In this document: positions 1 through 64,000 of the stretch, one piece after another
How the letters are laid out: every line of letters begins with the position of its first letter
Position numbering within the stretch: position 1 is the stretch's first letter
Assembly (NCBI GenBank): GCA_030295235.1
Contig: AP026151.1
Location: forward strand, 496,001 to 560,000
Length of the DNA stretch: 64,000 nt
Origin: Fistulifera solaris
Lineage: Eukaryota; Bacillariophyta; Bacillariophyceae; Naviculales; Stauroneidaceae
Direction: 5' to 3'
Program-made: the position numbers and the translations under genes
Notes under the pieces: model-generated
Told to the model about the DNA's origin: nothing
What the model saw: only the letters and a program-made list of their open reading frames with translations
The model's database searches: none

Positions 1-905
1 ACGTTAACTTCCGACGATCGGAAGCTACATGCGCCAGCATTTGTGAGACTTTTACATCAGTATCCGCAGATCGCACAAGTGCGGTATCACGTGTCATTGG
101 TAGACCAACAGGAAGATGGGGAAAATTCTCAGAGCTACAGCAAAGGTAAAAGGATTTCAACGTACCCTGCTACCCATTATCAATATTCAGTGCCACTGGT
201 CATCTTCAAGGCGTTAAATCCTTTTATGAAGCGTATCCAGAAGCCATCGGCTTTATTGACAAAGGGCTAGGAACAGCTTTGCATTATGCATGCTATTGCA
301 GTGGAAGCGTCTCGGTTGTTCAGTTCTTACTCGATCGATTTCCCGACGCTGCAAGAATTACGAATCGGCAGTATCAATCGCCATTGCACATGGCTTGTTC
401 TGCAAGTTCTTCAAGTTCAGTTCAAAATAGAATAGGAAGCTCACAGCTTCAAATCGTTGAGCTTCTTTTGGAATGTTTTCCTGCTGCAGTGCGGCTGCTT
501 GACGAAAATGGATGCACCCCCTTTCACATGGCTTGTCAAGCTGGAGCACCTGTAGAAGTTCTTGCAGCACTTGTACGTTCGAGTGCCGAAGTCATTCAAA
601 TGGCGACCCGAACTCTCGAAAAGCCGCTTCACGTCGCAGCCGCCTGCAACAAATGCATTACCACCATTCAATATTTGTTAAACTTGGATCCTTCGCAAGC
701 GGCGGCAATTGATGACAAGATGCAAACGCCGCTGCACAAGGCGTGCACGGCGCAGCCCATATCACCAAAAATCGTTCGCACTCTTGTCAACGCTTACCCT
801 AACGCATTGACTATGAGAGATGATAACATAGAGACGCCGTACGATATCGCACTTCGGTTAGGACACGCATCACCTGACCTTCTCCGCGTTCTCAGCACCG
901 AATGA
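1..905 (+). CDS. Ankyrin-repeat protein, 5' partial
   Basis: The reading frame is already open at base 1, so the N-terminus lies outside the window. The C-terminal ~210 residues read as consecutive ankyrin repeats: TALHYAC near 275-290, SPLHMAC, TPFHMAC, KPLHVAAA and TPLHKAC at about 35-residue spacing, each followed by a leucine-rich helix (FLLDRFP, ELLLECFP, YLLNLDP). Ankyrin stacks are protein-binding scaffolds; nothing here identifies a partner. The 5' part (1-145) and the 3' part (from 211) are in different frames. A GT-AG intron 146-210 (65 nt) joins them in frame, entering the repeat at VKSFYEAYPEAIG. Stop TGA at 903-905. The domain call is secure; the intron is an inference from frame and splice-site fit. 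Confidence 0.8.
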
Positions 906-1080
906 CCCGTACTGCTGGATAAAGTTAAGAAGAAGGAAATAAAACAGGGATAACGAAGCGACTTGTCTACAAACTACAAGCGGTTCCGCTAAACAATTTG
1001 CAAGCCTTAAACATTTTTTTTGTTATACCTAACTTATTGTAGTAGTTTGCTCTCCATTTGATCACGAACTCCTCTCTTGA

Positions 1081-1962
1081 TTAAAAGATGACTCCCACAC
1101 CTTCTACTGTGTGAAATTTCTTTTGCAAAATCGAGCAATACGTCGGCCAAATATTCTTTTCCAGCACTTGCGCATTCGTCAAGACGGGTTCGACTTTGAC
1201 GGGAATATCGTCTTGCACCTTCAAGACCCCCGCCAAGGGCGTCTGGTCCGTCGGTGGTGTCGTGACAAAGGAATCGAGATTCTGCGATGGCACAACCATA
1301 TGACGCAAGGGAAACCAACCGTACTTGTCATCTTGATCAAAACCGGTGTGTACGGCGAGGCGCAAATGGGGAAACCGGGGTGTCACAAAGGGTTCGCCTG
1401 TGGAAGTATCAAAGATACGAAGTTCTGGAATGACGTTATGGACCAAATTGACGTAATTGACGTCGTTGGTGGCTTCGGGCGTAATCAAAATGTTGGCTTT
1501 GGTCAATTCCAAAGCGGCCTTCAAGGCTTGTTGAGCTTTGGAAGGGTCCTTTTGGCGACCAAAGGATCGAGCGTGTACAATACCAAGCCCGATTTGGAGC
1601 ACGCGAATTGTAGAACCATCTGTCGAGAGAAAAAAATTAAGGGTGTGAGAGGAGATTTCTCTGTAAGAATTATTGCAACTCAACTCAAACTCAACTTGTT
1701 CGGAAAAGTGTTGCGGCATCCACGAAAGTACGACATCACCAGCCGTAAAACCCATTTCCAAGAAACCGATGGCCAATGACTCGGAATAATACTGCACATG
1801 ACGTGTCGTCCAAGTAATGTTCTTGTGTTCGTAACGCACGACATCAAGATTGGGATTCGCCGACGCGAGGGCATCGACTTGACTGCCGCCGGCCGCCGCA
1901 AACGTTCGTATCGCAACGCTTCGTCGTGCCCGTAGAGCATTTGCCGCAATCGATCGAAGCAT
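1081..1962 (-). CDS. Truncated AMP-binding (acyl-CoA synthetase-like) protein, mitochondrial
   Basis: The start at 1962 gives an Arg/Ala/Ser-rich, acid-free N-terminus (MLRSIAANALRARRSVAIRT), a typical mitochondrial presequence. The body resembles only the N-terminal part of the ANL (acyl-CoA synthetase) fold, for example GFTAGDVVLSWMPQHFSEQ and LTKANILITPEATNDVNYV. It ends after about 290 residues without the ATP/AMP-binding P-loop (S/T-S/G-G-T-T-G) or the C-terminal lid, so ligase activity is doubtful. Intron 1620-1695 (76 nt, GTTGAG...ACAG) joins FSEQ to MVLQFACSKSGLVLYTLD. Downstream the frame must shift by one at the T4 run 1550-1553 (A4 in the gene); one more base gives VAKKDPSKAQQALKAALEL. 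Could be a diatom-specific non-catalytic paralogue. Family call is by resemblance; function unknown. Confidence 0.65.
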   Translation of the reverse strand: MLRSIAANALRARRSVAIRTFAAAGGSQVDALASANPNLDVVRYEHKNITWTTRHVQYYSESLAIGFLEMGFTAGDVVLSWMPQHFSEQVEFELSCNNSYREISSHTLNFFLSTDGSTIRVLQIGLGIVHARSFGRQKDPSKAQQALKAALELTKANILITPEATNDVNYVNLVHNVIPELRIFDTSTGEPFVTPRFPHLRLAVHTGFDQDDKYGWFPLRHMVVPSQNLDSFVTTPPTDQTPLAGVLKVQDDIPVKVEPVLTNAQVLEKNIWPTYCSILQKKFHTVEGVGVIF

Positions 1963-2294
1963 ATTGAGAGAAAAAAGGGATGAAACGTAATCAATTCGAC
2001 GAAATGAGAATGAGTTGATGCTTTTGTTGCTGTTATTTGCAAATAAATAAAGCGCAACAAAAAACAAAAACGTCGGCACCTAACGGACGGAGGACATACC
2101 TCATACTTGGAGGACTCAAAGTTTCATTGATTCCCGAATATGACGTGGCCTTTTAGGTTATGAGTTCATCACTTCCACCCAACCAACTTTTTTTCTCGTT
2201 CGACAGAAAAACGAGCATTTCGTCGTTATTGTTGTTCTGTTCATCCTGTGAGAGACATAGCACCCAAAGAATTTATTTCATAGAATATTCAAGC
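1963..2294. promoter_or_regulatory. Divergent intergenic region, AMP-binding protein / HAS1
   Basis: 332 bases between two divergently transcribed start codons, so it should contain both 5' UTRs and promoters. No TATA box, repeat or upstream coding segment was convincing by eye. Confidence 0.4.
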
Positions 2295-3945
2295 ATGGGA
2301 AAGAAAGAGAAAAGCAAAGCCTGTCCGATTCTTCGCAACAACCGCCAGAGGTTGTCGAAGAAACGCGAAAACGATCGGCTTCCGTCGACGAAGAACAAAA
2401 ACGAACAAGAAAAAGAGCAAACGGCAGTCCGAGAGTTCCGAATCATCAAATGCCGACGAAAAGCCCAATTTCTTTTCGAAAGAGCTCTTTTCCGAGTTGC
2501 CATTATGTGAAAAGACACAAAAGGCTTTGCAGGAAATGAAGATGGAACGGATGACGCAAATTCAATCACGAGCGATTCCGGCCTTATTGACCGGTAAAGA
2601 TGTTATTGGGGCGGCCAAGACCGGTAGCGGTAAAACGCTGGCCTTTTGTTGCCGTCCTTGGAATTGTTGCATCAGGCCAAATTTTCCTCAAAAAATGGGA
2701 CGGGTGTCGTCGTGATTACGCCCACGCGCGAATTGGCGATGCAAATTTACGGTGTCTTGCAAGAATTGTGTCAATATCATAGTCATACTTATGGCTTGAT
2801 TATGGGTGGAGCGAATCGCAAAACGGAGGCGGAGAAATTACAGAAAGGTGTCAATTTGATCGTTTGCACACCGGGTCGACTTTTGGATCACTTGCAAAAT
2901 ACGAAAGGCTTCAATTATCGAAACTTGTTGGCGTTGGTCATGGATGAAGCCGATCGAATTCTAGAACAAGGATTTGAGGATGATTTGCGAGCTATTTTGA
3001 AGCTACTGCCCAAGGAACGACAAACGATGTTGTTCTCGGCGACACAAACCAAGAAGGTAGAGGATTTGGCGCGTTTGTCTGTGAATTTTGAAAATTCCAT
3101 CTTTGTGGATGTCCCCAATGAAACGAAACTGGCGACTGCGGCGGGTTTGGAACAAGGATTTGTTACCTGTCCCTCGGATCAACGGTTTCTGTTGCTTTTA
3201 ACCTTTCTCAAAAAGAACAAGAAAAAGAAGATTATGGTTTTCTTTTCGTCTTGTAACTCTGTCAAGTTCCACGGAGAGCTGCTCAACTATATCGATGTAC
3301 CCGTCATGGATATCCATGGTCGACAAAAGCAAGTCAAGCGCACAACAACCTTTTTTCAATTCTGTAAGGCCAAAACGGGCACCTTGTTGTGCACCGATGT
3401 CGCCGCCCGTGGTTTGGATATTCCCGAGGTAGACTGGATCATTCAATTTGATCCGCCGGATGATCCGAAAGAATACATACACCGCGTGGGTCGAACGGCT
3501 CGAGGCGCCACCGGCTCGGGACGCGCCTTGTTGTTTTTGACTCCCGAGGAAACTGGATTTCTCAAGTACTTGCAAGCGGCCAAGGTGTCATTGAACGAAT
3601 ACGAGTTGCCCAAAACAGCCAACGTTCAGTCGCAATTACAACGTTTGATTGAAACCAACTATTATTTGAATCGGGCCGCGCGTGATGCGTACCGCAGCTA
3701 TTTGCTGGCGTATGCGAGTCACTCGCACCGCGATATCTTCAACGTGCACGCATTGGACTTGCAGGCGGTGGGCACCGCCTTTGGTTTCACGACACCACCG
3801 CGCGTGGATGTGGCGTTCGGGAAAGAATCAAAACGTAAAAAAAGTGGTCAGTGGGAAAAAGGCAACGGGTACGGGACACGCTTTCTCGGCTTCCAATCCG
3901 TACGGAAAACGGAGCAAGGATGATAAGCGGCAATTCTCTCATTAG
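2295..3945 (+). CDS. HAS1: DEAD-box ATP-dependent RNA helicase HAS1/DDX18
   Basis: Nucleolar helicase needed for 40S and 60S ribosome biogenesis. After a lysine/serine-rich N-terminus the helicase motifs occur in order: AAKTGSGKT (I), TPTRELAMQ (Ia), TPGRLLD (Ib), MDEADRIL (II), SAT (III), ARGLD (V) and HRVGRTAR (VI). The C-terminal [20 protein letters not shown] followed by [11 protein letters not shown] is specific to the HAS1/DDX18 subfamily, and the end [12 protein letters not shown] matches its usual tail. The frame breaks four times: one base appears missing at A4 2310-2313, A5 2410-2414 and T4 2644-2647 (restoring [11 protein letters not shown]), and one extra in A7 3838-3844. Length is then normal, about 550 residues. 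An essential gene with four breaks, all at homopolymer runs, argues for sequence error. Start ATG 2295 chosen as the first one giving an in-frame basic N-terminus. Confidence 0.93.
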
Positions 3946-4069
3946 TCTACACAATAGTATTAGTAAAATAGCGACGGTTTTACCAGGAAATCAAACAATA
4001 CAAACGTAGTTTACTTGAACTTATTCTACACAGAAACACCTTTTCACCTTCATTGTTCTCTTATTGTGT

Positions 4070-4873
4070 TCACGCACGATGCCATTTTGCACGGACGTTG
4101 CGAATCATTCTCGTGACAAAGGAAGTGATGATTCCCGGACGACGACGAGGAGGAGGAGACACCGGACGCGTGTAGTAGACGGGTGTGAATACGACCCCAG
4201 CCGGCGCATCCTTCTCCGTGACCGGCTCGACGTGACGCTCCAAGTGATCCGCCATATCTCGAATGATGCTCACCAATTTTTGCGTCCAGCGAATTTTGAC
4301 TTGTTGGGCTTGCGGACGAATGGCTTCCAAGGCGGCTTGTACCGATTGTAAGGCGTAGGTTCCTGTGCGAGACGCACTCTTTTCAATCAGATTCTCCAAA
4401 CGCTCCATTTCATCAAAGACGGCTCGTTCCATCGTTTCGAGTGAGTGTACTGCAGGAAGTTGCGGAAGCGACCATTTCGAGAAAGGTTCTGCCACAGTTG
4501 TCTTCCAGAATTGCAACGAACGCTCTCCCGTCGTTTGTGCACTTTGTTCGATCTGCAATTCGAGCTGCTGCATCGCCGAAAAGACCGTTTGCTCCCATTT
4601 TTCCGCACGGCTTTGGCTATTATCAGAGAAATCAATCTCCTTTTTCGGAACCTCCTGCAACGACAATTCACTCAATTCCAATTTGGCTTGCTGCAACATG
4701 GCCATGGCGGACACCATCCCGTCTTCTTCCTCCTTACGGAATCGACGAGGAATCCAGCCTTGCTGATCCAAAGCTGCGGAAGAATGAATACCGGTAGGCG
4801 CAAAGCGTTGCATCTGCGGAAGCAAGCCTTCCGCGACGATGAAAGAGAAAGAAACGCTCAAAGCAATCTTCAT
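4070..4873 (-). CDS. Unknown protein with N-terminal signal, likely plastid
   Basis: 267 residues, single uninterrupted frame. The N-terminus is hydrophobic (MKIALSVSFSFIVAEGLLPQ) and is followed by QRFAPTG, reminiscent of a signal peptide plus short transit peptide; no strong ASAFAP site is present, so plastid versus secretory destination is open. The middle is helical and charged (about residues 45-200), with two similar segments: EKWEQTVFSAMQQLELQIEQ and ETMERAVFDEMERLENLIEK each followed by a Ser/Thr-Gly segment, an apparent internal duplication. The C-terminus is basic and proline-rich (RPVSPPPRRRPG). No known domain recognised. It lies convergent with HAS1 (about 124 bases apart) and tandem with NSF. 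Confidence 0.75.
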   Translation of the reverse strand: MKIALSVSFSFIVAEGLLPQMQRFAPTGIHSSAALDQQGWIPRRFRKEEEDGMVSAMAMLQQAKLELSELSLQEVPKKEIDFSDNSQSRAEKWEQTVFSAMQQLELQIEQSAQTTGERSLQFWKTTVAEPFSKWSLPQLPAVHSLETMERAVFDEMERLENLIEKSASRTGTYALQSVQAALEAIRPQAQQVKIRWTQKLVSIIRDMADHLERHVEPVTEKDAPAGVVFTPVYYTRPVSPPPRRRPGIITSFVTRMIRNVRAKWHRA

Positions 4874-5289
4874 TCTGAAAGCGTCAAGTGGGTAAAAAGA
4901 AATTTCTAGCTGAATGATAAATGAGGGAAGTGTTGAGGAAACGAACGCTTTACGCCGCCGTTTGTTATGAAGAGTTCGGTGGGTGGAGGACGAGCACGCG
5001 AGCGCCGCATGACAAGTGTACTTCCATCATCAGCTATTTAAGCGAAAAAACTTAAAATAATAGTCCGTTGCAGCATTGTATGACGGAACGAAGTGACACG
5101 TTCGCCGTTGAAGGTAAATGGATACAAAAACTGTACTCGTGTCAAAATGCTTCACTAGGGTGATCCGTTGCACCCCGTCTCTAATTCCAGTTGAGCCTCC
5201 ATCATAGACTAGTCTAGTCTAAACAAATGAAGTTCCATGTCAGTTTATTTCCTTCTTTTTTATCAATAAAAATTCATTCGATGATTTAT
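4874..5289. other. Intergenic, 5' of 4070-4873 gene and 3' of NSF
   Basis: 416 bases. It must hold the promoter of the leftward gene and the 3' end of NSF. No repeat or further coding segment seen. Confidence 0.4.
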
Positions 5290-7664
5290 TCAATAGCCTA
5301 CAGTATGGAGGCATTCCATAAAGACATTGACGTCCACCCGTGCTTTCGGATTGCCCTGTTTGGCCATTTCCGCCACCATCAACAACTGCTTGATACCGAT
5401 CGGTTTCGCAATCGCCTTGGCGATGCTTTTTGATTCCTTTTCACCCATATGAGCCGCGACGCGTAAGACTTCCATGATTTGACTGGGTTGATCCAACAAC
5501 GGAACGCTCTGTTGAATGCCAAAGGCCGACGTCAAGCCCAAATCTTCCAACAAGTGCGGGACCGAAGTCGTACCAATGACAAGCAAACGACGTCCGTCAT
5601 CGGGTGGGACTTTCTTCAACAGCACGAGCAAGGTTTGCAACACGGTGTTACTGAAACGTGGTCCGATGGGGACGTATTCAATCAATCGCTCAATGTCGTC
5701 CAAAAAGATAATCGACAAGGAGGACTTGTACGAATCCATAAATGCTTTGTGGATCATTTGCGATTTCGATGTTTCCGAATAACCAATCATTTCATCGGCC
5801 GATACCATGCGGACAAAGGGAAAACCCGAGTCGACGGCGATTTTGGCCGCAATGGCGGTCTTGCCCGTATTCGCATGACCGGCCAGCAATACGGTCATGA
5901 GGGGGGTCTTGGAGGATGTGCGCACTTGATTGACGAGACGTTCCAATGTACCCATAAACAAATCGAACGAGTCACCGTACGGAACAAAGCCGTTGCGATA
6001 GCATGCCTTGAGTTCCTGCGACTTTGCACCAAATTTGGGTTCGACATCTCCCAAGGCGCGTTCAAAGTCTTCGTACTGCAAAATTAACTTTTTCGTATCG
6101 GGTGCCTTCTTCAAATCCTTCACATCGACACAACGAGTGAGTGCGTATGACGACGCCGCCTTGACGAGACCTTCAATTTCGGCACCGGAAAAGTTCTTGC
6201 ACTTCTCGGCAATTTCCGGGAGTCGGTCCAAAACTTCGGGCGTAATGCGCTTGGCTTCTCGCATGTTGCGCGTGTGAATGCCGAGAATTTGCAAGCGTCC
6301 CTGCAGATCGGGCAAACCAATCTCTACGTGGACTTCCAAACGACCGGGTCGGAGCAACGCATCATCAATCATATCCTTTCGATTGGTCATACCAATCAAG
6401 AGAATGTTGTTGAGGGAATCGACACCATCAATTTTGGACAGCAACTGATTCACAACAGAATCCGAGACACCGGTTCCATCTTTGACCGTACCACGTTGCT
6501 TGCAAATAGCATCCATTTCGTCCATAATGATAATATGCAACATACTTTGGTCTCCCATTTCGTTCTGTTCTTTTTCTGCCTCTACAAAAAGTTCTCTGAT
6601 CTTTTCTTCACTGCCGCCCACAAACTTATTGAGAACTTCGGGACCGTTCACTGCAGGAAAGGCGAAATGTGAATGAAAATGAAATGAATACATGAGTGTG
6701 TAAGTTGAATGTCAACAAGGAACACTGAATTCCATTCTCTCCACTTACCAATTTTGGGTTCACGCGCATTGAGCGCTTTCCCAATTTGTCGCGCAATCAA
6801 TGTTTTCCCACATCCCGGTGGTCCATAGAGCAACATGCCTCGGACATGATTGATTCCCATCTGCTTGATGATATGCGCGGGCCAAATCCGACTCGCAAAG
6901 GCCCGTCGAAAGATTTGATTGAATTCGGCATCGAGTCCCCCAATACCCAATTTTTCGAAATCAAAATCGTTGACAAAGATTGAATTGGCTCCACCACCCG
7001 CGCCTTCAACAATGAATTCACCCGTCAACACAAACGCGGTCGTGCCTTCGGCTCGTTTGAATCGAATTTGAGTCGATGACACCAACTGTCCCATATTCGT
7101 ATCCAACGTGGGAATTTCTCCACTTCCTTCTTTGCTTTTCCGACGTTGTTTCGGATCAATGGCGGCCAATTTGTGGACGGTAATTTCCAGTTTCGTTCCT
7201 TCAAAATCAATTGCCATGGACTGTCCGACCGCCAGCACTTGTTCTTCGAGGACCAACAAGACGGTTTGGGCCAATCGTTCGGTATCCAAATCGTGCGGAC
7301 GCGATCCTTTGGCGGCCGCCGCTTTGCTCAAAGTATCGACCGTCATTTCCAACAAAGCCAAGGCGGCGACCGGTCGAGGGAGTGGCGTTAAGGTGACGGC
7401 AGCCGCTAATGACAATTTGGCAAAGCGTCGTTGTAAACCATTGAGCGCGACTTGTTCGTCCGTAATGCCCGAATTGGCTTCGACGGCGTACGGATGTCCA
7501 TTCAATGTGATCAAATGGGCTGTTCCTCCGCAAACAGGTTCCACTTGGTGCTGTGCAAAGAATTGTTGCATTTGTGTCATGTTATCGGGACTGATGTATA
7601 TTTTATTTGTCAAAGCCAACCGGTTGGACGGTAAATTGGCAACTTGGAGTTTTAATTTGAACAT
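5290..7664 (-). CDS. NSF: Vesicle-fusing ATPase NSF (Sec18)
   Basis: Hexameric AAA+ ATPase that disassembles SNARE complexes after membrane fusion, at Golgi and endosomal membranes. Order: N-domain (about 1-200), D1 with Walker [16 protein letters not shown] and Walker [11 protein letters not shown], second region of homology [17 protein letters not shown] (an arginine-finger motif), then D2 with Walker [14 protein letters not shown] and the degenerate Walker [14 protein letters not shown], the usual NSF asymmetry. Length about 758 residues is normal. One intron, 6651-6748 (98 nt, GTAAGT...GCAG), splits the GTG valine codon in [14 protein letters not shown]. No frame break, unlike many neighbours. 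It is divergent from the SulP transporter. Confidence 0.96.
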
Positions 7665-8184
7665 TGTTGGCTAAGAGAATGCGTACTTGAAGAGTAATGA
7701 AGGCGTCAAAGGAGTTTCAAGAGTTTTGCGGATGAAAGGGATGGTATTATCGTTCGTTGTTACAAAAATCAAAGTAGACTCAATCACATCGCAACGGATC
7801 CTAAAAATAAACGGAGGAAGCGACGACGAATAAAAGGAAAACGGTCGCAAAAGTCGCACACGAGCGGCACAAAAGGATGACCTCTTTATGACCGACACTC
7901 CGTAAGTACACTTTTACATACAGTCAGCCTCCCTTTTGCAACGCACGAGTCAACACATCGGACGACGGTGGGACGTTTCAGCCCCAAAGGTGCGTGCGCG
8001 CGCGCCCGATCGACTGCTCCGGAGTAACTGACAGACGGACGCGCCATCTTTTCTTTCTCTTTCGCATCTCTCATCTCGCGCGCACCCCGCCATTCTCTTT
8101 TGCCCGATTTCTTCTTTTTCTTGTTGATCGTCGTGGCACATCTTTCTTCATCATATTACCAGGTACCATTCCTAGATAGGAATC
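7665..8184. promoter_or_regulatory. Divergent intergenic region NSF / SulP transporter
   Basis: 520 bases shared by two divergent genes. Pyrimidine-rich toward 8184 and with a short GCGCGCGC stretch near 7990-8010. No upstream coding exon or repeat was convincing. Confidence 0.4.
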
Positions 8185-10967
8185 ATGACAGTCACAACAC
8201 CTCTTACTGGAGGACGTGCTCGATCATCTTCGGTCGGAACCGATTCATTCAAAATATCCCCTTCCTATTCTCCGTTGCGACCCGAACAACTGCCTCATCA
8301 CCACTCCTCGTATGGAGCCACCACCGCGCCCTTGTTGCCACTCCCGCAAGAAGAACCGGTACAGCCACTTCGATTCTATCGCATTTTGCAATATTTCGTA
8401 TACGCGACCATCAACGTCGTGATTGGTGTACCGGGATTGTACGGATACGCTTCCGTCATCTTTCATCATCCCGTCTTTCAACCGCACATGAATGCGTTGA
8501 GTAAATTGGTGCTATTGAGTAGCTTCTTACATCAATTGGCGTTTACTTTATGTTCAAGTTTACCGTTTGCGATTGGCATGGTGCAGGATGCCGGTTTGAT
8601 CTTTTGAGTTCCATGAGTACGTCTGTGGCGGAACAATTGACCGAGTATTATTCTGCGGAACAAGATCATCATCTGAGAGAACGCGCCATTCTCAGTACAA
8701 CCATTGTACTGTTATCGGGAGGTACCGCGTGTTTGGGATTGGTCCTCGTCATTATGGGCAAATTCAAATTGGCGAATGCGGTCGCCTATTTGCCCATGCC
8801 CGTTGTTGGAGGATATCTGGCGTTCATTGGTTATTTTTGTTTTCAAGCCGGTGTCGCCCTCTGTATCAGTCAACCCATGACGCGCGTCGAAGATTGGGCT
8901 TTGTTATTGCAATGGCCTCTCCTCAAATTGGCGTTACCGGGATTGGCCGCGGCGGTGGTCTTTACGTGGATTGCGCGCAATCCGAAGTATGATGCGTGGT
9001 TGCCCTTGGCTATGATGGCCGTTCCGGCGGCCTTTTATATCGTCGTGTGTGGCATTACGCGAGTTGGTTTGGACGGTGCTCGAGAACAAGGCTGGGTCGG
9101 ACCCGAATCACCCAGTGTGCCGGTATCGGAACTCTTTCATTTGGTCGATTGGTCACTGGTGCATTGGTCTTGTGTCGCGGATCTCTTATTGACTTGGGTT
9201 GGAATGGTCTTTGTGGTGTCTTTTGCGTCGTGTCTCGATGTTGCGGCCATTGCGATGGATATGGGAGAAGCACTGGATACGAACAAGGAGTTGGTCACCG
9301 TCGGGATCGGGAATGTATTGTCGGGGCTTGGATTTGGATTCACGGGGTCGTACATTTTTTCGCAAACAATTTTTACGTATCGCACCAATGTTCATTCCCG
9401 TTGGATTGGTGTCCTCGTCATGGTGGCCTATTTGTACATTATCACATCACCCGTCAATCTTCTACAAGTGTCTCCTCTCTTCTTCTTGGGTTCGACGCTG
9501 ATTTTCATTGGTTATGACTTGTTGTACGAGTGGCTTTTATTGATTCGACACAAGATTTTCCGCTCGGAGTATTTGATTGTGTGGGCCACTTTCTTGGCCA
9601 TTCAAGTGGTGGGAATGGATGCGGGGATCGTTTTGGGTATTTTGGTGAGCTTGGTCGATCATGTTGTGACTTCGGCAAAGCTGGTGCAAGTGACTCGCGT
9701 TTCCAAAAAATCACGTGCCGTGTGGTCGCCCCTCGAATCCAAAATATTGAATGAGCAAGCTTATCATTCCCAATCACCCAAAGTGATCGTTCTTGAAATT
9801 AGTGGCACTGTTTTCTTTGGAAGTTCCTTGCAGTTATTTCAACGAATGTTGGAAGAAACTCATTTGAGTTTCGAGAATGATGATGCGCATCACCATCCGT
9901 TTCATCAACCGGGATGGCAATCACCGCATACCAATTCGACCGCCTTGACACAAATCCGATCCCCCAAATCACCCAACGGACACCACCATAATGGCGCTCC
10001 ACCATCACAACATCGAGTCGTCTTTCGACCTCCGCAGTTCATCGTCTTGGATTTGACCCAGTTATCCGAATTGGATGCGTCGGCGTGTCGTGGTTGCTTT
10101 TTGCAGTTTGTGAGTATCTGCTCCAAACACAACGTGTTAGTGTGTGCGGCCGGACCGTCCCAACGCACGGATTGGATGTTGCGCAGTCACAATGTATGCT
10201 ATTCGACCGTTCCAGAAGAAGAAAAGCTGAAAGCGCAATGTTTACAATCCCACTATGCCACGACACAGCTCAATACGAAAATTGACAAGATGCTCGTCTT
10301 TGTTACGACGCTGGAAGCACTGGAATTTTGTGAAACGACCTTATTGCAACGGGCACATCGCACAACGGTCCTGTCCCCACTGCAACGACGCATACAACAA
10401 GGACAAACATTGACGGTGGCATCAATATTTCAACTCCTGTTGGATGCAACGGAGGAAGAAGAGGAATTGCTGAAATTGTTGGAGAGTGGTCGCTATCATG
10501 ATGAAATTTCTTTTCAAGCGGGTGATGTAGTGTTTGCGAAAGACACTCACGCCGATGCCTTTTATGTGGTTCTTCAAGGAAGTGTGGCGATAGTGTCCAC
10601 GTCCAGCACCCATCGCCGAAAATCCTTTCGGCAACCCTTTCCGGGGACGAATGCTGGTGCCCTGATAACACCGACATCACCCACCACCACGGCGACGACC
10701 CCCCGCCTGGACCCAAAATTAGCGGCTCACGCCACGAGTGTGTGGCCGACCGGAGGCGTCTTTGGATTTGTCGATTTTTGGTTGCAACGCCCTCGGGTCT
10801 TTCAAGTCGTGTGTTGCACCCAATCTCCTACTATATGCGCCAAAATGACGCATTCCCATTGGAATCTGTTGCAACAAGAGAATGAAGCACTCGCGGCTTT
10901 GGTGCAGCGCGTTTTATTAAATGCGAGCGTCGCGGATTTGGCGAATTGTACTTGTAGTGAAACCTAG
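8185..10967 (+). CDS. SulP/SLC26-like transporter with STAS and cyclic-nucleotide-binding-like domains
   Basis: Multi-pass SulP transporter core (about residues 70-500; hydrophobic helices such as VVIGVPGLYGYASVIF, KLANAVAYLPMPVVGGYLAF and TWVGMVFVVSFASCLDVAAI), then a STAS domain (SPKVIVLEISGTVFFGSS ... FIVLDLTQLSELDASACRG) and a cNMP-binding-like beta-roll (GDVVFAKDTHADAFYVVLQG ... GGVFGFVDFW). This layout matches the fungal SulP-STAS-CNB group that includes yeast Vsb1 (vacuolar basic amino acid storage), rather than simple sulfate permeases, so substrate and vacuolar location are inferences. A His/Pro-rich linker interrupts the STAS domain (about 9880-10020). The first 140 residues are in another frame; one extra T at the T4 run 8602-8605 joins DAGLIF to LSSMSTS. 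About 926 residues when joined. Confidence 0.88.
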
Positions 10968-11001
10968 TAAAAGAAGGAATATAGAAAAGCCCAAGCATCG
11001 A

Positions 11002-11232
11002 CTAAGATGCGTTATTATCATTACTACTACTACCACCGGGATTATTCGTTTCCGCTTGCTCTTGTATTCGCTGGGAATGAAATTCGCGCAAGGGCTCACT
11101 GAAAATATAATGGCCGGAAACAACCCCCACACCGGCCGCAACGAACAAATGCAACAAACTGCCCGGTCCAGTACGTGTCCGACGAAATCCCGGTCGCATA
11201 CCAATGGCGCGTAAAAAACCTTGCCAGTACAT
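11002..11232 (-). CDS. Small single-pass membrane protein
   Basis: 76 residues from the ATG at 11232. A short basic N-terminal part (MYWQGFLRAIGMRPGFRRTR) leads into one hydrophobic segment (LLHLFVAAGVGVVSGHYIF), then a polar Ser/Asn/Gln-rich tail. The layout resembles small mitochondrial inner-membrane or assembly factors conserved in eukaryotes, but I cannot name a family. The gene is convergent with the SulP transporter, with only 34 bases between stop codons. Its clean reading frame and transmembrane helix support it as real. An upstream in-frame TTG was not used. Confidence 0.55.
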   Translation of the reverse strand: MYWQGFLRAIGMRPGFRRTRTGPGSLLHLFVAAGVGVVSGHYIFSEPLREFHSQRIQEQAETNNPGGSSSNDNNAS

Positions 11233-11563
11233 GTTGATACGCAAGATAGTGTAGATTGATTAGCTGTTGTTGAAGAAAAAGAATGATAGGAATGGGAATG
11301 ATGTTCCCTGAAGAACGTTTTATTGCTCATCACATTTTTTGCCATCGGTCGTCGCGTCGTCGCGGCACACCGCGATCGTCAGCCCGTCGATCCGACCTTC
11401 TTTTCGTTACCTGGTACTGTATACACTTCTGCTATTCGAGCTAAGGTTACCAAGTACCGGTACCCGGTACCGTACCCTGTACACTACAAGTATAATGATG
11501 CTAGAGGGAGACTTCCTTCAGAGCTAGTCTATAATAAACCTGAAACATAGAATAAATCACATT
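11233..11563. other. Intergenic with GGTACC-type palindromic array
   Basis: 331 bases. It contains a run of overlapping GGTAC/GTACC units at about 11445-11482 (for example ACCGGTACCCGGTACCGTAC), a motif type that recurs in other intergenic regions of this window. Confidence 0.5.
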
Positions 11564-13287
11564 TCAAGAAACAGGCTTCTTCCACTTCTTCGCAGGCGAT
11601 GGGGGTACCCCTCCTAGCCAATCCGTGTTCAAATGCTCTCCGCCAGCCGTCTGCTTTTCTTCCCGAGTCGCAGGTTTCGACCACCGTCGTTCCTTTTCGA
11701 CTCCTAACAAAGCATCACTGTCTCCGCCAATCCATCCGCTGTGTCGCATGCCGGGTACACCGCCTTCCGGTTTGTCTGGAACTCCATAGAGTGACTCGTC
11801 GGTGGAGCTAGCTGTTGTCGTCGAGTCCGCGACTGGCGTTGGTTTGGCGACTTGGACTGACTTTAATTCCGAAGTCACTGTGCTATCGACCGTCTTTTGA
11901 GTGGGTGGGCTTGAATATACTTTCTCGGCTGTTTCAGACACTTTGGGTGCTGATTGTTGTGAAGACACATCAATCGCTGCACTGTTCGCTTTCGCCCCGG
12001 ATTGTTTCCACGTTCGGACCGGAGACAATATGGCCGTACCACCAATCCAGTCACTGTTGGCCGTTCCTGTCGCGGCTGGTTTTGTCCATTTTTGGTGGGC
12101 GATGCCGGTACTCCTCCCAGCCAGTCCGTGTTCAAGGGTTCTCCTCCAGCCTCGTGCTTTTCCTCCTTAGTGGTAGGTTTTGACCACCGTCGTTCCTTTT
12201 TGACGCCGAGTAACGCATCACTGTCTCCGCCAATCCACCCCCCGTGTCTCATACCCGGCACACCGGCTTCTGGTTTGTCTGGAACTCCGTATTCGTAATC
12301 TTGTTTATCAGCTGCTGTTGTCTCACTAGCTTCGGGAGTTTCATCGGGGACATCACGTGGCAGTTCTTTCTCGCTCGCTAGTTCTACCTTGACTTCTGGT
12401 TTAGGTGGTAGAGCAGATTCTTCTTCGATTTCGCGGGGTTCTGTATGACTCGAAACTGGTAGCTGAGATACATGTATGGATGCGACTGAATTAGTCACCG
12501 CATCTATAGCTGTTGGTTCAGTAGGGGATTGCTCATCCAGAGTCGTCGTGGTTGCTTTCGCTCCCGATTGTTTCCATTTTCGGACCGGAGACAATATAGC
12601 CGTCCCACCAATCCAGTCGCTATTCAGTTTTTCGGTCGCGGCCGGTTTCGTCCACTTCTTCACGGGCGATGTTGGAACTCCTAGCCATTCCGTACACAAG
12701 CGTTCTCCTCCAGCCTCGTGCCTTTCTTGACGAGTGGTGGGCTTCGACCATCGTCGCTCCTTTTTGACTCCCAGCAACGCATCGCTATCTCCACCGATCC
12801 AACCCCCGTGTCGCATCCCTGGCACGCCGCCTTCGGGTTTGTCTGGAACTCCGTATTCATAGTCTTGCTTGTCCGTCGCCTCACTGGGTTCGGGAGTTTC
12901 ATCCGGGACGAGCGGAGGCGCCGGATCGTTTTTCACGACAGGTACATTGATTTCTGGCTGCTCAGCCGTTGTTGCTATAGGGCTTGATTCTGTCTCTTTT
13001 ATTTCTGCCCCGGTCTTGACCGGCGAAGCCACCACAGGACGGTCGCCTTTGAGATCTTCCGGCTTTTTCCATTTCCTCGTGGACGCAGCGGGACTTCCCA
13101 GCCATTCCGTATTCAAATGTTCTCTCTCGTGATGATCAGATGCTACCGGCTTGGTCCATTTCTTTTCCTTGGAGACTCCCAACATGGCGTCACTGTCTCC
13201 ACCGATCCAGCCTCCATGACTCATGCTGGGGCTCTTCTCGGGCTTGTCTGGGACGCCATAAGGGCTATCGTTTGTTTCGTTTGTCAT
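11564..13287 (-). CDS. Internally repeated protein with WIGGDSDALLGV modules
   Basis: About 574 residues with at least four copies of one module. Each has GVPDKPE, then GxxGMRHGGWIGGDSDALLGV, KERRWSKPTT, an EAGGExLxTxWLG segment and a PTSPVKKWTKP-type end; a WIGGTAILSPVRKWKQSG segment follows in two copies. Acidic Ser/Thr/Pro-rich linkers separate modules. The GVPDKPE starts lie near plus-strand positions 13245, 12845, 12282 and 11780. There is no signal peptide, membrane segment or known domain; the conserved Trp/Gly/Asp pattern suggests a short peptide-binding or assembly motif. The frame shifts once, at the T5 run 12089-12093 (one base short), restoring SPTKKWTKPAAT. The DNA of the copies is also similar, so array length may vary between alleles. 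Function unknown. Confidence 0.82.
11750..13270 (-). repeat. Coding tandem repeat, four unequal copies (400-560 bp)
   Basis: Four in-gene copies recognisable at DNA level by a shared stretch reading TTTGTCTGGAACTCCGTA or near variants on the plus strand (about 12847, 12283 and 11781, diverged at 13240) and by the CACTGTCTCC(A/G)CC(A/G)ATCCA block that follows the GATGC/GTCAC segment. Spacings between copies are about 400, 560 and 500 bases, the differences lying in the linkers. Confidence 0.7.
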
Positions 13288-13798
13288 AGCAACTGCTTAT
13301 ATCTCGGAAGTGCTTTGGGCATTGACAGTCTTGGTGATCGATCCTCTTGGCTTCTCGTTTGTAAAGCAAAATCAAACAAATGTTTCGTCGAAAGGCGTCG
13401 TCCGAGACGCCGAAGCCGAAGAGGCATTTGTGACTTTTCATGAAGGCGATCTTATCCCTTCTTGTCCCATCCGGTCATGTTTGCTACTTCGTTGTTCACA
13501 GTGCTCCGAAACGCTATTTTCTTAGCCGTGGTCCACTTCGTGTTTATTGTCTCTCTCCGAAAAAGTACTGTCCATCGACAGGTTCAAAGGTAACCGTGAT
13601 GGTCTGTCGGTTGCACGCATCGACAATGAACCAAATAAGCTGCGCTGCTTCGACAAAAGTTTTCGAATGAATTCAATCGAAGAGGATCATTATTGTGGGT
13701 CTGCTAGCAAACAAGCAAGTAGAAAATACTACAATTTTCGAAACTAATCGCATGAGAATGCGAGAGAGTCAAAGAGCCTTCGTGACGAACACTCCACA
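13288..13798. promoter_or_regulatory. Divergent intergenic region, repeat protein / FN3 protein
   Basis: 511 bases between two start codons on opposite strands. Several short open frames occur but none has a domain, a splice partner or a favourable start. No repeat seen. Confidence 0.35.
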
Positions 13799-14530
13799 AT
13801 GAACGCGCCTACTTTGAATTTTGTTGAAGCAACTGAGGTGCGTAACAGATCGCAGCCAGCGTCGATCCAAGAATTCTTTTTTCCAATGAAGGATGCGTTG
13901 TTCTACATGAGATTGCTTACTTTCTCGGTTTCGAGATGTTGTGGTGAGAAATCAATTTTATGCAGCGGAGGAAAATACAGGACTGCCGTATTGTGTGGTT
14001 TCAATGACGATTACTACGCAAATCAGATGTTAGACTCTTTGGACTGAATCCTTCCGTGTCGACACTTTGTGTACGCTAGATAGTATCTGAGAAACCTTTT
14101 GATCGCACACAGAGATTGCTGTCGGTGCTATCTATGTATCGTCGTCATTTCGCTTGCCTGCCTTGTTGAATTATTGGTCCCCGTAGGTTTACTGCTGACG
14201 ATGTTTCTATTTTTCCACTCAAAGACTGAAATAACCGTTGAATTCAAGCCCTTGGTAGAACCTGGAGTTGCTTACAAGCTTCAATGGAAGAACTACGCGC
14301 AAGATTGGCTATCTGCCGCGGGGAATGAGAAGAAGGTGACACCCGGCGGCAATCTAACGACCAAGGCCATTGCCACCAACTTAGAGCCCGGTCAAACGTA
14401 CTGTGTGCGTCTGGTGGTAATCGACAGTGCTACCGGCGTCGAAAAGGGCCCACCGGGAAAGGAGTTAGTCTTGGATACCGAACAAGTCGGATGTACGCCC
14501 AAAACCAGCAAGGGTTGCGTGATTCTGTGA
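13799..14530 (+). CDS. Single fibronectin-III-like domain protein with CaaX end
   Basis: Two exons are proposed. 13799-13837 encodes MNAPTLNFVEATE. After a GT-AG intron 13838-14224 (387 nt, long for this genome) exon 14225-14530 begins TEITVEFKPLVEPG. Joined in phase 0 they give a complete FN3-like beta sandwich of about 100 residues, with LQWKNYAQDW in strand C and ATNLEPGQTYCVRLVVID in strands E-F, the conserved L-x-P-x-x-x-Y-x-x-R pattern of FN3. The last residues are GCVIL. CVIL fits a CaaX box with Leu at X, so geranylgeranylation and membrane attachment are likely. A total of 114 residues. The splice model is an inference; the second exon alone is open back to 14099 without an upstream ATG that fits the domain. 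Role unknown. Confidence 0.68.
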
Positions 14531-14701
14531 TGAGTATTATGCCTCGAGTGTCGTCGCACTTTACAGATTTCGTGCTGATGTCTTCGCCATAAAGATTAAA
14601 CTAGATTATTTTTTTCTCTTTGAGGAATGCCTAACTTCGAGACTAGAGTAACCCTATGAAAACTTCTTGGGTATCAATCTAAGCATTAACAAATACTCCT
14701 A

Positions 14702-15570
14702 CTACATAAAATAGAACCGGGCCATGATACGCGCCCAATTCCAACCGAATCCCAAGGGGTATCCCACAAGAATAGCGCAATAGCAAATTACAACGGCCAC
14801 AATCGGAAACAAAAAGACCTCTGTGTGCGACAAGAATGGCAAGGCTCTGTATCCTAAATGTGTAATATACCAATACCAGCTCAAGGCACCTGCGTAGATC
14901 GAATTTGCGATGACCAAGGAAAGTAATCCTTCTTGCAAAATGACGGGGAGGAGGAAAAATTGAACCACGTCTGTGATGCAAGGTGTCAGCATCAGCGTAA
15001 GATCATGTTTGCAACCATTTGTACGAACTTACACAAGAGTACGAATACCGGGAAGAAGGAATTGCAGTGAATATCAAATGCGTAAAGCCATTCGACCTGC
15101 TGTCGCACGTGACTCGTCGATTGTTGCACTACTAACTGACGGTTTGCGATCTCTCGACAAATCGTAGCAATCAAAAGTCCCAAACCCAACCAGTTCCATA
15201 ATACCGTGTATAACAAGAACGATATAGCTCCTTGTAGAGAGATCCGAAAAGCTACAGAATAAGCAATCCCCGCCACCACGAGGAAGACAGCCTGCATCGC
15301 CACAAAGGCCGGGTCATCCCGAGCCCAATGATTTTTCGTTTGTTTTCGATAATAGCTCGTCTTGTAGACAACTTGCGGACGGGTCGATATTAACGTCTTC
15401 ATCTGATCCAAAGCCGACTGAATATCCATTTGCCGCACATCCGTCAAACGCTGAAAGTATTGTAGAGGTCGGTTCGCGGCGGGCACACGTGGTGCCGGAT
15501 TCGCTAAGGGATCCGCGCCCGACGGGACGGCGAGTCTCGATTTTCGGGAGTGAGCGGCTTCAGAGGACAT
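14702..15570 (-). CDS. UNC50: UNC-50 family Golgi membrane protein
   Basis: Multi-pass membrane protein of the inner Golgi, linked to receptor trafficking and ARF-GEF recruitment (GMH1 in yeast). The conserved block EWLYAFDIHCNSFFPVFVLL-Y-VVQFFLLPVI is split by a 62-nt intron, 14971-15032 (GTAAGT...ACAG), inside a tyrosine codon. It is followed by LGYRALPFLSHTEVFLFPI, also diagnostic. Five or more hydrophobic helices are visible, and length (268 residues) is normal. The cytosolic N-terminus is basic and polar. No frame break. Convergent with the FN3 gene. Confidence 0.95.
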
Positions 15571-15954
15571 TGTGACTGCAATCTTTATTTGATGGATGAG
15601 CTTGAACGAGGTTTACGAGTTTTTTGTGCATTATTTGATGCAATGCGAAGTGCTGCGGGCTGCGCTACAAGTATGCACATAACTGCACACGGACGAGCGA
15701 TTGTTGTCATTCGTGGCGGCCCCGCGTACTTTTTCAACTACTCTAACTATTAGTACCGGTCCGACTATCATGCTGTTTAACCCTAGCCTCAATGTTTGGA
15801 TTTCACCATCATCTGTTCCATCTAACTAATCTACTGTCGTTTATCGCTTCTTTTGCCTGCTGACTGCTGATGAAGGATACGAGAAAGCTATGAAAAGAAA
15901 TGTGTTTTTCATCAAAGTGAATTTTGAACGGGCTAATTAAATACAACTGCTGTC
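15571..15954. other. Intergenic UNC50 5' side / RRP40 3' side
   Basis: 384 bases between two leftward genes; must contain the UNC50 promoter. A single ACCGGT core near 15755 is the only notable motif. Confidence 0.35.
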
Positions 15955-16746
15955 CTAGTCTTCCATTGCGTCACGATCCTGCTGCAGCTTTTTCTTTGCC
16001 GTATAAATCAGTGACTTGACCATTGCCCGAATTTGCGCGTCTGTCATTACTTGCGAGTTCTGAATGGCGTTTTGTATGACAATGGTGTATTCCGGAAGCG
16101 TGCTATTGAGCCACAAGAATCCGTTGACCCCGATGGCAACTTCAAATTCGATCTTGGCCGCCGCAAGTTCCTGCAAAACGACGTTATCTGGTTGCAACAA
16201 CTGACGAGCCAAGCCTGTAGATATTCGAATTAAATTTCCACCCTTGAGTTCTCCGTAACATCCCTCCGATGTCATCCAGTCTTTCCGTGGCATTCCGGCA
16301 TCATGAGGTCCTAACAAGCACGACAGCGACGGTTCAAGCAACCCTTCATTTAAAGACGAGACCCGTGCGTAAACGACTTGACCAACCTGTAAATGTGGTT
16401 TGTTGCGTTTCGTGGCACCTTCGAACGACAAATTCGATAGAATCGCTAAATGCGACGCGCCGATATTGACACGATAATAGTCTCCGCCGTTGCCATCTTG
16501 TCCCATTCGATCTTCTACAATCCCAACGACTCTGTCTTCTAAACGAGGTCGATAACGGGAAAGATTGACTTGAACGAAATAGGTGTTTTTGTTTTGTTGC
16601 GACAACCAGCCCGCCAGGGTCGCGTACACTTGCTGCGAAGCGGCGTCGTAGCGCAGGCCCGTTCCTAGTTTCGACGAGAGAGGTATGCGTTCCGTCACAT
16701 TGTCGCCTGGTAAAACAGCAACTGTAGCTTGCGCTGATTTCGCCAT
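15955..16746 (-). CDS. RRP40: Exosome complex subunit RRP40/EXOSC3
   Basis: Cap subunit of the RNA exosome (3'-5' RNA processing in nucleus and cytoplasm). Layout: N-terminal domain with LPGDNVTERIP, S1 RNA-binding domain (RPRLEDRVVGIVEDRMG ... YYRVNIGASHLAILSNLSFEGATKRNKP ... VGQVVYARV) and C-terminal KH-like domain (GLARQLLQPDNVVLQELA ... FEVAIGVNGFLWLNS). The G-x-N-G-F-L-W motif is the GxNG signature of RRP40/RRP4. Start 16746 is the first ATG; an upstream in-frame TTG was ignored. About 263 residues, normal length, single exon, no frame break. Divergent from the RING gene. Confidence 0.94.
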   Translation of the reverse strand: MAKSAQATVAVLPGDNVTERIPLSSKLGTGLRYDAASQQVYATLAGWLSQQNKNTYFVQVNLSRYRPRLEDRVVGIVEDRMGQDGNGGDYYRVNIGASHLAILSNLSFEGATKRNKPHLQVGQVVYARVSSLNEGLLEPSLSCLLGPHDAGMPRKDWMTSEGCYGELKGGNLIRISTGLARQLLQPDNVVLQELAAAKIEFEVAIGVNGFLWLNSTLPEYTIVIQNAIQNSQVMTDAQIRAMVKSLIYTAKKKLQQDRDAMED

Positions 16747-17165
16747 GTAAATACTGGTCAAATAGAAATGAAAATGAAAATGATTGTTGTGGTTTTTTTG
16801 AGACTATGCGGCGCGACGCGCAAAAAAACTTGGGTAGACACGCGCGGACGGCCAGACGGAAAGCGACCCGGATGTATCATACAGTACAGAAGAGAGTGGC
16901 CTCCAACGAAGTTTTCTCGCGAAAACCGCAAACGGCGGGGACACACGATACAACCATGATGAACAGCGAGAAATATAATAATAAGGCTCTTCGTTTTGCA
17001 ATAAAGCAGTCATCGGTTCACAATTATACAACACGTGGTTTCTTTGAGGCAAGAACACGAATTGAAGTTGATTTACATCAGTTCTCGCCGGATGGAGTTC
17101 GCTTATGCTTCGTGAAAATGAATAATCGGATAAACATGCGACGCCTTGAATCGTCGGGGGAAAAC
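16747..17165. promoter_or_regulatory. Divergent intergenic region RRP40 / RING-H2 gene
   Basis: 419 bases. The frame of the RING protein is open upstream through most of this region, with in-frame ATGs at 17118 and 17136, so part may be coding or 5' UTR. No repeat seen. Confidence 0.35.
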
Positions 17166-18117
17166 ATGGATGGTTTCTTGGCTCTCTTGATTATGATGGT
17201 GTTTATTTTTTGTGCTGCGTGGTATGTTACTTTATGGCTCTCTGTGTTCATTCCTGTGTTCTCGCACAGAAATCTGTTCTTATAATCTACTTTTTATTCA
17301 ATCAGGGCTCCGACGTGCATTCGAAGATGTTATCGGCGATCGGACGCTGCCAATCAAGGCCGGCGATCTTCGGTTATTGATCCTAGGATGGAAGCAGAAA
17401 TCGAGATGTTCCGTCGCATGATGGAAGACGCAGTCAATGCAATTGCGCCACGAGAGGGTATGACGGTGGATGCTCGCCGCGAGTACATTTTAAATTGCTT
17501 AATGACCAAGGTAAGCAATACAAGTATAAGTCAGCGAACACACGGGTCGAATCTTACGTTTCGATCTGTAGCACATAATTGCTTGCGATAATCAAAATGT
17601 CGATACAGCAACTACGACAAATGAAAGAGACGACGTTGTATTGAGTTTGGGTAAAGATTGTGAAGATGAGGCAGACGACCCGAAAACAACCTGCGCTATA
17701 TGTTTAAGTGAATACGAAGACGGCGACGAAATTTCTTGGTCCCATAATCCCAACTGCCCCCACTTTTTTCATCGCACCTGCATAGCGGAATGGCTTTTAT
17801 CACATGAAGAGTGCCCATGTTGCCGTTTTGATTTCTTGCGATTTGACGATGATGACGAACAAGTCGATATAGAAACAGGATCGCGAGATTTGCGCGTTCC
17901 TCCTATCAGCAACAATGACCCTAACGGTTCGAATGCCGATTTTGCTCGAAATTTACAGCTTTTCTTTGAGTTGGTGGCAAACCGGCGGCCGGCCGCCGAT
18001 GTGCCGACCTCGAATGAAGTCCGCAACCGTGCTACTACCATACCACCAGTGCGGCAGCCGCCACTTGCGAACAACCCAACGATGGAAAGTACAAGCAATA
18101 GCCAAGAGCAATCATAA
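17166..18117 (+). CDS. RING-H2 zinc-finger membrane protein, probable E3 ubiquitin ligase
   Basis: Three exons: 17166-17221, 17306-17510 and 17572-18117, with introns of 84 nt (GTATGT...TCAG) and 61 nt (GTAAGC...GTAG), both preserving frame. An N-terminal hydrophobic segment (FLALLIMMVFIFCAAW) acts as a signal anchor. A basic linker and a helix follow (EAEIEMFRRMMEDAVNAIAP), then a RING-H2 finger: CAICLSEYEDGD ... CPHFFHRTCIAEWLLSHEECPCC, giving C-x2-C, C-x-H-x2-H-x2-C and C-x2-C ligands. The tail is Asp-rich, then Ser/Asn/Pro-rich. The single helix plus RING-H2 resembles ATL-type E3 ligases. In-frame ATGs at 17118 and 17136 are alternative starts that would lengthen the N-terminus by 10-16 residues. 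Confidence 0.85.
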
Positions 18118-18449
18118 CTGCCTAGATAGGAAAGTGCACTGAAGCAACGAAGCGCGGTCATAATCGTGTTTTTGTACATGCGAATGACGATGGGGAAGGC
18201 ACAAGTTAAAGATGCGAAACACCCTTAAGCTAGAAATTTTCTGCTACAACAGCCATAGTATGCCTTAGCATAGGTGGTCGCTTGTCGCATGAGATGGCCA
18301 TGAAGAAGGTGATAGGCATTCAATCGTACGAGCTGCTAGTGACTAGTGAATGAAACTCGTTAGCTAGATCTAGGTTCTATAAGTCGGCACCATAATTCTC
18401 GAATCTTGCTTGGCATTCGATCAAACAGCTGGAGCAACTGACTTAAACT
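18118..18449. other. Intergenic, nothing recognised
   Basis: 332 bases downstream of the RING gene up to the TTAA target of the next element. No open frame or repeat recognised. Confidence 0.35.
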
Positions 18450-19402
18450 TTAACCCTTTCAGTACCAAAAATTTTTAAGAGTAATATTTGACTCTTTGCT
18501 AATAAACCGTTGATTTTCTTGTCGATAAACCAATTTATCACGAAACAAATCTCACAAATCCAAACAATAACTATAGTTGAAGAAGAAATAATAATTATAT
18601 TTCTTTGTTTTGGCTTAGGATAAATCAAAAATGGCAACATCTAGATTGCAAAGAGTAAATATTTAGTCTAGTGTTCGACACCGTATTAATACCAAAAACA
18701 GAAAACCGTACTATACTGTACTAAACCGGTTTTTGGTTTTTATGATTTTGAAAAAAACGGTTTTTTTCGTTAGACGTCTGTACGCCGTAGACCCTTAAGT
18801 TTCCGGTGGATATCTTTTTTAGCCTAGCACGCCTTTTTCCAAGCAATGGACTATCAGAGCGCAGCAGATCAATAACCAATCACCAGTCTTGATTAAATGT
18901 TGAGTTTTATATTCCTTGCACAGTTTCGTTACGCCAGTAAATAGACATGAATTTTGAGAGAACTTAATGTTTTATTTTCGCTAAGCTTCAAGTAAGCCAA
19001 GAATGTTTTAACCTGGTCAATCAATTGATCACATTGGAAATAATCTCATTGCATAAAAGATCAAATTGGGAAGCTTTTCTTCTTGAAAAGCTTCCTGTAG
19101 CTGTAGCTACAGGGACGTAATGACGGTGTTTTGAATAATACGGAATAAAACCATAAAATACGATAAAACCGGTTTAATACGGTTTAAAACCGTTTTGGTT
19201 TTTTCAATTTCAATAAAACGGTATTTTTCGAACACTAATTTAGTCTACTCTTAGGCTTTTTGGTCAAAATATCGGGGCTGTAGATGTCCGTTGAAATAAT
19301 TTTAGCTGTGTCCGATGTGTACGGCGGACACCAATGACGTCATATAATCGGCGCACTAAGAGTAAAATGTTACTCTTAAGGAATCGGTATTGAAAGGGTT
19401 AA
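18450..19402. mobile_element. Non-autonomous piggyBac-like (TTAA) MITE, carrying a nested hAT MITE
   Basis: TTAA at 18450-18453 and 19399-19402 flank an element 18454-19398. Its ends are inverted copies: CCCTTTCAGTACC on the left and CCCTTTCAATACC on the reverse strand at the right, and similarity continues inward to about 45 bases with a TTAAGAGTAA(T/C)ATTT core that is itself palindromic with ACTCTT. TTAA targets and CCC-starting ends are the hallmark of the piggyBac superfamily. With the nested insert (569 bases plus its 8-base duplication) removed, the element is about 368 bp and has no coding capacity, so it is a MITE mobilised in trans. Superfamily assignment is by ends only. Confidence 0.8.
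18669..19237. mobile_element. Non-autonomous hAT-like MITE
   Basis: 569-bp element bounded by a perfect 8-bp target-site duplication ATTTAGTC (18661-18668 and 19238-19245). Its ends are inverted: TAGTGTTCGA at the left and the same 10 bases on the reverse strand at the right, then A/T-rich subterminal copies of ACCGTATTA- and AAACCGGTTT-type motifs. An 8-bp duplication with TAGTGTTCG-type ends is characteristic of hAT. No transposase frame is present. It lies inside the TTAA element, so it is the younger insertion. Confidence 0.86.
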
Positions 19403-20147
19403 GCTACAGACACTTTAGACTTTAGACACTAGACTATTAATAACTATTATAAAGCTGTTCGTCAAATTGATAAGTTGATACAAGGTTAGGGAATGGAGAA
19501 TGGAGATAGGAAGCGGAGAAGGAAGAAGGAAGGCAAAGGGCATAGAACATAGAGCATGGCCATCAGCAATAGGAATAAGAAATACGTAGGTAGAATAGCA
19601 TGATCAAGAATCATGAATTTACAATCAATAATCAATAATCAATACATGTCGGATTACGAATAGACTGATCAAAAGTCATTTAGCAATAAGCGAAGGACGA
19701 AGATTTCATTTGCTTCATAATCCGTCTCCTGTTGTAGTTGTAAAGTTTATCTTTTACGACTACGAATCACGAGTTTCGAGTCCCGAACTCCTAACGACCG
19801 TAAACGTAAACCGTAAAAAATATATTCAGTACTCCGCCTTATGAAAACCTTTCACGGAAACTGCATGGAAACTGGGTATGAAATTTATGACACATAAAGC
19901 CACTTCTTTCCGGGTGCAGTCGCAGTTCCGATGCATAAAGCGCAATGCGCAATGGACAAAGACGGATGGAGTCAGGCAAAGTACAGTGCTGTATCAAATA
20001 AAAATATAAAAATTTGCAGGGCGTTTGCAAATAAAGATTCAAAGTTGTACAGCCAAAAAGACATTTTCGGTTCTGTTTTGGATGCCACAAACGAGGAGCG
20101 ACAGGCTCATTTTCTCATCTATAGCATCACCGAAAAATTTGGAAACA
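19403..20147. other. Intergenic with purine-rich tract
   Basis: 745 bases. An A/G-rich tract lies at about 19493-19550 (repeated GGAGA, GGAAG units). The rest has no recognisable gene. It should contain the promoter of the 20148 gene. Confidence 0.35.
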
Positions 20148-20684
20148 ATGGCACCTAAGTTGTTATCCATCAGAAGTCGCAGATGGCGTAGCACTGCTTT
20201 TGGCAGGGCACAGACCGCTGCAAGTACAGAAGCGAAGAATTTCTTCATCTCTCAAGAGGAAACTGCTTCGGATTCATCAAGTACAAGTATCCACCTTGAG
20301 GTGAATGATCTGGATGATTTTGCATTAGCCATGCAAGACAACCCGTTGAAGGCTTCAGAGTTTGCCGTCATCAACAACGTTAAGCATCTTTCATTACATC
20401 AGAGAAATGCGCACGGTAATGATTGTGATAAAACAATTCGGACTTTGCCGGAAACGACATGGAAACAAACGACTCCAGAAAGTATGATCATCATGTGCGG
20501 CGAAGACACGATGAGCGACGATGACCTTTCTGTATCTACGTTTTCATCAGAAAATACTTTACCCGCGTATTGTAACGATTCACGGATTGATCCCTCTAAT
20601 TCGCCAGACTTCAACGCCGCTATTGCGCTGCAAGAGCAAGAGATCATCCGTCTTGCATTACAAATAAGCTTATATGATGTATAG
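20148..20684 (+). CDS. Unknown acidic protein with ubiquitin-interacting-like motifs
   Basis: 178 residues from ATG 20148 (MAPKLLSIRSRRWRSTAFG). A basic N-terminus is followed by a Ser/Thr/Asp-rich, probably disordered body. Two short helical segments resemble ubiquitin-interacting motifs: DLDDFALAMQDN in the middle and AAIALQEQEIIRLALQISL at the very end (pattern L-x-x-A-L-x-x-S-L). No catalytic domain. It converges on the RIO kinase gene, whose own N-terminus has similar motifs. The frame is open upstream of the ATG, so the start is uncertain. Could also be one exon of a longer gene. Confidence 0.55.
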   Translation: MAPKLLSIRSRRWRSTAFGRAQTAASTEAKNFFISQEETASDSSSTSIHLEVNDLDDFALAMQDNPLKASEFAVINNVKHLSLHQRNAHGNDCDKTIRTLPETTWKQTTPESMIIMCGEDTMSDDDLSVSTFSSENTLPAYCNDSRIDPSNSPDFNAAIALQEQEIIRLALQISLYDV

Positions 20685-20865
20685 CCCATCGACAGAATTG
20701 CTAATCTTTCGATTTAAGTCGAGTAAAACGTTTGATTTGCGCGAATAGAACCAATATTTCAACATGCTAGTTATCAATCGCACCGAAGTTTCTCGGTCGT
20801 TTGCAGAGTAGCCCGCAAATTTTAGAAACGAAGGGACCCTCCACCAGTAGCTCCATAAACAAAAG

Positions 20866-22669
20866 TTAACTCGATTGCTCGTCTTCGCATTTTCTCGTTA
20901 TCATTTCCATCATTTCATGACCAAACATCACGTCGACGCCTTGTGACGCAAAGAACTTGTTTACGCGCTCGATATCACGATTGAGAAGATCCATAGCGCC
21001 CGGGTGCTTATGATCCACAGCTTGCCCAAAATCGATGAAAACCACATGCAACTCGTCCATGTCTTTCTTTGACAATTCGTCACACCGATTCCCTATTGTG
21101 GATGCAGGAGCGATCAAAATATTGTATTCACTGAGATCTCCATGCACTAAGTGGGCCTTTAAATACAATCTGGCATTAACAGTTGAGTAAATGAATAAAG
21201 CATAGCAAACGCAACAGCATGTAATCTCACCTCTGAAGTGCTGTCACGACTTGTTCATATAACGTTGACCAACGCGAGCTGCCACGCCTTAGATCAAGCT
21301 CACGCAATTGTGGGGCAGGCCAACCATCTTCACCGATAAATTGCATAAACAGTATGTTCTCTTTTACCAAAAGCGGAGAGGGTACAGGGACACCGGCACG
21401 CTCAGCTCGGACTATATTTCGATATTCCTTTTCGGCCCACAAAGCCAGCTGCTCGTGAGGTGATGCTTTTCTGAAGGATTCTCTTCTATAGCGCGGGTCT
21501 CCATCTACATAATCGCCACGAGCGCGAAACTCCTGGATCTTCTTGAATATTTTTACAGCTACATCACTGGTACTCGTCTCAACACCATCCGCATGATGAA
21601 TAACCGCCTCTTTCCCTTCTTTGACGATACCATTCAAATGCTCGATGACGCCGTTATTAATCGCATGTGTAATGCATAATCTTACAGAAGGATCCATTCC
21701 GCGCTTGGTAGTATCTGCATCCGAATTGGCTCGCCCAGTTCCATGAGCAGCCACGCCTTTGTTCGTACTACTTTTCTTTAATGAGCTCATGAAGGAGTTG
21801 TAAGCACGATTGCCAACAATGACATCGTCATCATAGCGGTGATCCAAACCTAATCGGTGAGCATTGGAAAGACCATTCAACTCGACATCGTGCTTTGTCC
21901 TTATTTCATTGTCGGGTCCTATCACAGAGCTCTGATTTTGCCTAGCCCACTCGAGCCTTCCAGCTGTATTCATTCGAAAACCGGGATCTTGTTCCTGAGT
22001 CTCGTCCTCGACCAATCGTGGAGTATTCTTTCGTAAAGGCCATGCATCCATTTCCGCCTGAACCTCTGCTCTAGTTTTTATTCGAACGTTCCCCGTACAA
22101 GCATCTTGTCGTTGACGAGCCAAAACCGTCTCCTTTTCCTGTTCTTCTTGTGCTAAGCGTATCGCAAGCTCTAATGATTTTTTGTGTTCTACTTCGTCGG
22201 CCTCAAGCAGTGCCTTTTGTATTGCCAATTGATCTTCCAAAGATATCTCTTGGTCCGACAAAGCAGATGACAAGTGGGCGTTTATGTCTGCTGTGGCTCC
22301 AGGAGATATTAAACTCTCTCCATTGGAAACTCCGTCTGATTGCAGTAAAGCGCTATCACTTTCAACACTTGGGTCGATTTTCTCCTCCGAATTTTCGGCA
22401 GTGGCCTCTATGAGTGACAGTCGTAGTGCTTGCTGAAGGTACTCATCTTCATCTTCGTAATTGACAGCGGAATGCTCAACATCATTCTTTGAACGTTCGA
22501 TGGCTAATAACAAAGCCTGGTCTTCCTCATCCATCATCTCCGAATGCATTGCTGTTTCCGCACGCTTGCCGTCTTCTTCTTCTTTGAGTATCGACGCAAA
22601 ATTCGTCACAGGACCTCTGGAATGCGCCGCAACGCCCCATATACCATTTCCAGTGTTTCCCGTGTCCAT
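20866..22669 (-). CDS. RIO-family atypical kinase (RIO3/RIO1-like) with UIM-like N-terminus
   Basis: RIO kinases act as ATPases in late 40S ribosome maturation. The domain starts at GVIEHLNGIVKEGKEAVIHHA (flexible loop), then AVKIFKKIQEF (ATP lysine), WAEKEYRNIVRAERAGVPVP, hinge ILFMQFIGEDGWPAPQL, catalytic loop LVHGDLSEYNILI and metal-binding VFIDFGQAVDHKHP. Intron 21170-21230 (61 nt) splits an arginine codon before LYLKAHLVHGD. The first ~300 residues hold three helices of UIM type: EEDQALLLAIERSKND, EDEYLQQALRLSLIEA and a longer E/A/L-rich helix. That N-terminus and the GKEAV loop favour RIO3-like over RIO1. About 581 residues, no frame break. Confidence 0.92.
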
Positions 22670-24486
22670 GATCTGTGCACTGCAGTAGAAGTATCTTGCT
22701 AGGATGGATTTTTTATGTCATCAACACGATCGACTGAATGTGTCGATGATCTCGCTCCCGATCAATCGTGAGCCACGAAAACGCAAAAGGGTGTGCGGGG
22801 CACGGCGTTAAAATGTCGCGAAGACGATAATCCCAGCTTTCACCGTCGTTGGAATGGCCTGAAAACAGTATCTCCTTAGATAGCAAACAGCAAGGTAGAA
22901 ATAACAGTCAAACGTTGTGTAGCTTTAGGAGCCGGGACGACAGCGTGCGCCATATATGAAACATCTTTGAGTAAGAGGCCAATTTTATGGCTCCGAAATA
23001 GTACAATGAAAAATGGCCTAGATGCTAGATATTTCCGGTATTTTGGCGATTTCGAATTTAGAAATAGAGCACTTTGCGGTAAATAATGCTAGACAACAAT
23101 GATGCTTGTGTTTCAAGCAAAATTCTTGCGGCTCCGTTTATCGCCACTCGGCGATAATATTAACCCCAATCGCGGATAATATCGCGGATACGCGATAATT
23201 TTCCGCGATATTATCGCCTGGTGGGGATAATTTGGATTCCGTCTGACGTTGCATGAAAAATTCCATCGCCCGGTCGAGCCATTTTTTACCACAAGTCTGC
23301 AGTAAGGTTACCTTTAAAAATGCGCCTGACTGCATAATTGCCGGCGCAACAACGACCGCGACAAAATTACTTTTGCTACTGGGGATCACCTTGTCATTGG
23401 CAGAGCGCAAGGAGCATATCAAGTTGCGACCGAGTGAGGCGCGCAAGATCATTTTAGAGGAGATCTTGAAACTGGGGCGCAGAATCTGAAGGTGTTTGGT
23501 CGGTTGCGAGCTTTACCAGAGGTACTGTATGTTTTCGCTTTTCTTTCTTTTCACAAAACTCTAACTAGCCCGAGACGCCAAAATTCCTACATGGAACTTG
23601 GAATCCAAAAAAATTATCGCGTGTCGGGGATATTATCGCGGATACGCGATAAAATTCTGCGATATTATCGCGAGCTCAGGATAATATCGCGGATACGCGA
23701 TAATCTGCTTCGGAGCATCTCTTTTACACATCATGTAAGAGTAGAATGTGCACATAGGAGGTGTCTTTTGATGCTGTTTGTGAGCTAATAGCACCCTGCT
23801 TGCAAGAAAATGGGTTGCAATGTTAAGCGACTGCGTGAAATCACTACATAGCCGTTGAGACATCTCACGAACAATCCCTGGGTTTACCCGGTACTCAAAG
23901 CCTAAGTAGATGTTTTAACGGTTTTGATCGAGTTTTATGCTTATCTCAACGTCTATTTTTCCTGTCGAGAATATAGATACTTAGCTCTCAGGACATACCG
24001 GCATGCGCGCAAGTTCCTCTACCGGATAATTTAACGCCGTGCCCGGGTGTGGGATTTACTTTACCGGTAAGGATACAGGGTTAAGGATACAGGGTAATAT
24101 TCATTTTCATTCTAATTCATTCATTCGTTTAGGTTTGGGTTCACTCTGGTGCCGAGGCTTATCGTAGCGGTACCAAAAGCTCAAGCACGGCCGCCGAGGA
24201 TTTTACTGTAAACTGTAAACCTGAGTCGTGGGTACCGGTAAGGACATTCTACATTATGAACGCCAGTATGTAGAATAAGGGACTGAGTCTGTCGTACCAC
24301 CAAGGGTACCACGAAAAGGTACGCGTCCACGTAATAACCCAACGCTCTTTGAAAGCCAACGCGAGAGTTCATCATCACCCCCGCCTTTGAGATCGCTACC
24401 TCTATTTTAGTCGAAATGGATGGGTGAAACGAGAGCTTCTTATAAGAAATTAGTATTCGTCATTATCGCACTTGTCTTGAAATCAA
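22670..24486. other. Gene-poor intergenic region
   Basis: 1.8 kb between RIO kinase and TerC starts. It contains the palindrome-rich repeat pair described separately (23174-23704) and scattered ACCGG(T/A)A/GGTACC motifs (about 24045-24065, 24170-24180, 24230-24240, 24300). No gene recognised. Confidence 0.45.
23138..23710. repeat. Paired palindromic direct repeats around a 400-bp core (possible MITE)
   Basis: A ~58-bp block at 23174-23231 recurs at 23628-23685 in the same orientation at roughly 85% identity. A 26-base stretch at 23174-23199 recurs exactly at 23679-23704. Both blocks are built from GCGATA(A/T)TATCGCGG and TACGCGATAA palindromes able to fold into hairpins. The outermost bases GCTCCG (about 23131) and CGGAGC (about 23711-23716) are inverted. 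No clear target duplication was found, so the mobile nature is unproven. Confidence 0.55.
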
Positions 24487-25729
24487 ATGGTTGTTCACCG
24501 AGAAAGAAGAAAAAATAAGGCATGTACGCGCACATCGACTGCACCGTTGCGTGTCACCTTGCAATATGTTACCGCTCTTATTCTTATGCAATTGACGATG
24601 GGGTTCTCTCCTCATGTCATGAACCGTTTCGTACTCAAACGAAGTTCGCCGACTTCTGGTAAAGTGCTGTACGGTGGAAATCAACCATTAAGGACATCGT
24701 CGACGGTTCAGTTTATGAGTCCGACGGAAGAATTTGTCGATGCTCAAACAACAAATAGCTCCGATGGATTCCCTCCTCCTTTTCAGTCACCTTAGAGAAA
24801 GATGACTACTCGTACAAAGAAGCAGTCCTGAGAACGCTTGGATGGGTTAGTTTAGCTGGTATTTTCGGTTGTGTTCTCTGGGCCGTGGGCGGGTCGACGG
24901 TAGGGGAAGAATTTTTTGCGGGTTATCTTGTGGAGCAGAGTCTTTCGGTAGACAATCTGTTCGTTTTTCTTTTGCTCTTTGAGTACTTTAAGGTTCCTGT
25001 GAAACTGCAGGATCGAGTGTTGAATTGGGGTATTTATGGAGCTATTATTATGCGGGCTGTGATGATCGGTCTCGGAGCGGCTGCCTTGCAACAGTTTCAT
25101 GCCATCTTGCTAGTGTTTGCGTCCATTCTTATCTACAGCTCTGCGAAATTCTTTATTGGAGGCGAGGAAGGGGAGGAAGAAGACCCTAGTCAAAACACAA
25201 TTGTCAAGTTTTCAAGGAGTCTTATACCATCTACCGACGAATTTCACGGCAAGAAGTTCTTCACTATCGAGGATGGATTAAAGAAAGCGACTCCATTATT
25301 TATCTGCATGATTGCTGTTGAAATCAGCGACGTTGTCTTTGCCGTTGACAGCATTCCTGCCGTTTTTGGTGTCACCGAGGTAAGTATTCTCTATGACGTT
25401 GATCACTCACTCGTCTAGTGCCGATACCGAATCTCATCTTTGCTTTCATCCTCCAGAATCCGCTGATAGTTTTCTCCTCTAATATGTTTGCCATCATGGG
25501 TCTACGGAGCATGTATACAATTCTGTCAAAGGCTGCAACAGATCTAAAGTATCTCGAGCCAGCAGTCGCTTTGGTTTTGGGCTTCATCGGGTCGAAAATG
25601 GTTGCTGAGTACTTTAATTACGAGATACCTACCAATATTGCACTTGGTGTTGTTGCCTCACTCCTTATCTCGGGAGTTGGAGCGTCAATGTGGGATAAGC
25701 AACAACGAGAGGATGACCAGAATGAGTAA
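24487..25729 (+). CDS. TerC-family integral membrane protein, plastid-directed
   Basis: TerC/ALX-type protein; plant AtTerC acts in thylakoid biogenesis. N-terminus has a hydrophobic stretch ending LMQLTMGF-SPH, a plausible signal peptide with transit-peptide start. The body has about seven helices and the family signatures FFAGYLVEQSLSVDNLFVFL, VLNWGIYGAIIMR, AVEISDVVFAVDSIPAVFGVT and SSNMFAIMGLRSMY. The acidic residues in SVDN and EISDVVFAVDS are the proposed metal ligands. Intron 25380-25456 (77 nt) after GVTE. The frame breaks once at T4 24780-24783; one more T gives PPFSVTLEKDDYSYKEAVL. About 390 residues, normal for plastid TerC. Confidence 0.92.
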
Positions 25730-25976
25730 TCTGCTTTTTCCTCAGAATTGCTATATTTGCTACGACTCCAAGATAGAGTTGAAAACATAAATTTTATCAT
25801 TAGTTAAATCATAATTTGTTCACGCCGTATTTTAAACCAGTGACAAGCTTTGCTAATTCATGGTCTCTTACTATACAGGATCAATGACGAATCAAGGTAA
25901 GTAAGCAGTAACATTATCACTTTGCTTTTAATCATTATTGTTTTGAAACTTCAGCACCCGAAGTTCTCGATTATCC

Positions 25977-26905
25977 CTAGAGAATAGAGCAAGGACATCC
26001 GGCGCCTGTCTGTGGTGTATTCGACGAATTCTGCGCATTTCGTGAGTTGTTGGCTGATGTTGAACCACTGGAAAGCTTCTTATCTTTCGCCTCGTTAGTT
26101 GATTCAAGGGCGGGTTTTATCGAGACATTGATCGGAGTGGGATGTGTTTTGAAACTTGGAATTTGAATATCCTCTAACGTGCGTGAATCTGGCATAAGAA
26201 ATCCTTTCCCCATACAAACCAATCGTAAATGTTCGCCACTCGCACATGAAGGAGCATCTTTGAAAAAAAAAGGCATACGTCAAAAATGGCGATTTGTGAA
26301 TGAGTAGCGGCAACAGCGTTACTTACCTTCAGGCCAGGCTGACAGTAGAGCCCCCTTCACATCACCGACTGTGTCGCTAGGATTGCATTCAATGGTTACA
26401 GCTAAGCCGTCTCGGTTAGCAAAAAGAAATCGCAGCGTTATTTTGTTCGGGTCGTATTTGAAAGATGGTCGTGACTTTTTGACGATGAAATGATCGGGGT
26501 GGATGGGCTTGCCGTCGCCTCGTCAAGTTTTGCTACTGATGCCTCCAAGGTATCATTTGCTTCGTTATCTGTCTTGTTATTCTCTTTCATGTTTTCCGAA
26601 CTCGCCCGTAATCCATCCTGAGTAGAAGTTGGCGCACCGTCACCTACAAATCCTGAGCTTTTCTGGTCACGATTAACGTCTCCAGTTGTACTTTCGGTAG
26701 CGGCACCACTATTCATATTCGGATGTTTTTCTAAGACTTCCTCCTGGTTCAAATCGGAAGCAAGAAGAGTAGTCTCTATCTCGTCCGCTGTTGAAGATTT
26801 GTCCTCGGTCGTGTCTGTTGCTGCTTTGTGGTCTCTTTCCACCCCCACTGCGGCCCCACTTTCGGCCTCTAAAGCTTTTTCAGGCTTTTCTGATTTTTCC
26901 ATCAT
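25977..26905 (-). CDS. Membrane-anchored ubiquitin-fold (MUB/UBL3-like) protein with CaaX box
   Basis: Acidic, disordered N-terminus (about 150 residues, Glu/Ala/Thr/Ser-rich) followed by a ubiquitin-like fold: ITLRFLFANRDGLAVTIECN, DTVGDVKGALLSAWPE, EHLRLVCMGKGFLMPDSRTL and INVSIKP. This matches the MUB/UBL3 (Rad60-SLD-like) group. The end GCPCSIL gives CSIL, a CaaX box with Leu, expected to be geranylgeranylated, with Cys at -6 a possible acylation site. MUBs recruit E2 enzymes to the plasma membrane in plants. Intron 26258-26326 (69 nt) joins WPE to DAPSCASG. One frame break at the T5 run 26476-26480 (one base short) restores SSSKKSRPSFKYDPNKIT. The long acidic N-terminus is unusual for the family. 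First ATG 26905, alternative 26902. Confidence 0.82.
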
Positions 26906-28014
26906 TAGAAACAATACTATCGCTGCTAAATTTTGTATGCTGCCGTCGATACAGTGGCAAGGACGGATTTTCGAACGACTCGATCAACGTTTCATCAACC
27001 TTGTCTCCGCTGACGCGCTAAGCTCCCGTCGTTAGCCACTTTCTTCTGCACGTGATGTTATTTGGGCTTGTTTAGCAGCGTAGAATACTATCCGCGAAAC
27101 AAGCAAGCGTTCGGTAAAGCTTTTGTGTGCCTTTTGCTTTGTTTTGCACTTCGCGTTGTGCAGCGCAGCGTTTGCTTTTGCTTGACTTTTTCTGCGACTG
27201 AAGAAAACGGAGACTACGGAAAAGAGTAGTCTAGCATTAATTAATGAAAGTCATAAGTAGATATCGTATCCTATCGGTACTGGTATATGGTATTAAACTA
27301 CTTCGCATCGTGTCCGAAAGGTTCTGACTAGTCATTTTCATTCTTGTCGTTTCGTGGAGATGATGCATTGTTGGTGAATGACTCACTACCAGGTAAAGAA
27401 AACTAGTCACTAATCGTATCTCCTCCGCCTAATCCATGATGTTCTAACGTATTAGTGGTAACAACTAACAACTGCTAGGGTCTAGGGCCAAACAAATATG
27501 TTAATCGAATGAAAATTGATAAGATATGACGAAAGATATTAAACTGAGTCAAGGTGTTTTTACGAAGCAGCATGTAAGATCTAATTGTTCGTCACTTTTG
27601 TGCTCCCTTGCAAGCAACTCCTCAAGTATAGGTAATGCGAAAGTATAGGCTATAGGTAATACTCCACACGAACCGCCAGCGAAGCAGAAACGTTTTGTAT
27701 TTTTGTCTCTACCAGGTTTCCTTATAAGCAACTTGGCTAGGTCAAAGTGGAAGGCGACAATCAGAAATACGACGACTGAGGAGTCGAGTTGTTACAACTC
27801 ACAGGTTGAGTTAAGTGTGCAGAAGTGGTACATTTCGTAATGTGATTCGACAAGATACAAACTTAGCAACGAAACTAAAGAACTTTGGCACGAAATTTGT
27901 TTAAAACGAAAAATAAGGAGGCTTTTTAGGATTGCTTTTATTTAAAACCAAGTTTAGCTTATAGATTGTGCACACCAAGGTTTTAGAGTCACACAATAAT
28001 GATCGTAAGCCAAA
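26906..28014. other. Intergenic, nothing recognised
   Basis: 1.1 kb between the MUB-like start and the thioredoxin stop. Short frames on both strands show no domain, composition or splice support. Confidence 0.4.
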
Positions 28015-28472
28015 TTAACTCGATAACTTAGCGTGATTGGTAATCGCAGCTTCGATCGCTTCAGCGTTAGCGCCGTTAACCACGTCAACCTTTTCTCCAT
28101 TCACGAAATAATGAAATGATGGAACCGATCGGACACCCTCCCGCTTCATTAGCTTGGATGCTTCGGGGAGGCATCGCCAATAACCTTGAGGAAAACGGCG
28201 TCGGGGTACTTTTCCGAAAGTTCTTCGAATTTGGGGGCAATTACTTTGCAAGGCCCACACCAGGTGGTCGAGTAGTCGACAACTACCAAGGCGCTACCCG
28301 CGTTCTTAATTGTGCTATCGAAGGCCGATTCGCTTGCAATATCGATGACTGCCATATCAAGTGGAGCGTATTTTACCGTTCGGGTAACGGCGAATGGGTG
28401 CGACGGCGAGAAAGCTGCCGACAGTGATAGGAGCGACGCCAACGTCGTGAGAAGGCAAGTTTTGCGGATCAT
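28015..28472 (-). CDS. Plastid-targeted thioredoxin
   Basis: Protein disulfide oxidoreductase. The N-terminus MIRKTCLLTTLASLLSLSAA ends in AAF-SPSHPF, a classic diatom bipartite plastid signal. Mature protein: VVVDYSTTWCGPCKVIAPKF with the WCGPC redox site, FLKVIGDASP, then EASKLMKREGVRSVPSFHYF with the conserved cis-proline (VPSF). About 152 residues. One frame break at the G4 run 28165-28168 (C4 in the gene); a fifth C joins DASP to EASKLM. The subtype (m, f, h or y) cannot be set from sequence reading alone. Divergent from argJ. Confidence 0.93.
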
Positions 28473-29004
28473 GTTACTGCTCTGTTTCGAAGTAATGGGC
28501 TGAATATGCTGATTGCGGGGTAAAAAGGATTGACTAAAGTAAGTCAAAGGTTGATCACCAAGTTTGCTGTCAGTACCTGGTATTTTCGGCGTCTTGGGAG
28601 GATCGTTCTTCGCGTCAATGGAACTGTTGGTGCATGCGGTTATTATGCATAGCACAGGGCACGGCGTGTGGCTTCGTCGCGAGCGCTGAAGCCGGTACAA
28701 ATCTTATTACGGAGTACAATATTAGTACCGTAAAGACAGTTCTAAGTGGCATTTCGCTACATCTTATTCTATTCTCATTCCGTATCCGGTCATGAATTTT
28801 CTTCAATGAGAAAGTGTGCTTCGCTTTTTGCAGTCACGCTCGTGTCTGGCAGGATCCGATAGGTTATGAGTTGTGAGCAAGCCGCACTTTCGATCGAATG
28901 AGATCCGTTCGAAAAATAGCGCGAGACACGCACAAAATCCGATCTTCTCGGTTCTTGCCGATCAAAAACACATTATTATCGTGATCTCACATAAATTTTC
29001 AAAC
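28473..29004. promoter_or_regulatory. Divergent intergenic region thioredoxin / argJ
   Basis: 532 bases shared by two plastid-directed genes. Contains one copy of the recurrent TACGGAGTA motif at 28708-28716. No further coding segment seen. Confidence 0.4.
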
Positions 29005-30600
29005 ATGTGGTCTACTGGAACTGTTTTGCTAGTGCTGTCGATGCCGCTTTCGGCGATGGGTTTTCTGCCTGGAATGGCGGCAGCTTCTGGAAGCCGCGTT
29101 CGATCTGACGGTGCAAACTTCCGTCTTTTGGCCTCCGATACTCCAGAGGTTCTTCCTGAGTTTGCTGACAAGAAAGAATACATGGAGTACATGGAGACGG
29201 TCTCGTTGTTACCAGAAGGTTTTGCAGTCGGTACCGCGAAAGGCGTAAGTTGAAAGTTAAATATGGCAAAATGGAAGTTTTCTGCGCTGATAAATTGATG
29301 TTTTGCAGACATTTGTATCGGAAGAAGCCCCTCTTTTAGGAAACCTACCCATCAAAGCGACAGTGATTCATTTAACAAAAGGAGCTTCGGACAACTGGGC
29401 TGCTGTTTTCACCAAAAACAGGGTAAGTTTCGTTTTGCAGAATAATGCTTTTTCTAGCCGAGTTGTTGTGAAGCTCATTTGCCTCATATTTTGCTTTAAG
29501 TTCCCTGGAGCGCCTGTGATTGTCGGTCGTAAGCGTCTTGCTAGCGGGGGTCCAATACATGCCCTAGTAATCAACAACAAAGTATCCAATGTGTGTTCTG
29601 GTGGCGACGGAGTCGGAACTCGGAGCTTGTCTGTCAAGCTGTTGCCGATGTGCTGAACTTGCCCGGGGGAGCTGCAACCGTCTTACCAAGCAGTACAGGA
29701 GTGATTGGTTGGCGGCTGCCGGCCAAGGAGTTGGCGGATGACATCGTCCCGAAAGCTGCAGAAAATCTGCAGTCTTCGTCCGCGTTGGCGGCAGCGGAAG
29801 CGATTTGTACTACGGATCGTTATCCAAAGGTGCGAAGCAAGACTCTTTCGAATGGAGCCCGCCTAGTCGGCATTGCGAAAGGTGCTGGAATGATCGAACC
29901 GAACATGGCAACGATGCTGTGTTATATTATGACCGACGCTACTATTCCCAAAGCTAAATTACAAACCATGCTATCGGAATCGGTGAACCAATCGTTCAAC
30001 TCAATTTCAGTCGATGGAGACGAATCTACGAGCGACACAGTAGTACTTGTTTCATCAAACCAGAAAGGGGAAGTCCCCGACGAAGAGTTCCGAGAATCTC
30101 TCGATTTCGTATGCAAAGGCTTGTCGGCAGATATTGTGCGCAACGGAGAAGGCACCGGCCACGTTATTCGAGTTCAGATTGATAATTTCCCTGGATCTGA
30201 CCATTTGGCTCGTCGCTTAGGACGTCATGTGGTGAACTCACCACTCTTCAAATGTGCTGTTTCGGGTAATGACCCAAACACAGGACGACTTGCTGCTGCT
30301 GTGGGTTCCTTCATGGGCAAGTTTGCGAACGAGGAAGACATTTCAGGTATGACTTTGACCCTCGGTGGCCGTGTTATTTTTTCGCAAGGCAAATTCGTAC
30401 TAGAAGGCGATGCCGTCGAAAAGGAAATCAGTCAACACATGTCGAATGCGCAATTCGATGAGCATTCAGACTATCCTCCTCATCAGCGATTTGTGGAGAT
30501 TGGAATCAATTTTAATGGAGCGGGATCAGGCAAAGCAGTTGTCATGGGAAGCGATTTGACTGCTGAGTACGTTGCTGTCAATGCGGATTATCGAAGCTAA
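29005..30600 (+). CDS. argJ: Glutamate N-acetyltransferase / amino-acid acetyltransferase ArgJ
   Basis: Ornithine acetyltransferase of arginine synthesis: moves acetyl from N-acetylornithine to glutamate. Three exons: 29005-29244, 29309-29422 and 29501-30600; introns 64 and 78 nt, phase 0. The N-terminus MWSTGTVLLVLSMPLSAMGF is a plastid-type signal. Family motifs: ATVIHLTKGASDNWAAVFTKN-R-FPGAPV, LVINNKVSNVCSGGDGVG, LPSSTGVIGWRLP, KGAGMIEPNMATML with Thr of the M-A-T-M-L motif as self-cleavage nucleophile, SFNSISVDGDESTSDTV and the end VNADYRS. One base appears missing at 29617-29618 (GGAAC), after which GNSELVCQAVADVLN follows. About 484 residues, normal for the uncut precursor. Confidence 0.95.
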
Positions 30601-30661
30601 GTCATACGGAGTAAAGACGAAACTACAATCAGTATTTACTTTTACACGTACACACATGCAA

Positions 30662-31405
30662 CTATCGTGATTTAGGGCCTTTTTCTGCCTGTAAATGTGC
30701 TTTTTGTTTTTCTTCAGCTTTGATGACTTGTTTGAGAAGCCAAATCATTTCGCTCTTATGCTCATTCATTTCCTCGATTTCCGCTTTAGCATCGGCGAGC
30801 TCTTGTATGAGACGTCCGGTTTCTTCATTGACTGCAGGTGTAATGTGCACCTCTTCAGCGGGTTCCGCAACTTTTCTGGCGTTTTCTCTTTCAACCCGTC
30901 TCTCTTCTTGTTCTTTTCTTAAGCGCTGTCTCCTTTCGTCAAATTCTGCTTTTATTTCAGCCTCCCATTCCCTCTTTCGCTCTTTGATTTTGTCTTGGTG
31001 TTCTTTCCGTAATTTTTGCTCCAGTGTCTTTATTTCTCGTTCCATCTCTTGTCTTCGCAAGGTTTCAATATCTTCTAGGCTTTCTTTTTTCTTCTCCAGC
31101 AATTCCTCGTAAGCTTGTTGACATTCGATTATTTTGCGTTGCATTTCCTGAATTTTGCGATGATAATGTTTTCGAAATGCAGGTTCTTGGGTCCGCGAAG
31201 ACGTCCCCGCAATTCGCGATCGAATCGCTTGATACGTATTGACATCAATGCGGTCCGACTTCAATCGAAACATGGGATTGACTTGACTACGACTTCCGAC
31301 GGCAGCCACGCGGGCGGAGTGTCGGGGATCCGTGGATAAAATCCAGACCGGAGGCGACCATGATTCGCCTTCGCCTGTTTCTGCGGTGGGGTCGAGTCGG
31401 GGCAT
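30662..31405 (-). CDS. Coiled-coil protein of unknown function
   Basis: 247 residues from ATG 31405 (MPRLDPTAETGEGESWSPPV). The first 80 residues are globular-looking (WILSTDPRHSARVAAVGSRS, NPMFRLKSDRIDVNTYQAIR). From about residue 85 to 215 there is a near-continuous highly charged helix (KIQEMQRKIIECQQAYEELL ... EREIKTLEQKLRKEHQDKIK), a likely coiled coil. It ends with a second helix (LADAKAEIEEMNEHKSEMIW). No signal peptide from this start; the upstream open frame lacks support. Converges with argJ, 61 bases apart. A structural role is the only inference. Confidence 0.72.
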   Translation of the reverse strand: MPRLDPTAETGEGESWSPPVWILSTDPRHSARVAAVGSRSQVNPMFRLKSDRIDVNTYQAIRSRIAGTSSRTQEPAFRKHYHRKIQEMQRKIIECQQAYEELLEKKKESLEDIETLRRQEMEREIKTLEQKLRKEHQDKIKERKREWEAEIKAEFDERRQRLRKEQEERRVERENARKVAEPAEEVHITPAVNEETGRLIQELADAKAEIEEMNEHKSEMIWLLKQVIKAEEKQKAHLQAEKGPKSR

Positions 31406-31811
31406 GAAGGCGAATAAGGAGTGATCGATTGTATTATGAGACAAGTACGGAGTATAGACTAGGTGACAGGAGAATATAGTAATAGTAATGAAATCACGAC
31501 GCGACAACGAGAGCAAACGCGACGATGGCAATAGAAATGCACGCGGACGACTGACTGACGAGCTAAAAAACGTGTTTGATCGCACAGCGAATGAGTGAGG
31601 TCTCGTCTCGAAGATCGATCGAGGCTGAAAAAGGTTTCCAGGAAAACGCATCCAGTGCGTCGTCCTCGTGGATCTGTAAAGGCAAGCCGTTTTCCTTATA
31701 AATGGTACAAGAATAAAGGCACACCGTCTTCTTCAGGTGCAACAAACGTAGCGGTTCATAAGATTGAAAGCGTAATCGAATAAGATGAGGTAAGTGTATT
31801 TTTGCCATGCG
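31406..31811. promoter_or_regulatory. Divergent intergenic region, coiled-coil gene / AMMECR1
   Basis: 406 bases. A TACGGAGTA copy lies at 31446-31454, close to the leftward start codon. Confidence 0.4.
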
Positions 31812-32600
31812 ATGGCCGATTCTGATAGCATGACACATACTATTTACCCTTTGAAAAATAGCACTTCTCTTACATCACGTGATCGGCTTCGGGAAGATTC
31901 TTGTAATAGTCTCGAGGCCACACCCGAAATGTGTATCCACTGCTTTGACGTTTTGATTCACAAGTTAACGACGACCAGTCACACAGCAGATGGGAGAGCT
32001 CCACCCACATTCGTGGGTCAACTAGCAGATGACTCCACTCAGTGCCCACTTTTCGTCACATGGCAAATCCGAAATAGTCCTTCGGATCCCTTCGAACTTC
32101 GTGGCTGCATAGGAACTTTGTCACCAAGACGGTTGACGAAGTCGATCGGTGCATATGCGTTGACCAGTGCATTCAGTGATCGGCGTTTTTCACCCATTAC
32201 TCTACCGGAAATTCCATGCTTGTGTGTATCGGTTTCTCTGCTGGTTCAGTACGAAGAATGTGAACACTGCCATGATTGGATAGTTGGTGTGCATGGTATT
32301 ATGATCGAATGGTACGATGCGCAAGAGGAGCATTATTCCGCCACGTATTTGCCCGAAGTAGCTTCGGAACAGGGTTGGGATCAGAAGAAAACGGTCAAGT
32401 CACTGATACGAAAAGCCGGATATCATGGCCCCGTAAATGATGCGTTGCTACAGACTATCAAGTGTACGCGATATCAAAGTTCGAAACAGTCGTTAACATA
32501 TGACGGGTATATTGAGCATAAAGGAGATGATTCAGTACGAGAAATTTTACAGCAAGTGATGAGCAGTCACGGTGACAAAAAAGACTGTTCTCTGATGTAA
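31812..32600 (+). CDS. AMMECR1 domain protein
   Basis: Conserved from archaea to human; molecular role still unsettled, a nucleic-acid or ligand-binding role has been suggested. Signature LRGCIGTLSPRRLTKSIGAY contains the invariant LRGCIG. Other family segments: APPTFVGQ region, SVSLLVQYEECEHCHDWIVG, HGIMIEW, SATYLPEVASEQGWDQKKTV and SLIRKAGYHGPVN. 262 residues in one exon, no frame break. Start ATG 31812 chosen; the frame is open from 31794 but only through a GTG. N-terminal ~40 residues are Ser/Thr-rich and not conserved. Confidence 0.93.
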   Translation: MADSDSMTHTIYPLKNSTSLTSRDRLREDSCNSLEATPEMCIHCFDVLIHKLTTTSHTADGRAPPTFVGQLADDSTQCPLFVTWQIRNSPSDPFELRGCIGTLSPRRLTKSIGAYALTSAFSDRRFSPITLPEIPCLCVSVSLLVQYEECEHCHDWIVGVHGIMIEWYDAQEEHYSATYLPEVASEQGWDQKKTVKSLIRKAGYHGPVNDALLQTIKCTRYQSSKQSLTYDGYIEHKGDDSVREILQQVMSSHGDKKDCSLM

Positions 32601-32690
32601 TTAAAGTCAAGGGGTACGAAGCGGAAGCATTTAATTCAGGCGTTAGAGTTATACAGGTTATCGATTTTTATATTTTCACAAGCGTTCAGT

Positions 32691-34257
32691 TCATTCGTCG
32701 TATCTAAGCTCATCCTCTAGTGCGCTCGCAAAAACTCTGCACTGATCGGCGAACTCTTCATCCGCAACATCCATATCATCTTCGCTATTGCACAGCAGTT
32801 CGTACGCAACCTCCACCATGCTCACCTTTCCTTTCGAGGAACATGATATTATGTCTGTCACAAGGACTCGCTTCTGTCGGGGTGACAGAGCTCCCTGATT
32901 CGACAGCCTCCGTAATGCTGCAACGCAATCCAAGCGGTTCTTTTGCTTCGCGCCCGCTGACTCAACATTTATCTTCCTGCGGTTTCTAGACGACGATGAA
33001 GGTGATGCGTTCTGACTCCATTGTTTAATGATGGCAACCGCTTCGGTTTCCGGTCCCTCTTCTCCTTCATCATCATCATCTAACATACTATCGTCGTCAT
33101 CAACATCTTCTAATTCTATAGTATCCATTCCGCTCTCCATACTTTCGTCATCGTTCAACTCGTTATCGACATCGTTCAATAAGTCATTCAGGTCACCGTT
33201 TAATATGTCCGACAGGCTACCAAGAACAATGCGTTTCACCGGCTTTTTTATCGGGGGTGATGTTTTCGTCCCCCAGCAGTGGGCCAAAATTTTTAATTCC
33301 AAGTATTCCGTCCATTCCTACTTCGTCCTCCTTTTCTTCCTTTTCTGCCGTTTTACTCTTTAACTTGGCCGGCTGTGACGCAGCTCGAAGAGCTTGCTTG
33401 GCGGCCTCAGATTCAGCATGCCAGGAAGCATGATGATGGCAAAGAAGCCATTTTCCTGCCACTTTTCGAAATATATTAGTCGCAGTCAGTTTGTTGATGA
33501 GCTCTGTTTGTCGTTTTTGCCCTCGAACGAAGCGTCTCGCGTATACGTGCTCGTCACAAGAAACGATGGCTGTGGAAGCGCCTTGAATCGATAACCGGAT
33601 GTTGTGTGGTTCCATCCAATTCTTTTGAAAGCTCCCTTGCGTTGCCGCGAACATACGTTGCCAGCTGTGTAGCACTTGCTTCGACCCAACCAACGGTCGA
33701 CTACTCGGATGAATGCAAGTCGCTGTGCCGTCCTTGAGCCATACCGCCTCCATTTCTTCATAGCTTTTGCGAGAAAATGCTTTATAAAAGGCAGCATTGA
33801 CCTGTAAAACATCTCCACAGTCATCAATGTGACCTTGATCGATTTCCACTTTGATTTGTGCTGCTTGTCGGTAATCTTGGCTTTTCACTGCTTTGTAAAG
33901 TTGTTCTTCCAGCTGTGCTATATTTTCTTCCTTCGCTTCGTCGGAGGAAGGTACGGGAGGGGCAATGCTCACGACCTTTTTCAACTCCGCTTCTAAATCG
34001 AGGGGAGCGTTCGGGGCCTTTAAAATTCGATCAATTTCCGCTTGTGCTTTTGCTACGCGAATCTTCTTTTCGACAGCGGCTGTTGTGTTCATTTGTCGGA
34101 GCGATGGATGATCGTGTCGGTCTTTTTCGTCATTGAAGTTCGCTTCAAACAGAAAGGTCGTCCTCCTTATTGATTTAAGAGTGGAAGTTACAGTCCAGCA
34201 CTTCGACGGTGTCCCTGCAAGAGATAGAATCAGCAGTGCCGCTATGAATCTGGTCAT
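32691..34257 (-). CDS. Signal-bearing protein with UVR motif and SnoaL/NTF2-like domain, likely plastid
   Basis: N-terminus MTRFIAALLILSLAGTPSKC is a signal peptide. A UVR motif follows (EENIAQLEEQLYKAVKSQDY with RQAAQIKVEID), then an NTF2-like SnoaL domain of about 125 residues: VNAAFYKAFSRKSYEEMEAV, KDGTATCIHPSSRPLVG, SWQRMFAA and a C-terminal sheet ending KWLLCHHHASWH. The H-P-x-x-x-x-L-x-G element is typical of SnoaL_3 proteins. The C-terminal ~200 residues are in another frame, very acidic (DDDDSMLDDDDEGEEG), then helical. They join if one base is removed from the T6 run 33244-33249, giving GDENITPDKKPVKRIVLGSL. UVR domains occur in plastid Clp-linked and Executer-like proteins; a ligand is not predictable. 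Confidence 0.8.
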
Positions 34258-34791
34258 GGTGATGTTGTAACGGAGTAGAGGTTTATGCCTTGAGTAATTC
34301 TGACTTGCAAATAGGTTTGTGTTTATGTCCTTGTAGCATGAAGAAGAATGAAAACATCACAAGTGCTTTGTCGAACATCAGCTGTCGTTTGTCGTGTTTT
34401 CCGTTTTCCATCGTCGGCTCGCTCCATCGCGAAAAGTAGGTGGATGGATGACGTTCGACTTCGACGTCTTGCAGCTTGCAGCATGTAGTTCCACCGAGTA
34501 CAGTGTGCCGTAGTGTGAAATCTGTACAAGAGGTGTGCATGACAGACTGTACGATCGCACCGTTACTCCTTTACTACTTCAATGGAAACGTCAGATATGA
34601 CGTCACTCTGTGCGGCAGCAAAAACCAGAGATGCGTGTTACGGAGTAATTGGATGTTGGATACGGATAGATTTTTCATTATGTTTGACGACCTTGGTTGT
34701 TTGATAACATTCGCTTGTTGCAGGAACAGTATTTAATCCTAATTAAAACTGAAATTTGTGCGAGAGAACGCAGAAGAAGTGTAGGAAGGAA
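34258..34791. promoter_or_regulatory. Divergent intergenic region
   Basis: 534 bases between two divergent plastid-type genes. TACGGAGTA occurs at 34639-34647 and an ACGGAGTA at 34270-34277, directly upstream of the leftward start. Confidence 0.4.
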
Positions 34792-37215
34792 ATGCGAAAG
34801 ACGGTGCTTCTCCTTGCTTGTATCGGAACGTGCTCGGCCTTCCAACCAACAACCTTCATTCAAAACAAAGGGCAACCTCGACCTTTATTCGCCGTCGAAA
34901 AGCCTAAAAACGAAGAGCCTGAGGAAAAGAAATTTCGTTTCCCTCGATTTCTGAAACGTTGGCGTAATTATGCGGCAATCACTGCTTTTTCGTTGACGAG
35001 CGTCGTAACGCCTTTGGCAGCCCAGGCATCGGCTCCAGTCATGGCGATACCAAAGGCGGAACAGCGTGACCCCATAACGGATGCACTGATCGAGCGTCAA
35101 CGCCGTCAAACAGTAGAAGCACAGCAGGAGCTTCAGAGAATGGCGAAGCAAGCTCGAGAGATAGAAGCTACGCAAGGGGAAGCTGCTCGTTTGAACTTTG
35201 AAAAAGAGTATTATCGCCAGAAGGAGGAAGAAGCAGCCGCAAAGAAAGTTGGATTGAGGCAGTTGAAACTGGATCTTCTCGAACAAGGTATTGATCCATT
35301 TACCGACATTGAAGGTCAGCGGCAGACTATCTTGTATGAAAAGGGTGTTGACTTGGCCGAGGTTTCCGGTACACCGTTCAATCTAGAAAAGGAGTTGGCG
35401 AGGCGATCCCCGAAAAAGACGGTTGCATTTCAAAAAGCCCCTCATCGTAAAATCATTGCGTGCATGGTTCAGGAACTGAACAACCGTGGAGAGGATCCGA
35501 TCGAATACTTTCAAAAGCATCAAGATAAGACTAGCAAAATCATGGAGATGCCGTATGAGAAGGCCGCCCTACTTGCTCAGCAATTTTCCGCGAATCTGGA
35601 ACAGTATGGACAGGTTCGTAAGCCTGCTGAGGGTGAAAAGAGCGTCAAGGAAATGATGGTGAAAGATCCCGCTCAGATCAAGGCGGAGAAAGAGGCTTTG
35701 GCACAAGCGGCGAAATTAAAAGCTAAAGCGGAGAAAGAAGCTGCCAAGGCTGCCGCCAAGGGAGAAAAAAGAAGCCAAAAAGGCTCAAGCGGAACTCGAG
35801 AAAACGGCTAGTGCCGCACCTGCAATGGAGACTGAGGCTCTTGGCTCTGACCTCCCCGCTGACGTTGTAGACGACGAACAATCTTACGATGATGGTGCTA
35901 TATCCAGCATCCCGGCGCCCGTTCCTTCAAAGGCAGCGACGGAACAGAAAATTCCCCCATCGTACCCGTCTCTGCAACCATCGTGACTGTTGCTGGAGGT
36001 GGGTATGCCATCAACTTGATACGCGAGAAACGCGCTGAAGCAGAAGCGGAGCGCCAGCGTCAGTTCAAGTTGCTCATGGGGGTAGATGACGATAATGATG
36101 AAGATGACAGTCTAGATACCGACTACAGCCCGCAGAAAACCATACAAAATAATGCACCATCGGGATCGAGCTCGGCAACGAAGAAGGAGGTGCCGACCTT
36201 TGAACCGCAAGACGCGCCTGCGCCCAAAAAACGACGCCTTGGAATTAAAGGTGTGTTTGGCAAAAAGGGCAGTGGGCGCGCGACTGACTTGAGTACCTTG
36301 GTCGGACCTGGTGGAAACTATCCACAGTTTGCCGCCCTTTTGGCAAAGATCTTGACTTTTGGAGCGCCTGGTCGGTTCCCCACCGTTGTGAAGCTCCCAG
36401 GAGGAATGCCGATGGATGAATTTGATTTAGAGAAGGCCAAGCAACTGCTTACTGAAGCGAGAGAGTCGTCGGGTCTGGAGCTGGCAGACTCGGCGGAAAT
36501 CTTTGCGAATGTTGTAAACTGCATGTTGATTGATATTGTCGATTTGGCATCCACGTCATTGAAAGAAAAAGGTGATGTTACTGTCAAATCCATCAATATT
36601 GTTGTTGACTTTATGAACCATGCTGCTTCGCTTTATGAGTCTGTAGCCGAAGGTGTGGTCATCAAACCAGTTGTCTATGAGGGCGATTTAAGCAAGGCCA
36701 AGTTAGAACAGTTGTATAGCACGTACGCTGTTTCTGGAATGATGGGCATGTTTGGAGGTGATGGAGGGACTGCTGTATCGGAAGACTTTGATAGCCGAGT
36801 AGCCTTACTGCAAGATGTATTCCAAATTAACGAGAAGAAAGCTGAGGGACTTATGATGAAGGCTGTACAAAAGAATATGCTGGAAATGATGAAAGAAGGG
36901 AAAAACTTGGAAGGCATGGAAGAAATGTTGAAGGGATTGGGTGGTATGGACGGAATGAACGGATTGGCGGGTTTGATGGGCGAAGACGGTGAAGGCCCTA
37001 GTCCTGAACAGCTAAAGGAAATGTTGATTTCTCTCAAGCAAATGAAAGATTCTGGATCGATTCCGCCAAACGAATTCGAAGAAGTGAAGAAGCAGTTCAA
37101 AGAGGCTTTTGGCTCCAGTTTAGATGATGTGGTAAAAGACGCGAGCAAAGATGGCGAGTTGAGTAGCACGGAGAAAGAGTTGTTGGAGCTAATGAAGGCA
37201 ATAATGGATGACTAG
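34792..37215 (+). CDS. Large plastid-targeted protein of unknown function
   Basis: Starts MRKTVLLLACIGTCSAFQPT, a textbook diatom plastid signal (CSAF cleavage). A second hydrophobic stretch ITAFSLTSVVTPLAAQA about 65 residues in looks like a thylakoid transfer signal or membrane anchor. A long charged helix (residues ~100-340, Ala/Glu/Lys/Gln-rich) precedes an acidic linker and a C-terminal helical domain with LSTLVGPGGNYPQFAALLAK, VKLPGGMPMDEFDLEKAKQL and a Met/Gly-rich segment. Total about 807 residues. Two breaks: one base too many in A6 35765-35770, and one missing near 35930-35935 before SDGTENSPIVPVSATIVTVA. The second hydrophobic run TIVTVAGGGYAINLI could be another anchor. No family recognised. 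Confidence 0.75.
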
Positions 37216-37349
37216 AATTAAATTATTTTACTTGAACGAATATGGCACGCTTAGACTTAATTAGCTCTGAAAAGAGCAAACTTTAAAGCTAATAAGCTCA
37301 TCAAATGTTAAAATTTAAGTTCTAGTGTACTTGGATTGGTGAATGGTAT

Positions 37350-38916
37350 TTATTCTGGCGATGAGTCAATCATGCCCAAGTCAACCAATATACGATATGC
37401 GCGCTCCTTCAAAGGAAGTGCGATGTACTTCTTCTGCAACTCAGCCTCCTCGTCGGGGCTGAGAGGTTGCCGTCGGTACTGTTTCTTCTTTCCGATGGTT
37501 GAGCTCATATCGTCAATTGATGTTTCACTGTTTCCTTCACCTGCAGTAACTTTTTCCTCATTGACTGGCATCGGAATGTCCATCTCTGGTACCTTTTCGT
37601 GGTCTGGTATTGTAATCTCAGCTTGCAAGGTGTCTGAATCTTCAACTTTTCCAACGCTCACTGGCTCAATCTTTGTGGCTTCAGTCAGAGGCCTTTCTTG
37701 CTTCAATCGTTCTTCAAGCAAAGCCCTTCGAGCCGCTTCTTCTTCCTTTACCTTTCTTAATCGTGTCTCTTCTTCTTTTAGTCTTTCTTCCAATAAAGCC
37801 CGACGAGTGGCTTCTTCTTTCAGAACCGAAGCCGCTTTAGCGGTCTTTTGATATCATCTTCCTGTAGAGGGTCATCGACACTCAGGTTGTTCTTGCTCTT
37901 ACCATCAAGTTCATCTGCCAACCCCTTGCTTCCTTCATTGTTTTGCGTGTAATCTACTGACTCAGTCCCTTTCGTTGATATCTTGATGACTTCGTCTGTT
38001 GCTCGTACTTGTTCTTCCATGGTCTCATCTTTCTTTACCGACATTTTCCCTTGATCCATTGTGGCATCCTTCTCCACTTTTTTCTCCTGCAAATCTTCCT
38101 GGATTATTGGGGTAACTTTTTTGACGGCTTTAATTCCTTTGGGTTTGGTAGTTGTTGGGCTTTCTTTCTCGATAATCTCGGCAGAGGGATCCGAAATGAC
38201 TCTTACGTCTTCCTCGATCAGAGGCACACTAGATGTTACAAACTTCTCGGCATCATCTGTCTCGGAAGCTTTGGCAGTCTTGTCACCGCCAAAAGTTGCT
38301 CCAATTCGCGAAAAGCTTCCTTGGAGATCGACGACGGCAGAGGCTGCACTTGCAACTCTGAAGTAGTAGGAGCACTTTTTTCTTTCATTTCATCTTCGTC
38401 ATCGCTGATCGGAGGTACCAGCGACAGCCCTAATACCGTGCCCCCTCCTGCAGCAAGCATGATGACTCTGCGTTTGGTCCAGACAGTTCCTTTTTTCGAC
38501 GAGACCGGAATAGTGGCTAATTGAGTATCTCCATTGACGGTAGTCGATGTCAACTGCACCGTTTCTCGTAGTGCGATGCCATTCGAAGACGCTCGCAGTT
38601 CTTCGGTCGTTGTCGCGTCGTCTTTTGGAAAAAGTGCGCCGACTGGTCGAGGAAATGTGAAGGATGCAGCGAATAAAAGAGATGCCAATGCCCGTCTCTT
38701 CTTCTTGTTTGCTGTTGGACGAAACCACGGTGGTAAAATCGCCACCAGTCGATGACGCCATTTTCCTGTTCTATCTGCATCAATTTCCTCGTTCGCCGTA
38801 GTCATGGGTAAAGAAGAAAAGTCCGACACACGAGGTGAAAGATATGACGGCACGAATGCGTGAGAGCTTTGCAGAACGCATAGCAACAGAACTAACGCGC
38901 TTCTAACTTTCATCAT
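37350..38916 (-). CDS. Plastid-targeted coiled-coil protein of unknown function
   Basis: Begins MMKVRSALVLLLCVLQSSHA-F-VPS, a plastid-type signal. Two hydrophobic segments follow, ASLLFAASFTFPRPVGALF (possible thylakoid signal) and RRVIMLAAGGGTVLGLSLVP (membrane anchor). The rest is acidic and Lys/Glu-rich with a heptad-like region RRALLEERLKEEETRLRKVK that is repeated (EEATRRALLEERLK, EEAARRALLEERLK), and a compact C-terminus SPDEEAELQKKYIALPLKER with AYRILVDLGMID. Two one-base gaps are needed, at A4 38291-38294 and T4 37846-37849; with them the frame is continuous over about 522 residues. Tail-to-tail with the preceding plastid gene and similar to it in layout. Confidence 0.72.
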
Positions 38917-39347
38917 TCGGAGGCGGGTCTTAGATGAATATATATGTTAATAGCTTGGGGTGTCAGTTTGGCTATAATTGTTTATTCTCTATTCGAAGAT
39001 CTCAATCTGAAATCTGAATGAATCATCATCGTCATCATCGCTTCAAACAAATCATATTCTTTCATTATTCTGTTCCTCGTTCGTGCTTGATTTATACATA
39101 GACGAGCCAACCCCTACGACATTCATCCCTTAAGTACCGTATACCAGTGCTGAGGCTACATAGACGACCCAAAAAGGCCCCGACCACCAGACCTGTCCGT
39201 GTTCCCACCTTTTCGACAACAACGACAATAATAACAAACACAAACACAAACACGAAATGCATAATAGGCTTTCGTGTTCGACGAGAGCCTTGAATCAATA
39301 AAATAACTTAGAAAGCTTGAGTATGATATTGACAAATCACAGCTAAG
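38917..39347. promoter_or_regulatory. Divergent intergenic region
   Basis: 431 bases between two divergent plastid-type genes. A/T-rich simple stretches (AACAACGACAATAATAAC-like, 39215-39255) and no gene. Confidence 0.35.
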
Positions 39348-40094
39348 ATGACGAGACCACGACCAGCCCTCAGTGTACTCATGAGCTTGTTAGCATTAGC
39401 CAACGGTTTCACGACAGTCATCCAGCCCCAATCATGTGTTCGGGTGTCTCCGCTGTGGATGCAATCGTGGCAACGCTTGAGTCCCCAAAAGCCTTGTATT
39501 GTTACGTACTTTCAAGCTGACGACACAGAGCTGGAATTTGAAGAGGCAGAAACGCCTGTGAGCAAATATTTCGACCAAATAAAGAGCATGATTTACTTTT
39601 TGTGGATGCGAAGCGCGGTCGCTTTCATGTGTGCGAGTCAAAGGGATACGGCTTCGAGCGTCATAGATGAACCTGCAGATACGGAAACTATCGACAATTC
39701 TATTGAAGTTCCCCAAGAAGTCACAGAAGAAGAATTGGCATCCCAAATTGGAAACGAAAATTCGAATCATTTAGAAGATGTAGTCGAGGCGGATGAAGTA
39801 TTAATGGAAGATCAAGTACCAGTGACCGACCCAGAGATTGAAACGTCAATAGAAGCTGAGCACAGCGAACTTACGACTGACCCGGTAAAGGAGGAAAAGC
39901 AAGTCACAATTGATAGTGAGCGGCCATCCACAATGCATGCTAGAGAAGGTGACCGCGTTGTTGCTCTAAAGGATGAGTTCTTGGATCCCATGCTAGAGGC
40001 AATCTCGCTAGATTTTGGTCGACCATTAGAAATAGTTGAGACTGGTGTCCCTCCGTTGCGCGAAAAGTCAAAGCCTGAAGCAAGCTCGACATAA
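39348..40094 (+). CDS. Small acidic plastid-targeted protein of unknown function
   Basis: 248 residues, uninterrupted. N-terminus RPALSVLMSLLALANGFTTV carries a plastid-type cleavage site (NGF-TT). A hydrophobic segment SMIYFLWMRSAVAFMCASQ may be a membrane anchor. The remainder is strongly acidic (long Glu/Asp/Val/Thr region, for example QEVTEEELASQIGNENSN) and ends with a short conserved-looking piece DEFLDPMLEAISLDFGRPLE. No domain recognised. It is the third consecutive signal-plus-anchor-plus-acidic gene in 34.8-40.1 kb. Confidence 0.72.
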   Translation: MTRPRPALSVLMSLLALANGFTTVIQPQSCVRVSPLWMQSWQRLSPQKPCIVTYFQADDTELEFEEAETPVSKYFDQIKSMIYFLWMRSAVAFMCASQRDTASSVIDEPADTETIDNSIEVPQEVTEEELASQIGNENSNHLEDVVEADEVLMEDQVPVTDPEIETSIEAEHSELTTDPVKEEKQVTIDSERPSTMHAREGDRVVALKDEFLDPMLEAISLDFGRPLEIVETGVPPLREKSKPEASST

Positions 40095-40188
40095 ATTACA
40101 GATAATGAAGCAATGTAGGCAGCAGCGAAAGGTCTTATTCGCTTTTTTTAGACTGAATTACTCTTGATCCTATTACCCTACATATCAT

Positions 40189-41601
40189 TCATTTATTGAA
40201 TCCTTGTCCCATGACTGGAAGCTTTGGAGTGAGTGGAAGAGCCAGCCCTTCGTTCGCAACGCGTCTGTGGATCTCAGCGCGAAGGCTTCGGATGACTTCC
40301 ACGGGTCGTGCAAACGGCCCCGAAGCGTTGACAGTTTCCTGAAGATCAGCAATTTCTTTTTCGCTCCACCCCCTAGACCAACCATCTGTGAAATGTAAAC
40401 GCTGTTTTTGCAAAGAGGACAGTCCGGTGTAAGACTCAGAACGGCCGCGACTTGTTCTCGATCAAGGCTGCAGACAACTTCTTGGTTTTGGCTACCATAC
40501 AGAATACCGTTTGTGCGCTGGAGCTTTCCGATCTTTACAACAACTCCACTTTCAGTCTTTAGATCAACAAGAGCACCCAATCGAGCCTCAAGAATCTGAA
40601 TGCGTGCGACCGACTCACGGACTACGAAACGTAAATTATCTCCTGGAGGACAACTATCTGACATTTCAACAAGATCGGAGAACTCTGGAATTGTGAGGCG
40701 CACCGGCTCTTCTCCCGCATATTCGTGGCTCTGAATCAATGGCGACGAAAGTAGTTTTACATACACCACGCGTAGGTCCTCAGGAGATTTCTGATCCGGC
40801 TGAAGACCAATCTGGATTCGGTGACTGCCCAAAACTTCAATTGCAAATACCAGGCCACCCTCACTATCGGGACCGGTCGCTGGCTCCAACCCGATGATAC
40901 GGATGCCACTAAGCTCCTCCATTACAGCAACAAGCTTTTCATAGAATTCTTGTACTTCATCGAGACGCTGTACTTCGCTCTCGAGTTTTTCGTTTTCGAG
41001 GCGCAACTGTTCAAGGTGGGTCGGGTTTACGTTCTCGTCAGCAACTTCTAGCTTTTCAATTCGGACTTCCAATTCCCTGGACTCATTTTGAACTTTGGCA
41101 ATTTCTGCTTTCAATGACGCAGCTTGCTGTTGCAAAAGAAGCAGCTGCTCTTCTTGATGTGCCAGTTCTTCTTCATCGACGTCGGTGTCATCTTCCATCG
41201 AGTCGTCTTCCATTGCTGTATTCATGTTTTCCATCTCCTTCATGAGTTGATGCAAATTTTCGCGTTTCGTAGTGAAATGCGCGTACTTGCTTTGCAAGTC
41301 AGCCTTCGCCGTTTGAAAGTTGTGAATTTGTGCGACCAGATTCGAAAAGACTTCTCGCTGTCGCATTTCCAATGCTGCTTGCTCCTCTTCTGTTGGTGCC
41401 TCGATACTCGGACTTTTCTTTTTCCGCTTCAGCAATGAAAGCGTGAAGGATGCGACGTTTCAAATACTCATCACGAACCTGCTCATAGCGAGGCAAAAGA
41501 GTCGCGGAATCGAAAGGAGTGGTATGAAATTGCTCGTCGATATCAAAGTCTTTCAATGATTCAAGGGTCTCTCGAACCTTGCGCAAGTCTACGGAAGCCA
41601 T
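40189..41601 (-). CDS. Coiled-coil protein with possible RWD-type C-terminal domain (KNL1/Spc7-like candidate)
   Basis: Starts MASVDLRKVRETLESLKDFD. Long coiled coil from about residue 60 to 220 (MRQREVFSNLVAQIHNFQTA, QEEQLLLLQQQAASLKAEIA, EQLRLENEKLESEVQRLDEV), then a mixed alpha/beta part: EELSGIRIIGLEPATGPDS, LVFAIEVLGSHRIQIGL, VRLTIPEFSDLVEM, and a helix VVRESVARIQILEARLGALV. Coiled coil plus an RWD-like sheet ending in a long helix is the plan of KNL1/Spc7-type kinetochore proteins, but resemblance is weak. A CPLCKNSVY segment near the end is odd for that family. Two breaks: one extra A around 41420-41430 and one missing C in C5 40369-40373, after which EKEIADLQETVNASG and the end MGQGFNK follow. 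About 470 residues. Confidence 0.6.
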
Positions 41602-42284
41602 CTCTTCTTGTTGTCTTGAAATAACTTTGTTGGTCAGGTTGATCACCGCATGTACTGTTTTGAAAGAAGAAGACGCACACTGCAGATTTGCAGCAGCAGT
41701 TTATTGCAGGACCAACGTCGTCAACAAAAACACGGAATTTCTTTGAATGCAACTGCCGCGCGCGCCTGCCCGCTCACTTAGACAAATCAAAACTATGCCC
41801 TAACTCCAAAACGTCAAAAACTTGCAACCGGTAAAATATCTTTTGCTTATAGCTCCTCTCACGGTAGACCTATGTCAGTTGGCCTCGAGCTAGACCTCTA
41901 GTTAGTTACTCAGTCGGTCTAAAGCTTACGTAAAACTAAAAATTTATCAGAACTAATAGCTTTTGAGAGTTTCTCGCTTGTTACTTTCGCTAGGGCAAAA
42001 GTGTACACGTTGCAAACACAAAGAGGGAGTAAAAGGTTTGTCTACGTGGTTGACGAGGACTTGGGACAGAAGAGTCTGCAATTGATTAAAGCGTTGTAAA
42101 CACGGGTAACATTGTGGACCAGGAACACGCAACAATGAGCTCTTTGTACTACGGGCGAGAGCCGGCAGTCGAACGTTATACAGCAATTAGGTGCATTGTT
42201 ATCACTACGAGCGAGTGAACATGAATTATGGACTATGGACGTCTGCACCTTTGTGTGCCTAATATTTGGTTACTTTCTGTAAGG
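41602..42284. other. Intergenic, nothing recognised
   Basis: 683 bases. No domain-bearing frame or repeat recognised; it must hold the promoter of the 40189-41601 gene. Confidence 0.35.
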
Positions 42285-42542
42285 CTACCGTTCCCAGCGA
42301 CTCTCCGTCACTTTATTGCTGTCGTCTTTGTACATCCAGTTGTCGGCTTGAATCGACTGCAATAAGCCTCTGAGCGAGTGCAACTTGGCTTTCAGAAGCT
42401 CCCGATGACTGTTTGCCGCTGCTTCTTCATGTTCGTGCTCCTCACTGATACTATTGAGGCGGTCTTCGTGCTCCGGAGGGGATATCTCGTGGTGTTGCTG
42501 TTGGTCCAGACGACGAAGAAAAGAGTTACCAGTTGATTGCAT
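42285..42542 (-). CDS. Small hydrophilic protein, unknown
   Basis: 85 residues from a proper ATG (MQSTGNSFLRRLDQQQHHEI). Polar, His/Gln/Glu-rich N-terminal half; the second half forms one amphipathic helix LLKAKLHSLRGLLQSIQADN followed by WMYKDDSNKV. The LHSLRGLLQSI..DNWMY stretch looks conserved-like rather than random, which is the main support. No signal peptide or membrane segment. Could be a small complex subunit; no family recognised. Confidence 0.45.
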   Translation of the reverse strand: MQSTGNSFLRRLDQQQHHEISPPEHEDRLNSISEEHEHEEAAANSHRELLKAKLHSLRGLLQSIQADNWMYKDDSNKVTESRWER

Positions 42543-42870
42543 TGTTAGCTGTTGTTCCTCGTATGATACAGGAAGCTTATATTGTTCCGAAGCAATTTCT
42601 AATATACTCGAAAGTACTACGACTGTTGTTATGCTGTATGGAGCGCTTTACAGATACCAAATATTGATGGATTGCGCGATCGTTTTATTTTATACTTCCA
42701 TGTGCTCCGCCATCATGGTCGTCGTTTTTTTTTGCGTGCTTTCATGACTCGACTAAGGTTAGTAGGTTTACAAAATTCTTGGTTTTTCGCATTATGGACT
42801 CTAGAGACTACCGGTACATGTCATTTTTACAAAAAATGATCATTTGCTCTGCTGCAACAACGCGAATTCA
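42543..42870. other. Intergenic with one copy of a dispersed 26-bp repeat
   Basis: 328 bases. Positions 42749-42774 are identical to 45374-45399 (26 bases starting TCGACTAAGG and ending TTTACAAA), both in intergenic DNA and in the same orientation. Confidence 0.5.
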
Positions 42871-43242
42871 ATGATAGTACTACGAAACATCTGTTGCCCT
42901 GTTGATTTCTGCGCCGGTCCGCTCCTTTTGGTGAGAAACAGCCAACGAAGCGTCTCGGTGCTTGCCGCACACAAAGCAGTCGGTGACATGTGCGACAAAT
43001 TGCGCGGACTAGAAATCGAGCTTTCCGATTGCTTTGATAAGGAGAGTCTGTGTCAGAGACTGGAAGATGCGAGGAATGACAAAAGAAAGTCTCAGGCGAG
43101 ACAATTGGTAGCCGACGCAAGCCCCAAAACCGACGCGGCACCAAAAAAGACCATCGACAGCGCTGACTTGCTCCACGAGATTCGCAGCATGTCCGCACGA
43201 GCATTGCGCGAAGATCTCGCGAATCAAATAGCTCTGTTCTAA
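42871..43242 (+). CDS. Small SAP-like helical protein, unknown
   Basis: 123 residues from ATG 42871. Hydrophobic/cysteine-rich start (MIVLRNICCPVDFCAGPLLL) may be a signal or presequence. The body holds two SAP/LEM-like helix-turn-helix segments: LRGLEIELSDCFDKESLCQR and ADLLHEIRSMSARALREDLA. Similar pairs occur in small plastid or ER proteins of algae and in ARMET-type C-terminal domains. Its stop codon overlaps the stop of the convergent SGNH-type gene by two bases. Function not assignable. Confidence 0.55.
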   Translation: MIVLRNICCPVDFCAGPLLLVRNSQRSVSVLAAHKAVGDMCDKLRGLEIELSDCFDKESLCQRLEDARNDKRKSQARQLVADASPKTDAAPKKTIDSADLLHEIRSMSARALREDLANQIALF

Positions 43243-45084
43243 CAAAAGGACAAACCTCCAATACGAAACATATCACCTCCGGTCATCTGGAGTGTTAATT
43301 TTGTCGAATAGCAATCAGAAGATAAAGCTGGCAATGCTAGTGTTTCCGTGAAATATTCACTGGTCAACTTTTCATGAAATCCCGAAAGCACAGTGGACGA
43401 AACTAACTTTTCACACTGATGGACAGTTGCTTCTACTGTGCTGTTGTACCACTTCTCCGAGTAACTCTTCATGTAAATAATTGTGATTGTTGTCACGGTA
43501 GAGTTGGTTGCAGAAGTATTTAGGTGAAGGACGGCAGTTCCATTTCGCGACCCGTACAAACCATAGTTTGTAGGCGGCCATGTCTGGACGTTTGTCCAGT
43601 TGTCTGACTTTACCAGAATTGATTCGATACCTTCAAAATGGCTGTGTTCGTCTTCTTTGCGCAAAGCAATCCATCCAAAAGGGCAACCCCTGGTTCGGTC
43701 CTCTGCAGTGCAGTTTTCAAAACTAGCAGCAAGATGATCCGACCATTCCTTGCCAAAGCCGTCGAGTGCAACTTTTTTATCAAGATGAGGACGGAAATAG
43801 GAATCGAGCATCTGGCTCGTTTGCTTTGAGCTCGGATTATGTTCCGCTGCTTTGCGTTCCAGTTGCTGCTCGCAAAGATCAACAATGATATGAAGAGAAT
43901 TAAAAGCAAATGCCAGGACGATAGCCACATGTCCTCCCCACGGAATATGCTTGCTATCACCCCTCCAGTCCACGAGAAGCTTTTTCTTCCTCGCTGTCGC
44001 TGAGCAGAAAATCTTGGATCATGTCGACAAAACTTATGGTCAGCACTTGATGATATCGCGTAAGTTTGCTTATTTCCGCACGATAACTTTCCACGGCTTC
44101 GACAGAATGTCCCTTTAAGAAGTTGACGGAAAAGTCATCCAGAAAAATAGCAAATGGTCGATCCTTTGAACAGCTGGTTAAATCCTGGATCACGTCGAGA
44201 AAGGCGGTAAACAGATTCTGGAAAGAGAGAGTGCCATCCTTTTGTTCACCACTGTGATACGAGAAATCATTGACGGCGTACGCATCAATGACGATATCGG
44301 GTCCTTGCGAAAGCATCGACAGGGGAAAGAGTCGCAGCTGGAGCATCATGGTAGCAAGTTGTGAACCCGATGCGCCAATCGCATAATTGACGACTCGTAT
44401 GGCATCAAAGCCCAGATAAGCGTTCACAAACCCTTGTAGGTGACCAGGCCACGCACACTGCCCTTGTTTCTTGACTTTGCCATTTCGTTCGCAGTTTGAG
44501 CCAGCTGTTGGAGACCCTCCAAAGACCAGGACTTGAAGAGGTGGGTTGTTGACTGCGTCCTTGTACCTTTTCCATAAAATATCTAGAATGCGCCGCAATT
44601 TAATGTCATCTGCAGCCAGGGTCGCTGGTCGAACGGATCTTCGCAGGACAGTAAGCGGAAGTGCTAGAACGACTCGGTCGATCAGAAGCTTGAGTTCTTG
44701 GGAACGTGATCCAAAAGGTTCATTCGCAGGACTGAATAACAAAGCCTCCTTGATGAGTGAAATGTCTTTGGTCCATATAGTACCAACGGAAGGTAAACCA
44801 CGTTGAGAATAGTTGCCATCGACCAGTCGATGGCAAATTTGCGCGAGAGAGTCGTCGTCGTTCTTCCAAACTAGTTGATTGCCTCCCAACTGGAGTTCCT
44901 CCACACGTTCCTTTGGTATATGAAGCGCCGCAATCGCTTTGAAATCGTTCCTTAAATATAGTGAGAAGATTTCGTGCAGGGACACCAAGAAGCACAGTGC
45001 GAGCGCCAGAAAAGCCACTACATGTTTGATCTTGATCGGCGAAGTAATTCCGATGTTTTTTTTCGTTGTTGTATCATCCGACAT
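43239..45084 (-). CDS. SGNH/GDSL-hydrolase-like type II membrane protein
   Basis: Signal anchor IKHVVAFLALALCFLVSLHE about 20 residues in, so type II topology with a lumenal or extracellular body. The block-I-like LQVLVFGGSPTAGSNCERNG replaces GDS(L) by GGS but keeps the Ser-x-Thr-x-Gly pattern seen in algal SGNH proteins. Block III is approximated by DIVIDAYAVNDF and the final D-x-x-H by DWRGDSKHIPWGGH. A C-terminal beta-rich part has several N-x-S/T sites (NWTN, NTSATNST, NSTV). The frame breaks once at T5 43981-43985, where one base less gives EEKLLVDWRGDSKH. About 615 residues. Whether the atypical GGS still catalyses is open. Confidence 0.75.
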
Positions 45085-45562
45085 TACGGTGGTACTGGTA
45101 TAAAACAAATAATAAGATAATCGATCTCTGGTAACACAGAATTGGGAGTTGATCTGCGATCAATGGATCGAAAGACACCAACACTCAGCAACTACAACAA
45201 CACGAAGATCAAAATGGGAAACGGGAGAAGAATACGTATAATAATCATCTCTCGTAGAAAAGCAAATACGTATTACAGTATGTAACTACGTACGTACCGG
45301 TACCAGGTACTCCCGTCCGTAATAATCCGTAATACGGAGTAGCGTACAGTTATAACGTGGTGCTATCATAGAATCGACTAAGGTTAGTAGGTTTACAAAG
45401 GGCTCGCATCTTACATACAAAGTACTGTACGGAGTAGTCATTTTTATTTATGCGACCCGCAGTGATGAGACGCATACGATCTTCCAAGCATCATTGACAC
45501 CAATTACGGAATGAATAATATTCTATTATGGCGAACTCTCGCTTGTTGTGATCTCAAATTCA
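45085..45562. promoter_or_regulatory. Divergent intergenic region with repeated motifs
   Basis: 478 bases. It holds a GTACCGGTACC-type array (about 45288-45310), TACGGAGTA at 45333-45341 and 45428-45436, and the second copy of the 26-bp dispersed repeat (45374-45399). Confidence 0.5.
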
Positions 45563-47299
45563 ATGACAGGGGAGAAGGGATTTCGTCGCGGCTTCCTGCT
45601 TGAAAAGCCGGAAAAAGCGAAAAGAGAGCACCCCGAAGAACACAAATGTATCATCAGCACTTTTAGACATAGAAAGTACTTCGCGTTCTGTTTTCGAGGT
45701 TCAGGGAACTGAGATTTGTGCAGCTGAGGCTGAGCCTGAGAGGCCTTGGAAAAGGATGAGGAGTCGTCGTCGTTATTGACTGCGGTGAAGACAACTTCCC
45801 GATCACCTCCTTGCGTCAATTGTTTGGAGTTTCCCGAAGAACTGTCTAAAGCAGAAAACGCGACAACAACCTTTGCGAAGCCCTCGGTCGTAAGAGAAGC
45901 AGTAGCACTTGTGAGTCCAGAACCAAGGCCAAAATGGCTACTTGCAGAAGAGCCCTCTCGAACCGATTCCTCTCAGGTGCCAGAAAACGAACCGATAATA
46001 AGTCAGGATATAGAAGAAGAAGATGACAATGACATAAATGAGGATCTTGCGAAAACGCTTCTTCTAATGAAACGAAGTTCTGATTGGCGGAAAATTGGGT
46101 CTCATTTCGTCCAGGCGCATTTGCAAACTGCGAAGAAGCGAACTAACGTTTGGGATCTAATTGTCGATGGTGACCTTAATCTACCGAAATCTCGTCTCGC
46201 CCTTTGCTTAGTATCACATCATGGAATTGATCCAATAAGAGCAGGCTTGAAAGATACGAGAAGCAAATCAGCGCGGTGTCGTGCGATGAAATGTCTTACA
46301 TTAATCGAGTATTATCTAGATCAAGACGGAGTTGAGTATGATCTCGTTGAGCTCTTGCTACCGGAGATTAGATGTTTGGTAAAGTCAGAAAAGGGAAGGA
46401 CATATCTAGCACAACAGTCTATGGAGGTTGCCATTAAACTGATTTCTGCTGCAGCCATTGTTGGCACGCATGACGGTGATGTGGCCACGTTGCTTCATAA
46501 CTACATATCAATTGTTGACGAGCTTCTCTGCACGCAATTGGATTGGTTCGGCGATGATATTCACTGGTTCACTGTTGAAGGAGCACGACGATGGTGCAAG
46601 TTCGTCGTTTCAACACACTGGCGGTATGTGAACGAAACTCATAGAGACCGGGGAAAGGCAATCGATTGGTGCAGAGCGCTGCAGGGGACTAGCGCACATA
46701 ATGTGCAGGTTTCAAGCTTCTCTGCGACGCTTCTTCCATCTTCCGAATTTCCATTTGATAGCTTCATTGCATCACTCCGGGTATCGCTGGAAGGAAACGA
46801 CCTTAAATATGCGGGTTTCTTGAATGGCTTCCTCGCCTGGCTGGGTCGCAAAGCGACCAGGATTCAGATCGACCTCAACGACAAACGAGATTGTATCGAG
46901 GATCTTTTACTCGAGCTATTAAAGCAGACAGCTCATCCAGTCTCACTTACTGCCGCTCTGTAAGTTATTTGATTATGCTTCTGTTATCAAGTCAAGTTAA
47001 AAATCATCTGACCGCTCTCTTGTTTCAGGAATGCTCTATGGTCATGTAATGGTTTCGTTCCAGGCGATGTGCTCCGCATGTCGATTCCACTAAAGCGCCT
47101 TCCGCACTCATTGGAACGCATGCTTGCTCTTGTTTCGAGGGAGAATGCCGATATCACCAAAGAATACGGGATGGTTCGAAACTTTGCGCTAAACACGTTA
47201 TCCTGCTCATTGAAACTAATAGGGACGAGTTTATTGGAACTTCTGTCTCATTATGATATTGAAAGAGATCTCATCGAAAACGTGTCTGAACAAAACTAG
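45563..47299 (+). CDS. Helical protein of unknown function
   Basis: Two exons, 45563-46959 and 47029-47299, intron 69 nt (GTAAGT...TCAG) inside a Leu codon. The N-terminus MTGEKGFRRGFLLEKPEKRK is short and basic; then a Ser/Glu-rich disordered region and from about residue 165 a mostly helical region: NEDLAKTLLLMKRSSDWRKI, VWDLIVDGDLNLPKSRLALC, RCRAMKCLTLIEYYLDQDGV, which looks like an alpha-solenoid. The C-terminus LNTLSCSLKLIGTSLLELLS is also helical. The proposed start needs two single-base corrections, one extra A in A5 45612-45616 and one missing base at 45744-45747; without them no ATG fits the main frame. No family recognised; the solenoid part has some flavour of katanin p80-type C-terminal domains, not enough to name it. 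Confidence 0.6.
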
Positions 47300-49248
47300 C
47301 CACGCTGCACACGTTTACGGATCCAGATGTCGGCTTCCAGTTTTGAGAACATCAAACGTAGCGCTAAAACGTGTCAGTAGCTCGATGTTTGAGAGCCTTT
47401 TTAGCAAAAAGACTATGACTTTTCGCACTATGCTATCGAAATCTACTGGGGTATAACTGCCTGCCTTCAGCAACAGAGGACTACAAATTGGCCTGCGTTG
47501 CATCGTGAACATAAAACATTGATGTTCAAAGCGAACACTGACATCGATTAGAAACCAAAGGTTACTATCGAATGCCGCACCGCGCAGCAAAATGTGTTAA
47601 CTATGCATAGCAACGTAGTAGGCCAATAGTAAAAAGATTAAAAGCAAATCATAATCTCGAATGCAAGCACTAGATAGCGAAAGTCCGCATCGCCACATTG
47701 AACACAGCATCGAAACCAATCAATACTGTCTACGTATAAAGATGACCGACAAAAGAACCTTGTATCATTATTCATGAAAATCCTTAAGCATTAATCATTT
47801 AACTCTTGTCAGAGCTACGAGGAACTGTTACTGGTCTACAATGTCAAGAACTGCGTCTAGAGTAAATTGCTTTTGTTCAAGCGCTATGCCCATACTTAAC
47901 CTTGAAGTGTGATGGATCCGGTTTTGAACCCACATTTATTTTAAAATTTGAAGCTTTCATTTCATGTTTCGATTGTCGCATTCAACACTAAGTAGTCAGG
48001 AAATGAGACAACGAGGCATGTAGCGTAAACAACTTTCGCTTAAAGGCGATGCTCCTGTTTCATCCCTGTTTTGTTATCAATCGGGTTTCGAAGTTTTGAA
48101 GCCAAATTAACATAATATTACTTATTTTAAAAAATAAAAAATAATTCCCTCAATATCCGAGAGTGCAGAACCAAACGAACAGAGCCAAGCGCCGAAACCA
48201 AAGCGTGACTTCGGGTTAAAATCCCCATTACACCAAATGCTTTTTGCTTTAATCGTAGAACCAGGAAACCCCTTCTCTGCCTTAAATAGTTCCAATACTG
48301 GTTGAGTCTAAATGTAGTCATCGATCGTTCGCCTACGTGTATCAATACACTCCGTTATAAGCTTAATAGGGGGTAGAGCCATTAATTTGATCCATATATC
48401 TAGGATGGTCTCTTCCGTATGATACGGCAGACTACGCGGCGGAAAAAGATATCGACGAACTCATTGATCAGGTAAAGCTGTGATTCAATCCTAGAGATTT
48501 TCTTATTCCGTTTGCACCTCATCTGCGTTAATCGATCCAATGTTTCGAACCATCGCTTACGTCATTAAGCTCAACGCGCCCTCAAGCATTTACATGACAG
48601 ATTCCAACCATTATACATGGATAGTCAAGAAAAAATATCATGCCAAGCCCCGGAGCTTCTTCAACATTGATCGTCTTGCCAGCGCGGTATACGGAACTTT
48701 TTCACTATGTCCCGCATCTTTCCTGAGGAAACGAACCTCTGTAAGCTATTGAGTTATTAATCGGAACTCGTTATTCCAGCTCTCAAGCACCAGATGATGG
48801 TCGTTTTAGAGAAACCACAAACTCAAATCGTAACCATAATGGTCTTACCCATCGAGTGATTCCGGGAGATATTACTAAGAAATAACACAGACAAATAATA
48901 TTTTCAACCTCAAAGAGCTCGCTTTCCTTGTTGGCTTGGATGGTGATGCGAGGTTCGTATTTGCAACGATTCGCTGCTTTTGAATCTTTGTTGGACGTGG
49001 TTACTTTTACATAAATGTAAAGAATAGAACTATTTCAATCTTGATCTTGAATAAAAATACCGATAGAAGTTAGATATCAAAAATTCGGAGTGCTTATGTC
49101 ACTACGCAAGCATCGAATGAAGTGCAACAAAACTTACTCACAGATTCAAGATTTCAATAGAGATAGCTTGATCCTTGAATCTTGTGAGTTCCGTTGGTTT
49201 GCTTCTTCGCAACCTGATAGAATTAGTTAAAGTATATTTGAAAGCAGT
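47300..49248. other. Gene-poor intergenic region
   Basis: 1.9 kb, AT-richer than the gene regions. Short frames (for example around 48127-48345 and 48540-48752) have no start context, domain or splice partner. No element ends recognised. Confidence 0.4.
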
Positions 49249-49833
49249 TTGCACTTTGTGAATGACTTTATCCTATCTACGAAAATTAAAGCACAGCGAG
49301 CATGGCAACAACAGTTTCTCTCTTCTCTCCAGGAGTGGCACCATGATATGGATACCCCATCGCTCCTTCAAAACCAGTTTACCAAAAGACTAGTGGCATG
49401 GTTCGATCATCGTCCCACGGTGGACACCCCTATCGAAGTTCCTACCTGGCTCCTTATCGTCCGCGATCATTACTCCCAGACCGACTCCCAGTCATATCAC
49501 TACAACGAACAACACTGGGCCAAACTTCTTAGTCGTTTCCTAATTCAGCAAGTCGCCAAGGTATGGAAGCAGAGATGGTCCCACACCAATGAAGCACATA
49601 CGTCAACCGCAGCTCTTCATGAACGTCAGCGTTTGCAAGCCGAGGTCACTCGACTCTACGAGATGCAACCCCAATGCATCATTCAGCACGCCTTCGAAGT
49701 ACCACTCCAAGATCGACAAATGCATTATAGCGATACTCTTTTGCCTGGCTTACCAGGCGTGGCGCCAAAAAGGAACATTGCATTAACGCGATATTCGCCG
49801 TTTTTTACACCGATAAGCAACCATTTTTTATAA
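49249..49833 (+). mobile_element. Fragment of a retroelement-type ORF (fossil)
   Basis: A frame of about 194 codons without a usable ATG. It has the look of the region after the catalytic part of diatom retroelement polymerase proteins: WLLIVRDHYSQ, an HWAKLLSRFLIQQVAKVWKQ-RW helix, and RLQAEVTRLYEMQPQCIIQH. No catalytic YxDD box, integrase or terminal repeats were found, so it is a broken remnant whose class (LINE or LTR) I cannot fix. It lies in a gene-poor, repeat-bearing region. Confidence 0.45.
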
Positions 49834-50159
49834 CGAATCTGGTGCTCGGAAGTCACCTGTTTCAGAGATGCCGTCGTGGCTTTTAAGAACGATAGGTCCA
49901 TTAACAGAAGAAATACAGTGAAAATTGATGATATCAATTTGAAAAAATAGTGAAAAAAGCGGTCAAATGTCAAATCTAAAGTTGGCCTCTGTAACTTTGT
50001 TATGACGAAAGACAAAGTAAATGATATGAAAGAGACGGGCGTTTTTAATCAAGTGAATTCAAGCCGTCTCAAGGATAAATATATTGAATGTCTTCGATTA
50101 CTTTCGGAGTCGCATGCATTATATTGACTGATGAAAGATGAAAACTCTTTCACCTACAG

Positions 50160-51306
50160 CGATTCAAACATTTTTACAAGTTATGGAAGATTGTACGTTG
50201 TCAATGTCTATCTTAGTTAGAGTATAGATCCTGTTCGATTTTCTAAGTTGAACGCGCTCAATGTTACAGGGTTGTTCAGACATAAAAAATGGCTGATTGT
50301 TTGATTAAGTTTGCTGTCGGTATCGATTCGCTGGCTTAAGGCCTTTAGTTGGTGCTAATGTGTGAAGCAAACTTAGCGTCACGTTGCGTAATGGAAGATT
50401 GGACAGTGGTCAACCGCAATAGCTTTAAGATATATATCAAGTAAAGAATTTCTAAGTTGGATACGCTGCTATTGTAACAAGTAAAAGGCTCGCTCGCAGC
50501 AGAAATCTTGTGTATCGTATTGTTCTCTTAAAGACTTAATGTGTGAAGCAAACTTGGAACCGTGCTGCGTAATGAAAGATTAGACAGTATCAACCTCAAT
50601 CGCTTTAAGATATAGATCCAAGTAAGGGCTGGTTTCGCGAAAAGGCAAACTCCGCTATAATTGCGTGGATGTACACAAATACCTATAGTAAGTGCGATGC
50701 AACAAAATTTCTCGGCGGATGAACAACGTGAAACAACGCGATAGATGCGCGTGCCACCATGTTGGGCATTTATCATCGAAGTGAAGTTAAATAATGATTA
50801 TTTTTACATGATGATGCTTAATTTACCTAAATGGATGAATTGGGGCTTTGAATTTCGTCATTAATGCATATTTTGGGGCGCAACCATGAAAACCCATTCA
50901 CGCCGCGGAGAAATAACACGGCAAATCGACTCAAAAGCTAATTAGTATTATTAATATCTCGACCGTCAACGCTCCATTTTTGGACAAACTTATACATTAT
51001 CTTCTTGTTTATTATATTAAGCTGTGGGCTTGGTTTGACCAAAACTGAACAAGCATAGCGTAAGATATAAGCACTTCATTTATTTTTGCCATGGTCGTCG
51101 CGATGTCATCGCGATGGAATATTTTGAGGTGAAGAGTTTTTACTATAGTATCCATCTGTATCACGTAAGAAATCCTACCACGTCTACGAGCATTTTTTGT
51201 CAGTTGCTTTGTACGTTTAACCAGCCCTTAAAGTTTTTCTAAGTTGGACCCGCCGCTACTGTAACAAGTAACAAGCTCGCTCACAGCAGAAAGCTGGTTT
51301 ATCGTA
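50160..51306. repeat. Three diverged tandem copies of a ~180-210 bp unit, the third interrupted
   Basis: Unit markers in order: GTGTGAAGCAAACTT, GCGTAATG(G/A)AAGATT, CGCTTTAAGATATA, TTTCTAAGTTGGA and TGTAACAAGTAA(A/C)AAGGCTCGCTC or variants. Copy A (about 50165-50275) is partial and diverged; copy B about 50357-50521; copy C 50538-50624 and, after an insertion, 51229-51306. Copies B and C are about 85% identical by eye. Non-coding; could be a minisatellite or decayed element. Confidence 0.65.
50623..51230. mobile_element. TA-target MITE inserted in a tandem repeat
   Basis: Element 50625-51228 (604 bp) interrupts the third repeat copy exactly between its AAGTAA and TTTCTAAG parts. Its ends are inverted: AGGGCTGGTT left and the same on the reverse strand right, flanked by TA at 50623-50624 and 51229-51230. 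TA duplication favours Tc1/mariner. The alternative reading (TAAGGGCTGGTT ends with AAG duplicated) cannot be excluded. No transposase frame inside. The uninterrupted sister copy shows the empty site, which strengthens the call. Confidence 0.78.
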
Positions 51307-51313
51307 AATAAAC

Positions 51314-52759
51314 TTATTCCTCGTCGGAGGAGCAATCTAAATCTAAATTCACGAAGTCTGCGTTTTGAAAAATGTTTGCCACAGGTTCGCGTGCTCTATT
51401 TCGGTTGTTTTGCGGTGAAGATGAATGCAATGGTGGTGGAACGGAATTGGTTGGTGCGTGACTCGCACTGTCGTTCGTTGCTGCTGTATTGGGTTGCGCA
51501 TCGTCGTCGTCATCATCGTCATCGCTGCTGAAGAGCGCCAGATCTTCCTCGCCTGGACAAGCCGTCCACAAGCCCACTTGCTCGTCCTCTGTCGACCTCT
51601 CCTTCCGTTTCTGCGATGGAGCTGCTGCCGACAAAGCGCTTGGACCGCATTGATGATGATGATTCTGTCGTTGATTGTTTGAAATATCGCTGCTATGAAC
51701 ATTCGTTGAAATTTTGATCAGAGTTCTCGTTGCCGGTGATGGTGGTGGCGGCGGCAGTGCCCTAGTTGAGTCTGTAGGGAGGGCTGTGGGACGTTGCTCT
51801 CTTTCTAAAGATAACTGCCCCGGGGAGTGCATTGGCTCTTGAAATGCAGCCGAAGTGGACATCTGCTCACTTCTACTCGTCGAAAACAAAGTCGTCTCCT
51901 CTGTTTCGTAAATTGCGTCAAATTCATCACAATCCTCGGCCACACTCTCCAGAGACGACGTGAGCGTGTTTCGCTTTTCCATCCATTCAATAAATCGAGG
52001 ATCGGCTATGTCGCCACCATCTTCCTCATTTGCCGGCGGAGACCACACGCATTCAATATTTTGCTCACCAACGAGCAACATTCGCCTATATTCATTGGCT
52101 TCGCTGGTCGCTTTGTTGTCGCCGCCGGGCGACGAATCAAGTAAGATAGTGACCTCTTTCAACATCCATACCATTCCAATTCGAACATACTTGGGAAGCT
52201 TTTGCTCTTGTTCGACAAAACGCGGCTTGATCCAAGCATTAATTTTAGCACCCGTCTCATCCAGAAGCTCGACGACCCACAATGTATCCGATCGCGCATC
52301 AATCGCGTGCACCAAAACAAGGAGTGATTTGTTGGGGGCCAGCTTCCAATCGACTTGACCCCGTAGAATTTCCAGTATCATGACAAACTTGGGCGGCATG
52401 AAGCGACGAATTGTCGTGTATCGCTGTTCTTCGGATAGATAGGAACGTAGCATCGGTGTCACAATTTGCAAATGGCAAAGCATGTCGACCCAGGCGCGAG
52501 AGTAAAAGACCACACCCGATGTCGGAGTTTTTGTGTTTTCCGCAATACCCTGAGTGAATTCAATACCCCTTTCTTCCTCGTGACTCTCTTCATTCATGCT
52601 GATACTCAGAAGAGATCCGTTTTTGGCATTCAGCTGCTCACGTTGCGCTTGAAATAGAACACCGGCAGGTCCGACCGGTGCATAGCGACGACGGTGACAT
52701 TTTGCCTTCTTTTGTGGGTTGTGCGAAGACAGCAGGACTTGTGATGATATGTCTGTCAT
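51314..52759 (-). CDS. HROB/MCM8IP-like OB-fold protein
   Basis: 481 residues, one exon. The N-terminal region has KKAKCHRRRYAPVGPAGVLF; GPAG(L/V)L is the hallmark of HROB (homologous recombination OB-fold protein), which loads the MCM8-MCM9 helicase. The OB fold follows at about residues 140-215: KSLLVLVHAIDARSDTLWVV, ELLDETGAKINAWIKPRFVE, YVRIGMVWMLKEVTILLDSS, with the typical D-x-T-G turn. The C-terminal half is disordered: acidic patches (SSDDDDDDDD), Pro- and Ser-rich, ending DFVNLDLDCSSDEE, which resembles a short interaction motif. Meiotic or replication-fork repair role is inferred from the family. No frame break. Confidence 0.72.
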   Translation of the reverse strand: MTDISSQVLLSSHNPQKKAKCHRRRYAPVGPAGVLFQAQREQLNAKNGSLLSISMNEESHEEERGIEFTQGIAENTKTPTSGVVFYSRAWVDMLCHLQIVTPMLRSYLSEEQRYTTIRRFMPPKFVMILEILRGQVDWKLAPNKSLLVLVHAIDARSDTLWVVELLDETGAKINAWIKPRFVEQEQKLPKYVRIGMVWMLKEVTILLDSSPGGDNKATSEANEYRRMLLVGEQNIECVWSPPANEEDGGDIADPRFIEWMEKRNTLTSSLESVAEDCDEFDAIYETEETTLFSTSRSEQMSTSAAFQEPMHSPGQLSLEREQRPTALPTDSTRALPPPPPSPATRTLIKISTNVHSSDISNNQRQNHHHQCGPSALSAAAPSQKRKERSTEDEQVGLWTACPGEEDLALFSSDDDDDDDDAQPNTAATNDSASHAPTNSVPPPLHSSSPQNNRNRAREPVANIFQNADFVNLDLDCSSDEE

Positions 52760-53073
52760 TGTTGTTTAGTTAAAAAGCTTGACATTCATCGGTAATCAAT
52801 ATACTATGAATAATCTGGAGAGAACTTTGGTCGGCTCGCATTATTATTGTGTGTTTTCTTCCGCAACGCAGCATTGCGGGAAAAAAGTGCGCCGCGGAAA
52901 TTGCAGTGCGCGAAGCAGAGCCGCGCACCGCGCCTGTCGCGCGGACGCGTCGTTTCTTGTTTCTTCTCCTCCACCTCCGAACAAACACTCATCATCGCGA
53001 GACGCCGACACAAAAACACAGAAAGCGTAAAAGCTTTATTTCTTTTCAAATCATCGTATTTACCACCTAATTA
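52760..53073. promoter_or_regulatory. Divergent intergenic region HROB-like / PAM18
   Basis: 314 bases with GC-rich centre (CGCGGAAATTG, GCGCGGACGCG near 52890-52950). No coding segment recognised. Confidence 0.35.
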
Positions 53074-53753
53074 ATGTCGTATATGCATGCACATAATAAT
53101 CTGCTCCGACGAGACTTGGGCGGCAAGCTGTTGAAAGCGGCAAAATGGCGATATCAAGGGGGACGGCCCGCCGCTGAATTTCACACACACGTTCACAGTC
53201 TTCTCCTTCGACAAGATCAGAATAGACGCGATCATGAGGAAAAATACCGCATGCAAGCTCTGCCTCAACCATTGGGTATTTCGGTAGCATCCTATCATTC
53301 CAGTGCCGCCAATGAGAAAGCTGTGGCAATTATCTTGGGATTGGGTGCCGTGTCGGCGGCGTCTTACGCAGCATCGAGTGGAATTAAAGCTTACAATGAG
53401 TGGAAGGCATCTTTACCAGAAGAGCCACCCGTGATAGAAAAGGAGGAATTGAACGAAGAGCCGAAAAAGAAAAGGAAGAAGAACAGGAGAAAGGTGATAG
53501 AGAAAACATTTTCGCGAAATGGTTTGGGGCTGGTGTCGGTGCAAAATATTACGAAGGAGGCTTTGAGGAAGAGATGACCCGTCGCGAAGCTGCTCTAATC
53601 CTCGGTGTCCGTGAATCTAGTTCCCCTGCTCGAATCAAGGAAGCTCATAGAAAGCTTCTTGTTTTGAATCATCCTGATACGGGTGGCTCGACCTACATTG
53701 CTGGAAAACTTAACGAAGCAAAGGAGCTTTTATTGAAAGGCAAGCGAATGTAA
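53074..53753 (+). CDS. PAM18: PAM18/TIM14-like J-protein of the mitochondrial import motor
   Basis: Co-chaperone that stimulates mtHsp70 at the TIM23 channel. C-terminal J domain: [59 protein letters not shown], with the HPD motif and the TRREA-LILGV start typical of TIM14. One membrane helix precedes it ([20 protein letters not shown]). The N-terminus is much longer than usual (about 85 residues before the helix). One base appears missing after 53460 (GAGCC); with it the linker reads [20 protein letters not shown] and runs into [20 protein letters not shown]. Mitochondrial location from the family. About 226 residues. Confidence 0.9.
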
Positions 53754-54362
53754 TGTTAGACACTAAAGCGATGCGTTTATATTGTCTTTATTTAGAACCT
53801 TAGTTTTAAAACGTCTACCTTGAGTCGTGACTCTTACTCCCTCCCGCCTCCCCGTTGTGTCGCGGTTTCTATTTTTTTCAATCTCTATGAAACAAAGCTG
53901 GGCCTGCGCGACAATGTAACCGCTTTTAACCGCTTCAGGACTCTAGGACCGTTGGAAGTACTTTAACTGGTATAGTCACCAAAGAAGATGCGGAAATGCT
54001 TATGTACACTTTTCGCTATGGTCAGAGGACGTTTCTGGTGTCGTCGTTGCCTACAAATTCCAGAGATGCGATCGCACAACAAAACCATCATTATTCATTA
54101 TTATCATTGAATGTAAATGATCTGTCATAGTCATTCATCTGCGTCGGACCTTCCTCTATTGCATCTTGATCGTCTTTCACGACGTTCTTGTATTTGTGAG
54201 TGTTAAGCTGTCAGCATTGGCTGACTCGGGCCATCGCACTCACATGGGCTTCTCCGTGATGTCGTCATTTTGCTGTGCTGGGATCTCATCATTTCTGTCA
54301 TTCCTTCCTTCTCTCTACTCTTCTAGATGAAATAATACGTTCACAAACTAAGCCTGCTAAAT
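53754..54362. other. Intergenic 5' of the cyclin gene
   Basis: 609 bases between PAM18 stop and cyclin start; must contain the cyclin promoter. No repeat or gene recognised. Confidence 0.35.
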
Positions 54363-55862
54363 ATGAAAAGCGCGCGATCTCCTGATCTTCCACGAAAACG
54401 GCCTCGTCGCGATGGAGCGAAACGCGCAAGGGCCGCATTGGTACAGCATTGTAGTTGTTCTTGCGAAAAGGTTTATACGGATTTCTCTGACTCTTTACTT
54501 TCTTCTACAGGGAGATGTGTCGAACGCAACGGATAATGCTCGAAACCGCTCCAGCGGTATGCCGGTGAAAGTCCGCAGAAGCTCTCGGCTTTCTGGAGTT
54601 GATAAATTGAAAGAGGAAACTGACGGAATCTCTCATTTTCATGAAAATCTTTCGATTGAATTAGCCAAGGATCTTTCCGAAGAACCGAAATCGAAACGGC
54701 GACGAGTAGAAACACGTAGAAGCAGCGGTAGCTCTTGTTTTGGCGATGAGACTGACCACCACACAACAACTTTTGATATGAATGTTTCATCTCCTTTTGA
54801 TTGTTCGAAGTACACCCTGGGATTTTCGCGGCATGACAAAAGCACAAGAGGAGATGTCCTTCAAGCTCCAGAGTATGTTTGTGATATCTTTCAGCGTCTT
54901 TTCAAGATCGAGGTAAGCGACTCGTGACGTTGCTGAAAAAACTTTCGGCGTATCAGCTCAATTACTTTGATTGCTTTTGTACATGGCAGTCGAAAGTGTT
55001 GGAAACCGCCTCCAGATTGCATCCTTCGATGGAAAATCAAGCAGAACTCAACCCAACAATGCGCATGATCGTTATTGACTGGCTAGTCGAGGTCCACGCA
55101 AAGTTTCGACTCGATCCTGCCACCCTTCATCTTTGTGTTCATATCTTCGATCGATTCCTATCTGTTCAACAAGTCAGTCGAGGTCGAGTCCAACTCGTTG
55201 CTGTTACATCTCTCCTGCTTGCTTCCAAGTACGAAGACATATACCCGCCACAGATCAAAGATTGCGTTTATGTCACAGATAGGGCCTATAGTCGCGATGA
55301 CATCCTAGAAATGGAGAGCGAAATCTTGGCCAAGCTAGACTTCAAAATCTCTGAACCCACCGGATATCCCTTTCTTCGGCGTTTTCTGTTCATCTCGAAA
55401 GCCACTCCTCTGATGGAAACTGCGGCGCATTATTACATGGACAGAATGCTTCAAGAACCAGACTATTTGAAACATCGCCCGTCCCTCTTCGCTGCCTCAG
55501 CCGTTTGTTTAGCAATTAACAACGAAGATATCCGATCCAGTGATGGCGTGGAGAGCAAGCCAGGAATTGTAAGAAAAGTCGCGCGTGTTGTCCATGAGCA
55601 AACCGATTACTCACTTTTCAACTTTACTGCTTTGCAGCCCGTCATACTGTTGGAGTACACTGGCTTTACTGCTGAAGAAATTCTGGACGTCTCAAGCTTG
55701 ATTGTCAATAAACTTTCTAAATCGGTTGTCCTTGCTTCCAAACGTCAGCTGTATGCTGTCAAGGAAAAGTACTCTCACCCGGATTACATGAGCATCGCGG
55801 TTGACATTGACCCACCTGAAATTGCCAGCTTGAGCAACCGACAGGGAAAGAAGCGAAGCTAA
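54363..55862 (+). CDS. B-type mitotic cyclin
   Basis: Activates CDK1-type kinase for mitosis. Three exons: 54363-54440, 54511-54912 and 54990-55862 (introns 70 and 77 nt, both phase 0). Exon 1 to 2 joins ARAAL to GDVSNA, giving RAALGDVSNA, the conserved cyclin B N-terminal motif. The cyclin box begins MRMIVIDWLVEVHAKFRLDP, ATLHLCVHIFDRFLSVQQVS and continues VTSLLLASKYEDIYPPQIKD; the C-terminal cyclin fold starts at FLRRFLFISKAT. RSPDLPRKRPRR near the N-terminus is basic. A canonical RxxL destruction box is RSSRLSGVD (about residue 49). About 450 residues, no frame break. Confidence 0.95.
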
Positions 55863-56408
55863 TGAGCATCGCAATCGTCTCTCCTCTCGCATAATCCGCT
55901 TTACTTTCACTACATGTGACTGACGAATGGAGAGGCTTTGCTCCCAGACGGACTTGCTGTTTTGTAACAACAGTAGCAAGCATCGTAGATTCATTATACA
56001 AAATTCATACTTAGAGCGGAATAAATTATTGTAAAATATTGCTTTGGACTGAAGTATTTAGTCGATCTATTTTGAGCTTTTCTCATTGATCTTGAGTGGA
56101 GCTATGTCTGCACGAGCAAGCCTTAATGCGATAGCGATGCGACGGTAGTGGCGAATTCCTAGGATGTGAGGCTGAAACAAGACTCCTCAACGTTCACGAC
56201 TCACGAAGTCCGACGTGAAAAATTGCGGGACGACGAGCTCGGGTCACAATTGGATGCGGGGATGATGATGCTTTCATTGCATTTTTGATTGAGGACGAGG
56301 AAGAGTCGTTCATTGGCTGTAAATGCACTCATTAATAAACCGATTATTGAACTGAAAACAGTGCTGCTTGTCCTGGTTTGCTCTATATTAATCAAATTGT
56401 TCACGAGG
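55863..56408. other. Intergenic or 5' UTR region
   Basis: 546 bases. The frame of the next gene is open from about 56289 but without ATG until 56409. No repeat seen. Confidence 0.35.
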
Positions 56409-58164
56409 ATGTCAAACAAGACTCAGCATGTGCTGGCTTATACAATCCGACCACCGTTAACAGCCGGCGACAGGGGAGAGCCTTCCAAATCTATTTTGAA
56501 AGATGTCGAGCGAATATTTGCCTTGATAGAAGATGAGAGACATTTGATTGCCCATCGTCTTTACGAAAGTGTTCAACGTCGTATCCGTCAAATAGAGGAT
56601 CAACTGCCAGTGAAGAAGAAAAGCCGTAAGTTCAAAGGATTGCTCAAAAAGAAAATGCAGCTCTTACTAAAGAACAAGAGGAACTACAACTTGCTAAGAA
56701 TATATTGAAAGAAAAGGAGAGTGAGCTTCATAAACTGGAGGTAGGTTCTGCGTGTTGTGTTTGCCCAAGCCGTTGTGCTTAACTCACGGGCAATAAAATA
56801 TTGACTTTTTGTGATAGAATGTCAGCAGAATTTTTTATGGCGCGCTCAAAAACCTAAATACAGACGAAGACTGGACATTTGCGTCGCTGCACTTTGGAAT
56901 AACAACCTACTATCGCCGCGAGGAGGACGGAAGTTTAAGTGTCAAACTGGAGGGGGGAGCTCACGGGTGTTCCGCTTTTCGAACAGATTGCTGTACTACG
57001 GGCTGGGGATTTACACTATAAATGGGTACCATTTTGTTCGTCGTCAATGATAATAGCTCAGTTGGGGAAGCTTGACATTATAAATTGGTTCATGATCGGG
57101 ATCCCTCAGTTTGGATTGGCGAGAGATGGTTGCTATCGAGCCATTGGTTGCGACAACATGTCTGAAGATGGTAGTATTATCATCGCTGGACAAGGTATTA
57201 ACGACATAATGCCAGGGGATCATCCTCCCGAAGATCCCTTTCTTTCTAATGATCCTGCCGTTTTTGCACTCAACATCCCTCCGGCACCGACAAAACGCGG
57301 TAACGGTCGAATGACCATTCGGAAGTTTGAAACTGTTGTAAACATTACATCACCCACTTCAGCCAAAACCAGAATAGTGGCCAACTTGAACCCAAATATT
57401 GCTTTTCTTTCTCAAGGGATCATCGATTTTGCGTTGAAACATCTCGCGGGGGTCGTATTAGCCAAGCTTCAGTCGGCAGCTAAAAGGTTGTGAAAAACCC
57501 AGTCACAAACCATCATGCTCAACAAATGCGCGAAGAGCCCGATTTTTATCAGACATGGTTAATGGCGAAATTCAAAGCGTTTTGTGATGAGAAAGGATGG
57601 GAAATGCCGAGGGTGTCTGCGTTTACCGTAAACGAAGAGCAGCTGGCACACAACCGCAGGTATACAGATCGCAAAACAAGGAAGCTCAATACGTTTGGTG
57701 GGCATGATAGCTTCGTTTCGGATAGAGTTGATCAAGCGTCCGTACAAAGCGCGTGTAATATGAAACCAGAAAAGACTGACGACTCAGTTTCGGAGATCAC
57801 CGCGAAGTCCAGTGTGTCGATGTGGCAAAACAATCCGGTCTCCAACTACATGCAAGCTGTTAAGGTTCGCAAAACGCAAGAAAAGGAAGCCAAAATCGCA
57901 CAGGTCCGACAGCGCGTGACGGATATGATGAAGCCCAAGATGCTATCATTTGAGCAACAAGATCGTCTTGAGGAGCTTCGTCTTGCCAAACAGCGTAGAA
58001 TGGAGGGGATGGGCTTGTTTTTGCGCGATGACTCGGCAGCTGCACGTACAGCTGCAGGTTCAGCTACAGATACTTCACGAAGCCTATCACAACATCGTAC
58101 TTTCAAAAGAAAGTCAATTTACAGCTATACGAGCATGGGAAGTGGACTCGGATTTCTGTTATGA
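56409..58164 (+). CDS. START-like lipid-binding domain protein
   Basis: Two exons, 56409-56742 and 56819-58164, with intron about 76 nt (GTAGGT...ATAG). An N-terminal coiled coil (LKDVERIFALIEDERHLIAH ... LQLAKNILKEKESELHKLE) leads into a START-type domain: VSRIFYGALKNLNTDEDWTF, HFGITTYYRREEDGSLSVKL, LHYKWVPFC, GKLDIINWFMIGIPQFGLAR and MTIRKFETVVNITSPTSAKT. Helix ALKHLAGVVLAKLQSAAKKV ends the fold. Breaks: one base missing at 56631-56632, one G too many in G6 56952-56957, one A missing in A4 57482-57485. The last part (QQDRLEELRLAKQRRMEGMG) is helical. Its stop overlaps the next start by four bases, see that entry; possibly a single fused gene. Confidence 0.72.
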
Positions 58165-59048
58165 CAGTCTTCGTCGCTCTACTGTTCGTCATGCTGCACC
58201 CTTCTTTGCTGGCGATCAGCTTTTTAGATGGCTCGCTTTTGCGTGGAGGAAATGACACAACGAGCGAATGGATGCGTGATTTTTACACGACTTTGTATAT
58301 CGCTCTATGCACACTCTTGCATTGTTGTCTCTGTGACGTTTGCCTCGTCTACACGTTCTCTTCGCTCGAACTTGGCAGTAAAACCGGTCAGCAAATACGA
58401 AGTTTCTATGGGACAAATGTGAGGGTGGGTGTTTTTGTCTTGTCTGTGGGCATGGCTATTTTTAGTGTGACAAAGGCGTCCCTACGGGCTCTATTGTATA
58501 TCTCTTTCCGGACATTAAGACAGTTGCCATCGTTGGCGCAAACGACGGCAGGAACGAGTCTCGATAAAATCGAGCATTTCTTGTCCGGAACCGACAAGGA
58601 GGTTGCTGCTTTCGCACTGCTAGTGCTTCGCTGGCTTCGAAGTACTTTAAGTTTCTCGTGGGAACGATTCGATACGTTTCTTTTCCGTATCCCTATCTCT
58701 GACGCCAAGCTCGGCCTTCTGGGTGAGGTCGTTGAAACAATACACGACACTGCCTTGTACCCTTTTGCGGTCGCTGCTAGATTTCTTTCTCATGGCTCGT
58801 TGAATGATATGAGCTGGAATATTCACATGAGTTGGAGGCATGATATATTTTCGACAGCGAAGTATTTATTCTCGTATTCAGCAGTTTTCCTCGTCACGGT
58901 GGTTCTTCTGTTCCTTTTGACTGCCCCAAGAACGAGGCAGGGTGGATCACCTAGAGTTCCTTTATCAGATAAGGATGCAAATTCAGTGGCGGGAAGTCAG
59001 GTACTGGTCACCGCCAGTGGCTCGCGTAGCTCAGCAAGCACCAGGTGA
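58161..59048 (+). CDS. Multi-pass membrane protein, possibly the C-terminal part of the START protein
   Basis: 295 residues. Hydrophobic segments: MTVFVALLFVMLHPSLLAIS, TTLYIALCTLLHCCLCDVCL, VGVFVLSVGMAIFSVTKASL and SYSAVFLVTVVLLFLLTAPR, so about four helices, with a Ser-rich tail. ATG 58161 overlaps the upstream stop (ATGA), which is rare for separate eukaryotic genes. One extra A in the A4 run 58105-58108 would fuse the frames through FKKKVNLQLYEHGKWTRISV. Either it is an independent membrane protein or the tail of a START-membrane fusion. No known family recognised. Confidence 0.6.
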   Translation: MTVFVALLFVMLHPSLLAISFLDGSLLRGGNDTTSEWMRDFYTTLYIALCTLLHCCLCDVCLVYTFSSLELGSKTGQQIRSFYGTNVRVGVFVLSVGMAIFSVTKASLRALLYISFRTLRQLPSLAQTTAGTSLDKIEHFLSGTDKEVAAFALLVLRWLRSTLSFSWERFDTFLFRIPISDAKLGLLGEVVETIHDTALYPFAVAARFLSHGSLNDMSWNIHMSWRHDIFSTAKYLFSYSAVFLVTVVLLFLLTAPRTRQGGSPRVPLSDKDANSVAGSQVLVTASGSRSSASTR

Positions 59049-59496
59049 ACCAACTGAACTCTGTTCCTAGTTCAGTAGGGGTGTTTGAGAATGCAAGAGA
59101 TGGTCGCCAGGGAAACAATTAAGCTAGGGCTCTTTACTTTAGAAATTAGTTTGAAATATTACCGAGTACTATTTACTGGTACCGTAATTGACGCAAGTAA
59201 GGTTACTGTAGACCCTAATTTTACGGTTAGGGATTTTTTATTTTTATTATTTTTCTTTTTTCAAAAAAAGTTGATGGCTAACTTCAATACCGCTAAGACT
59301 AAATGCCGACTGTCCTTTATCCGGACGCCGAGAGCCACTGTTTTTCCCTTTCTCTTCCCGAACCGAAACTTCCGGAGCCTTCTGTTTTTCCTCTGCCTGA
59401 CCATTTTCGTTCTTCTTCGGCTTTTCGTATCTTGTTCTGTGATACGTTCTGTTGTCATTTTATTTCGCAACGAAGACAACTTTGCGGAGTCGCACA
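59049..59496. other. Intergenic 5' of SUMT
   Basis: 448 bases with T-rich stretch near 59230-59270 and one ACTGGTACCGT motif (about 59176). No gene recognised. Confidence 0.35.
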
Positions 59497-60669
59497 ATGT
59501 TTTCAAGGCAATACCTCTCCCTGTTATATGCCTGCTTGGCGATCGTTCCGACGAGCGCGTTTGTTGGGTTTTCTTACAGTCCTCGACCGACGGTTTTTCT
59601 TCAGAGCACTCTAGGGCGTAACGAAAACGAATGGGGAATACCTTACAGCGAAGACTTGCCTCCGTTGGCTGACAATCGCATGCCGGTTTCGAGGAAACTA
59701 CCAAACGGAGGTCAAGTAACACTCTTGGGAAGTAAGTATTGCAGGGACGAGGGATGATGGTTACTGTAGAACCGGCATGTTGCCTGTTTTTATATCAGCA
59801 ACTTCTAACAAAATTGATTGACTTCTCCTTTGACAGGTGGCCCCGGGGATCCTGACTTGCTAACTATGGCCGCCTTTAAGCTGTTAACGAAAAAGACCCG
59901 AATACCTTGGTGATCGTAGATCGGTTAGTCTCCCGAGAAATATTAGATTTGATCCCCAATGAAATAAAAATTGCGAGGAAGCTTCCGGGTTGTGCGGATC
60001 TCGCTCAGGAAGAAATATATTGGTGGGCGTATCAAGCGCTGAATAAAGGAAAGCACGTCATTCGTCTGAAGATTGGAGATCCGTTTGTATTCGGTCGTGG
60101 CGGAGAAGAAGTCTTGAAGTTTCGGCATTTTGGTGTCGAGGCTAAGGTCGTTCCGGTAAGTACTCTGGCACGCGCTTCAACAACAACTAGTTGGCACGAC
60201 AGTTCTCACATTCGAATGTTAATGGTAGGGAGTTTCGGCTGCCTTTTCCGCGCCTCTTTTGGGGATGATTCCTGTGACTCACCGAGGATATGCCAATCAG
60301 GTCGTGATGTGCACTGGATACGGTCGTGACAATAGCTCTCCGGATTTGATACAGTATCATAAAGAACAGACGGTCGTTTTTCTCATGGCGGTGGGACGGT
60401 TGCAGCAGCTTTGCAGGAGTTTGATCGAAAAAGCCAACTATCCACCGAGCACTCCAGTCGCGATTATCGAAAAAGCCGGCTGCCCCGACCAACGAACCGT
60501 TGTCGGCGACATGACGAACATTGCCGATATTGCTGAGCAACACAAAATAAAGCCACCAAGTACGATAGTGGTTGGCGAAGTAGTGCATGCATTACTGGAT
60601 AATGGACAGATGGACGGCAAACGCGTTTCGGGATTGATTCAAAATGCAGTCAAGAATTCTTCGAATTGA
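59497..60669 (+). CDS. Uroporphyrinogen-III C-methyltransferase (SUMT), plastid
   Basis: SAM-dependent methylation of uroporphyrinogen III to precorrin-2, first step to siroheme for nitrite and sulfite reductases. N-terminus SRQYLSLLYACLAIVPTSAF-VG is a diatom plastid signal. Exons 59497-59731, 59837-60155 and 60229-60669 (introns 105 and 73 nt). Motifs: VTLLG-S-GPGDPDLLTMAA (SAM loop GxGPGDPxLLT), CADLAQEEI, VIRLKIGDPFVFGRGGEEVL (the GDPFxFGRGGEE core), PGVSAAFSAPLLGMIPVTHR and CTGY. One frame break at A5 59890-59894: a sixth A gives KKDPNTLVIVDRLVS. About 331 residues, no fused precorrin dehydrogenase. Confidence 0.93.
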
Positions 60670-60960
60670 AAAGGGCTGAGTGATTTCATTTGGACGTTGG
60701 AGTGAATTCCGGTGATTCGAAGCGATCTAATGAGTTGCCACGTCTCCTTTATGGATAAGAACATTTCACACGGATCATTTCATAAAACCCAGCTGATTGT
60801 GGCTAGAAAAGAACCTTTCCGTCTTGTGCCCTTTTTACAACTCACGATTTTGAATAAAAAACTGTAACATGATCCGTATCAACCCGTGGTAATTTTATAA
60901 ATATCCAGTTTGTGAAAAAGATTTTTCTAAACCATGAGAGCGATGTGTGCGTTAGCTAAA

Positions 60961-61354
60961 TTATTTGATTTCTAAGCCTTTCTCTTTTAGCGATTTCAAA
61001 GTAGGTTCGGGGGGAACTTTGCCCGTACAGGCACGAACCATACGACCGGCCAGATTGATTTGACAAGTGGCACAGTCACCTCTGCGAAAGAAAGTCAGTG
61101 AGGGGGGACGTATCGTACGGAACTTTTGATGAAAATACCCAGGCACTCACTTTTTACACGAATATTTGACCGGAACCCCCAAGCTTGCACAAGCTTTCGA
61201 AAGAGGACTTCCCGCTGGAAAATCTTTTCTTTTTACCCCGAAATGTCAGTGTTGTCATGTGCAGCGACGACGAGGTAGCCGAGGGTTGTTGTGTGAGCAC
61301 AACAAAGGACGAGACCGAGGCCAAGAGCTCCAGTAATAACACCAGAAACTTCAT
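60961..61354 (-). CDS. Plastid-directed 2Fe-2S ferredoxin-like protein
   Basis: N-terminus MKFLVLLLELLASVSSFVVL is a signal peptide with SSF-V cleavage. Cysteines: YSCKKGDCATCQINLAGRMV followed by RAC, i.e. C-x4-C-x2-C-x11-C, the short spacing of SdhB/FrdB-type and some bacterial 2Fe-2S domains rather than photosynthetic ferredoxin (about x29). The end is VPPEPTLKSLKEKGLEIK. Intron 61082-61150 (69 nt, GTGAGT...GCAG) splits a lysine codon before GDCATC. The frame breaks in the A-rich stretch about 61229-61239 (one base too many), restoring KDFPAGSPLSKACASLGVPV. About 107 residues. Resembles NDH- or photosystem-associated small Fe-S proteins of plants; the exact orthologue is uncertain. Confidence 0.78.
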
Positions 61355-61932
61355 TTTGCGCGAGGATTTCGTTTAATGGTGGAAGAAGAGCTTGTATTAG
61401 GAGTTTGCGTCGTCTCGAGAATGAAGAATGAAGAAGCTACTTGTCGTGCGATGTCGTGATGATGATGTGGACGATGATGGCGGAGGTTTTCTGTTGTTTG
61501 ACGTACTTGCGTACTTTTCAACGTAACTTTCAGTACCAAGGCGAGAAAGGTAAGATGCGTGAAGAAGAGTGATCGACGGACGAAGGTCTGGTTGTTGCAT
61601 TTACTTTCATTTTAAAAACATTCTGAATTCCAGATTCCTTTTAAAACTCCCCGCCAGAGTGTGGAGCGCACGGTACGGTACCGGTACCAGTACCGGTACC
61701 GGTACTGTAGGTCTAATTCCCGATTGAAGTTCAGACATGACTGAAATTTCATCGACAACGGCGCGTAGACGACTACGTAAAAATCGCGTACGTCACCGCA
61801 TATCTTTCTCCCACGTGAGCGGCCAACGTGCGAACGCAAACGCCGCATCGTCCGGCCCATCGTCGCCCAGCAGCAAACAAACCGTCTCTCTCACCATTGA
61901 TTAGCACGGCAACATACACAAACAAATCAACC
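61355..61932. promoter_or_regulatory. Divergent intergenic region, 2Fe-2S protein / AtpC, with GGTACC array
   Basis: 578 bases upstream of two plastid protein genes. A 36-base run of GGTACC/GTACCG units at 61672-61707 is almost fully self-complementary and could form a hairpin or be a multi-site binding element. Confidence 0.5.
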
Positions 61933-63285
61933 ATGAGATTCCTTGTCACGGCCGCTCTTCTTGCAGTTGTATCTGCTTTCACAACGCAACAACCTGGCTT
62001 GGCGCACCGCACGCGTCAAGCGACCGTCGTTTATGACGGTAAAGCCAATGGTGAGTTTCGTTTGTTGCGTGTATTAGTAGTAGTAGAGCGCCAAAAGAGA
62101 ATGACCTTTGAGGTGAATTATACACAATATACTGGTAGAGAAATAAATTGAAAAGCAAAGAGATTAGGCAATTTGAAGAGTGAATAAGTGACGACGATGA
62201 AAGCAGATGATGCACATTGACCGTTGCGTGAGGCATTCTCGTTAGAGGGATTGAAGTGCCGTTCCTATTCGCGATCCTTTGGAATCCAAATTCAAATTTC
62301 GAACCTTTTTTCCAGAGCACATCTCTCACACTCTTCATTTCTTTTCTCTTCCAGCTATCCGCGATCGTATCAAGAATGTAAAGAACACGGGAAAGATCAC
62401 CAAGGCCATGAAACTGGTGGCGGCGGCCAAAGTACGACGTGCGCAAGACGCTGTCTTGGCCACCCGTCCTTTCTCGGAGACTCTTCAATCGGTGTTCGGC
62501 GGTTTGATTCAGCGACTTGACGGAGAAGCTGTCGATCTTCCTCTTTGACGCAGCGTGAAGTCAAGAAGGTCACTCTCACCGTCATTACCGGTGATCGTGG
62601 TCTGTGCGGTGGATACAACTCCTTCATGATCAAGAAAGCCGAAGCTCGTTTCGCGCAACTCAAGAAAAGTGGAGTTGATGTCGATATGGTATTGGTGGGA
62701 AACAAAGGTATTAAGTACTTTCAGAGACGCAACTACCCCATCCGAAAGACCTTTCCGACCGGCCAGAACCCCAGCGCCAAGCAGGCCCTGGCTATTTCCG
62801 ATGAGTTGCTAAACACATTCCTTTCGGGTGAAAGTGATGCCGTGGAACTTTTCTACACCAAATTCGAGTCGCTCATTTCGTCCTCGCCCAGTGTGCGTAC
62901 TTTGGTGCCCTTCTCGGCTAGCGATATCACCCAGAAGGCCGACGAAGTCTTCCAGCTTACTTCAGACCACGGTGCCTTTGGTGTCACCCGTGAGGAATTG
63001 GATGTTGCCGCTCCCCAGGAGTTCCCCAACGACATGATCTTCGAGCAAGACCCTCTCCAGATTGTCAACTCCATCCTTCCCCTGTACTTGAACGGCCAGA
63101 TCCTCCGTTGTTTGCAGGAATCCGTCGCCTCTGAGCTGGCGGCCCGTATGCAGTCTATGCAGAGTGCCAGTGACAACGCTTCACAGCTTGCCAAGTCGTT
63201 GACTCTCGAGTACAACCGTGCTCGTCAGGCGGCAGTTACACAAGAGATTTTGGAGATTGTTTCCGGCGCTAGTGCACTTGAGTAA
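61933..63285 (+). CDS. atpC: Plastid ATP synthase CF1 gamma subunit
   Basis: Rotor shaft of the chloroplast F-ATPase. N-terminus [19 protein letters not shown] is the bipartite plastid signal. Exons 61933-62050 and 62355-63285; the 304-nt intron lies right after the presequence ([18 protein letters not shown]). Conserved: [39 protein letters not shown] and the C-terminal helix [20 protein letters not shown] with [15 protein letters not shown]. About 349 residues. I see no cysteine pair for thiol regulation between GQNP and LLNTFLSG; diatom gamma lacks the plant regulatory loop. One break at T3 62544-62546: one more T gives [13 protein letters not shown]. Confidence 0.96.
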
Positions 63286-63340
63286 AAAGTGATGATTAAA
63301 GTATAAGCAAAAAAATCTTATGGTGTATTTTGATGGAACG

Positions 63341-64000
63341 TCATTGTGTCTTGTTGCTGGGTCTCTGTAGATAACGAACGGACTGTGTCGCAAAGTCGAC
63401 CAGATACCCTTCCGCTTCTTGAGTGGAAGTCGAAAGCGCGATTTGGAACGAGTCGGAAGCAAAGCCAGCTGCTTGCGCAAGACCTACTACCGCACTCGGA
63501 AGATAAATAGCATGTCCCACAATCCACAATGTACAATCCTTCGACGACTTTGTCTCTTTCAGATGGTTGTTTATAGCCGTAGTGGTCTCACGGGCATACG
63601 CTCCCAAAAGTTGATGCATCAATTCACGCTCCTGTTGATTTTCGTTTTCCAAATAGTCCCGAAGTGGAGCATAACCAATTTTACGAAAGATTGCACTTCC
63701 ACCTGGTTGAATCGTTCCATCGTAAAGGGATTGAATTGGATGTAGGGAGGCTGCAGGACAAAAGAGTCGGGCCGTTTCCACCGTGCGCGGAGCGGGTGAT
63801 ACGAGCAAAAAGGGATGATGCGGTTCGAGTTCTTTTCCAAAGGATTGACCGGCTTCGATGGCCTGTTGACGACCAATTTCACTGAGCGGACGCTCCCAGT
63901 CATTAATGCAAGGTAACGTCTTGCCGTGTCGAAGAAAGCCGATGCGTCTCACACCCGCCGTGGCATCCTTGAAAGCTGGAATAGGGGCGACCCAATCCTG
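63341..64000 (-). CDS. Histidine phosphatase (SixA/phosphoglycerate-mutase-like), 5' partial
   Basis: Frame open to base 64000, so the N-terminus is outside. The RHG core is RRIGFLRHGKTLPCINDWER (catalytic His in LRHGKT), then PLSEIGRQQAIEAGQSF, LLVSPAPRTVETARLF and LWIVGHAIYLPSAVVGLAQA with the second catalytic His in VGHA. The SxAxRTxETA element is characteristic of SixA-like small phosphatases. The last ~25 residues are polar. Whether it dephosphorylates phosphohistidine or a metabolite cannot be told. The preceding in-window residues (DWVAPIPAFKDATAGV) may belong to a presequence. Converges with atpC, 55 bases apart. Confidence 0.88.
   Translation of the reverse strand, partial: QDWVAPIPAFKDATAGVRRIGFLRHGKTLPCINDWERPLSEIGRQQAIEAGQSFGKELEPHHPFLLVSPAPRTVETARLFCPAASLHPIQSLYDGTIQPGGSAIFRKIGYAPLRDYLENENQQERELMHQLLGAYARETTTAINNHLKETKSSKDCTLWIVGHAIYLPSAVVGLAQAAGFASDSFQIALSTSTQEAEGYLVDFATQSVRYLQRPSNKTQ

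What the first reader, a model, noticed from the sequence alone, without database searches (positions are those of the whole stretch)
1548..62547. Systematic one-base homopolymer errors break about half of the genes
About 28 one-base frame breaks occur in roughly 18 host genes. Nearly all sit at runs of A, T, G or C, and about two thirds look like one base too few (examples: 2644-2647, 8602-8605, 24780-24783, 28165-28168, 57482-57485, 59890-59894, 62544-62546; extras at 3838-3844, 33244-33249, 56952-56957). Essential single-copy genes are hit (HAS1, AtpC, PAM18), and protein similarity resumes at once after each break. That is the profile of uncorrected long-read consensus, not pseudogenisation. 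Automatic annotation of this assembly will split or truncate these genes. A biological alternative, widespread programmed frameshifting, would need a fixed slippery motif and none is seen.
Basis: partly seen in the sequence, partly recalled or inferred. Interest (0 to 1): 0.72.

Follow-up and report, generated by a model that had tools for sequence, protein, structure and literature searches.

The report
Miscounted base runs breaking diatom genes
About half of the genes in this diatom window look broken only because the genome assembly miscounts short runs of the same base, usually by one base too few, which is an ordinary and well-known sequencing artefact.

Summary
Published guide-RNA sites and primers mark the genome as the allodiploid diatom Fistulifera solaris. 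Its second gene copy, on contig C26, is an internal control. In the window the window copy has 19 private one-base frame breaks (15 short, 4 long; three are weak), one ambiguous two-base site, and four breaks shared with C26; 18 of 35 hand-drawn gene units are hit. C26 carries 18 private one-base breaks and 15 of 35 hit genes, so neither copy is the decaying one. The missing-base rate climbs with run length: 1 of 3708 runs of three, 6 of 1044 of four, 13 of 297 of five, 12 of 60 of six. A published T6 in another gene reads T5 in both copies here. HAS1, plastid AtpC, PAM18/TIM14 and ArgJ are hit; AtpC is broken in both copies, 22 bases apart. Corrections: about 24 breaks rather than 28; the 'extra' at 3838-3844 is at 3853-3855; a few breaks are shared by both copies, more than chance predicts. 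No biology is needed; interest is low, but annotation of this assembly needs care.

The parts
50..53 (+). run longer by one than in C26 (gene 1-903)
1548..1554 (-). T run one short, beside a C/T difference between the copies (gene 1085-1970)
2644..2647 (+). T4 here, T5 in C26; HAS1 helicase, DEAD profile 1-33 then 32-167
3853..3856 (+). G run longer by one than in C26, near the HAS1 C-terminal end; reader placed it at 3838-3844
4447..4454 (-). two gaps in a ragged alignment; weak
8602..8605 (+). SHARED: T4 in both copies; frame of the sulfate-permease-type gene broken in both
12087..12093 (-). T run one short, beside a C/T difference (gene 11567-13295)
24780..24783 (+). T4 here, T5 in C26; TerC-family gene
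26476..26481 (+). T run one short, beside a C/T difference (decoded coding piece 26312-26524)
28165..28168 (-). G4 here, G5 in C26; thioredoxin-family gene, profile 5-62 then 61-102 (second piece E=0.0045, below Pfam's cut-off)
29614..29617 (+). G run one short; ArgJ, profile 35-75 then 75-377 (first piece E=5.6e-5, below Pfam's cut-off)
33243..33250 (-). two-base difference from C26 at a T run; which copy is wrong is not resolved; SnoaL-type gene
35764..35771 (+). SHARED: A6 in both copies, frame broken in both
35954..35958 (+). C run one short, beside an A/C difference
37969..37973 (-). one base short in a ragged alignment; weak
38291..38294 (-). A4 here, A5 in C26
40355..40390 (-). SHARED: frame change in both copies, exact base not located; the window copy alone gives it no support (0.0 nats)
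41413..41418 (-). T run longer by one
53455..53460 (+). break before the J domain of the TIM14/PAM18 gene; alignment ragged, exact base uncertain
56646..56651 (+). A run one short, beside a G/A difference
56952..56957 (+). SHARED: G6 in both copies, frame broken in both
57482..57485 (+). A4 here, A5 in C26
59890..59894 (+). A5 here, A6 in C26; tetrapyrrole-methylase-type gene, profile 8-25 (E=0.0073, below cut-off) then 28-115
62544..62546 (+). T3 here, T4 in C26; plastid-type ATP synthase gamma (AtpC); C26 copy broken 22 bases further on

Best explanation
The breaks are consensus errors in the assembly, not features of the organism. The base caller or consensus step miscounts short homopolymer runs, mostly one base too few, with a chance that rises steeply with run length; in coding DNA each miscount shifts the frame. 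Shown: both homoeologous copies in the same assembly carry similar numbers of breaks, mostly at different runs; the length dependence; contiguous profile matches across breaks; a published T6 printed as T5 twice. Inferred: the platform is a nanopore-type long-read consensus without effective short-read polishing, part of the error depends on local context, and the living genes are intact.
For: Second copy on C26, 80-95% identical per aligned block. In the window: 15 short and 4 long one-base events in the window copy, 12 and 6 in C26. Missing-base rate by inferred true run length: 2/14496 (2), 1/3708 (3), 6/1044 (4), 13/297 (5), 12/60 (6), 0/6 (7). Control: of 200 artificial one-base changes placed at random in cleanly aligned coding DNA, 194 were given the right copy and kind, 5 wrong, 1 missed. 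The copy called broken meets a stop sooner in 43 of 49 events (median 46 against 295 bases). Of 33 coding gaps longer than one base, 28 are multiples of three; one in-frame stop outside a shift was seen (at 149, beside a 20-base gap) in 49.7 kb of aligned coding. Profile continuity over five breaks. AtpC broken in both copies, 22 bases apart. Independent site: PMC13276009 Table 2 (section 6 read) prints gDDE2 with T6 for both homoeologs; here both read T5.
Against: Shared breaks: four in the window and one more called in the flank at -6094, three short and two long; the rates predict about 1.5 shared missing and 0.02 shared extra bases over 49.7 kb, so purely random error does not cover them and a context-dependent part is needed. 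In 6 of 49 events the copy called broken does not meet a stop sooner. The published T6 comes from an earlier NGS assembly; I saw no traces for it. Two other published runs, A5 and T4, read correctly, as the rates predict. No reads, cDNA or peptides were available.
Confidence: 0.96

Rival explanations
1. One homoeolog is decaying: after hybridisation redundant copies collect frameshifts and become pseudogenes.
For: The genome is allodiploid, so one copy could be lost without harm; one-base indels by replication slippage also favour long runs (general knowledge).
Against: Both copies are broken at similar rates (18 and 15 of 35 genes); 11 genes are hit in both against 7.7 expected if independent, so partners are not spared; the codon-periodic pattern of differences holds on both sides of breaks; longer coding indels are 28 of 33 multiples of three and one nonsense change was seen. 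Loss of both plastid AtpC copies should not be tolerated by a phototroph (general knowledge).
Confidence: 0.02
2. Programmed ribosomal frameshifting or RNA editing restores the frames in the living cell.
For: Four breaks in the window, and one called in the flank, are shared by both copies.
Against: The 37 private one-base events in the window are absent from the other copy, in some cases with 15 identical bases on either side (29614, 35201, 62543); the shared window ones go both ways (two short, two long) and lie at different bases with no common motif seen; a published site of the same kind is simply one T longer.
Confidence: 0.015
3. Real frame breaks of the strain sequenced, differing from the published strain.
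For: The assembly differs from the published sequence at gDDE2.
Against: About one break per 2 kb of coding DNA in each copy (49 events in 2 x 49.7 kb) would mean hundreds of real frameshifts per Mb of coding DNA in both homoeologs, essential genes included.
Confidence: 0.005

Closest known systems
Homopolymer indels in nanopore consensus (R9.4.1 and earlier)
   Same: Consensus indels in homopolymers that frameshift genes (PMC9262707, passages seen), with deletions prominent after long runs (PMC12007338, passages seen)
   Different: Seen here through a homoeolog rather than a reference; the platform of this assembly is not documented in what I could read
Gene-fragmenting errors counted as pseudogenes (Kastor, PMC12007338; Watson and Warr as cited there)
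   Same: A tiny error rate breaks a large share of genes: in their example errors under 0.05% of the genome, pseudogenes 23.3% before and 5.6% after correction (passages seen)
   Different: Those are small genomes; here about half of the gene copies of a diatom, at about one break per 2 kb of coding DNA
Long-read diatom assemblies before short-read polishing (PMC8147415)
   Same: Low identity and poor gene completeness from indels until polished (passages seen)
   Different: Other diatoms (Thalassiosira pseudonana, Phaeodactylum tricornutum)

Membership tests
Homopolymer consensus error | Events concentrate in homopolymers beyond their share of bases | tested here: met
   36 of 49 in runs of inferred true length 4 or more, which hold 6.1% of coding bases
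Homopolymer consensus error | Rate rises with run length | tested here: met
   missing base: 1/3708 at 3, 6/1044 at 4, 13/297 at 5, 12/60 at 6, 0/6 at 7
Homopolymer consensus error | Deletions outnumber insertions | tested here: met
   34 short, 15 long
Homopolymer consensus error | Independent sequence of the same site has another run length | tested here: met
   T6 published, T5 in both copies here; published A5 and T4 agree; 1 of 3 published runs differs; the published T6 was not checked by traces seen here
Homopolymer consensus error | Reads disagree with the printed run | not testable with these tools
   no reads held
Pseudogenisation of one homoeolog | Breaks concentrate in one copy and come with nonsense changes and longer frameshifting indels | tested here: not met
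Programmed frameshifting | Break and slippery site conserved between homologous copies | tested here: not met
   not conserved for the 37 private one-base events in the window; the 4 shared window sites lack a common direction or an evident common motif

The most novel reading that the evidence does not exclude
The few breaks shared by both homoeologs (8602-8605, about 35764-35771, 40355-40390, 56952-56957) are real recoding sites, or mark a DNA modification that systematically distorts base calling at those runs in diatom DNA.
Probability: 0.03. Interest if true: 0.55.

Novelty: not a real feature. Interest (0 to 1): 0.1.

Why it matters
Anyone annotating or mining this assembly will split or truncate about half of its genes and may count false gene losses or false divergence between homoeologs. 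Comparing the two copies gives a read-free way to measure such errors in an allodiploid assembly. It has no biological meaning beyond that.

Tried and rejected
Two decoders were used. The first uses only the pattern of differences and stops (one search left out the stretch beyond 42.8 kb by a filter of mine; one search covers it) and gave 14 short and 5 long for the window copy, 12 short and 4 long for C26, plus one ambiguous site and one 20-base gap. It includes an extra base near 58017 that the second decoder, which adds codon usage, does not call; the second was used for the counts. One shared break called at 59615 was rejected: the window frame is open through it with a start and a leader. 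Support for the shared breaks kept is modest: 4.4 to 5.7 nats for the pair, and 0.0 for the window copy alone at 40357. Three of the 19 private window events (4454, 37972, 53458) lie in ragged alignments.

Rows dropped: six alignment blocks beyond 84.5 kb (window numbering) with repeated matches were never decoded; three more outside the window (-9999 to -9441, -9437 to -8365, 85674 to 86582), decoded, were left out; the first two of them are rich in one-base differences. Two gaps of two, two of four and one of twenty bases are not in the one-base counts. Pfam was given 50 slots in five calls, 44 distinct fragments, not every ORF; the upstream sulfate-permease fragment gave no useful match, so the 8602 break rests on the decoder and on the downstream profile starting at position 64. 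The pattern also met two unrelated places on C19 and C20.

Searches for a paper on a long-read F. solaris assembly showed none among 15 listed of 623, 15 listed of 16,118 and 10 of 10; that such a paper exists is recalled only. A search for diatom nuclear frameshifting found 0 papers with all three terms.

Full report
What the window is. The window is C25:496001-560000 of a 51.7 Mb, 61-contig genome. A 1 kb probe from it matches C26 at 93%, and 23 blocks of the window align colinearly with C26 at 80-95% identity, apart from copy-specific stretches. A 23-base guide site published for both apt homoeologs of Fistulifera solaris (PMC13276009, sections 6 and 8 read) is found exactly twice, on C38 and C39; the dde guide site lies on C7 and C8; two gene-specific primers are found once each, on C38 and C8 (the first pattern also met two unrelated places). 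The genome is therefore F. solaris or a very near relative, a diatom described as allodiploid (PMC13276009; PMC5935921, passages seen). C25 and C26 are taken as homoeologs.

How the breaks were counted. I aligned the two copies and decoded the reading frame along the alignment from the codon-periodic pattern of differences, codon usage and stops, allowing one copy or both to shift. On 200 artificial one-base changes at random places in cleanly aligned coding DNA, 194 were assigned to the right copy and kind, 5 wrongly and 1 missed; this is an easier case than ragged stretches. In the window the decoder finds 37 one-base events: 15 short and 4 long in the window copy, 12 short and 6 long in C26. 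One two-base site (33243) is ambiguous, and four breaks are common to both copies. By gene units that I drew by hand, 18 of 35 are broken in the window copy and 15 of 35 in C26, 11 in both; three of the 18 rest on weak or ambiguous sites alone (units at 4198, 32707 and 53117).

Why they are errors. First, the partner copy is about as badly hit, at other runs, in some cases with 15 identical bases on both sides (29614, 35201, 62543). Second, over window plus flanks and both copies the missing-base rate rises from 1 of 3708 runs of three to 6 of 1044, 13 of 297 and 12 of 60 at four, five and six. Many events that look like a lone missing base sit where a substitution makes the run longer in the short copy, and are then runs printed one short. 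Third, 28 of 33 coding gaps longer than one base are multiples of three, and one in-frame stop outside a shift was seen, which is not how pseudogenes look. Fourth, family profiles continue across breaks: HAS1 DEAD 1-33 then 32-167, ArgJ 35-75 then 75-377, thioredoxin 5-62 then 61-102 and TP_methylase 8-25 then 28-115, ATP synthase gamma 2-66 then 62-285; three of the short pieces are below Pfam's cut-off. Fifth, a T6 published for both dde homoeologs is T5 in both copies here, while a published A5 and T4 agree. I did not see traces behind the published T6.

AtpC. The window fragment is closest to chloroplast gamma chains. Both homoeologs are broken, 22 bases apart. A further pair of gamma genes lies on C1 and C2, the C2 match also in two pieces; I could not read these, and an intron is possible there. 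A photosynthetic diatom needs a plastid gamma chain, so two independent breaks are best read as errors; this last step is inference.

Shared breaks. At 8602-8605, about 35769, 40355-40390 and 56952-56957 both copies leave the frame, and a fifth such site is called in the flank at -6094. From the rates, about 1.5 shared missing and 0.02 shared extra bases are expected by chance over 49.7 kb; three and two were called. Each rests on 4.4 to 5.7 nats, and at 40357 the window copy alone gives no support. The excess suggests that part of the error depends on local context; the dde site, short in both copies, is of the same kind. The shared window breaks go in both directions without an evident common motif, which argues against recoding.

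About 24 rather than 28 breaks; the extra base near 3838-3844 is at 3853-3855; 33244-33249 is a two-base difference; 8602-8605 and 56952-56957 are shared by both copies; the genes are not single-copy. That the platform was nanopore is inference from contig size and error type (PMC9262707 and PMC12007338, passages seen); no read data were held and no assembly paper turned up in the listings seen.

Noticed in passing
42776-45513 and 47354-51263: Two stretches without a partner in the C26 region fetched. From the first, 43300-45100 occurs once in the genome and its two long minus-strand ORFs have no Pfam match; from the second, about 370 bases are similar (79-80%) to places on C34 and elsewhere on C25.
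   Followed up: partly
L022:1-1636 (C25:486001-487636): Two neighbouring stretches align to the same C26 stretch, with many one-base differences: a duplication next to the window.
   Followed up: no
L014 (C25:580001-590000), window numbering 84551-92181: A block of about 2.8 kb seems to stand three times in tandem in C25 against one copy in C26.
   Followed up: no
1551 and 12091: Two missing-base events share the context TT-TTGGYG on the + strand, a slight hint of context-dependent error.
   Followed up: no
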